From NCBI GenBank assembly GCA_002698985.1, contig PAAY01000035.1, positions 1-64,000 on the forward strand: a stretch of 64,000 bases of DNA, in the 5' to 3' direction. The translations under genes were made by a program, and so were the position numbers. The DNA comes from Saprospirales bacterium. Its GTDB lineage: Bacteria > Bacteroidota > Bacteroidia > Chitinophagales > Saprospiraceae. The number at the start of each line of letters is the position of its first letter. Positions within the stretch are counted from its first letter, which is position 1. The notes beneath the pieces are model-generated. The model made no database searches and was not told the origin of the DNA. It saw only the letters and a list, made by a program, of their open reading frames with translations. Positions 1-64,000 of the stretch are shown here, one piece after another.

Positions 1-717
<717 letters not shown>

Positions 718-963
718 AATCTCTTCAATGACCAATAATGGCCATCTGTTATTTACGTACCGTAGAGCTCATCCTTTCTATCAAAAAGAATTTACGCTGG
801 TCTTCCTCTTTTCCTTACCTCTCCCTCCGTGTCAATGAACTTTTTGCGGACGAGCCTGTGCAAGCTTACAAAGACTGTAAAAACCTGCGACTATCCGCTA
901 TTCTTTAGACCCCATTGGGCCTGTTTTTAAGCATTTCAAAACCCGCTTTTTTCAAGCGGACGG

Positions 964-995
964 CAAAGATATGCCGACTGCCGGTTATGCCAAAA
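964..995 (-). promoter_or_regulatory. rrn promoter, proximal (Bacteroidota -33/-7)
   Basis: On the minus strand a -33 TTTTG (991-995) is followed after exactly 19 nt (972-990) by the -7 box TATCTTTG (964-971). This fits the Bacteroidota primary-sigma consensus TTTG-N19-TAnnTTTG. The start would lie near 959, giving a leader of about 240 nt before the 16S gene. Confidence 0.8.
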
Positions 996-1127
996 TCTTT
1001 GACAAAAAATTTTCGGCTTTTTTCTTCAAAATTCTGTCAAAGCCGTGGATACAAACAAGCTACCGAATAATCGGTTGAATGCATCCCTGATTTTCAATTC
1101 CGGCAATGCCCTTTTGCAAAGCGGGCG

Positions 1128-1160
1128 CAAATGTATAAGGTCATGACCTTTCCAGCAAAA
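1128..1160 (-). promoter_or_regulatory. rrn promoter, distal (Bacteroidota -33/-7)
   Basis: On the minus strand a -33 TTTTG (1156-1160) precedes, after 20 nt, the -7 box TACATTTG (1128-1135). Together with the proximal promoter at 964-995 this gives the tandem arrangement usual for rRNA operons. The 718-1279 stretch otherwise holds only the rRNA leader; no gene is seen. Confidence 0.7.
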
Positions 1161-1292
1161 CTTTTTTTCAAAAAAAAATCAGAAAATGATACGCCCCTGT
1201 TTATACATTAATTTATGATACGGCACCTTTTCAAGTGCAGAACAAATTCCTCAAAGTGACATAATACCCTCATTTCTGATTGTGGAATGAAG

Positions 1293-1300
1293 TAGCTTTG
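1293..1300 (+). promoter_or_regulatory. -7 promoter box for serC
   Basis: TAGCTTTG matches TAnnTTTG and lies 27 nt before the ATG at 1328. It lies downstream of an in-frame ATG at 1280, so transcripts would begin after 1280, which favours 1328 as the true start. No clear -33 TTTG is visible. Confidence 0.5.
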
Positions 1301-1327
1301 CCGCTTCACTTTTCAACCCACTTGATC

Positions 1328-2413
1328 ATGGTAAGCACCACACTCAAAAAGCACAACTTCAGCGCAGGTCCAGCCATCCTGCCACAAGAGGTTTTCGAAG
1401 AAGCTTCAAAGGGCGTTCTCAACTTCATGGACAGCGGCCTGAGCGTCCTCGAAATCTCACACCGTAGCAAGGAATTCGATTCCGTGATAAAAGAAGCAGA
1501 GGCCCTTGTCAGGGAACTGGCAGGAATTGGCGACGAGTTCGCTGTGCTCTTCCTGACGGGAGGCGCCAGCACACAGTTCTTCATGGCACCTATGAATCTC
1601 CTCAAAGAAGGGGAAAAAGCTGCCTACATCAACTCGGGTGCCTGGTCAGCCAAGGCCATCAAAGAAGCAAAGCACTTTGGCAATGTGGAAGTGATTGCAT
1701 CCAGCAAGGATGCCAATTACACCTTCATTCCAAAGGAATACAATGTTCCGGCGGATGCGGCCTACCTGCACATTACCAGCAACAACACCATTTACGGAAC
1801 GCAATACAAAAGCTTTCCGGAAACCTCCATTCCTCTGATTGCAGACATGTCTTCAGACATGTTCAGCAAGCCAATCGACTTCAACAAATTCGGGTTGATC
1901 TACGCCGGAGCTCAAAAGAACCTGGGTCCGGCAGGTGTCACACTCGTCATTTTGCGAAAAGACCTGATCGGGAGATCCGGCCGCACACTGCCCTCCATGC
2001 TGGATTACAATACACATGTCCAGAAAGGCTCTTTGTTCAATACGCCGCCTGTGTTCCCGATTTATGTGCTCATGCTGACCCTCCGCTGGCTCAAAGCCAA
2101 AGGAGGACTGAAGGCCATTGCGAAGCACAACGAGGAAAAAGCTGCCATCCTTTACAAAGAGATCGATGAAAACCCCTGCTTTACCGGAACGGCAAACAAG
2201 GAAGACCGCTCCCTGATGAACGCCTGCTTCCTGCCTACGAAACCCGAGTACACAGAACCCTTCCTGAAGCTTTGTCAGGAGGCGGGAATTTCCGGTGTAA
2301 AAGGCCACCGCTCTGTCGGCGGATTCAGGGCATCCATTTACAACGCCATGCCCAAAGAAAGTGTGGAACTGCTGGTAGAGGTGATGCAGCAGTTTGCCCG
2401 GACACAGGGTTGA
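1328..2413 (+). CDS. serC: Phosphoserine aminotransferase
   Basis: This 361-residue PLP enzyme converts 3-phosphohydroxypyruvate and glutamate to phosphoserine in cytosolic serine synthesis (it can also serve pyridoxine synthesis). The N-terminal motif FSAGPAILP, the phosphate-site GGAS (78-81) and the PLP lysine K197 within GAQKNLGPAG are all visible, as is the C-terminal GHRSVGGFRASIYNA block. Length is normal for the family. The ATG at 1328 is chosen over 1280 because the family starts just before the FSAGPA motif and because of the promoter box at 1293. It is monocistronic, with a bidirectional terminator at 2432-2466. No serA or serB is nearby. Confidence 0.96.
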   Translation: MVSTTLKKHNFSAGPAILPQEVFEEASKGVLNFMDSGLSVLEISHRSKEFDSVIKEAEALVRELAGIGDEFAVLFLTGGASTQFFMAPMNLLKEGEKAAYINSGAWSAKAIKEAKHFGNVEVIASSKDANYTFIPKEYNVPADAAYLHITSNNTIYGTQYKSFPETSIPLIADMSSDMFSKPIDFNKFGLIYAGAQKNLGPAGVTLVILRKDLIGRSGRTLPSMLDYNTHVQKGSLFNTPPVFPIYVLMLTLRWLKAKGGLKAIAKHNEEKAAILYKEIDENPCFTGTANKEDRSLMNACFLPTKPEYTEPFLKLCQEAGISGVKGHRSVGGFRASIYNAMPKESVELLVEVMQQFARTQG

Positions 2414-2431
2414 CGAAGAAATAAACCAACG

Positions 2432-2466
2432 AAAAAAGGGGAGCCTCAGCAGGTTCCCCTTTTTCA
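2432..2466. terminator. Bidirectional rho-independent terminator
   Basis: The inverted repeat AAAAAGGGGAGCC / GGTTCCCCTTTTT has a 6-nt loop, with A-rich and T-rich flanks on both sides. It sits between convergent serC and the diheme cytochrome gene. Confidence 0.85.
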
Positions 2467-2488
2467 TTTTGGTCAATCGGAGCAGGCA

Positions 2489-3514
2489 TCACATGGCAGC
2501 CTGTCGCAGGTAGGTTCTCAGGTCTTCCAACATCTGCTCGTCCATTTTCTCCAGGGTGTACTGGGGCATATAGGCACGCTTCCAGGGCACCGGCGAAGTT
2601 CCGTAGCGCACCACCTGATACACGGAATAGCGGTCGTACTTGCTGAAATGTTTGTCGAGGAATTGCAGCGACAGCTGTGAAGAATCCAAAAGGAAGAAGG
2701 AATAGCGCCGGTCCTGGTGGCAATGCAGACAGCTCAATTCGTAGATGAGCTTGCCACGGCTTGCATCGCCTGTAACGGGTTGGTTCCTTTTGCGGTCTTC
2801 GGGAGGGTCCACAAAGGTGGCGGGCATCCCTGAGAGGTATTTTTCTTTTATCGTCGCAATGGCCTTGCTCTGTTCATCTCCATATTTTGCTTCGGCAATG
2901 AGTTGGTATTCCTGCTCGCTAAGTTTGAGGTCCTCCATTTTCAGTCCGATGGTCCACAGATAGGCCAGGACGGATTCCATTTCCCAATCTTCCAGGAGTC
3001 TGCCCTGCGAGCATTCAGTGGCGCAGAGTTGGATGGCCTCCCGGAGGTCGTGGCGGGCTTTGGTTACCAGATCGCCGTATTTTTTGTAGTAGTCACCGTT
3101 GTAGAAGCCGGTGCGGTTCACAATGCCATAGAGTGCGCTGCCCTGCAAGTAAGGCAGGCCTTTTGAAGCAACGTATTCGAGTCGTGCAACGGGATTGGTC
3201 TGGCTCAGGTCCGGCTCATCCCGTTCAACGTTGTGGCAGGCGGTACAGACAAAATGCCGGGAGATGCGTTTGCCCAGCCTGCCGTCAGGGCCGAGGGCGC
3301 TGCCGTACAAGACCAGGTCACGACCATTCTCAACTGAGGCGCCGGGAACTGACAGATCGGGTTTGTGAGGTAAGGGTTCATCGCCCAGCCCCTCGAGTAC
3401 TTCAGCAACCGGTTTGGTTTTTAGTTCCTCCACCCGTTCGGCCAATGACAGGCGGTAACCCGACCACAGCACCACTCCGAGCAAGACGAATGCTAACACA
3501 AATTTCCTTTTCAT
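2489..3514 (-). CDS. Diheme c-type cytochrome
   Basis: This 341-residue protein has an N-terminal membrane anchor or uncleaved signal (residues 5-24) and two heme c motifs, CTACH (90-94) and CLHCH (262-266), in two cytochrome-c-like halves. MPQYT near the C-terminus is a plausible axial methionine region for the second heme. Another Cys pair (LCATEC, near 165) lacks the following His and is not a heme site. It is probably periplasmic, anchored to the inner membrane, and transfers electrons. It is the last gene of a minus-strand operon with a DUF5777 barrel protein and a CX4CH lipoprotein. The electron partners cannot be read from sequence. Confidence 0.85.
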   Translation of the reverse strand: MKRKFVLAFVLLGVVLWSGYRLSLAERVEELKTKPVAEVLEGLGDEPLPHKPDLSVPGASVENGRDLVLYGSALGPDGRLGKRISRHFVCTACHNVERDEPDLSQTNPVARLEYVASKGLPYLQGSALYGIVNRTGFYNGDYYKKYGDLVTKARHDLREAIQLCATECSQGRLLEDWEMESVLAYLWTIGLKMEDLKLSEQEYQLIAEAKYGDEQSKAIATIKEKYLSGMPATFVDPPEDRKRNQPVTGDASRGKLIYELSCLHCHQDRRYSFFLLDSSQLSLQFLDKHFSKYDRYSVYQVVRYGTSPVPWKRAYMPQYTLEKMDEQMLEDLRTYLRQAAM

Positions 3515-3532
3515 TCCAAAGCAGTTTTAAGG

Positions 3533-4411
3533 TCAGAGGTTGAACAAACGGGAGATGGTGAAGCCAATTCTGAACTGTCCTTCGCCCCAGTCTGAGCGGG
3601 TGTAAGGGAGGTAATCCGTGGGCATGATGCCCGCAGAATTGGTGAAGTTGAGCTGAAAAACATGCCCTCCGGTGTTGAACTCCAGTCCGATGCCGATGGG
3701 TGTTTTGTAATCATTTAAAGGAGAAGTGGCGTCATTGAAAGGGCTCTGCTCCCCATTGAGCGGAAGGGCCATATCTCCAATGATGGCCAGGGTTTTGGTT
3801 GCCTGCAGGCGAAAAACGAGACCGGCATTGATGAGGTTGTTTTCGTCACCTGCCGGCACGGCATTGCGGTGGGTAAGGCCGGCAGAAAGTTGCAAGGAGA
3901 ATCTTTCAGAAAACTTTCTGGCTCCCAACAAAGAAGCGTGGAAGGCCATCCTGTGAGCAAATTTTTCAAAATAGGTTACGCTGGAAGGGTCTGTAGATCT
4001 TTCAGCGGTGCTCACGGTTGCCATTCCAAAGCCACTCAATGAAATGGGTGTCCCCCCTTCCATTTGCCGAAGGAAATTCACCTTCACAACACCGTGAACG
4101 AGCTGCTTCATCGGGCCGGCACCTTTTGTTCTGGAAAAACCAATGTTGGTCCGGTTGGATACGCCGTACTCGAACCCGATGGCTACATCCGCAGCATTTT
4201 CGAAGCCATAAAAAGACTTCCATCCACCGGCACTGCCGGCAAAATCGCCAAAGCGGTGGGCGATTCTGACATCCAGTTTTCTGGCCGGCAGCATTTCAAC
4301 AGAAGGTGAGTTGATCACCCAGCGGTCAGAAAACGTTGCACTGACGGGTTCCTGGGCATACAACACCGCAGCCGTCAGTATCGCAATTATCGAAGTAATA
4401 AGTCCTTTCAT
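3533..4411 (-). CDS. DUF5777-family outer-membrane beta-barrel protein
   Basis: This 292-residue protein has a clear signal peptide (MKGLITSIIAILTAAVLYAQ) followed by alternating amphipathic strands ending in Phe/Leu, as in outer-membrane barrels. Phrases such as RKLDVRIAHRFGDFAG, DVAIGFEYGVSNRTNIGFSR and the terminal FRIGFTISRLFNL are typical of the DUF5777 family of Bacteroidota. The ATG at 4411 starts the signal peptide; upstream in-frame codons overlap the preceding gene. It lies 18 bp before the diheme cytochrome gene. Members are often found next to c-type cytochromes or YceI proteins, so a link to extracytoplasmic electron transfer is likely, but the function is unknown. Confidence 0.85.
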   Translation of the reverse strand: MKGLITSIIAILTAAVLYAQEPVSATFSDRWVINSPSVEMLPARKLDVRIAHRFGDFAGSAGGWKSFYGFENAADVAIGFEYGVSNRTNIGFSRTKGAGPMKQLVHGVVKVNFLRQMEGGTPISLSGFGMATVSTAERSTDPSSVTYFEKFAHRMAFHASLLGARKFSERFSLQLSAGLTHRNAVPAGDENNLINAGLVFRLQATKTLAIIGDMALPLNGEQSPFNDATSPLNDYKTPIGIGLEFNTGGHVFQLNFTNSAGIMPTDYLPYTRSDWGEGQFRIGFTISRLFNL

Positions 4412-4451
4412 ATCAAATCGGTAGTTCGTGAGTTTGAAAACAGTAGGCAAA

Positions 4452-4859
4452 TCAGTTTTTGGGGTAGCCTGCCAGCAACCAGCACTGAATGAGGAGCAGT
4501 TCCTCTTCGGTGAGGTCATCCTTGATGGATTCCGGATAAATACTGCTGTTTGGAGGCATGCCCAGGGCCGGATCATCTTTTTGGGTCACCACCCTGCTTT
4601 CAAAAAGTCCATTGTCCAAAATGGGCAGCAAACCATCGTAGCTGTCGTAATTTCCGACACCGATCCCGCCGGGGCTGTGGCATCCGGCATAGGCGCAGCT
4701 GTTGTCAATAATGTCTTTGACAACGGCATCATAGGTAACCACCATGGTATCGCATTGGGATTGTATTTCCGGTTCGGGCAATACATCATTGGTGCAGGAT
4801 GGCACCAGGTAAAAACCGGCGAGGACTACAAAAATGAGAGAGGGTAATTTGATCTTCAT
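4452..4859 (-). CDS. Cytochrome-c-like lipoprotein with CX4CH motif
   Basis: This 135-residue protein has a lipoprotein signal peptide (hydrophobic stretch ending LVPSC) and a single heme-like motif of the expanded form C-AYAG-CH, then an LGMPP segment as a candidate axial Met and a C-terminal helix LTEEELLLIQCWLLAGYP. Small Bacteroidota lipoproteins with this layout are usually annotated as planctomycete-type cytochrome c domains. CX4CH differs from the standard CXXCH, so heme attachment is probable but not certain. It is the first gene of the cytochrome/DUF5777 operon. The start at 4859 is set by the signal peptide. Confidence 0.75.
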   Translation of the reverse strand: MKIKLPSLIFVVLAGFYLVPSCTNDVLPEPEIQSQCDTMVVTYDAVVKDIIDNSCAYAGCHSPGGIGVGNYDSYDGLLPILDNGLFESRVVTQKDDPALGMPPNSSIYPESIKDDLTEEELLLIQCWLLAGYPKN

Positions 4860-5040
4860 AAAGGCTGTCGTTAACAATTGCCGGGCCAAGGCAAAGAACT
4901 GCTTTGAACGGCGGGGTGAAAAAGCAGTTGCAATGATAAAAATCATCTATTGATCCGCACGTCTGTCCTATTACAATTTTGCCCATACAATTCCCAAGTG
5001 AACCAATGGGCTTTGTAGCTGTATTTAAGACCGAATCCGG

Positions 5041-5048
5041 TACTTTTG
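5041..5048 (+). promoter_or_regulatory. -7 promoter box for the bacilliredoxin gene
   Basis: TACTTTTG fits TAnnTTTG and lies 59 nt upstream of the ATG at 5108. It also falls after the alternative upstream ATG at 4979, so it supports the later start. The -33 element is not obvious. Confidence 0.45.
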
Positions 5049-5107
5049 CAAACGCAAAAACCAATTGTTTCGGACAACTAATCTTCAACAACAAAAAAAC
5101 TCGACCT

Positions 5108-5521
5108 ATGTATCCAGCAGAATTGACTGCCCCCATGGAGCAGGAACTCATAAACATGGGCGCCAAAGCGCTTAAAACTCCCGAAGAAGTGGAAGACCTT
5201 TTGAACAACCAGGAAGGAACCGTCCTGCTGGTCATCAACTCCGTTTGCGGTTGTGCTGCCGCCAATGCACGCCCGGGGGTTCATCTTTCGCTTCAGGGTG
5301 AAAAAACACCCCAAACTATCGCCACTGTGTTTGCAGGCGTTGACCGTGAGGCCACAGCCAAAGCCCGGGAATACCTCCTGCCCTACCCGCCTTCATCACC
5401 TTCCATCGCATTGTTTAAAGATGGAAAACTGGTTCACTTCCTCGAGCGCCACCACATTGAAGGCCGCCCGGCAGACATGATTGCTGCCAACCTCAAAATG
5501 GCTTACGAGCGCTTCTGCTAA
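5108..5521 (+). CDS. BrxA/BrxB-type bacilliredoxin (YphP/YqiW family)
   Basis: This 137-residue cytosolic thioredoxin-fold protein carries the hallmark CGC motif (C47-G-C49, in NSVCGCAAANARPG). The family start MYPAEL and the segments FAGVDREATAKAREYL and PYPPSSPSIALFKDGKLVHFLERH are also present. Bacilliredoxins remove bacillithiol from mixed disulfides after oxidative stress, and the family (UPF0403) occurs widely in Bacteroidota. ATG 5108 gives the family-standard N-terminus; the upstream in-frame ATG at 4979 would add a non-homologous tail. It is monocistronic, with a strong terminator at 5542-5596. Confidence 0.93.
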   Translation: MYPAELTAPMEQELINMGAKALKTPEEVEDLLNNQEGTVLLVINSVCGCAAANARPGVHLSLQGEKTPQTIATVFAGVDREATAKAREYLLPYPPSSPSIALFKDGKLVHFLERHHIEGRPADMIAANLKMAYERFC

Positions 5522-5541
5522 ATGTAATTTGACATAATACC

Positions 5542-5596
5542 TGGCCGGGAAGCGGAGTATGGGCTGAACATACCTCCGTTTCCCGGCCTTCGTTTT
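5542..5596 (+). terminator. Rho-independent terminator after the bacilliredoxin gene
   Basis: A long stem GGCCGGGAAgCGGAG / CTCCGTTTCCCGGCC, with one G-T pair, is followed by TTCGTTTTT. It would end the bacilliredoxin transcript before the transketolase gene. Confidence 0.85.
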
Positions 5597-5623
5597 TCTG
5601 CACTGCCCAACTGGGGTGCCATG

Positions 5624-5665
5624 GACGTTGCGGTGCAGGGAAGACGTTGCAGTGCAACGTCTCTA
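5624..5665. repeat. Palindromic REP-like element
   Basis: AGACGTTGC-AGT-GCAACGTCT (5642-5662) is a perfect 9-bp inverted repeat followed by CTAC. A decayed half copy (GACGTTGCGGTGCA) lies just upstream. From memory, very similar GACGTTGCA/TGCAACGTC palindromes are dispersed in cyanobacterial genomes; this needs a search. It lies in the 269-bp gap before the transketolase gene. Confidence 0.55.
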
Positions 5666-5790
5666 CTGAGTTCCCGCATTTTCCCACCTCAAAGCCCCGT
5701 GCTCTGCCGGAGAATCATTTTCTTTGCGGCCTGAAAGCAGGGCCAGGATTCCTGTTGTTTTTTCTCGCCAAACTTTTACAACAAGACACA

Positions 5791-7851
5791 ATGACAAACA
5801 CGACTGCCAAGGCCAACGATGCCATATCCATGAAAGCGGCTGACAACATTCGTATTCTCGCTGCCGCTATGGTTGAAAAAGCCAACTCCGGCCACCCCGG
5901 CGGCCCCATGGGTGGTGCCGACTTCATCCATGTGTTGTATTCCGAGTTCCTCAACTACGATCCTTCAGATATGCGCTGGCCCTTGCGCGACCGCTTCTAC
6001 CTGGATGCCGGCCACATGTCGGCCATGCTTTATGCCCAACTCACCCTGCTCGGGCATTTCGACATGGAAGACATCAAAAACTTCAGGCAATGGGGAAGCC
6101 CCACCCCCGGTCACCCGGAATACGACCCGGACCGTGGCATCGAGAACACTTCCGGCCCGCTGGGACTGGGACACGCTTTCGGCATCGGTTCTGCCATTGC
6201 GGAACGATTCGTAGCCAACCGCCTGGGAGAAATTACCAGCCACAAAACGTACATCTACATTTCTGACGGAGGCATTCAGGAGGAAATCTCACAAGGTGCC
6301 GGCCGCATTGCCGGCTTTCTGGGCCTGGGCAATGTGATCATGTTTTACGACGCCAATGACATCCAGCTCTCCACCGAAGTGGACGAGGTGATGGCCGAAG
6401 ACACCGCCAAGAAATACGAGGCATGGGGCTGGCACGTCATCACCATTCCCGGCAACGACCACGAGGCCATCCGGCAGGCCCTGAAAGAATCCATCGCTGA
6501 AACGGAGCGTCCCTCACTCATCATCGGCAAAACATTGATGGGCAAAGGCACCCGCCAGGCCGATGGCTCCAGCTTTGAGGGGAAAGTTTCCCTGCACGGC
6601 CAGCCGCTGAGCAAGGCCGGTGGCGATTTTGCGAAGACAGTGGAAAGCCTGGGCGGAGACCCGGCAAACCCCTTTGCCATTTTCCCGGAAGTGGCTGAAT
6701 ACTACCAGGACGTGCTCCAGAAAAAGCGCCGCAACGCCCGCCGCCGCAAGAACGCATACAAGATTTGGGCACAGGACCACCCCGGCAAGGCTGCCACCCA
6801 CAAGCGCTGGCTCAAACGCGAGCTGCCTCAGCTCGACTGGAACGCCATCGAACCCAAGCCCAACGATGCCACCCGGAATGCCTCCGGCACTGTGCTGGCC
6901 TACCTGGGCGAGCACCTCGACAACATGATCGTGTCCTCTGCCGACCTCAGCAATTCCGACAAAACGGAGAACTTCCTCAAAAAAACCGGTGCCTTCAAAC
7001 GCCATGACTTTTCGGGCGCTTTTCTGCAAGCCGGCGTTTCTGAACTGACCATGGCGGCACTCTGCACGGGCATGGCCCTGCACGGCGATGTGATTCCCGC
7101 CTGCGCCACCTTCTTCGCCTTTTCCGACTACCAGAAACCGGCCATCAGGGTGGCGGCACTCATGGAGCAGCCCGTCATCTTCATCTGGACCCACGACGCC
7201 TTCCGCGTCGGCGAAGACGGCCCCACCCACCAGCCCGTAGAGCAGGAAGCCCAGATCAGGTTGCTGGAGAAACTGAAGAACCACAGCGGCCGGAATGCCT
7301 TCCTGGCCATGCGCCCCGCCGACGGTGCCGAAACCGTTGTGTGCTGGAAAATGGCCCTCGAAAACCGCCATTCTCCTTCGGGCCTGATTCTCTCCCGTCA
7401 GAACGTCGAGGACCTGCCCGCCCTGCCCGGCAGCGACCGCAAAACGGATGCACAACAGGCTGCCAATGGCGCCTACATCGTACAGGATTGCGACGGAAAA
7501 CCCGATGTGATTTTGCTGGCCAATGGTTCAGAAGTCAGCACACTGATGGCCGGCGCCGAATTGCTGAAGCAAAAACACCAGCTCAAAGTGCGCATCGTAT
7601 CGGCTCCTTCCGAAGGGCTGTTCCGCAACCAAACCAAGAAATACCAGAAGAACCTATTGCCCGGCAACGTGCCGGTGTTTGGCCTCACAGCCGGCCTGCC
7701 GGTTACGCTGCAAAGCCTCGTAGGCTCGCGCGGACAGGTCTGGGGCCTCGATCACTTCGGCTATTCAGCGCCGTACAAGGTGCTGGATGAAAAATTCGGC
7801 TTCACCCCAGACAATGTGGCGACACAGGTGGAGAAAATGCTGAAGCTTTGA
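5791..7851 (+). CDS. tkt: Transketolase
   Basis: This 686-residue thiamine-diphosphate enzyme moves two-carbon ketol units in the non-oxidative pentose phosphate pathway. The N-terminal PP domain has SGHPGGPMGGADF, GPLGLGHAFGIGSA and the cofactor loop YISDGGIQEE. The central Pyr domain has DGPTHQPVEQ and the C-terminal domain LLANGSEVSTLMAGAELL. Length fits full-length bacterial transketolases, not the split form. ATG 5791 gives the normal N-terminus; the 48 residues readable upstream have no family likeness. A heptamer array (7854-7898) begins directly after the stop codon. Confidence 0.97.
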   Translation: MTNTTAKANDAISMKAADNIRILAAAMVEKANSGHPGGPMGGADFIHVLYSEFLNYDPSDMRWPLRDRFYLDAGHMSAMLYAQLTLLGHFDMEDIKNFRQWGSPTPGHPEYDPDRGIENTSGPLGLGHAFGIGSAIAERFVANRLGEITSHKTYIYISDGGIQEEISQGAGRIAGFLGLGNVIMFYDANDIQLSTEVDEVMAEDTAKKYEAWGWHVITIPGNDHEAIRQALKESIAETERPSLIIGKTLMGKGTRQADGSSFEGKVSLHGQPLSKAGGDFAKTVESLGGDPANPFAIFPEVAEYYQDVLQKKRRNARRRKNAYKIWAQDHPGKAATHKRWLKRELPQLDWNAIEPKPNDATRNASGTVLAYLGEHLDNMIVSSADLSNSDKTENFLKKTGAFKRHDFSGAFLQAGVSELTMAALCTGMALHGDVIPACATFFAFSDYQKPAIRVAALMEQPVIFIWTHDAFRVGEDGPTHQPVEQEAQIRLLEKLKNHSGRNAFLAMRPADGAETVVCWKMALENRHSPSGLILSRQNVEDLPALPGSDRKTDAQQAANGAYIVQDCDGKPDVILLANGSEVSTLMAGAELLKQKHQLKVRIVSAPSEGLFRNQTKKYQKNLLPGNVPVFGLTAGLPVTLQSLVGSRGQVWGLDHFGYSAPYKVLDEKFGFTPDNVATQVEKMLKL

Positions 7852-7853
7852 TG

Positions 7854-7898
7854 CGTGACGGGTGATTCGTGACTCGTGACGCGTAACGCGTGACACGA
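7854..7898. repeat. Heptamer array GTGACNN
   Basis: Six successive 7-mers read GTGACGG, GTGATTC, GTGACTC, GTGACGC, GTAACGC, GTGACAC. The array begins 3 nt after the transketolase stop. The same word family recurs in complement at 43619-43731 and in 9-mer form at 31912-32025. Confidence 0.85.
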
Positions 7899-7922
7899 GT
7901 TTCGAGTTGAGCAAAGTATTCC

Positions 7923-7953
7923 CGACAACAGACAACTGATAACTGATAACTGC
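7923..7953. repeat. Heptamer array AACTGAT/ACAACAG
   Basis: Repeated words ACAACAG-ACAACTG-ATAACTG-ATAACTG fill the gap just upstream of the next gene at 7958. Similar ACAACCG heptamers occur at 50336-50395. Confidence 0.7.
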
Positions 7954-7957
7954 CGTA

Positions 7958-8500
7958 ATGCGTCAACTTCTCTCCATCCTTTTTTTCGTCGCAATAGCCA
8001 ATGGGGCCATGGCGCAGGTGCTTGTGGCAGCTTACACGCGTTACGACGACAGCTTTGGCGAATGGTATTTTCTTACGGAAGATGAGGAAGAGGGCACCCT
8101 GAACCTCCGCTGGCTTTTCGAAGAAAACTGGACAGAATGGGATTACCGCCTCGGAGAACTTTCCGGCTCCATCGAACTCAAGTGGAAGGACAGCCCCGAA
8201 GAATGGGAACTCCGTGGCGGGAACCACATCGTCACCGCCCGCACGGTCTGGCCCGGCGACCTGAAAGAGTGGCGCATCAACGATGGTGAACACACCCTCA
8301 CCCTGCGCAGCCGCTGGTCAAACCGACTGGATGAGTGGGAACTGCGCAGCTCCCACGATGGCGACTGGATCATGTACACCGTTTACGAAGGCGACCCAAG
8401 AGACTGGGTCATAGACGACCGCCTGCCGGAAGAATACCCTTTCGAAACCCGCCTCATGCTGGCTTTTCTGGTGCTTTATCATGCTTCGCCGAAACGATGA
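7958..8500 (+). CDS. Secreted Trp/Glu-rich repeat protein, function unknown
   Basis: This 180-residue protein has a signal peptide (MRQLLSILFFVAIANGAMAQ) and about five imperfect repeats of 22-23 residues. Each has a W-E-W-like pair (FGEW, WTEW, PEEW, LKEW, LDEW, PRDW) and a second strand with polar-hydrophobic alternation ending in W (LNLRW, IELKW, TARTVW, LRSRW). The pattern suggests repeated two-strand meander units, perhaps a small beta-propeller or solenoid, and the protein is strongly acidic. I do not recognise the family. It is followed 48 bp later by the T9SS cargo gene at 8549, so they may be co-expressed. The start is set by the signal peptide. Confidence 0.75.
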   Translation: MRQLLSILFFVAIANGAMAQVLVAAYTRYDDSFGEWYFLTEDEEEGTLNLRWLFEENWTEWDYRLGELSGSIELKWKDSPEEWELRGGNHIVTARTVWPGDLKEWRINDGEHTLTLRSRWSNRLDEWELRSSHDGDWIMYTVYEGDPRDWVIDDRLPEEYPFETRLMLAFLVLYHASPKR

Positions 8501-8548
8501 GGTTGAAACAAGATTTCGCCGATAAACCGGAGATTCGTATCATGCGGC

Positions 8549-10810
8549 ATGAATCACCTTTACCCCGACGTTTCGCCGAAGGCTGCAAAACATCTTTGCC
8601 CCCTTCTTTTCCTTGTACTTTCCATTTTTTCGTTCAACAATGAGCTTAACGCCCAATGCCCTGTGGATTACACCCTCGATTCGCAGGCCAAAGTGGATTC
8701 CTTTCCCATTCTGTTTCCCCAATGCAAAGAGCTGGAGGGTGTCCTCACCATCAATGGCGGCGACATCACCAACCTGCAAGCCCTTTCCGGCCTTACGAGT
8801 GTGGAGAACCTGACCATCCAATTCAATTCACAGTTGAGCAGCCTGTCCGGTCTGGATAACCTTGAAAAAATACCTGGCCATTTCGTCCTGAATGTCAACA
8901 ACGGCCTCGAATCCCTCGACGGTTTACAAAATCTGGACTCCATCGGCGGGAGCTTTTACATGAACAACAACCACGACCTGCTCGACCTCGAAGGCCTGAG
9001 CAGCCTGCACACCGTGGGTGGCAAATTCTCCATCATTGGCACCTCCGAACTGCAAAACATGGCGGGGCTGGAGAACCTGTACAAGGTGGGGCAGTTTTTC
9101 ATCAGCAACAATTACAGCCTGACCACCATGGCCGGTTTGGAAGGATTGCGCGAAGTGGATGAATTATCGCTCATCGGCAATTACAACGAAAACTTTGATG
9201 CCTTCGCAAATCTGGATACCATCGGAAAACTGTTGTACATCGCCGACAACTTTTTCCTCACGGACATCAGCGGATTTGAAAACCTGGACGTCATTGCCGA
9301 GGGCTATGTAACCATCAAAAACAACGGCAAACTCAGCAATTGCGCGGCCTATGCCATTTGCGCCGCCATCGCCCTCACTCCTGCCAAGGTGCACATCGCC
9401 AACAACAAACCCGGCTGCGACAACAGTTCCGAGGTATCCTCCGACTGCCTGAACATTTTCAACTTCAATGCAGCCAAAGGGAAGATTTACGCTGACCTGG
9501 ATTGCAATGGCAGCTTTGACAGCACCGATGTAGTGCTTCCAAACCATTTCATCCGCAATGCCACCACCCTAAACCCCTGGGCTGTCACCAATCCTGAGGG
9601 GCAGTACACGCAACTGCTCCCGCCTCAAAGCACCACCATCATTGTCCCCGACAGCATCACAGGATATTCTCCCTACCCTCCCGCTGACACCTTTACCACG
9701 GGAAGTGTCATCCATGTTTTCACCGACAGGGATTTCCGGTTCTGCCCGGACAGCCTGTTTCACAACCTTTCACTGACAGCAATCCCGGTTACGGTGCCGG
9801 TCAGAGGCTTTCCTCAACATTACCAGCTCTGTGTTTCCAACTTCGGAGCCCAGGCCGAGAATGCCACACTCACTTTCACCCTGACAGATACCACCGGTCA
9901 GAATTCCCTCGAGTTTCAGTACCTCGGCGGTGGCACGCTCGACAACTATACCATCACCTGGGAAATCGAAAACCTGAAGCCTTTTGAAAAGCAATGCTTC
10001 AACTTTTCTGTTTTGGTTTCGCCTGCGGCAACTCTGGGTGCCGAATTCGAATTCAAAGCCGAAGTCCAAACCGTCCCTCTCTTTCCGGACACGGAACCTG
10101 ACAACAATGTCGTGATCACCACCCAAACCATCGTCGGCAGCTTTGACCCCAACGACAAAAACGTTGAGCCAAAGGCCCTGCACCACGATGAAACCACCGA
10201 TGGCAACTGGCTCGATTACCTCATCAGGTTCCAGAACACGGGCAATTTTCCAGCAACATTTGTCGAAGTTCTCGACACACTGGAAACCAGCCTCGATTTC
10301 AGAACACTGGAAATGCAGGCTGCCAGCCACGATTACGTACTCACATTTCCCGAAGAGGGCATCCTGAAATGGCGCTTCGACAACATCAACCTGCCAGACA
10401 GCACCTCCGACGAACCCAACAGCCACGGCTACATTGCTTTCCGCATCAAAACGATGCCGGGGCTGGAATTGGACCAGGTGGTCAGAAACCGGGCTGGCAT
10501 CTATTTCGACTTCAACGAGGTGGTGCTGACCAACTACGCCGAAACGAGTTTCTTCCTGGTTTCTACGGTGGAGCCATCCCGTAGCAGTACTTTTCTGGAG
10601 GTCTTCCCCAACCCCTCAAAGCAGCTCATCGTGGTAAAAAAGGCCAGCGCAGTTCCCGAGAAAGCCCACCTGTTTTCTCCCGAAGGGAAACTGCTCAAAG
10701 CGCTTTTGCTGACCGGAAAAGAAACGGCCGTAGATTTGTCCGGCCTGCCCGACGGACTTCTGGTACTCAGAACGGAAACTGGTGCCGTGGCGAAAGTGTT
10801 GAAACGCTGA
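8549..10810 (+). CDS. Secreted T9SS cargo with receptor-L/LRR-like N-terminus
   Basis: This 753-residue protein has a signal peptide (about 1-36, ending NELNAQ). Residues ~50-260 hold leucine-rich, receptor-L-like repeats (GVLTINGGDITNLQALSGL, LSSLSGLDNLEKI, LESLDGLQNLDSI and others). A middle region with internal cysteines is followed by a conserved Bacteroidota domain with GSFDPNDKNVEP and IRFQNTGNFPATFVEVLDTL (DUF7619-like). The last ~75 residues (VFPNPSKQLI to GAVAKVLKR) are a type A type IX secretion sorting domain. It is probably exported and attached to the cell surface, with an adhesive role likely. Its stop overlaps the next open frame by one base. Confidence 0.88.
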   Translation: MNHLYPDVSPKAAKHLCPLLFLVLSIFSFNNELNAQCPVDYTLDSQAKVDSFPILFPQCKELEGVLTINGGDITNLQALSGLTSVENLTIQFNSQLSSLSGLDNLEKIPGHFVLNVNNGLESLDGLQNLDSIGGSFYMNNNHDLLDLEGLSSLHTVGGKFSIIGTSELQNMAGLENLYKVGQFFISNNYSLTTMAGLEGLREVDELSLIGNYNENFDAFANLDTIGKLLYIADNFFLTDISGFENLDVIAEGYVTIKNNGKLSNCAAYAICAAIALTPAKVHIANNKPGCDNSSEVSSDCLNIFNFNAAKGKIYADLDCNGSFDSTDVVLPNHFIRNATTLNPWAVTNPEGQYTQLLPPQSTTIIVPDSITGYSPYPPADTFTTGSVIHVFTDRDFRFCPDSLFHNLSLTAIPVTVPVRGFPQHYQLCVSNFGAQAENATLTFTLTDTTGQNSLEFQYLGGGTLDNYTITWEIENLKPFEKQCFNFSVLVSPAATLGAEFEFKAEVQTVPLFPDTEPDNNVVITTQTIVGSFDPNDKNVEPKALHHDETTDGNWLDYLIRFQNTGNFPATFVEVLDTLETSLDFRTLEMQAASHDYVLTFPEEGILKWRFDNINLPDSTSDEPNSHGYIAFRIKTMPGLELDQVVRNRAGIYFDFNEVVLTNYAETSFFLVSTVEPSRSSTFLEVFPNPSKQLIVVKKASAVPEKAHLFSPEGKLLKALLLTGKETAVDLSGLPDGLLVLRTETGAVAKVLKR

Positions 10811-10842
10811 TGACCCTTGGGGTTTTCACGAATTTCATCGTC

Positions 10843-11262
10843 ATGACCGAAGACAAAAAAATAGCGCTGTCATTCCTGGATCATGTAGCCATCCGGGTCG
10901 CCGACCTTGAAACTTCTGCAAAATGGTACGAGGATGTTCTGGGTCTGAAAAGGTATCAGCTGCCGGAATGGGGAGACTTTCCAATCTTCATGCTCTGCGG
11001 CAAATCGGGTGTGGCACTTTTTCCCGCCAGGCTGTCTGATAAAAGGCTGGACGGCGATTCGAAAAATGTAAAGATTGACCACTTTGCCTTCAATGTTACC
11101 CGGGAGAATTTCGAAAGGGCCAAAAGAAAGTACCGGGAGCTCAAGCTCGAGTTTCACATCGAAGACCACTTCTATTTCGACTCCATTTACACCAAAGACC
11201 CCGACGGGCATACCGTGGAACTGACCACCCTCAAGGTTGACGAAAAGGATTTTTACAGATAG
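10843..11262 (+). CDS. VOC-family (glyoxalase/dioxygenase-like) protein
   Basis: This 139-residue single VOC module has the paired beta-alpha-beta-beta-beta motifs. The first half has LDHVAIRVADLETSAKWYEDVLGL; the second has KIDHFAFNV and ends DPDGHTVELTT. His in LDHVAI, His in IDHFAF and Glu in TVEL are the usual metal ligands. The substrate is unknown; glyoxalase I, fosfomycin-resistance-like and dioxygenase roles all share this fold. ATG 10843 is preferred to 10810 because the family starts shortly before the LDHVAI strand. It is probably cotranscribed with its neighbours. Confidence 0.85.
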   Translation: MTEDKKIALSFLDHVAIRVADLETSAKWYEDVLGLKRYQLPEWGDFPIFMLCGKSGVALFPARLSDKRLDGDSKNVKIDHFAFNVTRENFERAKRKYRELKLEFHIEDHFYFDSIYTKDPDGHTVELTTLKVDEKDFYR

Positions 11263-11365
11263 CCGATGGCATTTTATGAATCAGCTCCGTGCCAGCGATG
11301 GTCTCATTTTCCCAACTTCTTTCACCGGCACATACCCATTTAGGGACCTGACCCGTTATGGGTGC

Positions 11366-11944
11366 ATGAAAGGATTACTCTTCTGCCTCGCACTCTTCAT
11401 TGTTTTTCCTTCCTTCGGTCAAAATGACTTCCAGGACCGGCTGGCCGATTCGGCTTATACGTTGACCAGACAGAAGGTCATTTATGACCCGGCATATTAC
11501 CGCATTGACTACCCAAACGGAGACGTTCCTCCCGGCAAAGGCGTCTGCACCGATGTGGTCATCCGGGCGTACAGAAAACTGGGTATCGACCTGCAAAAGG
11601 AAGTTCACGAAGACATGAAGGCCAACTTCGACCGCTATCCCAAAAGTTGGGGCCTAAAACGGACGGACACCAACATCGACCACCGGCGGGTGCCCAACCT
11701 CATGACCTTTTTCCGAAGGAAGGGAACGGTAAAACCCATCAGCAGCTACCCCGGAGATTACTCCCCCGGCGACATCGTTTGCTGGAACCTCGGCGGAGGC
11801 ATCACCCACATCGGCCTCGTTTCAAAAAAACGATCGGCAGACGGCCGGCGGCCTCTGATCATCCACAACATCGGGGCAGGCCAGGTGGCTGAGGACATGC
11901 TGTTCAGCTACAAAATAATCGGTCACTACGCCTACCAGAAATGA
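11366..11944 (+). CDS. Secreted DUF1287 protein
   Basis: This 192-residue protein has a signal peptide (MKGLLFCLALFIVFPSFGQ) and a DUF1287 domain. Diagnostic segments are YPNGDVPPGKGVCTDVVIRAYR, HRRVPNLMTFFRRKG, YSPGDIVCWNLGGGITHIGLV and LIIHNIGAG. The pattern Cys (KGVCTD), His (GITHIG) and His/Asn (IIHN) looks like an NlpC/P60-type cysteine peptidase or amidase core, so a periplasmic peptidoglycan role is possible, but activity is not established for the family. The start is set by the signal peptide; a longer frame from 11237 overlaps the upstream gene. It faces the gntP gene convergently. Confidence 0.85.
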   Translation: MKGLLFCLALFIVFPSFGQNDFQDRLADSAYTLTRQKVIYDPAYYRIDYPNGDVPPGKGVCTDVVIRAYRKLGIDLQKEVHEDMKANFDRYPKSWGLKRTDTNIDHRRVPNLMTFFRRKGTVKPISSYPGDYSPGDIVCWNLGGGITHIGLVSKKRSADGRRPLIIHNIGAGQVAEDMLFSYKIIGHYAYQK

Positions 11945-11976
11945 AGGCATACTCTGCCTGGTGCCGCTCTTGCCCG

Positions 11977-13296
11977 TCACCCCAGCAGCCACCACGCCAC
12001 CAACACCAGCAATGCAGCTGACAGGCCCAGCACTGCCGTACCCAGGGTGTGCAGCCGGTAGCCCTTTCCGACATCCATACCGGTCATTTGGGTGACCACC
12101 CAGAAGAAACTGTCGTTGGCATGGGAAACCACCAGCGAGCCGGCGCCAATGGCCACCACGCTGAGCGCTTTGCTCAGGTCAGAATCGAGGCCCAGGGCTG
12201 GCAGCAAGGGTGCCACCACCGAGGCAGTGGTAATCATAGCCACGGTGGAAGAACCCTGCGCCGTCTTGAGTGCAGCAGCTACGATAAATGGCAGCAAGAT
12301 GCCGAGACTGACGCCTTGCAGGTGCTGACTGATGACATCGCCCAGGCCGGAGTTTTGCAGCATTTTACCGAAGATGCCCCCGGCACCCGTCACCATCAGG
12401 ATGACGGCGGCGCTCTTCAAGGCCTCCCCCACCCATCCGCTGCCGGACAGCATGTGCTTTTCCAGTTTCTTCGGCAACAACAGCGCAAAGCCCAGGCCCA
12501 CCAACAGGGCTATTACCGGAGTGCCCAAAAGGTTGACGACATCAGCGGCCGGGCCGGATCTCAGAAAGGAGAAATGGTCGTTCAGGCTTTTCAAAACGAT
12601 GAGCAAAATGGGAATGCCAATGGGTAAAAAGGCCTTCCAGGCTGGCGGCATGTCATGTTCTTGTTCCTCAATTTGTGGGGTTTCTTCGTCAATGGGGAGG
12701 CTCACCCGGGCAGCATACCATTTTGCGAAGAAAATGGCCGGGATAAGGGCCACCAGACTGACGCCCAACCCTGCCAGAATGACCAGCCCAAGATTGGCCC
12801 CGATGATGCCTGCCGCTGCGATGGGTCCTGGCGTTGGTGGCACCATGGCATGGCTGGCCAGCAGACCCAGAGCCAGCGCGATGGCGGTGCCAGCCAACCG
12901 CTTGCCGGCTTTTTTCGTCAGCGCCTTGTTGAGGGGGTGCAGGATGATGAAACCGCTGTCGCAAAATACCGGGATGGAGACAATGTAACCGATCAGCCCC
13001 ATGGCAGAGTGGAGCCGCTTTTCCCCTATCACGGATAATACTTTCGATGCCAGCGCCTGCGCTCCACCCGTATGCTCCAGAAAGGCCCCGATGATCACCC
13101 CCATCACGATGACCAGACCGATGCTGCCAAGTATGCCACCGAAGCCGTCTTTCACCGACTGCAAAACCAACTCAACCGGCATGCCGGCCAAGAGCCCATA
13201 AGCCAACGCCCCCACAAAGAGCACCAAAAAAGGGTGCACCTTGAACCGCACCGTTCCGACGATGATGAGGAGGATGGAGAGGAAGAGTAGCAGCAT
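11977..13296 (-). CDS. gntP: GntP-family gluconate/organic acid:H+ symporter
   Basis: This 439-residue inner-membrane transporter has about 12-14 hydrophobic segments. Family blocks are IPVFCDSGFIILHPLNKAL, SHAMVPPTPGPIAAA, KTAQGSSTVAMITTA and VVSHANDSFFWVVTQMTGM. The family carries gluconate, related sugar acids or glycerate. No gluconate kinase is next to it, so the substrate is open. The charged cytosolic loop near residues 205-220 (EETPQIEEQEHD) is acidic. The 247-bp gap upstream (13297-13543) holds only T-rich degenerate repeats and a short palindrome. Confidence 0.92.
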   Translation of the reverse strand: MLLLFLSILLIIVGTVRFKVHPFLVLFVGALAYGLLAGMPVELVLQSVKDGFGGILGSIGLVIVMGVIIGAFLEHTGGAQALASKVLSVIGEKRLHSAMGLIGYIVSIPVFCDSGFIILHPLNKALTKKAGKRLAGTAIALALGLLASHAMVPPTPGPIAAAGIIGANLGLVILAGLGVSLVALIPAIFFAKWYAARVSLPIDEETPQIEEQEHDMPPAWKAFLPIGIPILLIVLKSLNDHFSFLRSGPAADVVNLLGTPVIALLVGLGFALLLPKKLEKHMLSGSGWVGEALKSAAVILMVTGAGGIFGKMLQNSGLGDVISQHLQGVSLGILLPFIVAAALKTAQGSSTVAMITTASVVAPLLPALGLDSDLSKALSVVAIGAGSLVVSHANDSFFWVVTQMTGMDVGKGYRLHTLGTAVLGLSAALLVLVAWWLLG

Positions 13297-13537
13297 GGAG
13301 ATGTTGTTTTAGATGGTTATTGGAAGGTTTTTTAAGGTTTTTGGGGCACCGGACAGAGTCCGGCGCCAGCGGGTTTTATGTTTTAGGTTTTTGGTGGGTT
13401 TTTATTGGGGTTTTTGTGGTGTTTTCAACAATCCGTGGAATCCGGTAATCCGTGAAAATCCGCGATTCTGAAAAAGAAAAAGATGTCTGAATCGCAGATG
13501 AAACGGATTTTTGGATTGCGCTGATCGAGGCACCAAT
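13297..13537. repeat. Intergenic GGTTTTT-rich degenerate repeats with palindrome
   Basis: No gene is seen. The stretch has repeated GGTTTTT words (for example AAGGTTTTTGGGG, TAGGTTTTTGGTG, GGGGTTTTTGTGG) and the 13-bp palindrome CGGACAGAGTCCG at 13353-13365. The same palindrome, in complement, appears near 41083. A segment with CCGTGGAATCCGGTAATCCGTGAAAATCC repeats the CCGTGRAA word found at 38.1-38.4 kb. Confidence 0.55.
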
Positions 13538-13560
13538 CATCCCTCATCCCTCATCCATGA
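13538..13560. repeat. Heptamer array CATCCCT that enters the GH16 gene
   Basis: Three tandem CATCCCT units. In the minus orientation (AGGGATG) they encode the last residues and the stop codon of the GH16 gene (GAT GAG GGA TGA). The same word occurs at 16433, 46548, 46627, 47835, 48000 and 48780. Confidence 0.85.
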
Positions 13561-14437
13561 TCAGTTTCTGATAATACCGCACATAGTCCACCACCATTTG
13601 CTGGGGGAAGGTGGTGGTCTCATCGGGGTTGCCGGGCCAGTTGCCGCCAACGGCGATGTTCATGATGAGGTAGAAGGGGTTGTTGAAAGGGTTTTGGGAA
13701 CCGAAATCCTCTTTGGTCAGTCGGTGATAGGGCTGATCGTCCACCAGCCAGGTGAGGCCCTGATCATCCCAGAGGAGGCTGAAGACGTGAAACTGATCGG
13801 CGAAGCGACTCGCCGGCAGGTCGTAATTACCGGATACGTAATGATGACCTTCACCATCGAGGTTCCAGTGGGCCGTGCCATAGCACTTTGCCGGCTCGTG
13901 TCCTACCAGTTCCATGATGTCAATCTCTCCACAGTCGGGCCAGCCGGCTGTATGGTAGTCATCACCCAACAACCAGATGGCAGGCCAGATGCCCTGGCCC
14001 TCAGGCAACACGGCCCGAACATCAATCCTTCCGTATTTGAAGCTTCGCAAACCCTCCGTTATGATCCTGGCAGAAGAATAGCGATGTCCTTCTATTTCCT
14101 CCTCCCAGGCCTCCAGCACCAGAAAGCCATCCTTCAGGTAAACGTTGCGGGGGTGGTTGGTGTAATACTGAAATTCGTTGTTGCCCCAGCCGCAGCGCCG
14201 GGGGCAGCCGTCGCCCAGGTCATAGGTCCAGTTGGTGGGATCGGGCTGTCCGCTGCCATTGAATTCATCCTGCCAGACCAATATGAAACCATCGTAGGAT
14301 TCAGGCGTTGAGTAGCCTCCGTATGGGATGCTGTCAGAGGCAGCAGCAGTTTTGTTTTCTTCGGAAATGTGGCAGGAATTGCCCTGGCATTGACCGAAGG
14401 AAAGAGAAAAAAAGACCAGTAAAACGAACCTGTACAT
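13544..14437 (-). CDS. Glycoside hydrolase family 16 (endo-beta-1,3-glucanase-like)
   Basis: This 297-residue secreted enzyme has the GH16 catalytic signature E171-I-D173-I-M-E176 (in DCGEIDIMELVGHEP), with nucleophile, helper Asp and acid/base. Upstream is GIWPAIWLLGDD, and downstream YHVFSLLWDD-like and VGGNWPG motifs are typical of laminarinases. The N-terminus (MYRFVLLVFFSLSFGQC) is a signal peptide that could be a lipoprotein signal with Cys17, although the box is weak. The start is at 14437, since the longer frame uses a TTG within a promoter-like box. Its C-terminal MDEG and stop are read from the CATCCCT array. It probably degrades laminarin-like glucans. Confidence 0.92.
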   Translation of the reverse strand: MYRFVLLVFFSLSFGQCQGNSCHISEENKTAAASDSIPYGGYSTPESYDGFILVWQDEFNGSGQPDPTNWTYDLGDGCPRRCGWGNNEFQYYTNHPRNVYLKDGFLVLEAWEEEIEGHRYSSARIITEGLRSFKYGRIDVRAVLPEGQGIWPAIWLLGDDYHTAGWPDCGEIDIMELVGHEPAKCYGTAHWNLDGEGHHYVSGNYDLPASRFADQFHVFSLLWDDQGLTWLVDDQPYHRLTKEDFGSQNPFNNPFYLIMNIAVGGNWPGNPDETTTFPQQMVVDYVRYYQKLIMDEG

Positions 14438-14521
14438 AAGGGATTTTTCTGCTTTTATTGGACCATGATCGGCCAAAGGTGAAAAATCTCAGGGGCAATG
14501 CCATTGAAGGGTTCAAATTTC

Positions 14522-14529
14522 TACTTTTG
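14522..14529 (+). promoter_or_regulatory. -7 box abutting the cysS start codon (leaderless candidate)
   Basis: TACTTTTG is followed by five bases (CGCGC) and the ATG at 14535. In Bacteroidota the transcript starts about 4-6 nt after this box, so the cysS mRNA may begin at or next to its start codon. Confidence 0.5.
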
Positions 14530-14534
14530 CGCGC

Positions 14535-16037
14535 ATGAAAAACGAGCTACTTATTCACAACAGTCTTACCGGAAAAAAGGAAGTTTTCACCCCATTGCAC
14601 GAGGGCCGTGTGGGCATGTATGTATGTGGCCCTACGGTTTACAGCGATGTGCACCTTGGCAACTGCCGCACTTTTGTCAGCTTCGACGTGGTGTACCGCT
14701 ATTTCCAATACCTCGGCTACAAGGTTCGCTACGTGCGCAACATCACCGATGTGGGACACCTGGAAGGGGATGCCGACATTGGACGTGAGGACAAGATTTC
14801 CAAAAAGGCCCGGCTGGAAGAGCTGGAGCCCATGGAAATTGTGCAGCGCTACATGAACGGCTTTCACGACATGATGAAGGTCTTCAATGTGCTGCCCCCC
14901 AACATAGAACCCCGCGCCACCGGCCACATTCTGGAACAGATTGACATGGTGCAGGCTATTCTGGACAACGGCCTGGCTTACGAAGTGAATGGCTCGGTTT
15001 ATTTCGACACCATCAAGTTTGAAGAGAAGTACGGCGTTTACGGACAGTTGTCCGGCCGGAAGATAGAGGAGCTTTTTTCAGAAACGAGGGACGACCTGAA
15101 GAACCAGTCAGAAAAACGCCACCCATCTGATTTTGCCATCTGGATCAAAGCCGATCCGAACCACCTGATGCGTTGGAAGTCGCCCTGGTCGGTGGGTTTT
15201 CCGGGCTGGCACCTGGAGTGCTCCGTGATGAGCACCAAATACCTGGGTGAGACTTTCGACATCCACGGTGGTGGCAACGACCTGAAATTTCCGCACCACG
15301 AGAATGAAATAGCGCAGAACATCGGCGCATGCGGACATGCCCCCGCCCGCTACTGGATGCACGGCAACATGCTGCTGCTCAACGGCCGCAAAATGGCCAA
15401 AAGCGAGGGCAACAGCATCATGCCGGGCGAGCTCTTCACGGGCAACAGCCCGCACATCAGCAAGGGCTATTCACCCATGGTGGTGCGCTTCTTCATGCTC
15501 CAATCGCACTACCGCAGCACCCTGGACCTCACCGACGAGGCCCTGCAAGCCGCCGAAAAAGGCTACCGCCGCCTCATGGAGGGCAACAAGGTGTTGCAGT
15601 CCCTCGCCCATCCGGGCAACGGCGCCGCAGGCAAACTGGACGAGGAGATCAACGCCACCATCGATCAGGCTTTTGCGGACATGAACGACGACTTCAACAC
15701 CCCAAGGGCCCTGGCCAGCCTCTTTGAACTCGTCACCAAAATCAACAGCCTGAAAGCCGGCCAGCTCGCCATCACCGACATTACCGAAGACACCCTGAAC
15801 CGCCTGAAAAAGACCTTCAACGATTTCATCAACGACATCTTCGGTCTGCGCGATGAAATGGCCGCCACCTCTGGCGATGGCGTTATAGAAGGTCTGATGG
15901 AACTCATCCTCGAAATCCGCCAGGAGGCCCGCGCCCGCAAAGACTGGGCTACCTCCGACAAGATCCGCGATGCCCTCAAAGCACTGAACATCGTGGTGAA
16001 AGATGGGAAGGAAGGAACGAGCTGGCATTTGGAGTAG
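14535..16037 (+). CDS. cysS: Cysteine--tRNA ligase
   Basis: This 500-residue class I aminoacyl-tRNA synthetase charges tRNA-Cys. The zinc-site Cys31 lies in [11 protein letters not shown], the HIGH-type motif is H40-L-G-N43, the KMSKS-type loop is K286-M-A-K-S290, and [17 protein letters not shown] supplies H254/E258 with C229 as further zinc ligands. The C-terminal helical anticodon domain carries [18 protein letters not shown]. Length is normal (about 460-500). The final codons GAG TAG merge into a GTAGGGT heptamer array. The promoter box ends only 5 nt before ATG. Confidence 0.97.
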
Positions 16038-16088
16038 GGTGTAGAGTTTAGGGTGTAGAGTTTAGGGTGTAGGGTTTAGGGTTTGGGA
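16034..16088. repeat. Heptamer array GTKTAGR at the cysS stop codon
   Basis: Seven-base units alternate GTGTAGA, GTTTAGG, GTGTAGA, GTTTAGG, GTGTAGG, GTTTAGG, GTTTGGG. The TAG stop of cysS is part of the first unit. It is followed by GAGCTGGATCCGTGAAACTCC, a diverged form of the linker seen at 38.1-38.4 kb. The same array recurs at 38099, 38190, 38308, 46579 and, in complement, 47970. Confidence 0.88.
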
Positions 16089-16143
16089 GCTGGATCCGTG
16101 AAACTCCATGACGCGGTGGATTCTATTGTTAGAGAAAGAGCCT

Positions 16144-16151
16144 TATCTTTG
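16144..16151 (+). promoter_or_regulatory. -7 promoter box
   Basis: TATCTTTG matches TAnnTTTG and lies 23 nt before the ATG at 16175. The -33 region is weak. Confidence 0.4.
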
Positions 16152-16174
16152 GTTTCTCAGCAATCATCGACCTA

Positions 16175-16441
16175 ATGAATGACAAAATCATCCATATCAT
16201 TTCGCTGATCAAAGGCCTTACTTTTAGGGAAAAGTTGGAGGTACTTAAGGAATTGATCAATGAGCTTACAGCAGGAAAACAACAACTGGAGGAGCCAGCC
16301 AACGACTATGCTGTTAGCCGCACGAAACAAGAACAATTGCTGGAAGCTGCAGCTAAACTGCTTAATAAAGACTATTCAGAAGACAAGGAATTAACCACGT
16401 TCACAATTATAGATCCTAACGATTATTTTGAAGAGGGATGA
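16175..16441 (+). CDS. Small acidic protein, possible orphan antitoxin
   Basis: This 88-residue protein has a helical N-terminus (IIHIISLIKGLTFREKLEVLKELINEL) and a C-terminal tail with KLLNKDYSEDKELTTFTIIDPNDYFEEG. The tail resembles the C-terminal segment of small antitoxin-like proteins that precede PIN or MazF toxins (pattern DY..DKELT.FT.LD..DFYE), but no toxin gene follows. An antitoxin role is therefore only a suggestion. The gene is AT-richer than its neighbours and lies between two heptamer arrays. Its last codons GAG GGA TGA come from the GAGGGAT array. A promoter box is at 16144-16151. Confidence 0.65.
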   Translation: MNDKIIHIISLIKGLTFREKLEVLKELINELTAGKQQLEEPANDYAVSRTKQEQLLEAAAKLLNKDYSEDKELTTFTIIDPNDYFEEG

Positions 16442-16448
16442 GGGATGA
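16433..16448. repeat. Heptamer pair GAGGGAT supplying a stop codon
   Basis: GAGGGAT-GAGGGAT-GA (complement of CATCCCT units) overlaps the end of the small gene and gives its terminal Glu-Gly-stop. Confidence 0.7.
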
Positions 16449-16469
16449 AAAGTGCAAGTCACAATTGAC

Positions 16470-17039
16470 TCACACCTTCACCACCTGCCCAGGGGTGAGT
16501 TCCTTCAGGTCACCTTTTCCGAGTTTCCATTTTCCGAAGGCAATTCTGACCAGGCGCAATACGGGAAAGCCCACGGCTGCACACATTTTGCGCACCTGCC
16601 TGTTTTTCCCTTCGGTCAATGTGATTTCCAGCCAGCTGTCCGGGATGTTCTTGCGGTAGCGTATGGGTGGGTTGCGGTCGGGCAGCTGCGGGGATTCGGC
16701 CAGGAGCCTGACCTGTGCCGGGCGGGTTCTGAAAGGCTTTTTCTTCACCTTGATGATGACTCCATTCTGTAATTTTTCCACCGCTTCTTTCATCGGAATG
16801 CCCTCCACCTGCGCCAGGTAGGTTTTAGCCACATGACTTTTGGGGTCTAACAAACGTTTCACTGCTGCCTTTTCATTGGTCAGCAACAGCAAGCCCTCGC
16901 TGTCGGCATCCAACCGACCGACGGGGTACACATCCTTCGGGAAATCAAAATCCAGGTCGGCAAGGGTGGTCTGGCCCGGATGTTCCCGGGTGAACTGGCT
17001 CAACATTCCATAGGGTTTGTACAGCAGGTAGTAATCCAT
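16470..17039 (-). CDS. rluE: 23S rRNA pseudouridine synthase, RluE/RsuA family
   Basis: This 189-residue enzyme isomerises uridine in rRNA. The catalytic Asp is D44 in PVGRLDADSEGLLLLTN. The start DYYLLYKPYGMLSQF, KTYLAQVEG and LEITLTEGKNRQVRKMCAAVG are the family blocks. There is no N-terminal S4 domain, as in RluE of E. coli (U2457). The exact target base is inferred from the family. ATG 17039 is chosen because the family starts at M-D/K-YYLLYKP and because an excellent promoter ends 4 nt before it. Convergent with the upstream small gene. Confidence 0.92.
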   Translation of the reverse strand: MDYYLLYKPYGMLSQFTREHPGQTTLADLDFDFPKDVYPVGRLDADSEGLLLLTNEKAAVKRLLDPKSHVAKTYLAQVEGIPMKEAVEKLQNGVIIKVKKKPFRTRPAQVRLLAESPQLPDRNPPIRYRKNIPDSWLEITLTEGKNRQVRKMCAAVGFPVLRLVRIAFGKWKLGKGDLKELTPGQVVKV

Positions 17040-17043
17040 GGTG

Positions 17044-17075
17044 CAAAAGTGCCAATGGGATTGGTGACACCAAAA
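17044..17075 (-). promoter_or_regulatory. rluE promoter directly abutting ATG (leaderless candidate)
   Basis: On the minus strand a -33 TTTTG (17071-17075), a 19-nt spacer (17052-17070) and a -7 box CACTTTTG (17044-17051) are followed by only CACC and the ATG. Spacing matches the Bacteroidota consensus exactly, so the transcript should start at or beside the A of ATG. Confidence 0.65.
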
Positions 17076-17299
17076 TCCCAATCATTTTCTGCGGTTCAGG
17101 CTTCGGGCATTGAAATTGCATTGTTGGATACACAAGTTTTTCAAAACACACTTTCCACGAAGAACAAGACTGTACAAACACGCCTTTAATTACACATTTC
17201 CACGCCCTGGTTGGCACATGGCATTCGCCCTGTCAATAGCCCCTTGAGTGAAAACAACTTCGAACCTATCATGAGACTTAAAGCCAACCAAATAAAGCC

Positions 17300-17707
17300 A
17301 TGCTAAAAATTCACACCATCAACTCAGGGGCAAACCCGGAAAACAATAAGCCCAGGATCAAGTCCCTGCCCGGCGAAGAAATGATCCAATCCTGGATGGA
17401 TGAAGTTCTTTTCTGGCAAGAAGAAATCTTCTTTTACAATCGCTTCTTGACAATGGGCCTGGGCAATGTCCCCCACGAACTTCGGCCGGAAATTGACCAG
17501 CTCAGCCAGGAATTCGAATCCTACCATGCAGAAATAATCCCTGCCTTTATCAAGTCAATGGAGGAGCTGATGAACCGCGAGGAGATCGAAGCGGAGGTCA
17601 GTCAGGCCGTGGTGGGCAAGCTGCACAAACACCGTAGCAATCTCAGGGCACTTAAAATGCGGCTCTTTCCCCTGTTCAGTGAATTGTTCCACTGTGAGAT
17701 CCGGTAG
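17300..17707 (+). CDS. Hypothetical alpha-helical protein
   Basis: This 135-residue protein has no signal peptide or membrane segment. It is rich in Glu, Leu and Phe with long predicted helices (MIQSWMDEVLFWQEEIFFYNRFL, ELRPEIDQLSQEFESYHAEIIPAFIKSMEELMNREEIEAEV). The Phe/Trp/Gln spacing could suit a helical bundle. I do not recognise the family. It is followed by REP-like hairpins (17708-17782) and a DUF2461 gene. No strong promoter box is visible in the 260 bp between it and rluE. Confidence 0.6.
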   Translation: MLKIHTINSGANPENNKPRIKSLPGEEMIQSWMDEVLFWQEEIFFYNRFLTMGLGNVPHELRPEIDQLSQEFESYHAEIIPAFIKSMEELMNREEIEAEVSQAVVGKLHKHRSNLRALKMRLFPLFSELFHCEIR

Positions 17708-17782
17708 CGTCGAACGCCAGTTCGACGAAAAGCAAGGTCGATCAGAGATCGACGATACGGATGAACCAAATGCCTTTAGGCA
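17708..17782. repeat. Cluster of REP-like palindromes
   Basis: Three hairpins lie in a row. CGTCGAAC-GCCA-GTTCGACG (17708-17727) is followed by GTCGATC-AGA-GATCGAC (17737-17753) and TGCC-TTTA-GGCA (17771-17782). The second resembles the hairpin GGCGATC-CAGA-GATCGCC at 46681-46698, and both are followed by (A/G)ATACG, so they are probably one dispersed family. Confidence 0.7.
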
Positions 17783-17822
17783 TCGTTCAATGGGGGCTTT
17801 TTCTCACCAAAAATCACCACCT

Positions 17823-18491
17823 ATGCCTCTTGCCAACGATACCCTGCAGTTCCTCAAAGAACTTGCTGCCAATAACAACCGCGACTGGTTCAACGAACAC
17901 AAGCCCCGCTACCTGGCTGCCAAAAGCGACGTTGAATCGCTCATCACTGAAATCGAAAAAGGACTGTCCAAAACCGATGAGCTGGAAGGCCACAAGCTGT
18001 TTCGCATCTACCGGGACGTGCGTTTCTCGAAGAACAAAGAGCCTTACAAGACCAGCTTCGGAACCTATTTTAAAAGGGCGGGCAAACTACGCCGGGGAGG
18101 CTACTACCTGCACCTCGAGCCAGGAAATAGCTTCGTTGGCGGTGGCTTCTGGGATCCCAATCCGCAGGATCTGAAACGCATCCGCGATGAATTTGCAGCC
18201 GACGACAAACCCATGCGGGAAATACTCGCCAGCAAAACTTTCAAAAAGCACTTTGGCACCCTCCAGGGTGACGAGGTAAAGACCGCACCCAAAGGCTTTA
18301 GCAAGGATCACCCCGCCATTGACCTCATCCGTAAAAAACAATTCCTGGTCAGCCGGAAGTTCAGCGACCAGGAAGTGTTGTCAGACAATTTTACGAAGGA
18401 AGTCGTAAAGACTTTTGAGGCCATGCGCCCCTGGTTCGATTACATGAGCGATGTGCTCACCACCAACCTGAACGGGGAGCGGATGGTGTAA
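17823..18491 (+). CDS. DUF2461 (TIGR02453) family protein
   Basis: This 222-residue cytosolic protein of unknown function matches the DUF2461 pattern. The blocks are LQFLKELAANNNRDWFNEHKPRY, FRIYRDVRFSKNKEPYKTSFGTYF, GGYYLHLEPGNSFVGGGFW and KGFSKDHPAIDLIRKKQFLVSR. ATG 17823 begins the family N-terminus; the longer frame upstream reads through the REP cluster and is rejected. It is convergent with the porin gene, with 5 bp between stop codons. Confidence 0.9.
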   Translation: MPLANDTLQFLKELAANNNRDWFNEHKPRYLAAKSDVESLITEIEKGLSKTDELEGHKLFRIYRDVRFSKNKEPYKTSFGTYFKRAGKLRRGGYYLHLEPGNSFVGGGFWDPNPQDLKRIRDEFAADDKPMREILASKTFKKHFGTLQGDEVKTAPKGFSKDHPAIDLIRKKQFLVSRKFSDQEVLSDNFTKEVVKTFEAMRPWFDYMSDVLTTNLNGERMV

Positions 18492-18496
18492 GCGCC

Positions 18497-19855
18497 TTAC
18501 CACTCAAACTGGAAACGGGAGAACAATTCGTAAATGCCGTCGGGGTCATCTCCATAATAATCACCGAGTGATGCGTATGCCCCACCAAGCTCCCAGTGGA
18601 GGAATTTGGCTATTTGCCAGTTCAGCATAGCGCCAAATTCCAGGCCCATGTTTTTCGAAGCATTCAGTTCAGTGGAAGAGTTGAACCAGGCTGCGTAAAT
18701 GTTGGCGTTGAGGCAGGAAGCGGAAATGGGAAATCCGTAATCGAGTTGCAAGGTCGTCAATCCTCTTCCCCTGTTGCCGGCTTCCAATCCAAAATCATTC
18801 ACATCACTGGGGCCGTTAGGTGTGAAGATGTGCGCCTTCGCCCAATAGCCACCGGTACCCAACAAGGCATGTGGTGTAATAAAGGCTTTTTCGGTTTTGT
18901 CGAGTTCATCCCCTGTTGACATCAATCCGAGGACAGACAGTTTTCCGGATCCGATTGCCGCGTCCAGGTTGAGTGCAATGGCAAGTCCGGTGTGGCTTTC
19001 GTCATCAGCTTCGCCAGTGTTGAGGATAAAAGATCCTTTCCAGGCAAATGCATCGGATTTTCCACCCAGGGTTGCCCCCAGCCATGTTTCTTTCAAGCCT
19101 AAAAACGACAGCTCTTCCGGAACATTCAGGTGATACACACTGGCACCTAGTGTCAGGTCTCCAATGGGATAACTCTGCTCCGCCAGGATGAGTTGGCCGT
19201 TTTTACCTACCTGATCTTCGTCACCACCAACTCCATCGATCAGCCTTACAAGTCCAAGCCGGTATTTACCTTTTTGAAGAAATGGGCCGCCTAAAGCGAT
19301 TCCCCCGACATTGAAGTCCCAGTCTGCATCGAAAAGTGCACCACCGTATGCATCGGTCAATGGCAGAATACCAGCCACGAGCGTGGTTTGGTTGTTCCAC
19401 TGCGCATAGGCATAGCCATAGCGGATGCCCCTCGGCTGGATGTTGTTGTAGGGGTTGATGGTTGGTGCGCTGGCCCGTGGATCGCTGAAAGCAGGGCTGG
19501 AACCTCCCCAGCCACCGCGATATTCCAGTTGGGTGTAAACACCTGCCTGCACATTTGCGGAGGTATCCACAAACCTGATGTCAGCCCCAAAACGCACCCG
19601 CTGCCGGAAAAAGTCGTAATTGCTGGTTTCTGACAAGAAGCTGTTACCCGGGCCGGGAATGTTGCTCATGTTGTACATGATGCGTGCCTGGGTCCACAGT
19701 CCAAGTTGCAGTTCGGATTTACCCTCGTCAAGCTGGTGGGTAGCGATGGTGTTGATGCCCGGACCTCCACCGTAGGGGTTTGGGAATGGCACACCCTGGG
19801 CCATCCCTTCCAGGCAAATCATTAACAAGGAAAAGGTCAAAAGAAGGTTTTTCAT
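18497..19855 (-). CDS. Outer-membrane porin-like protein of the oxidoreductase operon
   Basis: This 452-residue protein has a signal peptide (MKNLLLTFSLLMICLEGMAQ) and many alternating beta strands ending in aromatic residues, finishing with LFSRFQFEW, a barrel-type C-terminus. Segments such as FRQRVRFGADIRFVDTSANV and GYAYAQWNNQTTLVAGILPL resemble alginate-export/OprD-type porins, so it is probably a substrate or product channel. It is the last gene of the operon with the molybdoenzyme, 11 bp after the CMD-domain gene. The substrate is unknown. Confidence 0.78.
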   Translation of the reverse strand: MKNLLLTFSLLMICLEGMAQGVPFPNPYGGGPGINTIATHQLDEGKSELQLGLWTQARIMYNMSNIPGPGNSFLSETSNYDFFRQRVRFGADIRFVDTSANVQAGVYTQLEYRGGWGGSSPAFSDPRASAPTINPYNNIQPRGIRYGYAYAQWNNQTTLVAGILPLTDAYGGALFDADWDFNVGGIALGGPFLQKGKYRLGLVRLIDGVGGDEDQVGKNGQLILAEQSYPIGDLTLGASVYHLNVPEELSFLGLKETWLGATLGGKSDAFAWKGSFILNTGEADDESHTGLAIALNLDAAIGSGKLSVLGLMSTGDELDKTEKAFITPHALLGTGGYWAKAHIFTPNGPSDVNDFGLEAGNRGRGLTTLQLDYGFPISASCLNANIYAAWFNSSTELNASKNMGLEFGAMLNWQIAKFLHWELGGAYASLGDYYGDDPDGIYELFSRFQFEW

Positions 19856-19866
19856 GATGTTTCAGT

Positions 19867-20184
19867 TTAGTCTTTGTCGAAAACGTCGTCAATCCAGCTA
19901 AGCAGCATCATCATGCTGGGAAAACCAAGTGTGGGCAAAGTGAGCAGCGCCACATGCTGTATCTCCTCTTTGCTGATGCCTTGCCTTCTGGCCTTGCGAA
20001 CATGTGCGTGGAAACCACCTTCCTGGCGGCTGGCACCTGAGATGGCTATTTTCACCAGGGCCCGCGTTTTATCGTCGAGTGGGCCGGCTTTGTGAACAGC
20101 CTCCCCGATTTCAAAGTAGGCTTTGGCGATCTCAGGATAGTCTTTTGTGAATTGCTGAAATCTTTTTGGCGGTTTGTCTTTCAT
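19867..20184 (-). CDS. Carboxymuconolactone decarboxylase (AhpD-like) domain protein without active-site cysteines
   Basis: This 105-residue helical protein has the CMD layout (DDKTRALVKIAIS, then FHAHVRKARRQGISKEEIQHVALLTLPTLGFPS). AhpD-type members carry a CXXC just before the His; here the corresponding stretch is SRQEGGFHAH, with no cysteine anywhere. A thiol-peroxidase role is therefore unlikely. It lies between the molybdoenzyme and porin genes in one operon, so it may be a structural or assembly partner; this is inference. Hairpins at 20237-20283 and 20368-20392 could limit read-through into it. Confidence 0.82.
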   Translation of the reverse strand: MKDKPPKRFQQFTKDYPEIAKAYFEIGEAVHKAGPLDDKTRALVKIAISGASRQEGGFHAHVRKARRQGISKEEIQHVALLTLPTLGFPSMMMLLSWIDDVFDKD

Positions 20185-20236
20185 GAGTTCAGTGATTAAT
20201 TAAACAATGATCATTGTCGTTGCGGTATAATTGGGA

Positions 20237-20283
20237 AAAGGGCTTGCCATACATAGAATGCCCATGCAGCGGCAAGCCCTTTG
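20237..20283 (-). terminator. Intra-operon hairpin
   Basis: AAAGGGCTTGCC / GGCAAGCCCTTT form a 12-bp stem with a 22-nt loop that itself contains CATGGGCATTC-like pairing. On the minus strand it is followed by TCCC and only a few T. It may be a processing or attenuation site between the molybdoenzyme and CMD genes. Confidence 0.55.
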
Positions 20284-20367
20284 AATCATTCACCACTTTG
20301 TTCGCCTCTTCTTCGATGCAAACTCGGGATATTTCCTGGTTTTCCTGCATCGAAAAGATTGTGGAAA

Positions 20368-20392
20368 TCAGGCCAGCCAAAAGCCGGCCTGA
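20368..20392 (-). terminator. Hairpin after the molybdoenzyme gene
   Basis: TCAGGCC / GGCCTGA with an inner GGCT / AGCC pair forms a stable stem 21 nt after the stop codon of the molybdoenzyme gene. On the minus strand it is followed by TTTCC. It would partly uncouple the two distal genes. Confidence 0.55.
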
Positions 20393-20412
20393 CGACTTCG
20401 CTTTGAGCACAA

Positions 20413-23400
20413 TTATGCCGGTACAAGCTTCACTTTGGTGTCGTAGAAGGAGGAGGAACCTCCGATTACGTCTTCCAGACACACATTGTTCATCTTGCTA
20501 TCCGTGCGCATTACTGAGTTCGTACAGAATCCTTTTCTGCGGCGCTTGTCGCCCTTGATGGTTTCACCGTTGATCTCCACATCGTTGGCGCCATAGGCCC
20601 AGTGGCCATAGTGCCATGAAGCGGCTACAACGCCCGGGCGCATGCCTTGAACCACTTTCAGCTTACCGACAACCGGAATCTTTTCGCCATTCTTGAGGTC
20701 CCATTCCCCTTCCTCGTTGGAAGCAGAAATGACACGCACTTTCTGGCCGTCTTTCAATCCCAGTTCTTCGGCAGTCTTGGCATTGATGATGACGTAGTTC
20801 TCGTGCAGCACATTGGTGAGCCAGTAGTTACCACCTGTTCTGGACTGACCACCGGTAATCTCCTTGTAAGTGATCAGGGCCAAGGGGTAATCCTGGTCTG
20901 TAATCACCGTACCATCGTAAGCTTTTACCGGTTCAGCCGGAGCGATACCGGAAAAGCGCTCACCGCTGTAAGAGTGACGTGTGAGAGCCACATCCTCGCA
21001 ATAGAGGTTCATCTGATTCTTGAATGGATGCGGCATCTTGTCACCACTGTTGCGATACTTGTCAAAGTTCTCGTAGCGGCCACCTTTGTTCATGACATGA
21101 ACCGCTTTACGCCACCAGTTGGTTCCGTTCTCATCGATGCAGGCCTTTTCATAACGGGCTGCATCAAATACTGCCGGTGACAAGTGCTTACGGGCTTTCA
21201 GATAAATCTCCATTTCTTCATCTGAAGCGTCAGGCACCCAATCGCCAGGCTTGTCGCCTGCGGCAATGTTGGAAACCATTTTCAGGTAATAGTCTTCTGG
21301 GCGGACGAAGTCCATGCCCGGACCAAAGCCATCCTTACCATGACCTGGCAGGTTAAGCTTCTCTGCAATTGCCAGCATGATGGCTTCCATGGAGATATGC
21401 ATCTCTTCTCCATAAACCGTGCACTTGTCGATCAAAGGTTCAACCGTTGGTTGGCGCACCTTGGAAGTCATAACTGGACATGCAGGCGTAATGTGTGTCA
21501 TTCCCCAACGCTCCCAAACAGCAGTGTCAGGGAACAGGTAATCAGAGTACATTGAGGATTCGCCAATGACAATGTCACAGGAGAAGAACAATGGAATCTT
21601 GTTCAAGTCTACCAGGGTGTTGATCATCTTGTCGCCCGATGGAGATGCAAAGACCGGAGTTCCTTTGTGGAGAAACAGCGCTTTGATACCATAGGGATAC
21701 TGGTCATCAGCCGATGGAATGATCTCCTGGTAAACATTATTGGTATGAGGCAACCAGGGCCGCTTGGCCGGATAGCCGTTCTCCCTGAACAAGGTGCTGT
21801 CTTCGTACTTAGCCTTCTCACGGGTCAGTCTGTGACCGAAGGAGGTCAATTTACCGGGATGCAGTTTTGACTTAAGGTTAAATGGCTGGCCAGGTTTGCT
21901 TCCATCCTCGTGCCAGTGTCCACCACCCTTTGACAAACCACCTTTCCAGTCTGGGTTGCCAACCAGCAGGTTCAAAGTGATGATGGCCTGTGCATTGTAA
22001 TAGCCATTGGTATGCTGAACGGGACCACGGTACAGCTCAGCTACAGACTTTTTACCGTGCTTTGCAAACTCTTTAGTAACAGCTATGACATCCTCCACAT
22101 CCACTCCACTTTCAGCTGCCCAGTCTTCCATAGACTTACTGTTGGCGTAATCGGCCAGCAACTGGAAAGCGGTTTTCACCTTGATGCCTTTGATTTCACC
22201 GTCGTAGAAAAGTTCACCTTCAACGGCGTTCTTGTCATCGGTATGCGTAACCGCAACCGGGCGGCCATTGCTGATGACGACAAACTGGTCTTTGCTTCCA
22301 ATGCCGATGTCAGCAGCCCTCAAGAGTGCACCAGGTCCATCCTCCTCTATTCTGACGAGATGGGTGGAGTTGGTCCAGGTGGTCTCGTTGTCCGCTTTGG
22401 CGGCTGCCTTGTTGGCATTGCTCAGGTAGGTGGCATCGTAAGCTTTGTTGTTGATGAACCAATTGATCATGGCATAGGCCAGTGCTGCGTCACCGCCGGG
22501 CTTCACTGGCAACCATTTCCAGGCCTTGGCAGCCGTCTTCGACAGACGTGGGTCAGCGACAGCGATCTTCAGTTGGCCGCTCACCAGGTTGTTGGTCACC
22601 AGGTTGCTGAGGTAGGGAGGACCGAAGTTGGCCTCGAAAGCACCGGTTCCGAAGAAGATGACAAACTCGCTGTTGTACAGGTCGGGCTTCATGTGTGTTT
22701 TACCACCGCTCCACTTGCCATCGGCGTATTTGTTCGTCATTTTTTCGTAGGCAATGTGGTGCGATTGCTCACAAATGGTGGTGTGTTCGTACCAGTTGAT
22801 GCTGCCATAGCCATTGTTCAGCCAGCGCTTGGCAAACTCCTTACGGCCGTGCTCGATACGACCGGCCATGAAAACAAACTCGTTGTTTTTAGGGCCAAAG
22901 TCCGGGTGGTCGGGGTCGATCAGCTTATCGAGGTGATCAGCATATTTGGTCTTGAACTCCTCTAGAGTCATTTTGCCTTTGCCAACTGCCATTGCATCGG
23001 TCGCCATGGCCTTTGACAAGGCAGCATCAGTCATTTTGTAGAGGTCTTTCAAACCGGGCACCTGTCGATTTTCTTCGCCTGGCACGTCTTTGAAAAGCAA
23101 TCCACCCTCCACAATCTCCTGAATGGCCTGCTCAAATGGAATGGCTTTCCACTTGTTCTCACCGCGCTTGCCGGTACGCTTGAGCACCTTCACAATGCGG
23201 TAGGGATCGTAAAGGCTCTGAATTCCTGCCTGTCCCTTCGGGCAAATGGCGCCATCAACTGTGGCTGCCCCCTTGATATCAGTCTCGTAAGGGATGGGCG
23301 GGTTCAGCGTCTGGGCCGCATAAGGGTTACCGTCAATCTTCATGGCAACACCGTCTTCCACTTTTACTTTGATGGGACAGCCGGTGTGGCACTGCAGACA

Positions 23401-23586
23401 AACGGAGTAAATCACGTTATCAGCGCTGTTGAGGGGGTACTCACCATTGGCTGCAACGGAATCCTTGTTTACGGCACAGGAAGTCAAGCCCGCCACCGCT
23501 GCGGTACCACCCAACATGGCCGACGTCCGAAAGAAATTCCTGCGGCTCAGTTTTTCTGGTGACTTATCTTGAGATTTATTTTTCAT
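20413..23586 (-). CDS. Tat-exported molybdopterin oxidoreductase catalytic subunit (TtrA/SrdA/PsrA-like)
   Basis: This 1057-residue DMSO-reductase-superfamily enzyme reduces or oxidises an inorganic substrate outside the cytoplasm. The Tat signal is SRRNFFRTS (14-22) and the hydrophobic part ends LTSC (Cys37), a lipobox, so it may be a Tat lipoprotein. The [4Fe-4S] ligands are C63, C66, C70 and C115 (CLQCHTGC ... CPKG). The likely Mo ligand is C272 in HTTICEQSHHIAYE. The C-terminal cofactor-binding domain has NAKTAEELGLKDGQKVRV and ASWHYGHWAYGAN. Gene order B-C-A and length match tetrathionate (TtrA) and selenate (SrdA) reductases; the substrate cannot be assigned. Confidence 0.9.
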   Translation of the reverse strand: MKNKSQDKSPEKLSRRNFFRTSAMLGGTAAVAGLTSCAVNKDSVAANGEYPLNSADNVIYSVCLQCHTGCPIKVKVEDGVAMKIDGNPYAAQTLNPPIPYETDIKGAATVDGAICPKGQAGIQSLYDPYRIVKVLKRTGKRGENKWKAIPFEQAIQEIVEGGLLFKDVPGEENRQVPGLKDLYKMTDAALSKAMATDAMAVGKGKMTLEEFKTKYADHLDKLIDPDHPDFGPKNNEFVFMAGRIEHGRKEFAKRWLNNGYGSINWYEHTTICEQSHHIAYEKMTNKYADGKWSGGKTHMKPDLYNSEFVIFFGTGAFEANFGPPYLSNLVTNNLVSGQLKIAVADPRLSKTAAKAWKWLPVKPGGDAALAYAMINWFINNKAYDATYLSNANKAAAKADNETTWTNSTHLVRIEEDGPGALLRAADIGIGSKDQFVVISNGRPVAVTHTDDKNAVEGELFYDGEIKGIKVKTAFQLLADYANSKSMEDWAAESGVDVEDVIAVTKEFAKHGKKSVAELYRGPVQHTNGYYNAQAIITLNLLVGNPDWKGGLSKGGGHWHEDGSKPGQPFNLKSKLHPGKLTSFGHRLTREKAKYEDSTLFRENGYPAKRPWLPHTNNVYQEIIPSADDQYPYGIKALFLHKGTPVFASPSGDKMINTLVDLNKIPLFFSCDIVIGESSMYSDYLFPDTAVWERWGMTHITPACPVMTSKVRQPTVEPLIDKCTVYGEEMHISMEAIMLAIAEKLNLPGHGKDGFGPGMDFVRPEDYYLKMVSNIAAGDKPGDWVPDASDEEMEIYLKARKHLSPAVFDAARYEKACIDENGTNWWRKAVHVMNKGGRYENFDKYRNSGDKMPHPFKNQMNLYCEDVALTRHSYSGERFSGIAPAEPVKAYDGTVITDQDYPLALITYKEITGGQSRTGGNYWLTNVLHENYVIINAKTAEELGLKDGQKVRVISASNEEGEWDLKNGEKIPVVGKLKVVQGMRPGVVAASWHYGHWAYGANDVEINGETIKGDKRRRKGFCTNSVMRTDSKMNNVCLEDVIGGSSSFYDTKVKLVPA

Positions 23587-23622
23587 CTTGATCAGATTTT
23601 ATTGGTGAACACTGGTCAAATG

Positions 23623-24873
23623 TCAGCTGAGGCTTTCATTCCCTTTGTCATCAAGAATTGGCAGGTAGGTTTTTCCCAGAAGGAAGATCAACCCGGCCAA
23701 TGAGATAGACCAGATGAAAACCAGCCATTCGGACACACTCGGGAAATAATCGAAAGTGAGGCCCCGTGTTGAGTAAGCATGAAGCAACCCTTCCATTTCC
23801 GGAACTGAAAGACCAGGCAAAACGATATTCAAACGAACAGCCAGGAAGGTAACTGCTATGAGTGCCCCGGCCACGGCAACTGCTCGTACTGACTTTCCTT
23901 TGAAAATCAAAAGCAGTGCAGGCACTACTATACCCAAACCAACATGGACAATCCAGAATACCCACCAGAAATCTCCAAAAAGAACCATTTTCAATGCGTC
24001 GGCCTCTTCAGGCACTGACTGCCAAAGACCAACGGTGATTTCTGCATATTCCAACAAAGTGTCAAAAGCAAGCATGGCTAATAGCAGTTTCCCCAACAGC
24101 ACAATCATGCTTCTGTGCTCATCGGTACCTTTGTTGGGTGCCCAGTTGGCGGCTATAAAAGTCAGCAGCGCTCCACCTGACAAGAATGCTCCAATGAGGA
24201 AGATAATCGGAGTCAGACCAGAGTGCCAGTACGGGCGAGCCCCTACCACTCCGAAGATGGCCCCCACTGAACCGTGGAAAGCAATTGCGAGGGGAATACC
24301 GATGGTTCCAAGAATGGTGAGCAATCTTGCAGATTTGGCCTGGCGCTCAGGGCTGTCATCCTTGTTGCCGAAGAGGAGGAAGCTGCAAATCTTGCCTCTC
24401 AATCCACTCTCCTGGCTGCACCGCACCAAATCACTGCGCATGGCCAACCACAATTCAATGATCAACAGGATGAAATAGGCGCTGTACAACCAAACCATCC
24501 AGCCCATTACGGACATAAAGTTGGTCTTTAACATCAGCCGCCAAGCTCGACCCATGTGGCCGAGGTCCATCCAGATGGTTACCAGGGCGCCCACCAGTGT
24601 GGCCAGGGCTACCAAAAGCGACAACTTACCGATCTTCTTGAATGCCTTGACTTTGAAAACGTATACCAGCGAGGACATCACAAAAGCCCCGGCTGATAGA
24701 CCAATCATGTAGATGTAGGCTGCTACCCACAGCCCCCAGGGAATGTAAGAGCCGTAGTTTGCATTGACGTGCCCATGGACCAATCTGTCGTAAATGCCAA
24801 TCAATCCAATGGCGAAACACGCAATGGCCAGAAACCAAAACAGCCCTTCACGTTTATTTCTTACTTGTGCCAT
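23623..24873 (-). CDS. NrfD/PsrC-type membrane quinol subunit
   Basis: This 416-residue protein has about nine to ten transmembrane helices and no cofactor-binding cysteine motif, as in the NrfD/PsrC/TtrC family that exchanges electrons with the quinone pool. Blocks include the first helix FWFLAIACFAIGLIGIYDRL, WGLWVAAYIYMIGLSAGAFV, and HGSVGAIFGVVGARPYWHSG. It sits between the four-cluster ferredoxin-type subunit and the molybdoenzyme, with 37 bp to each, so the three should form one complex at the inner membrane. Direction of electron flow is not shown by sequence. Confidence 0.92.
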   Translation of the reverse strand: MAQVRNKREGLFWFLAIACFAIGLIGIYDRLVHGHVNANYGSYIPWGLWVAAYIYMIGLSAGAFVMSSLVYVFKVKAFKKIGKLSLLVALATLVGALVTIWMDLGHMGRAWRLMLKTNFMSVMGWMVWLYSAYFILLIIELWLAMRSDLVRCSQESGLRGKICSFLLFGNKDDSPERQAKSARLLTILGTIGIPLAIAFHGSVGAIFGVVGARPYWHSGLTPIIFLIGAFLSGGALLTFIAANWAPNKGTDEHRSMIVLLGKLLLAMLAFDTLLEYAEITVGLWQSVPEEADALKMVLFGDFWWVFWIVHVGLGIVVPALLLIFKGKSVRAVAVAGALIAVTFLAVRLNIVLPGLSVPEMEGLLHAYSTRGLTFDYFPSVSEWLVFIWSISLAGLIFLLGKTYLPILDDKGNESLS

Positions 24874-24910
24874 TTTATTTCAGTTTTGAAGGTTATTGAC
24901 TCAGAGCTGG

Positions 24911-25882
24911 TTAAACGAGGTAATAAACCTTAGGCTTGGTACCCATTTCTTCTTTGAGCACCATGATGTTAGGCTTACCGATCAGTTCAGAAACCAGGCT
25001 CTCAGGATCATTGGCATCGCCGAAGTAGGTTGCACGTCCGATGCACGATACGGTACATTGCGGCAGCAAACCTTTCTCGATACGGTGCAGGCAGAAGTGG
25101 CACTTCCGCACATTGCCAATTGGGGATTGATGGTCCTCACGCGGCATCTTTTTGCCGTATTCGTAGGCTGGGGCTTTTTCATAAACGATGGCCCCCTCTG
25201 GTGACAGATAAGCTTCACCTTTTGAAGGAAGACCGTCCATGTAAGAGAAGCCACTGTCGAACACCCTCGATCCATAAGGACAGGCTGTGATGCAATAACG
25301 ACAGCCGATGCACTGCTTGTAGTCGATCTCCACGATGCCGTCTTTGCGCATCCAGGTTGCATTCACCGGACAGGCATCAACACATGGTGGCTCATCACAT
25401 TGCATGCAAGGCCTTGGAATAAAACGCTTGGAAACATGGGGGTAGGTTCCAATTTCCTCTTCCATCACCGGCCGGTAAATAACTCCGTCAGGAAGTTTGT
25501 TTTCAGCCGCACAGGAAATGGTGCAGGAGTGGCAGCCTACGCACTTACGAAGGTCAATCACCATGGACCACCTGCGCTGGTCAACTGGCTTTTTCATGGC
25601 CCGCTGAACATCGCGCATCATTCTGACGAGGATGTCTTCATCTTCTGTAGGTTCTGGCAGAATGGGGAATTCCGGAGCAGTGTCAGCCGGGTCATTGGCT
25701 TTTGCACTGAACTGGTCTTTGAAAACTGCGGGAACCAGCAGGGAAGCGAAGACCGTGCTTCCCAGTTTCTTTAAAAATTTGGCTCTGTCAAAAGTGGCAG
25801 CTTGCTCCACTTCCGTACGAGTTTCTTCCATCTCGTCGGATTCAGGGCTGACATAGCCATTTTCATCTTCGTGATAAACCAT
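24911..25882 (-). CDS. Four-cluster [4Fe-4S] electron-transfer subunit (TtrB/SrdB/NrfC-like)
   Basis: This 323-residue protein has sixteen cysteines for four [4Fe-4S] clusters: C114/117/120/124, C159/162/167/171, C191/194/197/201 and C261/264/276/280. It carries electrons between the NrfD-type subunit and the molybdoenzyme. A hydrophobic stretch at 37-53 after [11 protein letters not shown] looks like a decayed Tat signal with one arginine, so it may be co-exported with the catalytic subunit. An acidic N-terminal tail of about 30 residues precedes it. ATG 25882 is chosen; the longer frame runs into the porin gene. Confidence 0.92.
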
Positions 25883-25970
25883 AATAATTCGTTTTAATGG
25901 TTCGGAATTGCGGTTGAGACAGGAATTGCGGAGAGCAATCCATTTGGCTTGCTCTTCGCAAACAATTGGT

Positions 25971-27182
25971 TTAGAAATCGATCTGGAACCGGGTTCCGAT
26001 GATATTGGCTTTGCCAAGATCGGGCAGATCGGCAATGCTATAGTTCAGCATGATCCGGCTCACGGGGTTGAGGTACCAGTTCAAACCGAGTGTGATTTCA
26101 CTCATCTCACCACCCTCGATGACTTTATCAGTCAGGTCAGTCTTTGAGTAGCGAACCGCAACTTCCCATGCACCGGGGCCTTCACCAAAGTTTTTCTTGG
26201 GGCTTACCCTCGAGAATGCGCCTGAAGAAGTGCTGTACTTGCGGCTTTCTCCTGTGAGGAAATAGCTGGCATACACATAGTAGCTGTAGAAGTTGAAGTG
26301 ATCCAGTTTGCCAATACTTTCATTCATGGCATTGACATCGGAATCAATGAATTCACCCTGCAATGAGAATGGGCCTGACACCACTGCAGCCTCCACAGAG
26401 AAGACATTCTCATGATCGGTTCCTGCAATTGTATGCGTATTGATGAATGTAGGTGCCAGGTGGCTGGCTGGTTTGGACTTGATGGCGTAGGTGCCATCAC
26501 CAGGCTCGCGGTGACTCATGGCGACACCGAGGTGAACCACCTGTTTTTTCTCGGTATTCATGTAGGCAACCGTGCTGATACGACCTGTGATATTCAGCTC
26601 GTCGTTGGAAACTTTGTCGTTTCCTTGCTTGTCAGAACGGCGAAACACGCCTAATGCCCAGGTCACTTTCTTGTTCTTGGTGTGGTTGAAAGCCATCAAA
26701 CCAACATTCCGTTCCGGAACAAAGCTGACTCCAGGGGCGCGTTCAATGAAGGTCATGTACTTACTGGAGGTCATAACTTCGAGGCGCAGAGGCTCTTTGA
26801 AGTGACCTACCCGGAGGTTTCCGATGGCTGGAATGCCGCTGATACCAATGTAAACGTCTTTGAAAACTGCAGTTCCGTCGGCGAAGTCCAGTTGAATCTT
26901 GTAGTTCAGGTTTTTGTACACTGTACCTGAATTGAAGAATCTTGCCCTTCTGAACTCAACACCACTCTTCGCACCTCCGAAAAGATCTTCGAGTTCGTTG
27001 TCGTAGCTGAACCAGGCAAAGTCCGTCATGATACGACCGCCAAACTTCATGTTGAAGTTTCCGTCGTTGCTTTTAACAATGAATCCGTTGTGCCAGTAGC
27101 TTTCAAATCCGGGCTCTCCGGATTGAGCTATAAGTGTAGATACTACCAATAATGCGCTGATAAATGCTAATAGCTTCTTCAT
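25971..27182 (-). CDS. OprO/OprP-type anion porin, first gene of the oxidoreductase operon
   Basis: This 403-residue outer-membrane barrel has a signal peptide ([20 protein letters not shown]) and phosphate-selective-porin family features. These are [63 protein letters not shown] and the C-terminal [21 protein letters not shown] ending in RFQIDF. Such porins pass anions, and its place at the head of an oxyanion-type molybdoenzyme operon suggests uptake of the substrate anion; this is inference. An IS256-family element sits 190 bp upstream of its start. Confidence 0.88.
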
Positions 27183-27364
27183 AACTGAAGGATTTTAGTT
27201 GAACAGTGATTTGACAGCAGGATGCTGTGTGAATGAACTTGTCCCGGGCAGGAGAGTCAGTTGTTTTAAGGACTCTGTGGGAAGTATGCAATGGTCTCAG
27301 TCGGGGATAAGATTTGATGTTGAGACTCTGATGCCTTCAGACGGTAGCAAATGTGGAAAGCGTT

Positions 27365-27372
27365 AATAATTT
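27365..27372. repeat. Left 8-bp target-site duplication of the IS element
   Basis: AATAATTT is directly repeated at 28774-28781 on the other side of the element. Confidence 0.85.
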
Positions 27373-27413
27373 GAGAGTGTTCATTAAAGTGTGTCTGCTT
27401 AACTTACCGCATT

Positions 27414-28667
27414 ATGGCAAAGAAACAAAAGAAAGAGACACTTGAGGACCTCATTCCGGATGCTGAACTTCGTGATCGAATAGTAAAGCACTTGTATTCG
27501 AAAGAGCCCTTGTTGAAAGAAGGGAGTGTTTTTAGTGAGCTATTGCAAGCCATGGTAAACAAGATGCTTGAAGGCGAGGTTTCGGATTTTCTAGAAGAAG
27601 AACGCTCCTCAGGTCAAATGAACAAGCGCAATGGCTACACAGAGAAGCAGGTTCTATCTTCAGTGGGGCCGTTGTCGATTAGGACCCCTCGGGACCGCAA
27701 TGGGGACTTTGAGCCTGAGTTGATTGAAAAGCGTCAGCGAGAGTTATCCAGTGGTTTAGATGATCAAATACTTGCTTTATACGCTCAAGGTAACTCGGTG
27801 GAGGATGTCCGAAGGTTGCTAGCGAAGTTGTACGGCATATCGATTTCAGCGGGCAAGATATCCGCCATTACAGACAAAGTTCTGCCCGAGATACAAGCTT
27901 GGCGCAGCCGTAGCTTGCGTCGCCTTTATGCCGTGATTTATTTAGATGCTGTGTGTTTTAATGTTCGCAATGGAGGGAAATATTCTAGCCGGGCATTTTA
28001 CACGGTTTACGGGATTGATGCGGAGGGGCAGCGCGACTTGTTGGGGCTGTATATCAGTGAGAATGAGGGTGCTAGCCACTGGGGCTTGGTTTTGGAGGAC
28101 TTAAAAGAACGGGGCGTTGAAGATGTATTGATCTTCTGTACGGATGATTTAACCGGATTCAGCGAAGCCATTTCAGAGGTTTATCCGCTGTCAGTTATTC
28201 AGAAGTGTATCGTGCATAAAGTACGCAGTTCGACCCGCTTTGTGGACGACAAGGATGTCAAGTCATTACGCAAGGATTTACGCACGGTTTACACGGCACT
28301 TAATCGAGAAGCCGCCCAAACGGCAATGGAGGCCTTCAAGGTGAGCTGGGGAGGGAAATATGGGCGGTTGGTCGACAGCTGGGAGGCGGACTGGGAAGAG
28401 CTGATGGCATTTATGGATTATCCTAAGGAGTTACGCAGAATGATCTATACGACCAATCCTGTGGAAGCCTTGCACCGCATTATCCGTAAGCTCATAAAAG
28501 GCAAAGCTGCATGGGTATCAGATACAGCGCTCATCAAGCAAATCTACCTTAGCCTGATGTACAATGAGAAGTCCTGGAAAAGGTCAGCATTTGGATGGAA
28601 AGCCATCCAAAGAGAGCTGGTCGATATATATGGAGAACGATTTTCCAGGCACCTGATGGAGGCGTGA
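27414..28667 (+). CDS. IS256-family transposase
   Basis: This 417-residue transposase is of the Mutator-like/IS256 family. The DDE residues are D178 (YLDAVCFNVR), D245 (CTDDLTGF) and E351 (TTNPVEALHR), with the C/H signature CIVHKVR (265-271) in between. The N-terminal helix-turn-helix part contains YAQGNSVEDVRRLLAKLYG. Length is typical and there is no frameshift, so it should be active. It is followed by an 18-bp-stem hairpin still inside the element. Confidence 0.97.
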   Translation: MAKKQKKETLEDLIPDAELRDRIVKHLYSKEPLLKEGSVFSELLQAMVNKMLEGEVSDFLEEERSSGQMNKRNGYTEKQVLSSVGPLSIRTPRDRNGDFEPELIEKRQRELSSGLDDQILALYAQGNSVEDVRRLLAKLYGISISAGKISAITDKVLPEIQAWRSRSLRRLYAVIYLDAVCFNVRNGGKYSSRAFYTVYGIDAEGQRDLLGLYISENEGASHWGLVLEDLKERGVEDVLIFCTDDLTGFSEAISEVYPLSVIQKCIVHKVRSSTRFVDDKDVKSLRKDLRTVYTALNREAAQTAMEAFKVSWGGKYGRLVDSWEADWEELMAFMDYPKELRRMIYTTNPVEALHRIIRKLIKGKAAWVSDTALIKQIYLSLMYNEKSWKRSAFGWKAIQRELVDIYGERFSRHLMEA

Positions 28668-28720
28668 GCTCGCTTCGCTCCGCTTTCCGGCCTACGGCCT
28701 CCAAGCGGAGCGAAGCGAGC
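28668..28720. terminator. Long perfect hairpin after the transposase gene
   Basis: GCTCGCTTCGCTCCGCTT / AAGCGGAGCGAAGCGAGC is an 18-bp perfect stem with a 17-nt loop that contains an inner GGCC/GGCC pair. It begins at the base after the transposase stop. There is no T tract, so it may be a structural end of the IS transcript, or block outside transcription from entering the element. Confidence 0.6.
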
Positions 28721-28773
28721 GATGATTTTGAAATTAATTTTTTAACCTTAGACACACTTAATTGAACTATCCC

Positions 28774-28781
28774 AATAATTT
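28774..28781. repeat. Right 8-bp target-site duplication of the IS element
   Basis: AATAATTT, identical to 27365-27372. Confidence 0.85.
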
Positions 28782-28807
28782 TAAAAGTGCACTTGGTCAG
28801 TCATTTC

Positions 28808-28823
28808 TGTGACAATAGTCACC
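28808..28823. promoter_or_regulatory. CRP/FNR-family-like operator displaced by the IS
   Basis: TGTGA-CAATAG-TCACC matches the CRP consensus TGTGA-N6-TCACA at nine of ten positions, and the core GTGAC-AATA-GTCAC is a perfect palindrome. A second inverted repeat ATGAC-AAGCAC-GTCAT lies at 28842-28857. No gene start is nearer than the oxidoreductase operon, from which the IS now separates it by 1.4 kb. The rest of 28782-28994 holds no gene. Confidence 0.5.
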
Positions 28824-28994
28824 GCTCATTCATCCCTACTCATGACAAGCACGTCATTAACGACTGATTATAAACCAGTTAGCATCTTAAACCAACCACT
28901 AAAGAAGTGCTTGTCTTTACATGTAGTTTCGTTCTAATTTTACTTTCATAATGAGCTGTTAACGATAATGATTTTTCTCAGCCTTCTATAAAAT

Positions 28995-31259
28995 CTATTT
29001 TGAAAATAGTACAACCCCCACCCACACCGTCCTCGGCCGGGCCGGACCGTAGATGTAATTGCTATCCCGGTAGGGTCCGGTATCGAAATCCGACTGATAA
29101 GCATTGAAGAGGTTTTGCATGCCCATGGAAAGGTCCATTTTCAGCCCGGATTTGCTAAAGTCTATGCGTTTGTTCAGCCGTACATTCAGCTCGTGAAAAG
29201 GCTGGCTGTGAACAAGTTCATCGGCATACACCCCTGGGGCGCCTGCAAAATGCGGCACCCACATAGGGCCGGTGTACACCCCACTAAGGTTCAGGGTCCA
29301 GGGCCCCTCTGGGAAAAGGCTCAGGGTGTAATAGCCATAGTGGTCAGGGGTTCTGAGAAAGCTCCGGCTCCCGGGTATTTCTGACGACCAGAACACTTCC
29401 TCGTCGTATTTGCTTTGCTGAATGGTGAATCCGCCTTCCAACTGAAAATCACCGTCATAATTGAATCTCGTCTCCAGGGTCAATCCGCTTACTTCCAGTC
29501 CCTTGCCATTTTTGCGAAGCAAAAGCATATTGCCATTTGCATCCGTTCCCTGTTCTTCGAGGATGAAGGCATTTTCCAACCGGGTGTGAAAACCGGCAAG
29601 CGTGAAGCCCCAAATGCTGTGGGTGGAAGGCCGGTCGTAATCAACCGAGCCTGTCCAACTCGACGAGCTTTCATGTTGGAGTTCCGAATCAAAGGCCGTC
29701 AGCGCTACACCCCCACCTGCAAAAGCGATGTGCAGGTCGGTTTCGAATGCCTGAGGAGCTTTGAATCCCCGGGCATACCCCACCCTGACTTGAAGATTTT
29801 TGGCCGGCCTGTGCAATGCGCTGATCCGGGGTGTGATGACGGGTTTGTCCATCAGGTTGTGCCGGTTGAGGCGAAGCCCGGAGAGCAAGGTGAACTTTTT
29901 ATTGATCTGCCAGTCGCTTTGCACAAACAGCGCATTCAGGTGGGTGGTCTGGTCGATGAGGTAATCGTAGGCAGGTATCTCATCCCGGGTATCCTCCGAT
30001 TGGTGATCAAAGCCCAGGGTGAGTACTTGATTGCCGCCCAGCATTTCAAAGCGCTGATCCCATTGAATGCCAGCAGAAAGGACATAACTCCTGGTGTCTC
30101 CCCAGCCTTCGCTGTGGTCAATTCCGGTATAATGCTGACGCTTTGTGTGCTGCACGGCCAGCCAGCTGTTCAGGCTGCTTTTTCCTTCGGCAAACGTGAG
30201 GCGGTGGTCAACGCTACCCACCAGGATATTATGGGTTCGCTCTTCCGACTGATCGGCTTCGTGGGCAGGCAGGTCTTCTTTGTTGCCCCCGCGGCGGTAT
30301 TCGTAAATGCTCCAGCCGGTCAGTTTCAGCTCCTGGTTTTCTGAAGGCATGAGGTGCAGTTTTACCCCAAAGCTGTTGTTGCGCAGCGAAGGCAGTTCAG
30401 AAAAACCGTCGCCATTGGCGTCCCAGGACTGGCGCCCACGGTTGGCGGCAAAGAGGCTCAAAGCAGATTTTTTGTCTTCGGCAACGATGGCCGCCTGCGC
30501 ATCCAGCACCCGGTCAAACGCCTCACCATTGATCAGCGACAGTTTTTGCGAAGCCGACCATTCGTTTCTGGTGGGCATTCGGGTCAGTATGTTCACCGTT
30601 CCGGCAATGGCGTTGGCACCATACAACACCGAACCGCCACCCCGCACCACTTCCACCCGTTCAATTTGCGAAGCCGGAATCTGCTCCAGTCCGTACAAAC
30701 TCATCAGTGAAGAAAAAACCGGCCGGTTGTCAATGAGCAATTGGGTGTAGGCACCGCCCAGGCCATTCATGCGCAACTGGGTGTAGTTGCAGGTCTGGCA
30801 GTCGGTCTCCACCCGCAGGCCGGGCTGAAAGCAAAGGCCATCGGCCAGGGTGCCGGAGCCTGTGGCCTCCAGGGTTTCCCTGTTGAGCACATTCACCACC
30901 ACGGCGCTTTCCGTGCGTCGCTTGCCGGTGCGGGTACCCGTAACCACCACCGTGGAGGCATTGAATGGGCTTGGCTGGAGCTCAATTTCCAGCTTCGCCT
31001 TCAGCGGCACTTCCACCTGAACCTGTTCAGGCAGATACCCCAAACTGGTAATATAAAGCTGGTAGCTGCCAGGCTTCACATCCTTTATCATAAAATGGCC
31101 ATGCTCATCCGCAATGGCCTCCTGCCCCGTTTCTTCCAATACACAGTAAGCATAGGGTACAACCTCTCCCTGGCTGACAACAAGCCCCGTAATACTTCCG
31201 GTCTGGGCATTCGTATAGCAAATGAACAGTGCGAAAATCAATGTGAGTGGTGGACGCAT
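28995..31259 (-). CDS. TonB-dependent outer-membrane receptor
   Basis: This 754-residue receptor has a signal peptide (ending YTNAQ), then a carboxypeptidase-regulatory-like domain (about 20-95; ITGLVVSQGEVVPYAYCVLEE). The TonB box region and plug follow (VVVTGTRTGKR; IERVEVVRGGGSVLYGANAIAGTVNI), then a 22-strand barrel ending TVWVGVVLFSK. The plug carries DCQTCNYTQLRMNGL with C154/C157, a feature I recall in Bacteroidota receptors related to heme or metal uptake. The ligand is not known. A TTTAG-N6-CTAAA inverted repeat upstream (31310-31325) suggests metal control. Confidence 0.92.
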   Translation of the reverse strand: MRPPLTLIFALFICYTNAQTGSITGLVVSQGEVVPYAYCVLEETGQEAIADEHGHFMIKDVKPGSYQLYITSLGYLPEQVQVEVPLKAKLEIELQPSPFNASTVVVTGTRTGKRRTESAVVVNVLNRETLEATGSGTLADGLCFQPGLRVETDCQTCNYTQLRMNGLGGAYTQLLIDNRPVFSSLMSLYGLEQIPASQIERVEVVRGGGSVLYGANAIAGTVNILTRMPTRNEWSASQKLSLINGEAFDRVLDAQAAIVAEDKKSALSLFAANRGRQSWDANGDGFSELPSLRNNSFGVKLHLMPSENQELKLTGWSIYEYRRGGNKEDLPAHEADQSEERTHNILVGSVDHRLTFAEGKSSLNSWLAVQHTKRQHYTGIDHSEGWGDTRSYVLSAGIQWDQRFEMLGGNQVLTLGFDHQSEDTRDEIPAYDYLIDQTTHLNALFVQSDWQINKKFTLLSGLRLNRHNLMDKPVITPRISALHRPAKNLQVRVGYARGFKAPQAFETDLHIAFAGGGVALTAFDSELQHESSSSWTGSVDYDRPSTHSIWGFTLAGFHTRLENAFILEEQGTDANGNMLLLRKNGKGLEVSGLTLETRFNYDGDFQLEGGFTIQQSKYDEEVFWSSEIPGSRSFLRTPDHYGYYTLSLFPEGPWTLNLSGVYTGPMWVPHFAGAPGVYADELVHSQPFHELNVRLNKRIDFSKSGLKMDLSMGMQNLFNAYQSDFDTGPYRDSNYIYGPARPRTVWVGVVLFSK

Positions 31260-31262
31260 GGC

Positions 31263-31330
31263 CTAATTTAGTTTTTAGAAAAATACTATTCGCTTCACAA
31301 AAGTATATTTTTAGACAGACCTAAATTACT
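31263..31330 (-). promoter_or_regulatory. Candidate metal-regulator operator upstream of a TonB receptor
   Basis: The inverted repeat TTTAG-ACAGAC-CTAAA is at 31310-31325, with further half sites AATTTAG (31265-31271) and TTTTTAG. The word CTAAATTACT (31321-31330) occurs again upstream of the second TonB receptor at 35310-35319. DtxR/IdeR-type boxes share TTAGG/CCTAA half sites, but the regulator is unknown. Confidence 0.45.
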
Positions 31331-31407
31331 TTTTAAAAGAAATTCGCACTACGAGTCTTTACACACCATCTATGAGGTCCTTTAAAGGCAAGTAGGGAAC
31401 ATAGTTT

Positions 31408-31415
31408 TACCTTTG
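31408..31415 (+). promoter_or_regulatory. -7 promoter box for the MOSC gene
   Basis: TACCTTTG matches TAnnTTTG and lies 34 nt before the ATG at 31450. Confidence 0.45.
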
Positions 31416-31449
31416 TGCCTTTCTTTCAAATCACATCATACCCTTCAAA

Positions 31450-31917
31450 ATGGAAGAACTCCTCAACAGCTTACCCCAGATTGGCCGGGTGGAATACATC
31501 AGCATTCGCCCCGAACGTAAAGCCCCCGTTGAATACGTGCCCGAAGTGGAGGCCATGCCCGGCAAGGGACTCAAAGGCGACCATTACCAGGGAAAAAGCG
31601 GAAAGCGGGAAGTGACCCTCATCCAGTTTGAGCACCTGCAGGCCGTCGGCAAAATGCTCGGCCGGGCCGCCATCGAACCGGGCCTGACCCGCCGCAACAT
31701 CGTGGTATCCGGCATCAACCTGCTGGCCTTTGCGGATCGCCAATTCCGCATCGGTGAGGTGGTACTGGAAATGACCGGCCACTGCCACCCCTGTTCCAGA
31801 ATGGAAGAAAACCTGGGCCCCGGTGGCTACAACGCCATGCGCGGTCACGGCGGCATCACTGCCCGCATCGTCCAAGGCGGCACCATCCACGTCGGTGATG
31901 AGGTGAAGCTGGCGTGA
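31450..31917 (+). CDS. MOSC-domain protein
   Basis: This 155-residue stand-alone MOSC domain has IGRVEYISIRPERKAPV, the charged GLKGDHYQGK loop, VTLIQFEHL, LTRRNIVVSGINL and the Cys motif TGHCHPCSRM (C112/C115). The conserved Cys is thought to bind sulfur or pyranopterin-Mo. Such domains act as sulfur carriers or in detoxification of N-hydroxylated compounds (YiiM/mARC relatives). It could serve Mo-cofactor chemistry, but it is not in the oxidoreductase operon. Its last codons GCG TGA already belong to the following GTGACRRAC array. Confidence 0.92.
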   Translation: MEELLNSLPQIGRVEYISIRPERKAPVEYVPEVEAMPGKGLKGDHYQGKSGKREVTLIQFEHLQAVGKMLGRAAIEPGLTRRNIVVSGINLLAFADRQFRIGEVVLEMTGHCHPCSRMEENLGPGGYNAMRGHGGITARIVQGGTIHVGDEVKLA

Positions 31918-32025
31918 CGGGCGTGACAAACGTGACGGACGTGATGAACGTGATGAACGTGATGAACGTGACGGGCGTGACAAACGTGACGGACGTGACA
32001 ATCGTGATGAACGTGATGAACGTGG
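31912..32025. repeat. Nine-base repeat array GTGAYRRAC
   Basis: About twelve tandem 9-mers (GTGACGGGC, GTGACAAAC, GTGACGGAC, GTGATGAAC x3 and so on) begin inside the MOSC stop region. In the 7-mer form the same GTGAC word is found at 7854-7898 and in complement at 43619-43731. Confidence 0.88.
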
Positions 32026-32027
32026 TA

Positions 32028-32087
32028 TAACCCTCATAATCCATATAATCCCTATAATCCTCATAATCTTCATAATCCTCCTCATTG
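32028..32087. repeat. Nine-base repeat array ATAATCCNT
   Basis: Units ATAACCCTC, ATAATCCAT, ATAATCCCT, ATAATCCTC, ATAATCTTC, ATAATCCTC run up to the next gene. The ATAATCC word recurs as 10-mers at 37867 (complement), 50396 and 56318-56690. Confidence 0.8.
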
Positions 32088-33119
32088 GTAAGTACAATTG
32101 AAAAGTTGCGTCATTGGGAGTATTGGCCGATGTGGCTGGCCAATGCACCGGTGATCTTCATCTGGCTGTGGTTTGCGCTGCGTGCGAGGCACCTTTTCTT
32201 TTTTTCGGCTGCCAATCCGGCCATCGAGACGGGGGGAGTTTTGGGAGAATCCAAGATCAACATTCTGAAAAGGTTGCCGCAAGAGGTGGTGCCGAAGACC
32301 CTCTTCATAGAGGCAGGTAGCAGCCTCAGTGAGGTGCTGAGGGCCATGGATGCCACCGGATTGAACTGGCCAGTCATTGCCAAGCCCAACGTTGGCGAGC
32401 GAGGTTTTCTCGTCAAAAAATTGCGCAGCGAAGCAGAACTCAAAGCCTACCTGACCGCCGGCCCACCTGATTTTCTGTTGCAGACTTACATCGATGCGCC
32501 GGTGGAACTGGCCGTGATGCACCACCGGATGCCGGATACGGGGCATGGCCGGGTTACTTCCATCTGCGTCAAAGAGAACCTGACTGTAACCGGCGATGGC
32601 CAGAGCAGCGTCAGAGCCCTGATGATGCAAGATTTGCGCAGCCGCTTGCAACTGCAACGCTTCGAAAAGGAGCAACCGGCATTGCTGAAGCTGGTTCCTG
32701 AAAAAGGGCAGGTGCTGGAACTGGAACCCATCGGCAACCACTGCCGGGGCACTAAATTCCTGAATGGCAACCACCTCATCGATGACGAAATTCACAATGT
32801 CTTCAACAGGATCGCTTCGCAAATGGAAGGCATCCACTACGGTCGATTCGACCTGCGCTGCCAGTCAGTTGAAGCGCTGCGAAAAGGTGAATTCCTGGTG
32901 ATGGAATACAATGGCGTGGCTGCTGAACCGGCCCACATTTACGACCCAGAGATGCCCGTGCTGGAAAAATACCGCAGCATCTACCGGCATTGGGAAATCA
33001 TTTACCGCATTTACAAAGCACAAAGGGCCAGGGGTGTACGGCCCATGAATGTGTCAGAAGCCCTTGCTGCAGTCAGAAATTACCGGGCGTACATGGCCCG
33101 CTACAAATCCAAACAATGA
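32085..33119 (+). CDS. ATP-grasp-fold protein with N-terminal membrane segment
   Basis: This 344-residue protein has a single hydrophobic helix (about 17-34, WLANAPVIFIWLWFALRARHLF) followed by an ATP-grasp-like region. It shows WPVIAKPNVGERGFLVKK, FLLQTYIDAPVELAV, GRVTSICVKENLTVTGDG, IASQMEGIHYGRFDLRC and the Mg-site LVMEYNGVAAEPAHIYDP. The fold ligates a carboxylate to an amine or thiol, as in D-alanine ligase-type enzymes; the substrate is unknown. It overlaps the LysE gene by 4 bp (ATGA), so the two are translationally coupled. An alternative later start is possible because the N-terminus overlaps a repeat array. Confidence 0.82.
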   Translation: MVSTIEKLRHWEYWPMWLANAPVIFIWLWFALRARHLFFFSAANPAIETGGVLGESKINILKRLPQEVVPKTLFIEAGSSLSEVLRAMDATGLNWPVIAKPNVGERGFLVKKLRSEAELKAYLTAGPPDFLLQTYIDAPVELAVMHHRMPDTGHGRVTSICVKENLTVTGDGQSSVRALMMQDLRSRLQLQRFEKEQPALLKLVPEKGQVLELEPIGNHCRGTKFLNGNHLIDDEIHNVFNRIASQMEGIHYGRFDLRCQSVEALRKGEFLVMEYNGVAAEPAHIYDPEMPVLEKYRSIYRHWEIIYRIYKAQRARGVRPMNVSEALAAVRNYRAYMARYKSKQ

Positions 33120-33742
33120 ACGCAATCACGCTGGTACTAATCGCCTTCGGGCTCAGCTTCATCGGCAGCCTGCCTTTTGGCATCATCAACATGGCGGTGG
33201 CGCACACTGCCCTGCAAAAAGGTTTGAAAGCTGCGCTGATCGTTGCTGCCGGGGCCGCCTTTATCGAGTTCTTCCAGGTTTTCGTGGCACTGAAGTTCAC
33301 CTGGCTGTTTACCGACGGCGGCAGCATGGAACAGTACCTGCACATCATCGCCATGGCGGTATTCCTGGCCGCCGGCATCTATTTCTTTTTCTTCGCAAAA
33401 AGCAAAGCTGCCCCACCCGATCCGGGCAAGACATCCCGGGTTCACAACCTCTTTGGCCGGGGCATGTTCGTCAGCACACTCAACGTGATGGCAATACCTT
33501 ACTGGGTCTTTTACGGCGCCTGGCTCACCGCCGAAGGCGTTTTGGAACACGACAACACCTCCGTATTGTTATTCTCTTCAGGAACCGTGCTGGGCACCTT
33601 CACCCTCCTGCTCTGTTACGCCCTCCTCGGCGACCGCATCCTCAGCAAATACGAAAACGTAACCCGATGGGTCAACCGCTTCATCGGCCTGGTGCTGTTT
33701 GGCCTGGGGGTGTATCAGTTGGTGAAGGTGGTGGGTATGTGA
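33116..33742 (+). CDS. LysE-family exporter, 3' end duplicated downstream
   Basis: This 208-residue inner-membrane protein has about six hydrophobic helices and LysE/RhtB family features (SFIGSLPFGIINMAVAHTALQKG, AAGAAFIEFFQVFVALKF, NVMAIPYWVFYGAWL). It probably exports amino acids or related metabolites, perhaps a product of the coupled ATP-grasp enzyme (4-bp ATGA overlap). The last 79 bp, encoding the end VNRFIGLVLFGLGVYQLVKV, are repeated at 35050-35128 beyond the Fic gene. The terminal Met codon replaces Val of that copy. Confidence 0.88.
   Translation: MNAITLVLIAFGLSFIGSLPFGIINMAVAHTALQKGLKAALIVAAGAAFIEFFQVFVALKFTWLFTDGGSMEQYLHIIAMAVFLAAGIYFFFFAKSKAAPPDPGKTSRVHNLFGRGMFVSTLNVMAIPYWVFYGAWLTAEGVLEHDNTSVLLFSSGTVLGTFTLLLCYALLGDRILSKYENVTRWVNRFIGLVLFGLGVYQLVKVVGM
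33664..33742. repeat. Left copy of the lysE 3'-end direct repeat
   Basis: This 79-bp copy is 91% identical (72/79) to 35050-35128. Within the coding frame most differences are synonymous (GGC CTG vs GGG TTG; TTG vs CTG). It bounds the Fic insertion on the left. Confidence 0.9.
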
Positions 33743-33844
33743 GTAATAATTACACCAGACCTTACAACAAGGGTGAATAATTGCTATTTTCGACCTTGTT
33801 TGTCGAAAAGAGGCGTCTAACGCCCTCGTTAAGAATGGAACATT

Positions 33845-34927
33845 ATGCCATACAACCCACTCATTCCTTACAACGACTTACCTGACCTTCCTCCAACCGT
33901 GGAGATAGAAACAAAGGATATTCTGAAAAAAACTATCACTGCCAGCCGGGCCCTGTCTGAACTCAAAGGTGCCATTACACAATTACCCAATCAAACCCTT
34001 TTCATTGACACCATGCATTTACAAGAGGCTCAGGCTAGTTCTGCAATAGAGAATATCATAACTACACATGATGAATTGTTTAAGCAGTTTGCAGCCAGCA
34101 GGAAAATTGACAATCCTGCAGTGAAAGAGGTGCTTCACTACAAAGAAGCCTTGTGGTACGGTTTGGAAGCTATAAAAACGAGACCGTTGCTCACGACCAA
34201 CCTGTTCATCAAGCTTGTTCAAATCATTAAAGAAAACGCTGCAGGAATAAGGAATGCTCCCGGCACACAACTCAAGAATCCAGCCACGGGAAAAGTGGTT
34301 TATACGCCGCCTGAGGGTGAAGATACGATCAGAAAAAAATTGAAAAATCTCGAAGACTTCATACACGCCGAAGATGAGATAGATCCATTGATTAAAATGG
34401 CTCTCATCCATTACCAATTTGAAGCCATCCATCCTTTTTTTGATGGCAATGGCCGCACCGGGAGAATCATCCTTTTGCTGTATCTGAAACTAAGTGGGCT
34501 GTTGGATACGCCTGCTCTTTACCTGAGTCGTTACATCATCGACAACAAAAAGGATTATTACTTGAAGCTGAGAGCAGTGACAGAACAGAACGACTGGCAG
34601 GGGTGGATTTACTTCATGTTGGATATGATTGAAAATACAGCGAAAACAGACAGGGAACGAATAGAAAAGATAGTAGCGCTCATGAATCAAATGAGTGAGA
34701 AAATTCAAGAAAGACTGCCCAAAGTGTATTCCAAAGACCTGATTGAAGTATTGTTCCGCTTACCCTATACAAAAAGGCAGTTTTTGGAAAAAGCTGGTCT
34801 TGGCAATTTGAAAACCGTTGGTAACTACCTGAATTTATTGGAAGAAGCGGGATTCCTCAAAAGTGAAAAAGTTGGAAAGGAAAAACTCTACCTGAATTTT
34901 CAGTTGTTGGAATTGTTGAAGAACTGA
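33845..34927 (+). CDS. Fic-domain protein (class II, with C-terminal winged helix)
   Basis: This 360-residue protein carries the Fic signature H196-PFFDGNGRTG-R207, which transfers AMP (or another nucleotide part) to hydroxyl groups of target proteins. The inhibitory helix motif S65-x3-E69-N70 in the N-terminus marks a class II, self-inhibited Fic. Residues ~290-360 (RLPYTKRQFLEKAGLGNLKTVGNYLNLLEEAGFL) look like a winged helix. The gene is visibly AT-richer than its neighbours and lies inside a segment bounded by 79-bp direct repeats of the lysE 3' end, a sign of acquisition. Hairpins precede it near 33796-33827. Confidence 0.93.
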   Translation: MPYNPLIPYNDLPDLPPTVEIETKDILKKTITASRALSELKGAITQLPNQTLFIDTMHLQEAQASSAIENIITTHDELFKQFAASRKIDNPAVKEVLHYKEALWYGLEAIKTRPLLTTNLFIKLVQIIKENAAGIRNAPGTQLKNPATGKVVYTPPEGEDTIRKKLKNLEDFIHAEDEIDPLIKMALIHYQFEAIHPFFDGNGRTGRIILLLYLKLSGLLDTPALYLSRYIIDNKKDYYLKLRAVTEQNDWQGWIYFMLDMIENTAKTDRERIEKIVALMNQMSEKIQERLPKVYSKDLIEVLFRLPYTKRQFLEKAGLGNLKTVGNYLNLLEEAGFLKSEKVGKEKLYLNFQLLELLKN

Positions 34928-35049
34928 AAACCAGTTTACTTGATGTTCCAGGAGCATACAATCTCCCAGATGAATCTTGAAACTGCGTTCTCCTCCGCAT
35001 TTTCTCTTTGAGCTACGCTACTGGTGGTACAATCTCGCTGAAAATTTTA
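34928..35049. other. Short intergenic stretch after fic
   Basis: No gene, clear terminator or integrase remnant is visible. The segment joins the AT-rich Fic gene to the right lysE repeat. Confidence 0.4.
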
Positions 35050-35128
35050 CTGATGCGTCAACCGCTTCATCGGCCTGGTGCTGTTTGGGTTGGGGGTGTA
35101 TCAGCTGGTGAAGGTGGTGGGGGTGTGA
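35050..35128 (+). pseudogene. Orphan lysE 3' fragment (right copy of the direct repeat)
   Basis: It encodes, in frame to a TGA at 35126-35128, the last ~23 residues of a LysE protein (VNRFIGLVLFGLGVYQLVKV then VGV). The rest of the gene is absent upstream. It is 91% identical to 33664-33742. It is the scar of the event that placed the Fic gene here. Confidence 0.85.
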
Positions 35129-35198
35129 TCACTTCTTTCCCGCTGGCCCCGTCCCAAAATTTCTTCGGGAGGTCAGGTGCCAAACCTTCCCGTGCCCT

Positions 35199-35226
35199 AC
35201 CTAATTTTAGGTACCAATACCTAATG
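35199..35226 (+). promoter_or_regulatory. Palindromic candidate operator upstream of the FecA-like gene
   Basis: ACCTAA-TT-TTAGGT (35199-35212) is a perfect inverted repeat with a further half site TACCTAAT. TTAGGT/ACCTAA half sites are typical of DtxR/IdeR-type iron boxes. It lies about 115 bp before the start codon. Confidence 0.45.
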
Positions 35227-35281
35227 TTTAAGAGTTTCATTTTCCTCACATTTCGGTATTTCACCGGGGAGGGTCTGCGGC

Positions 35282-35317
35282 TACTTTTGCGGCGTAATTT
35301 TAATTTAATCTAAATTA
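35282..35317 (+). promoter_or_regulatory. FecA-like gene promoter with overlapping inverted repeat
   Basis: The -7 box TACTTTTG (35282-35289) has TTTC 19 nt upstream (35259-35262). A perfect inverted repeat TAATTTA-ATC-TAAATTA (35301-35317) covers the expected first transcribed bases. This is where a repressor such as Fur or a DtxR-type protein would act. The regulator is inferred. Confidence 0.5.
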
Positions 35318-35326
35318 CTCTCCATC

Positions 35327-37780
35327 ATGAGAAAGAAGCTGACGACAAACCTACTAAGCCTGCTGCTCTGTCTGGCGGGCACACAAGTACTTTTTGCGCA
35401 GAATGGAACCATAAGCGGAAAGGTGAGCCTTTCAGGTGAAGATCTGCCATTGGAAGGCATTGCGGTGTTCCTGGATGGCACCAACTACGCCGACATCACC
35501 AACAGCCAGGGCTTGTACAAGATTACCGGCATACCATCCGGAAAGTACAAGCTGGTTTCATCCAGTATTGGCTACAACACTTTCAGCAAGGAAATCACCA
35601 TCAATGGCGATGAATCGCTGACCATAGACATCCCACTCGTGGAAACCGTCCTTGGGCTGCCGGAGGCGGTAGTGGCCAGTGTATCGCTCACCGGCGGTTT
35701 GCGGGGGCTGAAAAACGTTCCGGGTTCAGCACATTACCTGTCGCCCCTGGAACTGGAAACTTTCAGCTACACCGACATCAACAGGGCGCTGGGTGCCGTG
35801 CCGGGGGTAAACATTCAGGAAGAAGATGGCTTCGGCCTGCGGCCAAACATTGGTTTGCGGGGCTCCGGTTCTGAGCGGAGCGCCAAGATCACCGTAATGG
35901 AAGATGGCGTATTGGCAGCACCTGCCCCTTACGCCGCTCCCGCTGCTTATTACTTCCCCACCATGGGCCGCATGCAGGCTGTCGAAATCCTCAAAGGCAG
36001 CAGCCAGGTGCGTTTCGGACCATACACCACGGGCGGCGCCATCAACCTGATCTCCACCGCCATCCCCGACCGCTTTTCCGGTAAAGTGGACCTGCTGGCC
36101 GGTGAGTTCGGCACCCGCAAGCTGCACGCCTGGGTGGGCGACAGCCACAGAAATGTAGCCTACGTGGTGGAGACCTTCCAACTGCTTTCCGACGGCTTCA
36201 AAAAACTGGATAATGATGGTCCCACAGGCTTCGACAAAAAGGACTACCTGGCAAAATTGCGTCTCAACACCGGCCCCACTGCCAGCGTGTACCAAAGCCT
36301 GACTTTCAAAATCGGGCAAACCACCGAAGCCAGCAATGAAACCTACCTCGGCCTGAGCGACCAGGATTTTGAAAAAACACCCTATCGCCGTTATGCCGGC
36401 TCGCAAATGGACCTGATGAAAACCGAGCATCAGCAGTACAGTGTGCAGCACTTTGCTGAGTTCTCTTCGAAACTGGACCTGACCACCACGGCCTATTACA
36501 ACAAGTTTCACCGCAACTGGTACAAACTGGACAAGGTGGTGGACAGCAGCGGCCAAAAAGTGGGCATCGCCGGTCTGGTCAATGACCCCGTCACCTATGC
36601 GGAGGCCTTTTCCATCGTCAACGGAGCAAGCAGCCAAAACGATGAAGCCCTGCAGGTGAAGGCCAACAACCGCAGCTACAAATCCAGGGGTGTGCAAACG
36701 GTTCTCGGCTTCCGGCCATCTGCTGCCCATACTTTCGACCTGGGCCTTCGATTCCACAAAGACGAACTAGACCGCTTCCAATGGGTTGACGCCTACCGCA
36801 TGGACAACGGCGTGATGGAACTGACCAAGCCTGGCACCCCCGGCACTGAAAGCAATCGCCTCGAATCAGCTACCGCTTTTGCGGCTTACCTACAATACAA
36901 ACTCAAAATCGGACAGTGGACTTTCATCCCGGGTGTGCGCTATGAAAACATCGAACTGGCCCGGAAGGACTACGGCAAAAACGACCCGGAACGCACCGGC
37001 GCCGATCTTTCGGAACGCAGCAACCAGGTGGATGTCCTCATCCCCGGTGTGGGTGCCACCTACCAACTGAACATGGAAACAGCTTTCTTCGCCGGTATCC
37101 ACAAAGGCTTCGCTCCTCCCGGCTCCAAAGAAGGCACCCAACCTGAGAGCAGCATCAACTACGAGGCAGGCCTTCGCTACCGCAAAGGCGTGCTCTCTGC
37201 CCAGGCCGTGGTCTTCATGAACGACTACGACAACCTGCTGGGTGCCGACCTTGCTGCTGGCGGTGGCACCGGATCAGGCGACCTCTTCAACGGTGGCGCT
37301 GCACAAACCAAAGGCCTGGAACTGGAAGTGACCTACGACCTGCTCGGTGATAAGAGCGGCCTCGGCCTGCCCCTGCACCTCTCTTACACATTCACCGATG
37401 CTCATTTCCACAACAGCTTCGACAGCGATTTCGAAGGCTGGGGCACCGTTGCCGATGGCGATGAACTGCCCTACCTGGCCAAACACCAACTGGCCCTGCA
37501 AGCTGGCTTCCGATTCAATGACTTCAGCGCCAATCTCAACCTGCGCTACCAGAGCGACATGCGCACCGCTCCCGGCCAGGGCGACATCCCCGCCAACGAA
37601 CTCATCGAAGGATATACAGTGATTGATTTTAGTACCCAATACCAACTGAGTAAACAAGCGGCGCTGTTCCTCAGCGTCAACAACCTGACCGACAGGGTCT
37701 ATGCCGTTGCCAGAAACCCGGCAGGCCTGCGTCCCGGCCTCCCACGCATGGTGCTGGGTGGTGTGAAGGTGAGGTTTTGA
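35327..37780 (+). CDS. FecA-type TonB-dependent receptor
   Basis: This 817-residue outer-membrane receptor has a signal peptide (ending QVLFAQ) and a carboxypeptidase-regulatory-like domain (~25-105, ISGKVSLSGEDLPLEGIAVFLDG). The plug has DINRALGAVPGVNIQEEDGFGLRPNIGLRGSG and VEILKGSSQVRFGPYTTGGAIN, closely like ferric dicitrate receptors. The barrel ends RPGLPRMVLGGVKVRF. It probably imports a ferric carboxylate or siderophore; the ligand is inferred from likeness to FecA. A strong terminator follows at 37834-37868. Confidence 0.93.
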   Translation: MRKKLTTNLLSLLLCLAGTQVLFAQNGTISGKVSLSGEDLPLEGIAVFLDGTNYADITNSQGLYKITGIPSGKYKLVSSSIGYNTFSKEITINGDESLTIDIPLVETVLGLPEAVVASVSLTGGLRGLKNVPGSAHYLSPLELETFSYTDINRALGAVPGVNIQEEDGFGLRPNIGLRGSGSERSAKITVMEDGVLAAPAPYAAPAAYYFPTMGRMQAVEILKGSSQVRFGPYTTGGAINLISTAIPDRFSGKVDLLAGEFGTRKLHAWVGDSHRNVAYVVETFQLLSDGFKKLDNDGPTGFDKKDYLAKLRLNTGPTASVYQSLTFKIGQTTEASNETYLGLSDQDFEKTPYRRYAGSQMDLMKTEHQQYSVQHFAEFSSKLDLTTTAYYNKFHRNWYKLDKVVDSSGQKVGIAGLVNDPVTYAEAFSIVNGASSQNDEALQVKANNRSYKSRGVQTVLGFRPSAAHTFDLGLRFHKDELDRFQWVDAYRMDNGVMELTKPGTPGTESNRLESATAFAAYLQYKLKIGQWTFIPGVRYENIELARKDYGKNDPERTGADLSERSNQVDVLIPGVGATYQLNMETAFFAGIHKGFAPPGSKEGTQPESSINYEAGLRYRKGVLSAQAVVFMNDYDNLLGADLAAGGGTGSGDLFNGGAAQTKGLELEVTYDLLGDKSGLGLPLHLSYTFTDAHFHNSFDSDFEGWGTVADGDELPYLAKHQLALQAGFRFNDFSANLNLRYQSDMRTAPGQGDIPANELIEGYTVIDFSTQYQLSKQAALFLSVNNLTDRVYAVARNPAGLRPGLPRMVLGGVKVRF

Positions 37781-37833
37781 TTTAGCTTCGCCGGCCGCCG
37801 CCGGCAACTGAAGGATTTATCGATGGTTTACAC

Positions 37834-37868
37834 AACTGACAGCTTTTATCGGCTGTCAGTTTTTTTTT
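37834..37868 (+). terminator. Rho-independent terminator after the FecA-like gene
   Basis: AACTGACAGC / GGCTGTCAGTT with a 7-nt loop is followed by eight or more T. Confidence 0.93.
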
Positions 37869-38442
37869 GGAGGGTTTTGGAGGGTTTTGGAGGATTATGG
37901 AGGATTATGGAGGATTATGGAGTTTAGCAGGAATACAATGCTAAACTCTGTTTTCAATGCTGCTTACTCTGCGGTTGAAAAATGGAGTAGAGAGTAGAGA
38001 GTAGGGAGTAGAGAGTAGAGAGTAGGGTTGGAAGCGCTAGCAGGAATACTCTGTTCAACTCTGTGTCAAAACTCTGTTTAACTCTGCGGTTGAAAAAGTT
38101 TAGAGTTTAGGGTGTAGGGTGTAGAGTTTGGGGGGCGCTAGCTCCGTGGAACTCCGTGTCAGAACTCTGTTTAACTCTGCGGTTGAAAAAGTTTAGAGTG
38201 TAGGGTGTAGAGTTTAGGGTTTGGGGGCGCTAGCTCCGTGGATCTCCGTGCTAAAACTCCGTGGAACTCCGTGTAATAACTCTGTTTAACTCTGCGGTTG
38301 AAAAAGTTTAGAGTTTAGGGTGTAGGGTGTAGAGTTTGGGGGGCGCTAGCTCTGGGCAACTCCGTGTCAGAACTCTGTGGAACTCCGTGTCAAAACTCTG
38401 TTTAACTCTGTGGTTAAAAGAACAGAGTTTAGCAGAATCAAC
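37869..38442. repeat. Composite short-word repeat region with ~100-bp higher-order repeats
   Basis: No gene is present. It begins with 10-mers (GGAGGGTTTT x2, GGAGGATTAT x3), then 7-mers GTAGAGA/GTAGGGA (37985-38028). Three copies of a module follow, starting at 38070, 38163 and 38278, with a partial copy at 38394. Each module has AACTCTGTTTAACTCTGCGG, a GTTTAGA/GTGTAGG heptamer array, a GCGCTAGCTC core and CCGTGGAACTCCGTG words. Spacing between modules is 93, 115 and 116 bp. Confidence 0.9.
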
Positions 38443-38510
38443 TACGAGCTACGAGCCACAGCCTGCCCCGAGACCTCGGGGAGCTACGAGCTAAAAGCTA
38501 AAAGCTAATC
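38443..38510. repeat. Heptamer array AGCTACG/AGCTAAA split by a palindrome
   Basis: AGCTACG and AGCTAAA units run into the amidase gene and give its stop codon. They are interrupted by the perfect palindrome CCCCGAG-AC-CTCGGGG (38466-38481). A related AGCTCAT/AGCTCGT array lies at 50150-50187. Confidence 0.8.
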
Positions 38511-39452
38511 CAACCCATTCTCCTCGATTTCCATGATGGCAGCCACGTGGGCATCGGCAATTTTCTGACGGACCTCGTCCTTCATCAATTCCAGGACTTC
38601 TTCTTTATTGTTGTAAAACCCGTTTTCGGTGAGGATGGCCGGCGGTGCCGTTTTGACGAGTACATAGAGCTGCTTTTCTTTGGTGGACTTCAGTCCCCGG
38701 TTCACAAAACCCGTCTTTGCGACAATGTGCTTCTGAAAAATTTCGGCCATTTTCCTGCCCTTCACACTGCCTTTGGCATACCAGGTTTCGGCGCCTTTGA
38801 TGCTGTCAGTCACCCACTCGTCGGCGGCAGCGGGGCCGGCATTGGAATGGACGGAAACGAACAGCTTGGGCAGGTCGGATTCTTTGTCGTTGACCCGCTG
38901 CACCCTTTCTTTCAGAAAACTGCCCACCTCATCCACATCGGGCACCACGTCGAAGTATTTCACCCCTTTTTCATCGAGTGCTTTCATGATTCGCTGCACG
39001 ATGTCCCGGTTGAATTCGTACTCAAAAAACTGCACCTCTTCGCCGTCGAGTTCAAATTTTGGTGAGCGCTTGCCAGCCTGCAATTTCCCGTGCCCATTGT
39101 CGAGGCACCACAGGAAACGGGGGGTGTGGACCGGTGGTTCCGGTTCGGCTGGTTCGGGTTGTCCGCCGTCGTCAATGGGGTCGGTGGGGGGCGGTTCGGG
39201 AGTGGTACCACCATCATCTGTTGGCGTATCGGTGGCGGGTGGCCCATCGATGGCAGCGTCCTTATCGGGGTCAGCAAAAGCACTGATATCCACCGGAACC
39301 GGAATGGTCTCTATGGTGTCGGTAGCCACATCCTGGCTGTCTTCCAGCAAGGGTTCTTCAGGCTCCGGTTTAGGCTCCGGCGATGTGCTATCCCTTTTGC
39401 CGAAGAGCGACCGGAAAAAGTTCTTAAAGAGATCAGATAGTTTTCTGAACAT
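38505..39452 (-). CDS. N-acetylmuramoyl-L-alanine amidase (Amidase_3) without signal peptide
   Basis: This 315-residue zinc amidase cleaves the bond between MurNAc and L-Ala. The amidase_3 blocks are LWCLDNGHGKLQAGKRSP (zinc His), FFEYEFNRDI (zinc Glu), LFVSVHSNAGP (zinc His) and PAILTENGFYNNKEEV (catalytic Glu). Residues 20-125 are an acidic, Pro/Thr/Glu-rich linker. The N-terminus MFRKLSDLFKNFFRSLFGKR is amphipathic and basic rather than a Sec signal, so the export route is unclear. Its C-terminal stop comes from the AGCTTTT array. A longer frame to 39503 is not favoured. Confidence 0.9.
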   Translation of the reverse strand: MFRKLSDLFKNFFRSLFGKRDSTSPEPKPEPEEPLLEDSQDVATDTIETIPVPVDISAFADPDKDAAIDGPPATDTPTDDGGTTPEPPPTDPIDDGGQPEPAEPEPPVHTPRFLWCLDNGHGKLQAGKRSPKFELDGEEVQFFEYEFNRDIVQRIMKALDEKGVKYFDVVPDVDEVGSFLKERVQRVNDKESDLPKLFVSVHSNAGPAAADEWVTDSIKGAETWYAKGSVKGRKMAEIFQKHIVAKTGFVNRGLKSTKEKQLYVLVKTAPPAILTENGFYNNKEEVLELMKDEVRQKIADAHVAAIMEIEENGLD

Positions 39453-39576
39453 GGTGATTGGGTTGGGTGAGAGGGTGTAGTGATGGGCACTGGCACCCAC
39501 CAATAAGCACTAAAGATAATACGTCCGGGCAATTCCCCGCCCTTGTGCATGTTGCGAAGCGAAGAAAAAGTTCAGA

Positions 39577-40773
39577 TCAGCAAGCCTCGAGGGCAGCGGT
39601 GAGGTCAGCGATGATGTCAGCAGCGTGTTCTATTCCAACGGAAATACGCACCAACCCGTCGGTGATTCCATTGGCCAGCCGCACCTCTTTGGGAATGTTG
39701 AGGTGGGAGCTGCTGGCCGGGTGCAGCACCAGGGTATCCACATCGCCGAGGGTGGGCGCCATGGTGCACATCTTCAGGCCGTTCATGAATTTCACACCGG
39801 CCTCTACCCCACCCTTCAGTTCAAAACTCAGCATGGCGCCAAAGGCTTTCATCTGTCGCTTCGCAATGGCGTGATCGGGGTGCGAGGGCAGCCCGCAGTA
39901 GTTCACCCGCTCAACAGCCGGGTGCGTTTCCAGAAAGTGGGCAATTTCCATCGCATTGCTGCTGTGGCGTTCCATGCGCAGGGCCAGGGTTTTCAGACCG
40001 TTGTTGATGAGCCAGGCATCCCAGGGATTGCAGTTGGTGCCGGCCAGTTTCATGCTTTGCCAGACGGCACCGCCCATTTTCATTTGCTCCGTGTGGCGGC
40101 TTACCAGCGCTCCGGCAATGCTGTTTCCATGCCCGTTGAGAAACTTGGTGGTGGAGTGCACCACGTAGTCCACACCCAGCGCCAATGGTTGCTGCAGGCA
40201 GGGTGTTGCAAAGGTGTTGTCAATGGCGCTGAGGCGACCGTATTGCCCGGCGATGCCGGCGAGGGCAGCTATGTCCACGCAGGCAAGGGTGGGATTGGCA
40301 GGTGTTTCGAAATAGATCAGCCGGATGTTCTCGTCGGCTTTCACCATTTCCTCCACCCGGTCGAGCTCGTGCAAATCGGTGAGGATGGTTTCGATGCCCA
40401 GCGCTCCAAACTGTTTGATGAACAGCTCCGTTGTGCCACCGTAAAGGTTGCCCTGCGTCAGAATTTTATCTCCGGCCTTCAGGTTGCCCATCACCAGGGT
40501 GGCCACTGCTGCCTGCCCGGAACTGAGCAAGAGCCCTGCCGCTTCCACACCTGTGCCGGCACTTTCAAGGGCTGCTATTTTCGAAGCCACAGCCTCGATG
40601 GTCGGATTGCCATAACGGCTGTAAACATGACCGGACTTCTTGCCGGTAAAAATCTCCATGCCTTCCTCTGCCGACTCAAAAGCATAAGCAGAAGAGGCGT
40701 AAATGGGCAGAATATGAGGCTTTGTGGTACGGGGGTCTTTGGGCTCACGGGCGCAGAGTGAATCGAAGTGCAT
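39577..40773 (-). CDS. Cys/Met-metabolism PLP enzyme (methionine gamma-lyase / cystathionine gamma-lyase-like)
   Basis: This 398-residue trans-sulfuration family enzyme has the PLP lysine K210 in VVHSTTKFLNGHGN, D185 in AIDNTFATP, the YSRYGNPT motif (51-58) and SSGQAAVATLVM. It eliminates or exchanges the gamma-substituent of methionine, homocysteine or cystathionine; the motifs do not decide the substrate, although Cys192 near the active site (TFATPCLQ) recalls methionine gamma-lyases. ATG 40773 is chosen; the 136 codons readable upstream cross low-complexity repeats and have no homology. No partner metabolic gene is adjacent. Confidence 0.92.
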   Translation of the reverse strand: MHFDSLCAREPKDPRTTKPHILPIYASSAYAFESAEEGMEIFTGKKSGHVYSRYGNPTIEAVASKIAALESAGTGVEAAGLLLSSGQAAVATLVMGNLKAGDKILTQGNLYGGTTELFIKQFGALGIETILTDLHELDRVEEMVKADENIRLIYFETPANPTLACVDIAALAGIAGQYGRLSAIDNTFATPCLQQPLALGVDYVVHSTTKFLNGHGNSIAGALVSRHTEQMKMGGAVWQSMKLAGTNCNPWDAWLINNGLKTLALRMERHSSNAMEIAHFLETHPAVERVNYCGLPSHPDHAIAKRQMKAFGAMLSFELKGGVEAGVKFMNGLKMCTMAPTLGDVDTLVLHPASSSHLNIPKEVRLANGITDGLVRISVGIEHAADIIADLTAALEAC

Positions 40774-40799
40774 GGTCCAGTTTTTTTTGACGAAGAAAA

Positions 40800-41125
40800 A
40801 ATCCGGCGGTGAAACTACGAGGAACCCCGTAAGGGTAAAAGACGATTGGAGGATTTGAGCCCCGAAAGCTTTCGGGGGAAGATTTGAAGAACTGAGGAAC
40901 CGAAGATTTGAGGAACCGAACCCCGAAAGCCGATATCCCGATCCCGAAGGATTTCGGGATTCGGGATCGGGATTCGGGGTCGGCTTCGGGGGAGGAATCG
41001 AGCCGGGTAACCAGGCATGGAAGGAGCCGATCCCAAGCTGGTTCCGGACTCCGTCCGGGACCACATCTTGTCGGACTCTGTCCGACTTTTGTCCAGTAGG
41101 AATAACATCTTTCAACGAGGATGAT
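40800..41125. repeat. Intergenic repeats with nested palindromes
   Basis: No gene is seen. GAAGATTTGAGGAACC words repeat around 40849-40920, split by the 18-bp perfect palindrome CCCCGAAAGCTTTCGGGG (40860-40877). A CGGGATTCGGGATCGGGATT region (40925-40990) can fold back on itself. CGGACTCCGTCCG and CGGACTCTGTCCG palindromes lie near 41048 and 41083. The 18-bp palindrome recurs exactly at 47818-47835. Confidence 0.75.
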
Positions 41126-41126
41126 A

Positions 41127-41192
41127 CTTTTTGCAGTGCGCTCAGGATTTGAAGAACTGAAGATTTGAGGATTGAGTGCACTGCAAATAGTC
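41127..41192. repeat. Small inverted-repeat element (MITE-like) with ACTATTTGCAG ends
   Basis: ACTTTTTGCAGTGCGCTCA (41127-41145) and the complement of ACTATTTGCAGTGCACTCA (41174-41192) match at 17 of 19 positions around a 28-bp centre made of GAAGATTTGA words. The same ACTATTTGCAG word, again as an inverted pair, occurs at 57842-57985. Confidence 0.6.
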
Positions 41193-41282
41193 ATTTCCTA
41201 TTGGAATTGGCGCAAGTTCCGTTGGTTTAGAGAATTTTATTTCGCCCTAAAACTTTGATTTAAAGAGGTTTAGAAACATCGA

Positions 41283-41337
41283 GCGAAACCTCTCTAAACC
41301 TCTCTAAACCCCTCTAAACTTCTCTCAACCTCCCCCC
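41283..41337. repeat. Ten-base repeat array CTCTCTAAAC
   Basis: Four to five units of ACCTCTCTAA type run directly into the DUF2807 gene's stop codon. On the minus strand the array is GGTTTAGAGA-like. Confidence 0.75.
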
Positions 41338-42066
41338 TCAGTTCGCATCGATCACATCCCCTGACCCTGTGATATCGATGACCAGTTGCGGGTTGCCTTT
41401 GAAATAGACATTGCCGGAGCCGCTGATGTTCACTTCTAGCAATTCCAGCACATGCACGGAGGCATCGCCGGAGCCGCTGATGCGCACATCGGCATTTTGG
41501 GTGATGAAGGGGAAGGCTTTGAAATCACCGGAACCACTGATGCGCAGGTCCAGATCCTGTGCATTGCCTTCCAGTTCGATGTCGCCGGAGCCGGTGATTT
41601 TGGCATCCACCGTTTCGGCGAAGGCGCCCAGGCACATATCGCCGGAGCCGCTGATGCGCAGGGTGAGGTCCTGTGTTTCGAGGAAAGTTTCAGCGAAGAT
41701 ATCGCCGGAACCCTGGATGCTCAACAGCCGGATATCGGGTACGGTGATGAAGAGTTTCACGTCGTGCTCGCCCACACAGCGTTCGAACTCGATGTCCCAC
41801 ACGCCGTTTTGAACGTCCAGTTCCAGCAGCTCGATGATGTTCTCCTCGCCTACGGCAACGACTTCGAAGAAGTTGCCCTGACTGATGTTCACGTCGATGT
41901 TGTTTTTGAGTACGATGCTGTGAAACTGCGGCATGTTGAGGACGACCTCCACCTCCGGGCCAAATCCGTCTTCGCAATCGTGGCCGAAGAAACCGTCGTC
42001 GTCGATGCAGCAGCTCGACAGCGCCAAAAGGATGGCTGCCAAAGCCATTGAAGTGGTTGTTTTCAT
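41338..42066 (-). CDS. DUF2807 (head-GIN domain) lipoprotein
   Basis: This 242-residue exported protein has a signal peptide with a lipobox-like end (LLALSSCC) and a DUF2807 beta-solenoid. It has at least six turns marked by ISGSGD/ITGSGD (for example LSIQGSGD, LRISGSGDM, AKITGSGDIEL, VRISGSGDA). Bacteroidota make many such proteins, often near barrel proteins or anti-sigma genes, but the function is unknown. It is followed downstream by a 10-mer array that begins at its stop codon. The start at 42066 is set by the signal peptide. Confidence 0.88.
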   Translation of the reverse strand: MKTTTSMALAAILLALSSCCIDDDGFFGHDCEDGFGPEVEVVLNMPQFHSIVLKNNIDVNISQGNFFEVVAVGEENIIELLELDVQNGVWDIEFERCVGEHDVKLFITVPDIRLLSIQGSGDIFAETFLETQDLTLRISGSGDMCLGAFAETVDAKITGSGDIELEGNAQDLDLRISGSGDFKAFPFITQNADVRISGSGDASVHVLELLEVNISGSGNVYFKGNPQLVIDITGSGDVIDAN

Positions 42067-42142
42067 GATGTTGAGATTTTGAAGCGTGACGTCGTGACGA
42101 ACGCAAGGGACACGACGGCACGACACACTTGTTTATCAGACT

Positions 42143-42757
42143 TTACCTATTGTATCGGCTCACTACCCGGTGCCGGCCAAACCACCCCATTCGGAAGGTG
42201 ATGGTGCCGGTGAAGCCCTCGAGGTCTTTTTCGGTGATGGCCAGGTTGGGGTCCAGGCCATTTATGAAGCGGTAGCCGGCGGTGCCGGCAATGCGGAACC
42301 ATCGGGCCACATTCACTTCCAGACCCGCTTCGGGAGTGAAGACCATGAAGCCGTCTTCGAAATTGAATTCATCATCGGAAAAGTCAACGTTGGCAACACC
42401 CCAGCCGGCTTTTACGCTGGTGAACAGGTGCAGCACTTCGTGTTGCTGGAAGGTGTATCCCAGCCAGAGGCCGCCGTGGCCGAGGTCCAGTTGTTCGGGT
42501 TCATCGTCGAGGAAGAAATCGTCCCATTCGGCCATGCCCAGGCCGTAAGCTCCGATGAAGAAATCACCCGAGATAAATGCCAGCCCGCCTCCAAAACTTG
42601 TTGAGACCTCTTTGTTGAAGTCGCTGTATTCAATGAGGGGGGCAAAGAAAAACCCGGAGCGATGGGATTTGCTGAAGAGCGTTTCATCGCTGTGCTGTGC
42701 GCTGGCAAGGTTGGTCATCAAAGTGGTGAAAAGCAGTAAAATGAGTTTGTTTTTCAT
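42143..42757 (-). CDS. Secreted small beta-barrel-like protein, paralogue 1
   Basis: This 204-residue protein has a signal peptide (MKNKLILLLFTTLMTNLASAQ) and about eight to ten amphipathic strands. It is clearly paralogous to the next gene (42921-43538): shared HGGLWLGYT, VK(A/F)GWG.A, (V/F)(F/M)TPE.G.EVNV..WFR.A.TG.YR and a terminal LTFRMGWFG/LTLRFGGFG. It is probably an outer-membrane or surface barrel of unknown role. ATG 42757 gives the signal peptide; the longer frame is unlikely. Confidence 0.8.
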   Translation of the reverse strand: MKNKLILLLFTTLMTNLASAQHSDETLFSKSHRSGFFFAPLIEYSDFNKEVSTSFGGGLAFISGDFFIGAYGLGMAEWDDFFLDDEPEQLDLGHGGLWLGYTFQQHEVLHLFTSVKAGWGVANVDFSDDEFNFEDGFMVFTPEAGLEVNVARWFRIAGTAGYRFINGLDPNLAITEKDLEGFTGTITFRMGWFGRHRVVSRYNR

Positions 42758-42920
42758 GTGGATGCAAGATTTCCGGCATGGGCAGACCCTGGCCTCCCCT
42801 GCCTGTGTCAGTGGTGTAAGTGTGTATGTTCCGGAACCATGCCCGGCATTGCCCGCCAAAGCGGGCGAAGAAAAGCTTATCAAAGGTTCATAAACCCCGT
42901 GAAAGGCTTGTTGGGAATAA

Positions 42921-43538
42921 TCAGTCCCAATCGTTGTCGCTGCCGAAACCGCCGAAGCGCAGGGTGAGCTGCAGGGCAAATTCCGACAGGTCTTGTTCAT
43001 CAAAATTGGGAACGGCACCAAGCCCGCTGACCATGCGGTAAGACCCGGTCATGGCCATCCTGAACCAGCTAAAGACATTGACTTCAAAGCCCAGTTCTGG
43101 GGTCATGACGAAGATGTTGTCATTCAGCTCCGTGAAGATGATTTCCGGATCATCCAACTGCGAGGAGCGGTAGCGGGCTTTTCCCCAGCCGAATTTTACC
43201 GAAGCGTAGGGGTGCAGCACCTTGCTCTGCATGGGCGTGTAGCCCAGCCACAGTCCGCCGTGCTTGAATTTGACCCGCTCCCGGATGTCTTCTTCCGGCC
43301 GGAGAATGTCAAACTCAACATCTCCCATGCCGTAGCCGCCGAGGTAAAAATCGTCGAGGATGAGGGCACCTCCGCCGCCGGAGGCCACCTGCACGTCTCC
43401 GTCGAGGCTGCTGTACTCAAACATGGGTCCGCCCCAGGCACCGGTGCGGTCAACGTCGTCAAAAAGGGTCTGGTCTTGCGCCAGCAAAAACAATGGCAGC
43501 GCCAATGAAAACAGTGAAATGATCAGTTGCTTTTTCAT
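42921..43538 (-). CDS. Secreted small beta-barrel-like protein, paralogue 2
   Basis: This 205-residue protein has a signal peptide (MKKQLIISLFSLALPLFLLAQ) and the same strand pattern as the neighbour at 42143-42757. Tandem duplication with divergence is the simplest explanation. Glycine-rich strands (ASGGGGALILDDFYLGGYG) face acidic turns. The role is unknown. A GGTTTTTC-type repeat array (43543-43603) fills its immediate upstream region, where a promoter would normally be expected. Confidence 0.8.
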   Translation of the reverse strand: MKKQLIISLFSLALPLFLLAQDQTLFDDVDRTGAWGGPMFEYSSLDGDVQVASGGGGALILDDFYLGGYGMGDVEFDILRPEEDIRERVKFKHGGLWLGYTPMQSKVLHPYASVKFGWGKARYRSSQLDDPEIIFTELNDNIFVMTPELGFEVNVFSWFRMAMTGSYRMVSGLGAVPNFDEQDLSEFALQLTLRFGGFGSDNDWD

Positions 43539-43542
43539 GATT

Positions 43543-43603
43543 GAAGGTTTTGTTGTGAGGTTTTTCAAAGGTTTTTCTGAAGGTTTTTCGAAGGTTTTTA
43601 GAA
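43543..43603. repeat. GGTTTTTCNGAA repeat array upstream of the barrel gene
   Basis: Four to five units of 11-13 bp (GAGGTTTTTCAAA, GGTTTTTCTGAA, GGTTTTTCGAA, GGTTTTTAGAA) lie in the 5' region of the gene starting at 43538. Confidence 0.75.
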
Positions 43604-43618
43604 TCATCACCCTCCCCA

Positions 43619-43731
43619 CGTGTCACGCGTTACGAGTTACGTGTCACGTCTGTCACGCCCGTCACGTCTGTCACGCTCATCACGTCCGTCACGCGTTACG
43701 AGTCACGTGTCACGCCGTCACGCTCAAAACC
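43619..43731. repeat. GTCACGN heptamer array at the end of the STN protein gene
   Basis: More than twelve GTCACGY/GTTACGA words occur in 7- and 9-bp register. The array is the complement of the GTGAC arrays at 7854 and 31912. It ends next to the stop codon of the STN/repeat protein gene. Confidence 0.85.
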
Positions 43732-45367
43732 GAAATCCTGCATTGACGCCCACCCATCCTTTGATGGCGGTGTCGTCTTTGGTGGTGGTTTCAATGATCG
43801 TGTAAGGCACAGCTTCCGAGTCGCCGGCCCTGCCCGTGTCGGGGTTCAGGCGTTGCGAAGCGAAGACATTGAGAGTGGGCCCGAAAAAGAACCCGATGTG
43901 TCGCCCGAGCCAGTGGTTCCAGCTCATTCGGAGCTGCCCCATGCTGTTGAGTTTATTCGTCAATGGTTCGCTTTCGTTGAGGTGGATGGCCATGAGTTCC
44001 AGGTTCAGCTCGGATTTGCGACCCGTGCGCAAAGCTGTTCCGAAACCATATCCAAATCCCCACAAGTAGCTGCCGTCTCCATCGGGGTAACGAGCCCCTG
44101 CGTAGAAGACATTGTAAAAGTGATGCGAACCGAGTTTCAACTGCGTATTGAAGTGCAGGCCTTCGCCCGCGTACAGGTCAAATTTGTTGTAGCCCTTTTT
44201 CACGAAGTTGAGCAAGCCGATGGACACCCCGCTCATGGTATCACTGGCATTGACCAGTGCCACCTGGATGCCTTTCACTTCAGCGGCCTTGTTGTACAGC
44301 GCGCTGACCTGAGCGCCGGATACATCCTCTGCCACATTCATCAAGCCACTCAACTGCGTGTTGGCATCGCCGCCGTTGAGGTTTGCCAGGCCGGCAAATT
44401 GCAAGGCATGAGCGTCGTTCCGCACCCGGTTGAAAAAGCCGGCCAGCTGCATGCGTGAGGCGTCGTTTTCCGACCAGTTGAAAAGGCCGGCCAGTTGCAT
44501 GGTCTGGGCATTTCCGGCAAAATTGAGTAAACCGGCCGCCTGGACTCCCCGGGCGGTTTTCAGGGTCATGTTGAACAGGCCGGCCACCTGGCTGCCGGTG
44601 GTATTGCCTTCCACAATGTTGCCGAGGCCGGCAGCCTGAAAGCCTTTCATGTTTCCCCGAAGGGAGTTCAAAAAGCCACCGATCTCTGCACCCTCCACGC
44701 CGCCGTTCATGCCCCACAGCAGGTTGAGTGAGGCATTGTTGATCACCTCATCGCTGCGCAAACCATTTGTTCCGACGAAAGGCACCAGCGATACCTGCAC
44801 CCGGCTGTGATTGCTGCGGTTGTCGAGCAGCCAGTGGGCTTCGTATTTCAGTTGTTGCAGGCGCAAGGCCTTTTCATCGATGGGGAACATGGTGCCCTGC
44901 ACCCGGCTCACCTCAGGCAAGGGGGGCAGCGCCACTTCCGAAACATCGATGGTGTCACGCTTTGGGAGCGGTGGCTCCTCTATGCTGGCAAGTCCCTCAT
45001 CCGGTGGCGGTGGCATTTCCTTTCTTTCCTTCTTTTTCTTCGGAACCTCGATCCGGGTGTTGCCCGGGTCGGGTTTCAGAATGATGTGCCCACCCACGTA
45101 CCTGTACCCGATCCCGGTATGACGGAACAAGGTCCGCAAGCCCTCATCGAGCGGGAGGTCATTGGCGGAGGCGGTGATTCGCTGCCGCACGTCTATCTGG
45201 TCACTGGAATAAGAAAAGCGGAGGTCGTAGCGCTTCGAAAGGTCGTTGAGGGCGCTCTTCAGCCTGGTGTTTTTGTACCCGAAACTGACCCTTTCCACGG
45301 GGTTGTTGCCTTGCGCAAAAGCGCAGAGCACAGCCAGCATGAGGCAGAGGGTAAATTGCAGTTTCAT
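43724..45367 (-). CDS. STN-domain protein with GxQxAGLxN surface repeats
   Basis: This 547-residue protein has a signal peptide (MKLQFTLCLMLAVLCAFAQ) and an STN (secretin/TonB short N-terminal) domain (about 25-100; LKSALNDLSKRYDLRFSYSSDQI). A Lys/Pro-rich linker is followed by about eight ~22-residue repeats of the type (G)xQxAGLxN (GFQAAGLGNI, GSQVAGLFNM, GVQAAGLLNF, TMQLAGLFNW, RMQLAGFFNR). A C-terminal barrel-like region ends GVNAGFRF. The repeats recall LA_2272-type surface repeats of Leptospira. It lies 41 bp after a FecR gene, where a TonB receptor with STN would usually be, so it may sense and signal to FecR. Confidence 0.82.
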   Translation of the reverse strand: MKLQFTLCLMLAVLCAFAQGNNPVERVSFGYKNTRLKSALNDLSKRYDLRFSYSSDQIDVRQRITASANDLPLDEGLRTLFRHTGIGYRYVGGHIILKPDPGNTRIEVPKKKKERKEMPPPPDEGLASIEEPPLPKRDTIDVSEVALPPLPEVSRVQGTMFPIDEKALRLQQLKYEAHWLLDNRSNHSRVQVSLVPFVGTNGLRSDEVINNASLNLLWGMNGGVEGAEIGGFLNSLRGNMKGFQAAGLGNIVEGNTTGSQVAGLFNMTLKTARGVQAAGLLNFAGNAQTMQLAGLFNWSENDASRMQLAGFFNRVRNDAHALQFAGLANLNGGDANTQLSGLMNVAEDVSGAQVSALYNKAAEVKGIQVALVNASDTMSGVSIGLLNFVKKGYNKFDLYAGEGLHFNTQLKLGSHHFYNVFYAGARYPDGDGSYLWGFGYGFGTALRTGRKSELNLELMAIHLNESEPLTNKLNSMGQLRMSWNHWLGRHIGFFFGPTLNVFASQRLNPDTGRAGDSEAVPYTIIETTTKDDTAIKGWVGVNAGFRF

Positions 45368-45408
45368 TGACAGATCGGGTGTGGTGATCATTCAGGGGGC
45401 AGACCTGC

Positions 45409-46401
45409 TCAGCGGCAACTGTGGCCTTTCAGCAAGATGCTGTCGCCTTTTGCTTCTATCTCGAATCCAAGCGTGGCAGACAGCACGTCCAGCACCTCAT
45501 CGAGTCTTGGTTTTACGAAGGTGGAGGTGTAATGACAGTCGAGCAGCGCAGGGTCTTCCACCACGATTTCACGGTCGAAATACCGCTCCAGCGCGGGGAT
45601 GATATCCCGCATCAGGTTGTCGTCGAAATAGAGCACCTCATTGCGCCAGGCCATGGCATTCGGGTTTTCCACTTTCTCCATTTTCTTTTCTTCGTCAAAA
45701 ACCCGGACAGCTTCACCGGCGGTCAGCATGGTCTTTTCCGAAGAAACCGCCTCGTCAAAAGCCACGGCCACTTTGCCGTGCTCAACGGCCACTTCCACTT
45801 CTTTTTCATCTGGGTAAGCCCTGACGTTGAAGGCCGTTCCCAACACCGTCGTCGTCACATCGCCGGAACGCACGGTGAAGCGGGCGCCATTCTGCCTGGT
45901 CACTTCGAAAAAGGCCTCACCGGTCAGTTGGACGAGCCGTTCTGAAAAATCAGCAGCATATTCAAGACGACTGTTTTCGTTGAGTGTTACAATGCTGCTG
46001 TCGGGCAACATCAGCTCCAGCTTTTCGCCTTCGCCGCTGGCAAAGACCTGCATTTGCGCTGGCTCAACACCCCGGTTGAGGAACCACCAGGTACCTGCCA
46101 GCAGGATGAAAACCGCCGCTGCGGCACGCCATTGCCAGGAAAACAAGGGCAAGACCCTCGGCTTGTGAACAGGCTCAGCTTCCACGGCATCCGTAATTCG
46201 TTGCCATGCCGCTCCGCTTCCGGAACCGAAGTCCTCATCAGCAGGGGCTGTCAGGGTCCACAACTGTTTCGCATCTTCAAAGAACTTTTTGTTGGCTTCG
46301 TCGGCTTCCAGCCATTCAAACAGCTGTTGCTCCTCCTGCGGCGACGTTTCGCCGCTCAGGTGCTTTGCAATGAGCTCATCGTATGATTTGTTGTTTTTCA
46401 C
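45409..46401 (-). CDS. FecR-family anti-sigma regulator (FecR/DUF4974)
   Basis: This 330-residue protein has a cytosolic N-terminus (MKNNKSYDELIAKHLSGETSPQEEQQLFEWL), one transmembrane helix (~91-108), then a FecR domain (ELMLPDSSIVTLNENSRLEYAADF, GEAFFEVTRQNGARFTVRSGDV). A C-terminal DUF4974 module (LYFDDNLMRDIIPALERYFDREI) ends the protein. It should hold an ECF sigma factor at the membrane and release it on a signal from an outer-membrane STN protein. The STN protein follows, but no ECF sigma gene is upstream or nearby, which is unusual. Confidence 0.9.
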   Translation of the reverse strand: MKNNKSYDELIAKHLSGETSPQEEQQLFEWLEADEANKKFFEDAKQLWTLTAPADEDFGSGSGAAWQRITDAVEAEPVHKPRVLPLFSWQWRAAAAVFILLAGTWWFLNRGVEPAQMQVFASGEGEKLELMLPDSSIVTLNENSRLEYAADFSERLVQLTGEAFFEVTRQNGARFTVRSGDVTTTVLGTAFNVRAYPDEKEVEVAVEHGKVAVAFDEAVSSEKTMLTAGEAVRVFDEEKKMEKVENPNAMAWRNEVLYFDDNLMRDIIPALERYFDREIVVEDPALLDCHYTSTFVKPRLDEVLDVLSATLGFEIEAKGDSILLKGHSCR

Positions 46402-46661
46402 TTTTTGAAGCCGTTTCGAGTGTTAGATGCGGGCAGTTTGGTCTCCCCCCTATTCAGCTTGCAATTTTATTTTTTCTTTTTGAAACCGGAATGGTATGGG
46501 GAGTAGGGAGTAGGGAGTAGGGAGTAGGGTTTGGAGGTGCTGGCTCTTTCATCCCTCATCCCTCATCCCTCACCCCAGGTGTAGGGTGTAGAGTTTAGAG
46601 TGTAGAGTTTGGAGGTGCTAGCTTTTTCATCCCTGATCCCTCATCCCTCATCCCTAACTTT
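46402..46661. repeat. Composite heptamer arrays upstream of the FecR gene
   Basis: No gene is present. GTAGGGA units (46499-46532), GGAGGTGCTGGCTC, CATCCCT units (46548-46574), GTGTAGG/GTTTAGA units (46579-46611), GGAGGTGCTAGCTT and CATCCCT units (46627-46656) follow in order. The last part repeats the first with a period of about 79 bp. The module order matches 37.98-38.4 kb and, in complement, 47.81-48.02 kb. Confidence 0.88.
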
Positions 46662-46705
46662 GTTTTCCTTCGGAAAACGTGGCGATCCAGAGATCGCCAA
46701 TACGT
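46662..46705. repeat. REP-like hairpin pair
   Basis: GTTTTCC-TTC-GGAAAAC (46662-46678) is followed by GGCGATC-CAGA-GATCGCC (46681-46698) and AATACG. It is related to the pair at 17737-17758. Confidence 0.65.
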
Positions 46706-46739
46706 GATGCAATTCACATTACACCCGGAACCTTCGGCC

Positions 46740-46747
46740 TATCTTTG
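46740..46747 (+). promoter_or_regulatory. -7 promoter box for the hydroxylase gene
   Basis: TATCTTTG matches TAnnTTTG and lies 27 nt before the ATG at 46775, downstream of an alternative in-frame ATG at 46679. Confidence 0.45.
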
Positions 46748-46774
46748 TCGTTTTTGCGAAGAAAATACACGAGT

Positions 46775-47812
46775 ATGGAATACCTCCAGACCTTCATCAA
46801 CGGCTATACGGGCTACGCCAACTACCTCTGGCACGAGATCACTCACCCCAACTGGCACAATTACTTTTACTGGCTGCTGCTGGTGTCGGGGTTCTTTTTC
46901 CTGCTGGAAATACTGACCCCCTGGCGCAAAGACCAGCCCCGTTTCAGGAAGGATTTCTGGCTGGACTTCTTTTACATGTTTTTCAATTTCTTCCTCTTTT
47001 CGCTCATCATCTACAACGCCGCCTCCGATGTGGTGGTGAAGTTTTTCAACGACATAATACTCAGCGTTACCGGCTTTGATTTGCAGGCTTCCAACCCCAT
47101 GCGCCATTGGCCCATGTGGGCGGTGCTGCTGACCGGCTTCGTAGTGCGTGACTTCGTGCAGTGGTGGACCCACCGCCTGCTGCACCGGGTGCCAAAGCTT
47201 TGGGAATTCCACAAGGTGCACCATTCCGTGGAGCAGATGGGCTTTGCCGCACACCTGCGCTACCACTGGATGGAAAACGTGGTGTACCGCAGCATCGAAT
47301 ACATTCCGTTGGCCCTGCTGGGTATCGGCCTTTATGACTTTTTCATCATCCACATCTTCACCCTGGCTGTGGGGCACTACAACCACTCCAACATCAGCGT
47401 GCCCGGCTGGGTAACCGGCGGGGTGCTTGGTGCGCTGGTGGGCCTTGTCATTGCCACCGGCGGCTTTGACGTGAACCTGCTTAAGGACCCTTCCCCCGCC
47501 CTCCAATTTGCCACCGTGGCCGGCTCTGCCGTTGCGGGCAGCCTGGTGCTGGCCCCGGTTATGAAGATCATCTTCAACAGTCCCGAAATGCACATCTGGC
47601 ACCACGCCCACGACCTGCCGGCCGAACGTCCCTACGGTGTCAATTTCGGTCTTACGCTGGCCATCTGGGATTACATTTTCGGAACCAACTACATCCCCTA
47701 CGAAGGCCGGGACATCCGCCTGGGCTTCCCGGGTGTGGAGCAGTTTCCGAATTCTTTCCTTCGGCAAAATTTACACGGAATAGTGGCGGAGAAGGAAGGG
47801 AACAAGGGTTAG
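46775..47812 (+). CDS. Sterol desaturase / fatty acid hydroxylase-superfamily membrane protein
   Basis: This 345-residue inner-membrane di-iron protein has several hydrophobic helices and the histidine clusters HRLLH, HKVHH, GHYNH and HIWHH that bind the di-iron centre. These enzymes hydroxylate or desaturate lipids (sterols, fatty acids, carotenoids, sphingolipids); the substrate is open. ATG 46775 is chosen because a promoter box precedes it and the upstream 32 codons cross a REP hairpin. Its stop codon (GGT TAG GGATG) leads straight into an AGGGATG heptamer array. Confidence 0.92.
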   Translation: MEYLQTFINGYTGYANYLWHEITHPNWHNYFYWLLLVSGFFFLLEILTPWRKDQPRFRKDFWLDFFYMFFNFFLFSLIIYNAASDVVVKFFNDIILSVTGFDLQASNPMRHWPMWAVLLTGFVVRDFVQWWTHRLLHRVPKLWEFHKVHHSVEQMGFAAHLRYHWMENVVYRSIEYIPLALLGIGLYDFFIIHIFTLAVGHYNHSNISVPGWVTGGVLGALVGLVIATGGFDVNLLKDPSPALQFATVAGSAVAGSLVLAPVMKIIFNSPEMHIWHHAHDLPAERPYGVNFGLTLAIWDYIFGTNYIPYEGRDIRLGFPGVEQFPNSFLRQNLHGIVAEKEGNKG

Positions 47813-48025
47813 GGATGCCCCGAAAGCTTTCGGGGGAGGGATGAAAGAGCTAGCCCCTCCCAACACTACTCCCTACTCCCTACTCTCAATAACCGCAGAG
47901 TAAAACAGAGTTATCTCACAGAGTTCCACAGAGTTTTTTCACGGAGTTGGACCGACCTAGCATCTCCAAACCCTACACTCTAAACTCTACACCCTACACC
48001 AGGGATGAGAGATGAGGGAATAAAT
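47812..48025. repeat. Composite heptamer arrays in reverse orientation, with palindrome
   Basis: No gene is present. AGGGATG words are split by the perfect palindrome CCCCGAAAGCTTTCGGGG (47818-47835). Then come GAAAGAGCTAGCCCC, CTACTCC heptamers, AACCGCAGAGTAAAACAGAG words, GGAGTTGGACC, the CCCTACACTCTAAACTCTAC array and AGGGATGAGAGATGAGGG. This is the reverse complement of the module order at 46.5 kb and 38 kb. Confidence 0.88.
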
Positions 48026-48047
48026 TTTTGTAAGTCTTGTAATACAT

Positions 48048-48386
48048 CTACCCTTTCTTTTGAAGGGACTTGACCTCCTCTTTCAACACGGGTAAATAGC
48101 GGATGGCTATCAGCCAGATTATATCATCGGAGACGGAATCATATCCATGAATGATCCTATTCCGGGTATCAACTATTTTCCTTGAGTGGCTAATTTCTAT
48201 ATTAGGGTGTATCTTCAAAATCCTGCTCATAGCTTCCCCAATAATTTCAATATTTCTCTCAATCGCTCTTTTGGTCTTCAAGTCCTTTTTGAAGTCATGA
48301 AAATTCAACGGCTGGGGTAAAAAACTATTTATCTCCTGTATCGCCCGATCAATGTCCTCAAGCCACACGTTTATCTCTTCGTGCAT
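48048..48386 (-). CDS. hepT: HepT-family toxin (HEPN RNase) of a HepT-MntA module
   Basis: This 112-residue all-helical HEPN protein has the catalytic RX4HXY motif R75-NRII-H80-G-Y82. It is the toxin partner of a MNT-domain antitoxin; HepT cleaves RNA and is silenced when MntA adds AMP to its tyrosine, probably Y82 here. It overlaps the mntA gene by 29 bp, so the pair is coupled. The genes are AT-rich against their neighbours and lie between heptamer arrays (47.8-48.0 and 48.78 kb), in keeping with acquisition. Confidence 0.92.
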   Translation of the reverse strand: MHEEINVWLEDIDRAIQEINSFLPQPLNFHDFKKDLKTKRAIERNIEIIGEAMSRILKIHPNIEISHSRKIVDTRNRIIHGYDSVSDDIIWLIAIRYLPVLKEEVKSLQKKG

Positions 48387-48678
48387 AGATGACAGTTTTA
48401 TTTCGATTGATCAATTCTTCAAACACTTTGTTGCTGATAGATTTTTGCTCAAGTAAATCCACTTTTCTTTTTAGAATTTTTTCCAGTTCAAACTTCAATG
48501 AGAAATAATTTTCTGCGTATTTCAGTGGATCTTCATCTGCGATGGCGACTATGAAATCTACGTCACTTTTTTCATTGAATTTATCGGTGAGCACAGACCC
48601 AAAAGCATAAAGCGCCTCAACATTGTGCCTTGCACAAGCCTCAGCAATTGACTGTCGGTATTTTTGAAGAAAATTCAT
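48358..48678 (-). CDS. mntA: MntA-family minimal nucleotidyltransferase antitoxin
   Basis: This 106-residue protein has the nucleotidyltransferase motif GSX10DXD exactly (G27-S28 ... D39-V-D41). It adds AMP to HepT, neutralising the toxin. ATG 48678 begins MNFLQKYRQSIAE; the longer frame has no homology. A -7 box lies at 48699-48706 on the minus strand. In these systems the antitoxin gene comes first, as here. Confidence 0.92.
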   Translation of the reverse strand: MNFLQKYRQSIAEACARHNVEALYAFGSVLTDKFNEKSDVDFIVAIADEDPLKYAENYFSLKFELEKILKRKVDLLEQKSISNKVFEELINRNKTVIYARRDKRVA

Positions 48679-48698
48679 TCTAAAATGATTAATCCATC

Positions 48699-48706
48699 CA
48701 AAGGTA
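48699..48706 (-). promoter_or_regulatory. -7 promoter box for mntA-hepT
   Basis: On the minus strand TACCTTTG lies 20 nt before the mntA ATG. Confidence 0.5.
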
Positions 48707-48778
48707 ACGGAAAAAATTGGTGGAAAAAGCCAGGTGCATAAGAAGAATCCCAAAGCCTACAACCTTACGCAAGGACAG

Positions 48779-48826
48779 GTTCATCCCTCATCCCTGATCC
48801 CTCATTCCTGTTCCTGTTCCTGCTCC
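48779..48826. repeat. CATCCCT and TGTTCC repeat array inside the 3' end of the DUF983 gene
   Basis: CATCCCT, CATCCCT, GATCCCT, CATTCC are followed by three TGTTCC-like 6-mers. On the minus strand they encode the tail GTGTGMRDQG and the stop codon of the DUF983 protein. Confidence 0.8.
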
Positions 48827-49195
48827 CGGCTGGTACTTTACATTGAAATTGATCCAGATGGCCCGGCTGATGCGAAAGAACCAGACGAAAAGAACGGCCA
48901 TGGTGGCAACCATTAGTCCGAAGGCCAGTTGCCAGTCCATACCAAAAACCAGGATGGCAGTTCCGACGAAAATGAGGGCAAACCAGCCGGTAATGATGTA
49001 AGAGATGAACATGGCACCATAGTAAAAGCCGGGTTCCAGAAAGTACTTCTGCCCGCAGACGGGACAGTTTTTAGGCATATCAAAGGGCTTCTGAAAACTG
49101 AAGGTGCCCGTTTCGAAGAGGTCGCCTTCCTGGCAACGGGGGCATTTCAGGTTGAAAATGCTGTAGGCTTTGGTTCCTTTTCTAAACAGACTCAT
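48788..49195 (-). CDS. DUF983 membrane protein with zinc-ribbon-like cysteines
   Basis: This 135-residue protein has two CXXC pairs, C18/C21 (LKCPRCQEG) and C44/C47 (NCPVCGQ), then two transmembrane helices (about 56-80 and 87-110), as in the DUF983 family. The function is unknown; members often lie near heme-copper oxidase genes, but not here. The last ~10 residues come from a repeat array (Gly-Thr-Gly-Thr), so the natural C-terminus has been altered. A promoter box TACCTTTG lies 25 nt upstream (49221-49228, minus). Confidence 0.88.
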   Translation of the reverse strand: MSLFRKGTKAYSIFNLKCPRCQEGDLFETGTFSFQKPFDMPKNCPVCGQKYFLEPGFYYGAMFISYIITGWFALIFVGTAILVFGMDWQLAFGLMVATMAVLFVWFFRISRAIWINFNVKYQPGAGTGTGMRDQG

Positions 49196-49261
49196 GGTGC
49201 AAGAGGATTTTTAAAGGCCGCAAAGGTAGGCTGGGAAAAGACCAACAGTAGGTGATCAATG

Positions 49262-50137
49262 TCACATTTTAACGAAATCAAAAAAATGCCTGAGCACGCT
49301 TTCAGGATCCTCCACCTGCGGGTAATGGCCAACCCCTTCCAAAAACTCTACCCTGGCTTTCGGGTTCATCTTGGCAAAATACGCTCCGACGTGCCTGCCT
49401 GAGATGGGATCATCAGTGCCATTGATGTGCAGCAGCGGCACGGGACAATGGACAATGGCCTCCACCCAGCGGCTTTTCCAGGTGTTGCGCTCCTGCATGT
49501 AACGGATGAGTTTAGGAAGGATGGCCTTTCCATTGTTGAATGCAATCAATGACCAGAATTCATCCATTTCTTCCGGGTTGGGCCGGGTTGCCGTTCCGAA
49601 AATCCCGTTGAAAGTCCTGCTGAGTTGAGTTTTTCCGAGGAAGGGCGTCAGCATCCATCCGACAGGGCTGGCCAGCAGCTTCTGGATCAGCCTCGGCCGG
49701 TGCTGTCCCGGGAAGATGCCGCCATTGAGCAGGGTCATGGACCTGATGTTTAGTTTCTGCGCTCCGGCATGTTCCATCTGCCGGGCAATGAGTTCCTGCG
49801 CCACCGTGTCGCCATAGTCATGGGCCAGGATGTGTAAGTCTTCAATTCCCTTCGCTTTCAGCAATGCCGTCAATAGGTCGGCCTGCCTCATCAGGCTGTA
49901 AGGGTAGGATGCTGGCTTCTCAGAAAATCCAAAGCCGATCATATCCGGTGCAAGAACCCTGAACTTTTTCGTCAACTCCGGCCAGAGGCGGTGCCAGTCC
50001 CAACTTGCGGTTGGAAAACCGTGAATGAGCAAAAGTGCTGGCCCTTCACCCTGCTCCCGGTAAAAAATCCGGTACCCGTCAAACTCAAAGTATTGGCCCT
50101 GCTGCAGCCATGACGATAATTGTGGGGATAAATTCAT
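49262..50137 (-). CDS. Alpha/beta hydrolase (epoxide hydrolase / haloalkane dehalogenase-like)
   Basis: This 291-residue enzyme has the oxyanion motif LIHGFPTASWDW (39-42 HGFP) and an Asp nucleophile D107 in LAHDYGD, as in epoxide hydrolases and haloalkane dehalogenases rather than serine esterases. Acid and base residues are in NGTDDPISG and EGVGHYPQVE. The substrate is unknown. ATG 50137 is preferred; the promoter box TACCTTTG ends 4 nt before it, so the mRNA may be leaderless. Confidence 0.9.
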   Translation of the reverse strand: MNLSPQLSSWLQQGQYFEFDGYRIFYREQGEGPALLLIHGFPTASWDWHRLWPELTKKFRVLAPDMIGFGFSEKPASYPYSLMRQADLLTALLKAKGIEDLHILAHDYGDTVAQELIARQMEHAGAQKLNIRSMTLLNGGIFPGQHRPRLIQKLLASPVGWMLTPFLGKTQLSRTFNGIFGTATRPNPEEMDEFWSLIAFNNGKAILPKLIRYMQERNTWKSRWVEAIVHCPVPLLHINGTDDPISGRHVGAYFAKMNPKARVEFLEGVGHYPQVEDPESVLRHFFDFVKM

Positions 50138-50141
50138 GCGC

Positions 50142-50149
50142 CAAAGGTA
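50142..50149 (-). promoter_or_regulatory. -7 box abutting the hydrolase start codon (leaderless candidate)
   Basis: On the minus strand TACCTTTG-GCGC-ATG. The first bases of the box are shared with the last AGCTAC unit of an upstream heptamer array. Confidence 0.5.
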
Positions 50150-50492
50150 GCTCATAGCTCATAGCTCGTAGCTCGTAGCTGGTAGTTGATTCTGCTAAAC
50201 TCTGTTCTTTTAACCACAGAGATAAACAGAGTTTTGACACGGAGTTCCACAGAGATGAAAGAGCTAGCCCCCTCCCTACTCCCTACTCTCTACTCCCTAC
50301 TCTCAATAACCACAGAGTTGAACAGAGTATTCCTGCTAACCGACAACCGACAACCGATCCCGGGCGAAGCCCCGGGAACAACCGACAACCGACAACAACC
50401 TCCATAATCCTCCATAATCCTCATAATCCTCCATAATCCTCCATAATCCTCCATAATCCATCATAACCCTCCACAATCCATCACCAACCTCC
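50150..50492. repeat. Composite short-word repeat region
   Basis: No gene is present. In order there are AGCTCAT/AGCTCGT heptamers (50150-50187), CTCTGTTCTTTTAACCACAG words, GAAAGAGCTAGCCCC with CTACTCC heptamers (to 50320), and ACAACCG heptamers (50336-50395) split by the palindrome CCCGGG-CGAAG-CCCCGGG. ATAATCCTCC 10-mers (50396-50490) end just before the AarF gene. Confidence 0.88.
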
Positions 50493-50493
50493 T

Positions 50494-50501
50494 TAAATTT
50501 G
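50494..50501 (+). promoter_or_regulatory. -7 box abutting the AarF-like start codon (leaderless candidate)
   Basis: TAAATTTG-GCGC-ATG, with four bases between box and start codon. It lies directly after the ATAATCCTCC array. Confidence 0.5.
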
Positions 50502-50505
50502 GCGC

Positions 50506-52182
50506 ATGCCGAAAGAAAAGATCTACTCCCCCGGATGGCGCTTCCGCACAGCCTATTGGACCACCACGGTGGTGATAGCCAGTTATTTATGGCTGAAGTT
50601 TTTGAGTTTTTTCTTCAACAATGGCTGGTATGAGAAGCGGTTGAGGAAGCTGCACCTGCGGAATGCCGAGCGCATCAAACTGCGCATTTTGCAATTGCGG
50701 GGGCTGTTCATCAAGATTGGTCAGGCCCTGTCGGTATTGGGCAACTTCCTGCCCGAAGACTTTCAGAAGCACCTGGAAGAGCTCCAGGATCAGGCCCCGG
50801 CGAGGCCATTGAAAGAGGTAGCCTTCCGCATCCGCACAGAATTTGGCAAAGAGCCTCAGGAACTGTTCAAATGGTTCGACGAAAACCCTGTGGCTTCGGC
50901 TTCCATTGCTCAAGTCCACAAAGCCCACCTGCCCGACGGCACTGTGGTGGCCGTAAAGGTTCAGCACGCCAACATCGACCGCATTGCCGAAGTGGATTTG
51001 CTCATCGTAAAGCGCATCATAAAAGTGGTGTCGTGGATTTTTTCCATCAAAGGCCTTGACTTCGCTTATGTGCAGCTTCGCAAAATGATCGAGGAAGAAC
51101 TGGATTTCCGGAGGGAGTTTGAAAACATCTCCAAAATCAAGGAAAACCTCCGCGAAGAAAAAGGCATCGTCATTCCGGCTGTCTTTACGGATTACAGCAC
51201 CGGTAAAGTACTTACCATGGCCTGGGAAGACGGTATCAAGATCAACAAGCTGGAAAAGATAGAAGCCTGGAAGCTGGACAAAAAACTGCTGGCAGAAAGG
51301 CTGCTGCGCATCTATAGCCACATGATCTTCAAAGACGGTTTTTACCATGCCGACCCCCATCCGGGAAATATCCTGGTGCGGGAAAACGGCGACATGGTGC
51401 TGTTGGATTTTGGTGCCGTGGCACAGGTCAGCCGCCAAATGCGGGAGGGCATCCCGCAGCTGATCGAAGCGGCTCTGCGTCGAAACACCGACGAAATGAT
51501 CTCAGCTTTCCGCTTCATGGGCTTTTTGGCCGAAGGCAAAGAAGCCGAGCGCATGGCCGAGCGCATGATCAACGCCCTGACGGATTTCCTCGAAAACGAA
51601 ATACACCTAAAAGGCCTCAATTTCAAAGAGATAGAGATTAAGCCCTTCGAAAACAGCCTGTTTCAGCTCATCCGTGAAATTGGCATCAGCGGCATCACCG
51701 GCTCCATCCAGGTGCCAAAGGACTGGGTGCTGCTCAACCGCACCCTCACCCAGCTCATTGGAATCTGCGCCATGCTGGACCCCAACATGAACCCGCTGGA
51801 AGTGGTGCGCCCCTATGTAAAAGAGTTTGTGAAGAAAGAAGACAAAAGCTCCTTCGCTTTCATTACCAGCCTGTTGCGACGAACGCTCGTAACCGCCATG
51901 GGCTTGCCTGATGAGATGCACACGGTTTTGCAGAAGGCCAAGCGAGGGGATTTCGAAGTACAGACCCCGGACATCAAAGAAGGAGCAAAACTGCTCTACC
52001 AGGCCGGTCAGCAGTTTGTATATACCTTGCTCATCATCACTGCCGGAATTTTCGGCTACCTGTTTTACCAGAGCGGCGCGCAGAACATGGCTAACTATTC
52101 CTACATCGTTGCCGGCTTCTTTTTCCTTTTGCTTATGCGCTCGCTGCGCAAAGGCAGTAAAATCAGAAAGCGACTGGAGTGA
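50506..52182 (+). CDS. AarF/ABC1/UbiB-family atypical kinase
   Basis: This 558-residue protein has the UbiB-type KxGQ motif (LRGLFIKIGQALS), an Ala-rich loop (NPVASASIAQVHKA), the catalytic block HADPHPGNILVRENG and LLDFGAVAQ. A hydrophobic helix near residues 20-35 and two C-terminal helices (about 505-550) anchor it in the membrane. The family supports isoprenoid quinone synthesis or lipid handling through an ATPase activity. No quinone gene is beside it. The gene ends at the same TGATCA as the convergent DoxX gene. Confidence 0.92.
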   Translation: MPKEKIYSPGWRFRTAYWTTTVVIASYLWLKFLSFFFNNGWYEKRLRKLHLRNAERIKLRILQLRGLFIKIGQALSVLGNFLPEDFQKHLEELQDQAPARPLKEVAFRIRTEFGKEPQELFKWFDENPVASASIAQVHKAHLPDGTVVAVKVQHANIDRIAEVDLLIVKRIIKVVSWIFSIKGLDFAYVQLRKMIEEELDFRREFENISKIKENLREEKGIVIPAVFTDYSTGKVLTMAWEDGIKINKLEKIEAWKLDKKLLAERLLRIYSHMIFKDGFYHADPHPGNILVRENGDMVLLDFGAVAQVSRQMREGIPQLIEAALRRNTDEMISAFRFMGFLAEGKEAERMAERMINALTDFLENEIHLKGLNFKEIEIKPFENSLFQLIREIGISGITGSIQVPKDWVLLNRTLTQLIGICAMLDPNMNPLEVVRPYVKEFVKKEDKSSFAFITSLLRRTLVTAMGLPDEMHTVLQKAKRGDFEVQTPDIKEGAKLLYQAGQQFVYTLLIITAGIFGYLFYQSGAQNMANYSYIVAGFFFLLLMRSLRKGSKIRKRLE

Positions 52183-52611
52183 TCACTCCTCCGGAACAGT
52201 GGACGCCAACTTTGCATCCAGTGAAAGCGGGCCGGCACCGTAAACCAGAATTACCAGTAAGAGGAACAGCGTCATGGTGGCCAGTTCAAAAGACTGACCT
52301 CCCATCATCAGTCCCTGTTTGGCGTGAATGAAAAAGACGGCATAGGCTACTTCCGGTAATTGAATGAGGGCTCCCAAACGGGTCAGCAAGCCCAGCAGCA
52401 GCATCAGCCCGCCCAATAGGTGGGAGATGGCGATCCAGGAAAAGTACATGTTGAGACTGTTGTCATCAACGATCTTCGTGAGGGCCTCCGGGTTGAGGAA
52501 GAGGAACAGTCCTCTGACCATGAGTGCAGCGCCCAAAAAAATGCGGATCAGTGCGTAGGCTACATCTTTGTTGCCGCCAGGCGAAAGGAGATTGGTAAAT
52601 GCGTTTGCCAT
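52183..52611 (-). CDS. DoxX-family membrane protein
   Basis: This 142-residue protein has four hydrophobic helices and the DoxX pattern (ALIRIFLGAALMVRGLFLFLNPE, ISHLLGGLMLLLGLLTRLGALIQLPEVAYAVF). The role is unclear; family members are linked to thiosulfate:quinone oxidation or thiol/redox stress. Stop codons of this gene and of the AarF-like gene abut within the palindrome GGAGTGATCACTCC (52176-52189), leaving no spacer. ATG 52611 is preferred over the longer frame. Confidence 0.88.
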   Translation of the reverse strand: MANAFTNLLSPGGNKDVAYALIRIFLGAALMVRGLFLFLNPEALTKIVDDNSLNMYFSWIAISHLLGGLMLLLGLLTRLGALIQLPEVAYAVFFIHAKQGLMMGGQSFELATMTLFLLLVILVYGAGPLSLDAKLASTVPEE

Positions 52612-52767
52612 AGGTTGTTGTTTTGTGAGGTAAATTAATGTAAAATGATGACCCTCAGTAAATTTTGTCCTCACAATTTTGACAACATTTCTTTGAGCGG
52701 TCGGCAAGTGTGAGCAACAGGTCGATTTGAAAAAAGGTCTTAGCTACCCCTGATTTTCAACAGCTAG

Positions 52768-52775
52768 TAATTTTG
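52768..52775 (+). promoter_or_regulatory. -7 promoter box for the U32 peptidase gene
   Basis: TAATTTTG matches TAnnTTTG, 50 nt before the ATG at 52826. The -33 element is weak. Confidence 0.4.
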
Positions 52776-52825
52776 CGGCCGGCCTCCCATTTCCGTAAGG
52801 GAAAACAAACCAACAGCCATCCAAA

Positions 52826-54082
52826 ATGAAAGTACGTACAGAAAGAAACCAGGTTGAAATACTGGCTCCGGCAGGCTCCATGGAGTCATTGATGGCCGCA
52901 CTGCAGGCCGGAGCCGACGCAGTGTATTTCGGTGTGGAGCACCTGAACATGCGCTCCCGGTCTTCCAACCGCTTCGTGCTGGACGACCTTCCGGAGATCA
53001 TCGAGAATTGCAGGGCTTACGATGCAAAGGCATACCTGACCCTCAACGCCGTGCTCTACGACCAGGACCTGAACCTGATGCGCAACATCTGCGACCGGGC
53101 AAAAGAAGCCGGGGTGGATGCCATCATTGCCAGCGACCAGGCCGCCATGGGTTACTGCCACCGGATCGGAATGCCGGTGCACATCTCCACCCAGGTGAAT
53201 GTCTCCAACATCGAGTCGGTGCGCTTCTATTCCATGTTCTCAGATGTGATGGTGCTGGCCCGGGAGCTGAGCCTGAAACAGGTGGAAGAGATTGCGACGC
53301 AAATTGAAAAACAGGAAATCAAAGGCCCTTCGGGTAAACTGGTGCGGCTGGAGGTATTTGTGCATGGGGCACTTTGCATGGCCATTTCCGGCAAATGCTA
53401 CCTGAGCCTGCACTCGCACAATGCCAGCGCCAACAGGGGTGCCTGTTTCCAGAATTGCCGAAGGAAATACCACGTGAAAGACGCCGAAAACGGCGATGAG
53501 TGGATGATAGAGGACGAGTACATCATGTCGCCAAAAGACCTCTGCACCATCGACTTTTTGGACAAAGTGCTGGACAGCGGCGTGAAGGTGCTCAAGATTG
53601 AAGGCCGGGGCCGGGCTCCCGATTATGTTCACACCGTGACCCGATGTTACCGGGAAGCTGTGGAGGCCTATTTCGACGGCACCTATGACCAGGAAAAGGT
53701 GGCCGCCTGGAAAGAACAACTGGCCAAAGTTTACAACCGGGGTTTCTGGGATGGCTATTACCTCGGAAGGAAACTGGGAGAATGGACCAAAGACCCCAAT
53801 TCGCAGGCTACCCAGAAAAAGGTCTACATCGGCAAGGGCGTCAAGTATTTTGACCGCATTGGCGTGGCCGAGTTCAAGATGGAAAGCTACGACCTGAAAC
53901 CAGGTGATGAAATACTGATAACCGGTAAAAAGACCGGGGTGGTTGAAAGTGTGGTGCAGGAACTCAGGGTGGACGGCAAGCCCGCTGACAGCGCCAAACG
54001 CGGCGACAGCATCACCATTCCTCTGGGGAAGAAAATCCACAGTTCTGACAAATTGTACAAACTGGTAAAAACAGCGGAATGA
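52826..54082 (+). CDS. U32-family protein (TrhP/YegQ-like tRNA hydroxylation factor)
   Basis: This 418-residue protein matches the peptidase U32 family: VEILAPAGSMESLMAALQAGADAVYFG at the start, STQVNVSNIESVRFY, the signature EVFVHGALCMAISGKCYLS, and the Cys set NRGACFQNCRRKY. E. coli TrhP (YegQ) relatives are needed for prephenate-dependent 5-hydroxyuridine formation in tRNA, so this is the likeliest role; a collagenase-type peptidase is less likely. The overlapping downstream gene is a ferredoxin (ATGA overlap), which may supply the iron-sulfur cluster or electrons. Confidence 0.92.
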   Translation: MKVRTERNQVEILAPAGSMESLMAALQAGADAVYFGVEHLNMRSRSSNRFVLDDLPEIIENCRAYDAKAYLTLNAVLYDQDLNLMRNICDRAKEAGVDAIIASDQAAMGYCHRIGMPVHISTQVNVSNIESVRFYSMFSDVMVLARELSLKQVEEIATQIEKQEIKGPSGKLVRLEVFVHGALCMAISGKCYLSLHSHNASANRGACFQNCRRKYHVKDAENGDEWMIEDEYIMSPKDLCTIDFLDKVLDSGVKVLKIEGRGRAPDYVHTVTRCYREAVEAYFDGTYDQEKVAAWKEQLAKVYNRGFWDGYYLGRKLGEWTKDPNSQATQKKVYIGKGVKYFDRIGVAEFKMESYDLKPGDEILITGKKTGVVESVVQELRVDGKPADSAKRGDSITIPLGKKIHSSDKLYKLVKTAE

Positions 54083-54306
54083 TCGGAATCACTTATTATC
54101 GTCACAAATGCATCGGCTGCAGGGCCTGTGCCGAGCATGCCCCACAGCGCTGGCGCATGTCGAAAAAGGACGGCAAAGCCGTATTGCTGGAAGGGGTGCA
54201 AAAAGGCAAAGTGTACAACGTGGAAGTGCACCCCGAAGAACTGGAATCGAACGAAACTGCCGCCCGCACCTGCCCCGAAAACTGCATCATCATCCGGCAG
54301 CACTGA
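54079..54306 (+). CDS. Single-cluster ferredoxin coupled to the U32 protein
   Basis: This 75-residue ferredoxin has CIGCRACAEHAP (C11, C14, C17) and a distant TCPENC (C65, C69), enough for one [4Fe-4S] cluster as in small monocluster ferredoxins. A middle stretch KAVLLEGVQKGKVYNVEV separates the halves. It starts inside the stop codon of the U32 gene (4-bp overlap), which implies coupled translation and a shared job, probably electron supply to the U32 enzyme. Very small and easily missed. Confidence 0.9.
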   Translation: MIGITYYRHKCIGCRACAEHAPQRWRMSKKDGKAVLLEGVQKGKVYNVEVHPEELESNETAARTCPENCIIIRQH

Positions 54307-54399
54307 AAGCCTTACTCCGCTTTTTCAACAGGTTGAGGAGCCCGGCTCTACTGCCACCACATTATTGTTCTTCATCGCAAAAAACGCTTTAGTCCAGTG

Positions 54400-56205
54400 C
54401 TACACATCGATCCCCATCTGCCTCATCAGCAGGGTGGCATTGAAACTCTTGCTGACCCCTTTGCGGACTTTGTAATCGAAAAAGAGCTCACCGTTTCTGA
54501 TCTCCACCTCCATGCAGAGGTTTTCGATGGCGCCATTGGCCTCGGCTTCCATTTTGCCCAGTTCCAGGTCGTGTGTGGCAATCAGCCCACCGCCCTGCAG
54601 CCGGATCAGTTGCCGGATGAGGGCAGCCGCACCGGTGTGGCGGTCCACGGAGTTGGTTCCTTTCAGAATTTCGTCGAGCAAAAAGAAAACCGGCAACTTT
54701 TGCGAGTCCGGCTCATTGGCTGCCTTCACGGCATCGATGATCACCTTGAGCCGCTTCAGTTCAGCGTAAAATGAGGAGGTGCTTTCGCTCAGCGCATCCT
54801 GTGTGCGCATGCTGGTGTAAACCTGCATCCGGGGCAGCGAAAACCGTGCGGCACAAACCGCACTGCCCGCCTGAGCCAGCACCATGTTGACACCGACCGT
54901 CCTGAGCAGGGTGCTCTTGCCGGCCATGTTGGAGCCGGTGATGAGCTTGATGTGGCCACGGGAGGGCATGGAAAGGTCATTGCTGACGCAGTGCTCCGGA
55001 TGAATAAGCGGATGGCCGATTTCCACTGCTGTTATTTCGTTCGCTTCGCAAAACTGCGGCAGGGTCCAGCCGGGGCGATTGTGCCAGGCATTGGCCAGGC
55101 TGCTCAGGGCCTCAAATTCGTGCATGGCCTCAAACCACCGGAGCAGGCGCTCTTTGTGCAGCATTTTCCAGCGCTCCAGTTTCAGCACCCATTGCAAATC
55201 CCACAGTCCCCAGACATTGAGGAAGATGGCAAAAAAGTTCATCCGCACATTGAGCTGGCTGATGATGTAGCCCAACCGCCGGATGTTTTGCGAAGCGGAA
55301 TACCCCCCTTCGGAAAAATAGCCATGCATCTGTTGCAACAGCGGTGCTTCAAACTGCCCCCTTTCAAGGTGATCGATCAAGCTTCCGTAATGCTGGAGCA
55401 TGTCCACTGCATGGCTGGTGCGCCGGTGGATTTCGTCCACGCCTGGCATGGTCTGCCGGATGATGAGCCCGGCCGGAATTAAGGTAAGCAAGTAAATGGG
55501 CCAGGGAATGTACAGCACCCAGGCTGCCAGCGCCACAGCCGACCACAGCGGGATCAGCCAAAGCGCTGCCTTCAGCAAAGGCTTTTTCAGCACCAGGTAA
55601 TCATCTCCGAGCCAGGCCTGGATGAGCTGCACGTTGGCCGGGTTGTCAGAAAGGGTTCCCGATAGAGCCTGGAGGTTTTGCCGCCAGTCCAGCCGGGTTT
55701 TCAGTTCGGCCACTGCCGCCTGCCGGGCATGGATTTCCTCCGGTGCCGCCGGAGCCGTGAGGTAGCCGGCAAGCCTGCTTCTTCCGCCCGAGGTGCCGGC
55801 CCGGCAGAGGAACTGAAACAACGAATGCCTGCCGAAAACATCGAGATCGCCGCTGTACGGATGTTTTGCATCCATGAACTCATTGCCTTCGTAAAATGCG
55901 GAGAGGTCCATGTCGAGCGCCCGCAGCTCCAGGTCGTTGACGGTTTTTAGTTGCTCGTTGTGGCGGGCCAGTTCATTGATGCCCTGGTGCCACCGCATGA
56001 CCCGGTAAAAAGCGGCCAGAAAAATCATGAAAAACAAGGCTCCTGCCCACCAATGCCAGTCAGCCAGCCACAGCACCACAGCCAGTCCACCAATGAAGCT
56101 GACCAGTCGCACCCAGGCAAAGCGGATGTACTTTTTGCGAAGGCCTGCAGCCCTCTCCTCAAACTGCTCCATCCGGGAGCGATACAGTTGTTTCAGTTGT
56201 TCCAA
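54400..56205 (-). CDS. Membrane-anchored MutS-like ATPase
   Basis: This 601-residue protein ends in a MutS-type ABC ATPase domain with Walker A G424-SNMAGKST-432, Walker B VFFLLDE (about 506-512), TNSVDRHTG and the His loop IATHDLEL. It lacks the mismatch-recognition domain, and the N-terminal half has two pairs of transmembrane helices (about 31-68 and 210-248). A role in DNA mismatch repair is therefore doubtful; MutS-related proteins of this type are common in Bacteroidota and uncharacterised. The start is TTG 56205 (in-frame stop just upstream), or ATG 56172. Confidence 0.88.
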   Translation of the reverse strand: MEQLKQLYRSRMEQFEERAAGLRKKYIRFAWVRLVSFIGGLAVVLWLADWHWWAGALFFMIFLAAFYRVMRWHQGINELARHNEQLKTVNDLELRALDMDLSAFYEGNEFMDAKHPYSGDLDVFGRHSLFQFLCRAGTSGGRSRLAGYLTAPAAPEEIHARQAAVAELKTRLDWRQNLQALSGTLSDNPANVQLIQAWLGDDYLVLKKPLLKAALWLIPLWSAVALAAWVLYIPWPIYLLTLIPAGLIIRQTMPGVDEIHRRTSHAVDMLQHYGSLIDHLERGQFEAPLLQQMHGYFSEGGYSASQNIRRLGYIISQLNVRMNFFAIFLNVWGLWDLQWVLKLERWKMLHKERLLRWFEAMHEFEALSSLANAWHNRPGWTLPQFCEANEITAVEIGHPLIHPEHCVSNDLSMPSRGHIKLITGSNMAGKSTLLRTVGVNMVLAQAGSAVCAARFSLPRMQVYTSMRTQDALSESTSSFYAELKRLKVIIDAVKAANEPDSQKLPVFFLLDEILKGTNSVDRHTGAAALIRQLIRLQGGGLIATHDLELGKMEAEANGAIENLCMEVEIRNGELFFDYKVRKGVSKSFNATLLMRQMGIDV

Positions 56206-56230
56206 TGTCGTCAGTTAATTTGGGAAAGGG

Positions 56231-56238
56231 CAAACCTA
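56231..56238 (-). promoter_or_regulatory. -7 promoter box for the MutS-like gene
   Basis: On the minus strand TAGGTTTG matches TAnnTTTG, 25 nt before the TTG start at 56205. Confidence 0.4.
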
Positions 56239-56317
56239 AGTAAGTCAAAATCAATGAGGAGCTCTCTGGTCGAATCCTTTGTGCACCACTCAACGGGGTG
56301 AGCAAGAAACAGAAACT

Positions 56318-56690
56318 TCATAATACTCTATAATCCCCTTAATCCTGGATTCTCCCGGCAACCTGAAGGTCGCCTAACTGGCACAGCCTACCTGTCCGTT
56401 GGCCAGACGGGAAGGCTATGCTACTCTACCAACAGAATAATCCGCATAATCCTCCATAATCCTCATAATCCCGGCAACCTGAAGGTCGCCTAACTGGCAC
56501 AGCCTGAAGGCTATGCTACTCAACCAACCCCATAATCCCCATAATCCTTATTATCTTCATTATCCCCTTAATCCCGGCAACCTGAAGGTCGCCTAACTGG
56601 CACAGCCTAAAGGCTATGCTACTAAACCAACCGCATAATCTCTATAATCCTTATAATCCCCATAATCCTCCAAATACACCCGGACACCCA
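56318..56690. repeat. Three ~60-bp hairpin units interleaved with ATAATCC arrays
   Basis: No gene is present. Copies of a unit beginning CCCGGCAACCTGAAGGTCGC lie at 56354, 56470 and 56573, and each ends with GGCTATGCTACT. Each contains two short palindromes, ACCTGAAGGT and AGCCTGAAGGCT. In copy 1 the second palindrome holds an extra ~22 bp that is itself palindromic (CCGT-TGGCCAG-ACGG). Between units lie ATAATCC words in 7-10-bp register. Confidence 0.9.
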
Positions 56691-56708
56691 TCAAGATGCC
56701 CGGGCTTT

Positions 56709-57779
56709 TCAGACGAGGTCGAGGTGAGCGTGCAAGGACGACACAACGGCATCTGCCACCAATTGGTAGAAGACGGCCGGTTCGTTGTCAACCTGCACTT
56801 TTTCGAGGGCCTGGTAGTAGGCCATTCTGGAGGCATTGTCACCTTTCAGGTTGGCGATGGTGTAGCCATTGCGCAGCAAGATGAGGTTCATGACCAGCCT
56901 TGCCGTGCGGCCATTGCCGTCGATGAAGGGGTGAATGCTCACCAGGCGTTCGTGCATTTCAGCAGCCAGCAGCACCGGGTGCAGGCTGCCTTTTTGACGA
57001 AGGTAATGGTGGAAATAATCCTCCATCAGCTTGTCAAGCTGCCAGGGCTGGGGCGGCTCGTGCCGGCTGCCGCTGATGCGCACGGGCACCTTGCGGTAGC
57101 GGCCTGCATTCTCCCTGTCGATACCCCGCAGGATGATGCTGTGCAGTTCCAAAAGCGAGCGCCGGCTGAGGTCTTCGCCGCTGGTGGCCAGGGCCGTGAT
57201 GAAATCGACGGCTTCGGCGTGGTTGATGGCCTCCAGGTGCTCCTGCATGGATTTGCCGCCAATGGTCAGCCCTTCGTTGACGACGAGGGCCGTTTCCTGA
57301 AGGGTCAGCGTATTGCCCTCGATCCGGTTGGATTCGAAGGTGTACCCGATGCGGAAGAAATCCTGCATCCGCTCCAGTTGAAGCCTGTTGAGCGGCTGGT
57401 GGGACTGCCACCGTGCCTTGAGTTCATCGATGGCTGCCAGCTTTCTTTGCAACCGGGCCGGCACTCCCGGCAGTTCCAAAGCCCTCGAGCTTCTCAGGTA
57501 CTCGATGCGGCTCTCGGCAAAGGCCAGCACTTCAGCTGCCACATCTTCATATTGCACCAGCGACAGCACCTTTTCTGCCAGCCAGGCGGTGCGCAACTGC
57601 CGTGCATCCAGGCTGTAAATCCCGGCCAGCAGTTGTAACTGTTCCTCTGTGGGCAGGCGCTTTCCGCTTTCAAACTTGCTGAGCAAAGCCTGGTCGATAC
57701 CGGCCTCCTGTGCCACTTCACGGAGGCGCAGGCCACGGGCTTTGCGGGCTTCTTTGAGGAGGAGGTTGAGGGTTTTCAT
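56709..57779 (-). CDS. XRE-HTH/Fic fusion protein
   Basis: This 356-residue protein has an N-terminal XRE helix-turn-helix (about 8-58; LREVAQEAGIDQALLSKFESGKRLPT), a class II inhibitory motif S150-x3-E154-G155 and a Fic signature H283-PFIDGNGRTA-R294. It should add AMP to a protein and regulate its own gene. A 9-bp inverted repeat (57783-57816) lies directly before ATG 57779 and is the likely operator; the longer frame from 57815 would translate the operator, so 57779 is chosen. It differs in sequence and layout from the Fic protein at 33845. Confidence 0.93.
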   Translation of the reverse strand: MKTLNLLLKEARKARGLRLREVAQEAGIDQALLSKFESGKRLPTEEQLQLLAGIYSLDARQLRTAWLAEKVLSLVQYEDVAAEVLAFAESRIEYLRSSRALELPGVPARLQRKLAAIDELKARWQSHQPLNRLQLERMQDFFRIGYTFESNRIEGNTLTLQETALVVNEGLTIGGKSMQEHLEAINHAEAVDFITALATSGEDLSRRSLLELHSIILRGIDRENAGRYRKVPVRISGSRHEPPQPWQLDKLMEDYFHHYLRQKGSLHPVLLAAEMHERLVSIHPFIDGNGRTARLVMNLILLRNGYTIANLKGDNASRMAYYQALEKVQVDNEPAVFYQLVADAVVSSLHAHLDLV

Positions 57780-57782
57780 TTT

Positions 57783-57816
57783 TTTGACTAATAATTTCTT
57801 GACAAATTTAGTCAAA
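57783..57816 (-). promoter_or_regulatory. Autoregulatory operator candidate of the XRE-Fic gene
   Basis: TTTGACTAA (57783-57791) and TTAGTCAAA (57808-57816) form a perfect inverted repeat with a 16-nt centre that holds a further TTGACAAA half site. It ends 3 nt before the start codon. Confidence 0.65.
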
Positions 57817-57841
57817 TAAATTGATTATTCCAACCTAAGAG

Positions 57842-57985
57842 CACTGCAAATAGTGGCCTCATGCGTTGAGAGAGGTTCGGTTCGCCCGCTGCTAAATACT
57901 TATAGACCAGAATTCTTGAACAAATTCAGCTTCTTTAAACAAACGGACTATGCGCCAACTCCAATCGAAAATGACTATTTGCAGA
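57842..57985. repeat. ACTATTTGCAG inverted-repeat element (MITE-like), second locus
   Basis: CTGCAAATAGT (57845-57855) and ACTATTTGCAG (57970-57980) are inverted about a 114-bp centre with no coding likeness. The same ends occur at 41127-41192. It lies between two divergently oriented transcription units' ends, upstream of the XRE-Fic operator. Confidence 0.55.
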
Positions 57986-58012
57986 AGACTCAACCCTTCA
58001 ATTGGTTGTCGC

Positions 58013-59560
58013 TTATTTTTTCAGGAAGTGCTTGCGATAATAGGCATTGTAGCTTCTTTTCCAGTGCATTGCAGCCGGTGCATACATTTTTGAGAGAACG
58101 GGCTTGTCATCGCTGAGCACCATTGCATCAGATGTATCAATCTGATTGGGATTCAGAAACGACATGTACAAGTCATTCAATGGTTCAAATCCGGGTTCGG
58201 AATAATTGGTGTTGGAAAAGTCTTTTTCTTCGAGGCTGGCAAGGAAGATCAGGTTTCGGTTTTCTTCCTTCCCTGGAGTAGCCATGATTTCTGTTTCAAA
58301 GCCACATTCAACAAAGGTCTTGTACACAGATCGGGCGGCAGCACCGAATTTGCCGTGAATGAAACCATAGAAATTGACCATGATCAGCCCGTCAGGGGAG
58401 AGCAAATTCTTTGCAGTATTGAACCCTTCCACAGTCAACAAGTGTTCTGGCACAGCCTCTCCCAGAAAGGTGTCATAGATAATGATGTCATACCTCTTAT
58501 CGCAAGTTTCCAGAAAATGGCGTGCGTCATCGATTGTGACAGGTACTTCAGCAGGCATGTTGAAATACTGAATGCTGACTTCGTGAATGCGTTTGTCAAT
58601 TTCAACGGCTTCCACTTCAAACCCCATCCGCAGGAGCTGTTTCACCAGGGTGCCCCCGCCAAGGCCCAGCACCAAAACTTTGCTTCCCTTCGGAAAAATG
58701 CTTGCAGCCGAGGGCATGTAATTCGCCCAAGACCAGACGCTGTACTGAAGGTCGTTGTCCAGTCCGACAAGGGTTTGCATGGTGTTGTTAACCACCAGGG
58801 CCCGAGCCATCCTTGCATCGGGGGTTATTTCATAGGATGGATGGTCAACCACTTTTAGCTGTCCAAAGATTCCTTCTGACTCATACCTCACCTGGTATTC
58901 GGGCGAAAACTTTTCGCTGCTGTTGAAGCCAACCCCTGCAAAGAGAAGTGGAAGCAGTACCGGCAGCGCAGCTTTGGGGCCCATTCTCTTCAACAGGGCA
59001 ATGGCCGGAAAAAAAGCCAATACAATGCCCGTCAGAATGGCCGGCTTCGAAATACCAAAGGCAGGAATGATGTAGAAACCCAAAAGAAAAGTGAGCAAAA
59101 TCCCTCCCAGGGTTGAAATAGCATAGACATTGCCGGCGCTGTTTCCTGCGCCATCGGCTTCTTCGGTCAAAAGGTGAATGATGACCGGAGAGGTCATACC
59201 CATGAATACAAGCGGAGGAAACATGAAAACCAGCAAGGATATCACAGCCCCAGTTTGCAGGTCAAAATCGAGACAAAGCTCCATGATCCATGGTCCGCTG
59301 ACCGGCATTAAGACGAGGAAAAAACCCGCACAAAGAAGAATACTGTAGAGCAATACCTCATTTCGAGGGTACTTTCTGGTAAGGACACCCCCCAGGAAAT
59401 ACCCGCTCATCAGACCTCCCAGCGTGATGCCCAGCACCGCTGCCCACACATACAGGGATGTTCCAAACCAGGGGGCCAGCATCTTGGCCCCAACCAGTTC
59501 GGCCACCATCACCGAACCACCTTCCAAAAAGGATAACAGATACAAAAATTGTCTTCTCAT
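58013..59560 (-). CDS. Membrane-fused spermidine-synthase-like protein
   Basis: This 515-residue protein has an N-terminal half with about seven transmembrane helices (LEGGSVMVAELVGAKMLAPWFG at the start) and a C-terminal methyltransferase-fold half. The latter has GLGGGTLVKQLLRMGFEVEAVEIDKRIHEV (cofactor loop) and DIIIYDTF, as in spermidine synthases. Many Bacteroidota carry this fused MFS/SpeE-like form; aminopropyl transfer is not proven for it. ATG 58560-side alternatives are absent, and 59560 gives the family N-terminus. A divergent gene (subtilase) starts at 59831. Confidence 0.88.
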   Translation of the reverse strand: MRRQFLYLLSFLEGGSVMVAELVGAKMLAPWFGTSLYVWAAVLGITLGGLMSGYFLGGVLTRKYPRNEVLLYSILLCAGFFLVLMPVSGPWIMELCLDFDLQTGAVISLLVFMFPPLVFMGMTSPVIIHLLTEEADGAGNSAGNVYAISTLGGILLTFLLGFYIIPAFGISKPAILTGIVLAFFPAIALLKRMGPKAALPVLLPLLFAGVGFNSSEKFSPEYQVRYESEGIFGQLKVVDHPSYEITPDARMARALVVNNTMQTLVGLDNDLQYSVWSWANYMPSAASIFPKGSKVLVLGLGGGTLVKQLLRMGFEVEAVEIDKRIHEVSIQYFNMPAEVPVTIDDARHFLETCDKRYDIIIYDTFLGEAVPEHLLTVEGFNTAKNLLSPDGLIMVNFYGFIHGKFGAAARSVYKTFVECGFETEIMATPGKEENRNLIFLASLEEKDFSNTNYSEPGFEPLNDLYMSFLNPNQIDTSDAMVLSDDKPVLSKMYAPAAMHWKRSYNAYYRKHFLKK

Positions 59561-59830
59561 CAAAAAACGGATTTCATTCAAAATGCCCAAATGTAGCAGG
59601 ATGCCAACACATGGAAGCATTTGTCCAGAATTTGATTTCCAAATCCAATCACTACCGGAAATAATTTTTTGCCACCAAGAATTTTTCCGCCCTTTTGTTC
59701 TTCAATTATGAACTATTGCCATATTTTTCCGCCCACTTGAATTCAATTACCTCCTGAAGCAATCTACCCTTCACCCGACTTAGTCAAGTTCTTGCAAACT
59801 CATTTTTCACTTCTAACTAAATCTCATCGT

Positions 59831-61096
59831 ATGAAGAAATTTACATTGAGAGCAGGTATTGCCGTGTTGGTTGTTGTGGCATTCCTTGCAGGGTGTCTCA
59901 AAGACGACCAGCTCAACCCTGCCGAGGCATTACAACAACCCGCCAGAACGGGGCTGACAGCGGAACAGTCGGATCAACTGGTAGAATTGATCACCTATTC
60001 GGGGAAGGTGATTCCCGGTCAGTACATCGTTGTTTACAACGACGAAGCCTTTCCTCAGGCAAGAAGCATCGAGGCCATGCCCTGGGCTGAGCAACAAAAA
60101 GCTATGAAAGAAACCGTTGCCACCACGATCTCAAAGTATGGCATCCCTTCCGAAAAAGTTACCCACGTTTATGGAAGCGCCATCAGGGGATTTGCGCTTT
60201 CCAACCTTTCTGACGAAGAGCTTCAGCAACTCCGTCGCGAAAGCAACATCAAATACATCGAGCAAGACCAGGAAATCACCGTTGCCATGGGAGGCCCTCC
60301 CGGTGGGGGCGGTGGTGGTGGAGGCGGAGGCCAGACCACCCCATGGGGCGTCACCAGGGTTGGTGGAGCCTTGGACGGCACCAATGCCGGTACCGCCTGG
60401 ATCATTGACTCCGGTATTGACCTCGACCATCCCGACCTCAATGTGGATGTCGGCAGGTCGGTTTCTTTCCTCACAGGTGGAGGTGGAGCTCAATCTCCAA
60501 ACGATCAGAATGGCCACGGAACTCACGTTGCCGGCACCGTTGGTGCCATTGACAATTCCGAAGGAGTAGTCGGAGTGGCAGCGGGTGCCACACTTGTGGC
60601 AGTCAGAGTCCTCGACAGAAGAGGCAGTGGCTCCTATTCTGTGGTCATTGCAGGTGTTGACTACGTCAAAGCCAACGCTGCCAGCGGCGACGCTGCGAAC
60701 ATGAGCCTTGGCGGGCCTCCGTCACAGGCACTTGACGACGCTGTCAAGGCTGCTTCAAACAGTTGCCCCTTTGCACTGGCAGCCGGCAATGAATCTACCA
60801 ATGCCAACAACTCCTCCCCAGCCCGCGTAAACGGCGCAAACATTTATACCGTTTCGTCCATGGCACAGGGAGATGTCTGGTCTTCGTTTTCAAATTATGG
60901 CAACCCGCCAGTTGACTACTGTGCACCGGGTTCCAGTATTTACTCCACTTACAAAGGCGGTGGCTATGCCACACTCAGCGGCACCTCCATGGCTGCTCCG
61001 CATGTTTGCGGCATTTTGCTCATCGGTGGAATCACAACAGACGGAACCGTTAGTGGCGATCCGGATGGCAATCCAGATCCTATCGCACATCACTAA
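59831..61096 (+). CDS. Subtilisin-like S8 serine protease lipoprotein with I9 propeptide
   Basis: This 421-residue protease has a lipoprotein signal ending LAGC (Cys22) and an inhibitor I9 propeptide (about 60-155; PGQYIVVYNDEAF, VTHVYGSAIRGFALSNLSDEEL). A ten-residue poly-Gly run (158-167) precedes the S8 domain with D193 (IIDSGIDLDHPDLN), H229 (NGHGTHVAGT), oxyanion Asn in AAGNES and S386 (GTSMAAPHV). It is probably secreted to the outer membrane and self-processed. It lacks a T9SS tail. A terminator follows at 61118. Confidence 0.94.
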   Translation: MKKFTLRAGIAVLVVVAFLAGCLKDDQLNPAEALQQPARTGLTAEQSDQLVELITYSGKVIPGQYIVVYNDEAFPQARSIEAMPWAEQQKAMKETVATTISKYGIPSEKVTHVYGSAIRGFALSNLSDEELQQLRRESNIKYIEQDQEITVAMGGPPGGGGGGGGGGQTTPWGVTRVGGALDGTNAGTAWIIDSGIDLDHPDLNVDVGRSVSFLTGGGGAQSPNDQNGHGTHVAGTVGAIDNSEGVVGVAAGATLVAVRVLDRRGSGSYSVVIAGVDYVKANAASGDAANMSLGGPPSQALDDAVKAASNSCPFALAAGNESTNANNSSPARVNGANIYTVSSMAQGDVWSSFSNYGNPPVDYCAPGSSIYSTYKGGGYATLSGTSMAAPHVCGILLIGGITTDGTVSGDPDGNPDPIAHH

Positions 61097-61117
61097 ACCG
61101 AATTTAAAAAAATGACG

Positions 61118-61154
61118 AAAGGGAGGGTCCAAATGGTTCCTCCCTTTTGTTTTT
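61118..61154 (+). terminator. Rho-independent terminator after the subtilase
   Basis: AAAGGGAGG / CCTCCCTTT with a 12-nt loop, then TGTTTTT. Confidence 0.88.
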
Positions 61155-61203
61155 CCGCTTTTCCCTACCTTCGGCAAAACATCGAAACCAAAATCAACGC
61201 GTC

Positions 61204-62262
61204 ATGAAGCAACACTACTTTTTCACCCTGCTGCTGCTGGCCTTTGGCTTTCATGCCTGCCAGTCACCACCGCCGCCGCCACAGGAAGAAGACGGCAAAC
61301 CCACCCTGGAAGAATACTTTGCACCGCACGAACCCGGTATGCAAACCGGTGGCGTGAAAATGATCCCCATCAGCACCCCTGCAGGCGATTTCAAAGTCTG
61401 GGTCCAGCGCTTTGGCAACAATCCTCGCATCAAAATCCTGTTGCTGCACGGCGGGCCTGGAGCTACCCACGAGTATTTCGAATGTGTGCAGAGTTTTTTC
61501 CCGAGGGAAGGCTTTGAGTTCATCTATTACGACCAGCTCGGCTCCGGCAATTCCGACCATCCGGAAGGCCAGGGCGATGTGCTGTGGGAAACGAGCCGCT
61601 TCGTGGAAGAGGTGGAACAGGTTCGCCAGGCCCTCGGCCTCAACAAAGACAACTTCTTCATCATCGGCTCCTCATGGGGCGGCATACTGGGCATGGAATA
61701 CGCCCTGAAATACCAGCAGAACCTGAAAGGGCTCATCATCACCAACATGATGGCCAGCGCCATCGATTACGACAACTATGCAAAGGATGTACTTGCCAAC
61801 CAAATGGACCCGGAAGTGCTGAAGGAGATCCGGGAAATTGAGGCCAATGGGGATTTCGACAACCCTCGTTATATGGAACTGCTCATCCCCAATTTTTACG
61901 AAGAGCATGTACTCCGGCTGCCTTACGAGGAATGGCCCGAACCGGTGCTCCGCTCATTTGCGAAGCTGAACCCCGAAGTCTATGTGTCCATGCAGGGGCC
62001 CAGCGAATTTGGCATCTCCGGCAAGCTGGAAAAATGGGACATCAAAGACCGCCTGCCCGAAATCACCGTGCCTACCCTCACCATTGGTGCCGCCCATGAC
62101 ACCATGGACCCCAAACACATGGAATGGATGAGCACCCAGGTGAAAAACGGGCGTTACCTCCACTGCCCCAACGGCTCTCACCTCAGCATGTGGGACGACC
62201 AGGAGACCTGGATGAATGGCGTCATCCAGTTCATCAAAGACGTTGACGAAGGAAAAATGTAA
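61204..62262 (+). CDS. Proline iminopeptidase-like alpha/beta hydrolase lipoprotein
   Basis: This 352-residue S33-family peptidase has a lipoprotein signal (LAFGFHAC, Cys19), a Pro-rich linker, the oxyanion motif LLHGGPGATHEYF (82-86), YYDQLGSGNSDHP, and the nucleophile S157 in IGSSWGG. The acid and base are in the regions of GAAHDTMDP and PNGSHLSMWDD. The HGGPG and DQxGxGxS patterns are those of prolyl aminopeptidases and tricorn-interacting factor F1. Unlike cytosolic PIP enzymes it is exported, so it may trim peptides in the periplasm or at the surface, perhaps after the neighbouring subtilase. Confidence 0.9.
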   Translation: MKQHYFFTLLLLAFGFHACQSPPPPPQEEDGKPTLEEYFAPHEPGMQTGGVKMIPISTPAGDFKVWVQRFGNNPRIKILLLHGGPGATHEYFECVQSFFPREGFEFIYYDQLGSGNSDHPEGQGDVLWETSRFVEEVEQVRQALGLNKDNFFIIGSSWGGILGMEYALKYQQNLKGLIITNMMASAIDYDNYAKDVLANQMDPEVLKEIREIEANGDFDNPRYMELLIPNFYEEHVLRLPYEEWPEPVLRSFAKLNPEVYVSMQGPSEFGISGKLEKWDIKDRLPEITVPTLTIGAAHDTMDPKHMEWMSTQVKNGRYLHCPNGSHLSMWDDQETWMNGVIQFIKDVDEGKM

Positions 62263-62283
62263 GCTCGCCCTCCGGGCAATGAA

Positions 62284-62322
62284 AAAGGCGAGGCACCACG
62301 ACAGTGCCTCGCCTTTCTTTTT
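62284..62322. terminator. Bidirectional terminator between convergent genes
   Basis: AAAGGCGAGGCAC / GTGCCTCGCCTTT is a perfect 13-bp stem with a 7-nt loop, then CTTTTTT. It serves the hydrolase gene and, in complement, the symporter gene. Confidence 0.93.
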
Positions 62323-62337
62323 TCCTGGATTTGGCAA

Positions 62338-63948
62338 TCAGCCGGTGAAGTAGGTCAGAATGCCGATCACAATGGCGATGACCACCAGCGAGGCCGCAAT
62401 ATCCACCCAGGTGTAGCTGGCCTTGTTGGCCGCTTTTTGCTCCGGCGTGAGCGAACCGAAAGTCAGTCCCACGATCTGTTCCTCGCTCGGCTTTTCCGTC
62501 AGCAAGCTGACCGTGATACAGATGATCACGCTGATGACGAACAATAGGATACAGAAGTGAAGGAAGTTGATGGTGGCCCAGGTGTGCAGGATTCCGCTGA
62601 GATCGTCCTTCATCAGTTCCAGAACCAGCCTCGACATTCCGAGGAAAAAGCCCCCGACGAGGGTGGCCATGGCCCCCTTGGCGTTGATGCGTTTCCAGAA
62701 AATGCCCAAGAGGAAGGTGGCCGTAATGGGCGGTGCAATGTAGGATTGCACGCTTTGCAGGTATTCGTAAAGCACCCCGCTGATTCTTTGCATGACCGGA
62801 ATCCAGGCAATGCCCAGAAAGACGATGATGACGGTGGCGATGCGGCCGATGTTGACCAGCCTGGCTTCGGGTGTTTTCGGGTAAAGTTTCTTGTAAACAT
62901 CGATGGTGAACAAAGTGGAGCAGGAGTTGAACACCGAGGCCAGCGAACTCATCAGCGCTGCCAGCAATCCTGCAGCAACGAGTCCCCGCAATCCCGATGG
63001 CAGCACCTGCGTCATGATGGCTGCGAAGGCCTGGTCACTGCTCTCCACTTCCAGTTGCCCGGTTTTCGTCATTGCGTAAGCGATGATACCCGGCACCAGA
63101 AAGATGAAAACAGGAGACAGCTTGAGCAAGCCACCGAAGATGGCACCTCGTCTTCCTTCGGTAACGTTGCGGGCTGTGAGTACGCGCTGCACGATGTACT
63201 GATCCGTACACCAATACCAGATACCCACGATGCTGCCCCCGATCAGCAGGCCGGTCCAGGGGAATTCGGGATCTGTCATGGGGCGCCACATGTTGAAGTG
63301 TTCGCTGCCGGCCAATTCCCGGAGCTGACCCCAGCCGCCAATTTCGTGGAGGCCGATGAAGGTAACGGAAGCAGCTCCGATGATGAGGATCATTGCCTGG
63401 ATGGCTTCGGTATAGACCACGGCCCTCATTCCACCCAGCACGGTGTAAATACCAGTGAGCACCACCGTGATGAGTGCCCCCAGCCAAAAGTCGATGCCCA
63501 GCAAGGTGGTGATCACGATGCCACCGGCATAAACGGTGACGGAGATTTTGGTGAGCACATACCCCACCAGCGAAATGATGGAGAGGTACCAGCGGGCCTG
63601 GGAGTTGAAGCGCCGCTCCAGAAACTCCGGCATGGTAAACACGCCACTGCGTGCATAAAAGGGCAAAAACAGCCATCCCAGCAGCAGCACGATCCAGGCG
63701 TGGAGCTCAAAGTGGGCCATGGGCATGCCGCTTTTGAAGCCGGTGCCGGCCAGCCCCACCACGTGTTCAGAGCCGATGTTGGAAGCAAAGATGGAGGCAC
63801 CTACCACAAACCACCCCACATTGCGGCCGGCGAGGAAGTAATCGCTGGTGTCCTTTTGTTTGCGGGTGATGGCCCAGATGGCCACAGCAAACAGTGCGGT
63901 GAAATACACGCCAATGACGATCCAGTCCAGTGTCGTAAAGTTGGTCAT
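62338..63948 (-). CDS. Sodium/solute symporter (SSS family, SGLT-like)
   Basis: This 536-residue inner-membrane symporter has about 13-14 helices and SSS signatures: DYFLAGRNVGWFVVGASIFASNIGSEHVVGLAGTGFKSG, GGMRAVVYTEAIQAMILI, YWCTDQYIVQRVL and LRGLVAAGLLAALMSSLASVFNSCSTLFTIDVYKK. These match the glucose/galactose-type sodium symporters. Sugar is likely but not proven. It is complete within the window, 52 bp from the right edge, and no partner genes are visible. Confidence 0.93.
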   Translation of the reverse strand: MTNFTTLDWIVIGVYFTALFAVAIWAITRKQKDTSDYFLAGRNVGWFVVGASIFASNIGSEHVVGLAGTGFKSGMPMAHFELHAWIVLLLGWLFLPFYARSGVFTMPEFLERRFNSQARWYLSIISLVGYVLTKISVTVYAGGIVITTLLGIDFWLGALITVVLTGIYTVLGGMRAVVYTEAIQAMILIIGAASVTFIGLHEIGGWGQLRELAGSEHFNMWRPMTDPEFPWTGLLIGGSIVGIWYWCTDQYIVQRVLTARNVTEGRRGAIFGGLLKLSPVFIFLVPGIIAYAMTKTGQLEVESSDQAFAAIMTQVLPSGLRGLVAAGLLAALMSSLASVFNSCSTLFTIDVYKKLYPKTPEARLVNIGRIATVIIVFLGIAWIPVMQRISGVLYEYLQSVQSYIAPPITATFLLGIFWKRINAKGAMATLVGGFFLGMSRLVLELMKDDLSGILHTWATINFLHFCILLFVISVIICITVSLLTEKPSEEQIVGLTFGSLTPEQKAANKASYTWVDIAASLVVIAIVIGILTYFTG

Positions 63949-64000
63949 AGTTCAGCTGTTTGAAAGGTACGGATGTGGAGAGGCCAGCACGGAAAGCAGA

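Follow-up and report, generated by a model that had tools for sequence, protein, structure and literature searches.

Intergenic heptamer word arrays in a Saprospiraceae genome and its sister species share a fixed polarity and a partial order

Introduction

Tandem arrays of 7-bp units of a like kind are known as STRRs in cyanobacteria. TAACTGA direct repeats have been described in five Bacteroidetes (MacGregor 2015, PMC4679880), some of which carry other heptamer repeats or bigger heptamer assemblages between their genes, and in Gramella, Aequorivita and Elizabethkingia other heptamers lie in the same intergenic regions (PMC4679880); a study quoted there states that period 7 dominates in bacteria generally. 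Another heptamer, GGGNATC, has been reported from Xanthomonas and Nostoc, often less than 50 bp from a stop codon or an ORF start, with 83% of the repeats keeping their gene context in a relative and with singular copies as well as inverted pairs (Rehm 2015, PMC4692102). For the heptamer arrays listed in bacteria there is so far no consensus on how a single word has come to occupy hundreds of sites.

Here we follow up the arrays in a 64,000-nucleotide stretch of DNA (the window) from a Saprospirales bacterium. A sequence-only reading of the window had supposed such arrays to be undescribed in the Bacteroidota, a supposition that the Bacteroidetes repeats already in print (PMC4679880) overturn. 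Heptamer arrays were thus known, in Bacteroidetes included, and what is new here is a polar grammar and an order of words; these that reading overlooked, together with the common linkers and the turnover of words at conserved sites. The literature searched, in which subscription journals are thinly covered, yielded no published account of polar, ordered heptamer families.

Materials and Methods

The genome under study (G000; Saprospirales bacterium, Saprospiraceae) was compared with that of a sister species (G003), a MAG. About 10% of the bases of G000 and 4% of those of G003 were annotated for sentences, a sentence being an ordered run of arrays of different word families, read in its own sense direction. 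Arrays were annotated from core-word definitions, with at least three cores in each strict array, and genes were called by a purpose-written simple caller, which is non-standard. The strict polarity count takes every different-family pair in an intergenic region, and the relaxed count takes array pairs no more than 90 bp apart. Whole-genome word counts are of overlapping places. Seven stretches were folded as RNA, five being joint-bearing sense stretches, one an antisense stretch and one a sense stretch that includes a palindrome.

Results

The core-word annotation places 162 arrays in 503 kb of G000, 28 of them in 10 intergenic regions of the window (Table 1), against none in one shuffled control, and in none of the 162 does the centre lie deeper than 15 bp within a called gene. 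They do not fill the intergenic DNA, as had been claimed: strict arrays cover 5,675 of its 91,088 bases (6%) and occur in 61 of 261 regions. Tandem Repeats Finder reports 55 rows in the window, with the words and periods named earlier, and all of the named word families were seen. Of 32 distinct places taken from these rows, four are centred in called genes; those at 13537 and 48781 are just at a gene end, and those at 39589 and 51544 are inside genes and belong to none of the word families. Higher-order repeats of 115, 103, 93, 54, 27 and 21 bp are also reported in the window. On contig C2, at about 87.08–87.27 kb, Ns stand within such repeats.

Self-match at lag 7 is 0.318 in intergenic and 0.241 in coding DNA of the window, and a 464-kb sample holds 51 period-7 arrays in 84 kb of intergenic DNA, none in 379 kb of coding DNA, and none when the intergenic set was dinucleotide-shuffled five times; the other periods there amount to 20 arrays for period 10, 15 for period 9 and none for period 11. 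Genome-wide, ATAATCCNCNATAATCC stands at 172 + 193 places and its reversed control at 0 + 0. CATCCCT doublets number 108 + 83 and their reversed control 61 + 58, since CATCCCT read backwards is GTAGGGA in reverse complement. Word counts, autocorrelation and shuffling all agree with the sequence-only reading, as does the occurrence of the nine main families on both strands of the 503-kb sample; ACAACCG, AACTGAT and CTCTCTAAAC are each confined to a single strand within the window. In the AACYG family GTT is invariant in 89/89 units and another position varies in 60/89, these units not being independent samples. As tandem 7-bp units that are intergenic and above chance, the arrays are of the STRR type. 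They are real, and an assembly artefact is an unlikely source of them, since G003 also bears arrays at these sites and their sequence there differs.

Table 1. Arrays and sentences in the window, with their gene context and sister-species counterparts.
Position	Strand	Arrays	Context	Sister counterpart
7855..7954	-	Sentence running in reverse: GTGAC array of 5 cores (7855-7896), followed by AACTGAT array of 3 cores (7934-7954)	After stop codon ending at 7851	GTAGCTC and CAACCGC arrays
13537..13556	+	CATCCC array, ~3 units	At end of gene called from 13544	
16034..16084	+	GTGTAGR/GTTTAGR array	Begins at cysS stop codon 16035-16037	
31914..32078	-	Reverse-running sentence: 9-bp CGTGACNNN array (12 cores), then ATAATCC array (5 cores)	CGTGACNNN array overlaps stop codon 31915-31917	7-bp GTGAC array
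37868..38508	+	Longest sentence of the window: arrays of GGAGGATTAT, then of GTAGRGA; AACTCYGTG blocks (four) and GTKTAGR arrays (three) in alternation via GCTAGC joints; GAGCTAC/AGCTAAA words at end		Same ends; 20-unit CGGTTGGC-type array in interior
41286..41332	-	CTCTCTAAAC 10-bp array		
43542..43723	+	AGGTTTTT array, then GTCAC (GTGAC reversed) array	GTCAC array adjoins stop codon of gene at 43724	
46499..46655	+	GTAGGGA, GCTGGC joint, CATCCCT, GTKTAGR, GCTAGC joint, CATCCCT	Between divergent genes	Matches C141 sentence
47840..48000	-	Reverse sentence: GCTAGC joint with CTACTCC array, CACAGAG words, CTCTAAACCCTACA array		
48781..48814	+	CATCCC array	At end of gene called from 48788	
50147..50479	-	Reverse sentence: GTAGCTC, CACAGAG, GCTAGC joint, CTACTCC, CACAGAG, ACAACCG (holding an inserted palindrome), ATAATCCTCC		Same two families first and last (by eye)
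56320..56668	-	ATAATCC 9-bp arrays, split by copies of a ~60-base hairpin-rich unit		

That there are many families, mostly of 7 bp and far above chance, stands from the earlier reading. Under strict annotation 288 of 296 different-family pairs keep one fixed relative strand, and 47 of 52 multi-family regions are of uniform polarity, the other five being mixed. Under relaxed annotation a single relative strand was found for GTAGRG with AACTCYG (74/74), CATCCC with GTAGRG (45/45) and ATAATC with AACTCYG (13/13). A strand rule fitted on contig C2, where it accounts for 109/109 pairs, predicts 79/91 pairs on the other contigs of G000 and 48/49 on sister contigs non-collinear with the G000 sample. 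Nine of the 12 pairs that failed in G000 involve the CTCTAAAC family, whose strand under the C2-learned rule is opposite to that of the full fit, and three the AACYG family. The best strand fit to all data takes in 290/296 pairs, compared to 162–180 in 20 randomised sets. The word families are not independent of one another, independence being an assumption that lies behind the term simple repeat rather than a stated part of its definition.

Several patterns of order accompany the polarity. GTCAC or GAGCYAC words come after GGATTAT words by 20 to 0 and after GTAGRG words by 27 to 0, and GTCAC words are last in all 16 uniform multi-family regions that contain them. A full sentence starts with GGATTAT(GGA), GGTTGTC or GTTGTAR words, often with a short linker, TTAGCAG(G)AAT, next; in its middle AACTCYGTG words alternate with GTKTAGR/GTAGRGA words, joined by GGTTAAAAAGT and TTTGGRGGNGCTAGC, and it ends with CATCCCT words and then GAGCYAC or GTCAC words. 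Most loci carry only a part of this, and the direction of sentences switches along the contigs with no run visible. GCTAGC sites have a TAGRG array alongside in 43/61 cases in the G000 sample and 14/18 in the sister sample, and the joint TTTGGRGGNGCTAGC occurs 72 times in G000, 37 times in G003 and not at all in 58 other genomes (2/60 genomes positive). Nearly all array regions (59/61) match another array region, the best over 379 bp at 83.6%, tandem words helping such matches; among matches of at least 80 bp, 2/686 in G000 and 8/306 in G003 reach 95% identity. Long near-identical tracts between loci, a direct sign of recent exchange, are rare.

Comparison with the sister species covers 35 orthologous intergenic regions, 10 of which have arrays in both species, three in G003 only and none in G000 only; 3.7 shared sites are expected, and 0 of 10,000 permutations gave a number as high as 10. 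All 10 comparable array regions of G000 bear arrays in the sister, with interiors mostly changed and with words wholly replaced at some sites. The ends of sentences are not kept everywhere: at C2:77619 the first family is GGATTAT in G000 and GGTTGGC in the sister, and the last is GTCAC and GAGCYAC, respectively. AGTTATC units are present in both species. Variant frequencies differ between the two species for 9-bp GTGAC steps (11/15 vs 0/5 arrays, p 0.008), for GTTTAG units (42/52 vs 7/36 GTAGRG arrays, p 1e-8) and for the joint variant GGAGCTAGC (5/50 vs 12/27 hand-counted loci, p 0.001). Clustering by species was seen in the GTAGRG, GTGAC and AACYG families and was absent in the same comparison from GAGCYAC, ATAATCC, AACTCYG and CATCCC. 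Likeness of GTAGRG arrays is 0.581 between orthologues, slightly above the 0.516 within a species, which points to plain descent. Identical units of these arrays cluster at lag 1 in G003 (157/255, permuted mean 115.4) and not in G000 (42/157, permuted mean 43.9). In the aligned sites of the two species no cleanly empty counterpart that would mark an insertion boundary was seen, and neither terminal inverted repeats nor target duplications are evident in them by eye. Judged by eye, 6 of the 14 species of a cysS panel clearly have arrays behind the stop codon, and the words differ.

Arrays no more than 10 bp from a stop codon number 37 of the 243 in both species, with 9.7 expected, and those as close to a start codon number nine, with 7.9 expected. 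Stop codon and array share a register in 14 of the 37, compared to 3 of 225 stops in array-free regions. By eye, the cysS stop codon of the window is the TAG of a GTAGGG word; the array there failed the strict register test, and its sister-species counterpart passed. In some other members of the genus arrays end near a start codon (by eye). Arrays lie between convergent, divergent and codirectional genes, and polarity has no tie to gene direction, with 27 sense and 29 antisense regions, so that a lock of sentences to gene direction was rejected. The role at transcript ends suggested earlier gains indirect support from the excess at stop codons, and the independence of polarity from gene direction speaks against it. 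A rule by which both sentence ends supply stop codons to inward-reading genes was dropped: the end words GTAG, CGTGAC, GTAGCTC and AGGGATGA fit it, but GGATTAT and GGTTGTC do not.

An RNA-level element was also rejected, as the seven folded stretches gave z values from -4.87 to 0.85 and no consistent structure (-1.90, 0.03, -1.45, -0.40 and -4.87 in the five sense joint stretches). Among known RNA families the window gives 16S rRNA only, at gathering level, and the ~60-base unit at 56.3–56.7 kb gives one chance-level match. Mobilisation by many REP transposases was rejected on the single Y1_Tnp match in the genome. A reverse transcriptase likewise has a single match (RVT_1, E <= 0.001), which by its sequence looks like a group II intron enzyme. 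GTAGGG triplets occur in 4/395 Bacteroidota genomes, G000 counted, as do those of the reversed control, which is the CATCCC word (4/395, G000 counted); two other Bacteroidota genomes are rich in the CATCCC word. Carriage by phages was considered as well: GTGTAGGG triplets are found in 2 stretches of viral contigs and CATCCCT triplets in 17.

Discussion

We favour, with a probability of about 0.6, the reading that these arrays are not independent microsatellites but belong, as modules, to a single family of dispersed, strand-polarised composite repeats, and that the family is neutral or selfish and driven by exchange. It takes in the polarity, the partial order, the recurring linkers, the restriction of the GCTAGC joint to two of the 60 genomes searched, the conserved sites with changed interiors, and the variant frequencies of several families, all of which are observed. 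The copies would go back to a composite that formed in the common ancestor of both species, itself probably built from heptamer arrays older in the genus. Unit number would change through local tandem duplication, for which the higher-order repeats speak, and words, linkers and interiors may move from locus to locus through non-crossover homologous exchange, with the arrays themselves as the homology; such exchange would preserve the polarity and order of the words without disturbing gene order. Being presumably neutral or selfish, the elements would be kept out of genes by selection, and arrays would often extend to a stop codon, at times one that a word itself may supply (TAG in GTAGGG, TGA in CGTGAC). 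Against this reading count the rarity of long near-identical tracts, the families that show no species clustering, the slightly greater likeness of orthologous GTAGRG arrays, the missing lag-1 clustering in G000, the aligned sites without a cleanly empty counterpart, the exceptions to polarity, and the sentence ends that differ at C2:77619.

Polarity and order are the expected trace of descent with homologous exchange, or of directional synthesis, and slippage alone misfits them. Independent simple-sequence repeats, each array slipping by itself under a polymerase that favours 7 bp and the families being untied, would account for the dominance of period 7 and for the higher-order duplications, but not for the recurrence of linkers and of identical words at hundreds of places, for the constant relative polarity and order of the families, or for variation limited to certain unit positions (as beside the unchanged GTT of AACYG). 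As a full account slippage is contradicted by the polarity test and has very little probability in our view; as a component it is likely. Function is a further reading, in which a nucleic-acid-binding protein (a cold-shock protein, S1 or a nucleoid protein are candidates) binds the core words, and selection keeps sites, cores and polarity for predicted roles in 3′ end formation, translation or chromosome organisation. Such a protein has been proposed for the TAACTGA repeats (MacGregor, PMC4679880), and the conservation of sites in two species, the post-stop arrays of the cysS panel with their different words, the arrays that begin at stop codons, and the fixed core positions amid varying spacers and unit lengths (7 or 9 bp round GTGAC) are all in keeping with it. 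We nevertheless consider it unlikely, given polarity unlinked to gene direction, occurrence between genes of every relative orientation alike, wholesale replacement of words at some sites, and inconsistent folds in the sense joint stretches.

A MITE-like miniature transposon with internal minisatellites and a transposase acting in trans, the kind of element that BOX and BrickBuilt have been proposed to be, would be dispersed, intergenic, modular, present in both orientations and variable in tandem copies, as are the elements here; with no terminal inverted repeats or target duplications evident by eye in the aligned sites, and one Y1 transposase match genome-wide, we consider it quite improbable. 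Words could instead be added to DNA ends by a trans-acting machine, either a reverse transcriptase with a repeat template or some other primer-template system, polarity and order then mirroring the direction of synthesis and the set of templates. Polarity independent of the strand of insertion, a mosaic order that includes joints, and changes of word and unit length over many loci would all follow; the lone RVT_1 match looks group II intron-like, however, and composites at separate loci are diverged rather than identical, so that such writing is very doubtful. It is just as doubtful that sentences are synthesised word by word, in one direction, from a few RNA or DNA templates, a change of template rewriting them genome-wide, which if true would explain why unit length and word variants differ between sister species at constant sites. 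The fixed grammar makes the spread of words testable, and a pair of sister species that share sites but differ in words forms a natural system for measuring turnover, exchange and duplication.

The repeats of Beggiatoaceae, Cyanobacteria and some Bacteroidetes (MacGregor 2015, PMC4679880) resemble those here as 7-bp intergenic direct repeats at many sites, and a TAACTGA-type word does occur in tandem in the window, in the AACTGAT array at 7934-7954, as a minor variant of one family. In the main genome of that report a single word lies mostly upstream of start codons, whereas here there are several families without that placement, and the portions of the report available mention no multi-family polarity, order or linkers. 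GGGNATC repeats (PMC4692102) are also heptamers and mostly intergenic, but are of one G-rich kind, whereas ATAATCC, AACYG, GAGCYAC and GTGAC have no GGG run in register; a run that could suit a G-quadruplex is found in CATCCC and GTAGGG units only. BIMEs and REPs (PMC2817692) share the mosaic, composite, intergenic character, but REPs are palindromes of alternating orientation linked to transposases, whereas here a region has a single polarity (47/52) and the palindromes observed sit within arrays as insertions. BrickBuilt of Porphyromonas gingivalis (PMC4596501), a Bacteroidota minisatellite that is always intergenic and has a leader and a tail, differs in its single 23-bp unit, its 19 places and its inverted-repeat ends.

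The combination of module order, here partial, with variable tandem copies is BOX-like. BOX modules are much longer than 7–10 bp. In Streptococcus pneumoniae BOX (PMC3049150) has terminal inverted repeats, of which none are evident by eye in the aligned sites here, and only its middle module is tandem; the elements described here are, like its boxA, variable tandem boxB and boxC, dispersed and ordered composites, but every one of their modules is a 7–10 bp array.

Extent of the intergenic arrays

The G000 genome comprises 4.83 Mb in 102 contigs, of which C41 begins with the window. Among named relatives the closest is a metagenome-assembled Saprospiraceae genome (contig JALWSS010000193.1, 39,187 bases), taken here as the sister species G003. 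The ABC1 kinase and CysS proteins of the two are 88% and 96% identical, collinear DNA is about 77–89% identical, and collinearity with the window is kept within each matching G003 contig.

Tandem Repeats Finder returned 55 rows for the window. In 464 kb of G000 contigs there are 51 period-7 arrays in 84 kb of intergenic DNA and 0 in 379 kb of coding DNA, and none in five shuffles, bearing out the sequence-only reading that seven-base tandem words recur in the intergenic regions; periods 10 and 9 account for 20 and 15 arrays. Counting runs of three or more of twelve core words, we obtained 162 arrays for the 503 kb G000 sample, 89 for 221 kb from G003 and none for one shuffled G000 control; of 21 runs in a reversed-sequence control, 20 come from the mutually mirroring CATCCC and GTAGRG families. 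With gene positions from our own gene caller, array centres lie deeper than 15 bp within a gene in 0/162 cases in G000 and 1/89 in G003. Strict arrays occupy 5,675 of 91,088 intergenic bases and 61 of 261 intergenic regions in the G000 sample.

Regions between called genes in the two species together contain 243 arrays. A stop codon is no more than 10 bp away from 37 of them, where random placement would give 9.7, and a start codon from nine, where it would give 7.9. The stop is in array register in 14 of these 37, compared with 3 of 225 stops of array-free regions, and by eye the final sense codons and stop of G003 cysS lie inside the array; this is consistent with arrays lengthening as far as a gene's end, and a short way into it, where their word provides the stop.

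Polarity and order of the word families

We interpret the arrays as one polar composite family (probability about 0.9), several word arrays being joined within an intergenic region into what we call a sentence. Adjoining families have fixed relative strands, as do 288 of 296 family pairs counted per region. The strand convention derives from the same data, and was hence fitted on one G000 contig, C2, and tested by prediction elsewhere. It explains 109/109 pairs on C2 itself and predicts 79/91 on the remaining G000 contigs and 48/49 on G003 contigs non-collinear with the G000 sample, a set that includes C186, with its single 914-bp match at 73%. The best fit to all data accounts for 290/296 pairs, versus 162–180 with array strands randomised (20 trials). 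Of the 12 pairs that fail on G000 contigs, three include the AACYG family and nine the CTCTAAAC family; the strand of the latter had been fixed from two C2 pairs, each from a region classed as mixed. Sentences run in both orientations along contigs, and polarity shows no tie to gene direction (27 sense and 29 antisense in codirectional regions).

The order of families is partial. GAGCYAC and GTCAC words come after GGATTAT words 20 to 0, after GTAGRG words 27 to 0 and after AACTCYG words 16 to 1; CATCCC follows GTAGRG 28 to 6, and AACTCYGTG and GTAGRG alternate (39 to 49). Linkers also recur, with TTTGGRGGNGCTAGC after GTAGRG arrays, GGTTAAAAAGT preceding them, and TTAGCAG(G)AAT preceding AACTCYGTG or GAGCYAC words. 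Array-bearing regions resemble one another in either orientation, with matches reaching 379 bp at 83.6% identity.

Other repeats and local features are collected below. Simpler palindromes also occur within word arrays, between whole units.

Positions of individual features
Feature	Genome	Position	Observation
Sentence	G000	37,780-38,504	GGATTAT, four GTAGRG and four AACTCYG blocks, GAGCTAC
Its counterpart	G003		One GGATTGT, twenty CGGTTGGC-type units, GAGCTAC
Hairpin-rich unit, ~60 bases	G000	window 56353-56640	GGCAACCTGAAGGTCGCC ... AGCCTAAAGGCT ...; three copies between ATAATCC arrays, the first with an additional hairpin; no Rfam family beyond chance
Dispersed repeat, ~135 bp	G000	window 41033-41171	Another family, not word-type; matches at least 20 G003 places, nine of which fall in the first 300 bases of a contig
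Nested palindromes	G000	window 40930-41000	Palindrome in loop of palindrome, e.g. CCCCGTGCCGATG...CATCGGGG
Nested palindromes	G003	C92:53404-53970	As above
Palindrome-like GACGTTGCAGTGCAACGTC	G000	window 5643-5661	Resembles palindromic repeats of filamentous cyanobacteria
MITE-like element, ~105 bp	G003	C129 ~12,371-12,475; C129 ~550-640; C193 ~1,400	TATACTC/GAGTATA ends; absent in G000 at these three sites
Single Ns	G000	C2 ~87,077-87,270	Within repeat units of one sentence; perhaps unresolved variation among strains
Extra DNA	G003	matching window 52612-52807	~18 kb more than in G000, with the flanking matches shared

Comparison with the sister species

Of the 261 intergenic regions, 35 could be lifted over to G003: 22 have arrays in neither genome, ten in both, three in G003 only and none in G000 only. 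This co-occurrence exceeds all 10,000 permutations, as it does among the 25 regions of at least 100 bp in both genomes (10 versus 5.2 expected). Eight of the ten shared regions have a family and strand in common, and nine differ in family or block list as we read the region listing. The interior of a sentence can change between the species, as at 37,780-38,504 (table). Variants are biased by species across many loci: 9-bp GTGAC steps occur in 11/15 arrays in G000 versus 0/5 in G003, GTTTAG units in 42/52 versus 7/36 GTAGRG arrays, and a variant of the GCTAGC joint at 5/50 versus 12/27 loci (hand count from 66/72 G000 and 37/37 G003 places).

Occurrence in the wider genus

CATCCCT triplets are present in 11/14 genus genomes and 0/46 others, while GTAGGGA triplets (taken from the reversed control) and the GCTAGC joint are each found in 2/60 genomes, G000 and G003. 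Other genus members carry different heptamers, including GATTTAC, AATCCGC, ACTGCCA, GATTGAC and GTCATTG. A same-word inverted partner lies beside 14/51 of their arrays (nine in G012) versus 2/156 in G000 and G003, the former figure being biased upward because the G011 stretch and 3/4 G012 stretches were chosen for listed CATCCCT. CATCCCT and GTAGGGA are each the other's plain complement, and we suggest that the GTAGGGA–GCTAGC–CATCCCT core may have come from an inverted pair of this same-word kind whose left arm switched word.

By eye, arrays after cysS are clear in six of 14 species, with GTGTAGG-type words in G000 and G003 and GATTTAC- or ATTGCGG-type words in G001, G005, G011 and G012; they are faint in G007, G008 and G013, and none are evident in five. 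In several species the interval separating cysS from the following gene also holds arrays that stop immediately ahead of that gene's start codon (by eye). Around the ABC1 gene in seven other species, also judged by eye, GTCATTG words (G008) and GACTGAAG-type repeats in inverted arrangement as a pair (G010) lie upstream, and an inverted pair of TTTGA-rich repeats lies downstream in G007; no repeats are visible in the remainder. Multi-word heptamer arrays also occur outside Saprospiraceae: in G440 (L100), from a different family of the same order, the heptamers GGGAGTA, GGTGAGT and GGGCAGT stand with an inverted partner.

Origin of the arrays and relation to known repeats

Copies of one polar composite would swap parts without crossing over, and arrays would lengthen through local duplication; we propose this scheme because polarity, order, linkers, site conservation, G003 collinearity and species-biased variants fit it. 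We put exchange as the motor of change at about an even chance. Against it, species clustering is absent in four of seven families tested, and long near-identical tracts between loci are rare. Alternatively, the arrays may be binding sites, may come from templated writing, or may represent a MITE; that they are neutral or selfish is somewhat more probable than that they are useful.

In the literature searched we found no printed account of nine short-word families joined in one polar sentence. Heptamer arrays as such, with their site conservation and preference for intergenic DNA, have been described (PMC4679880, PMC4692102), as have modular ordered elements, in the form of BOX (PMC3049150).
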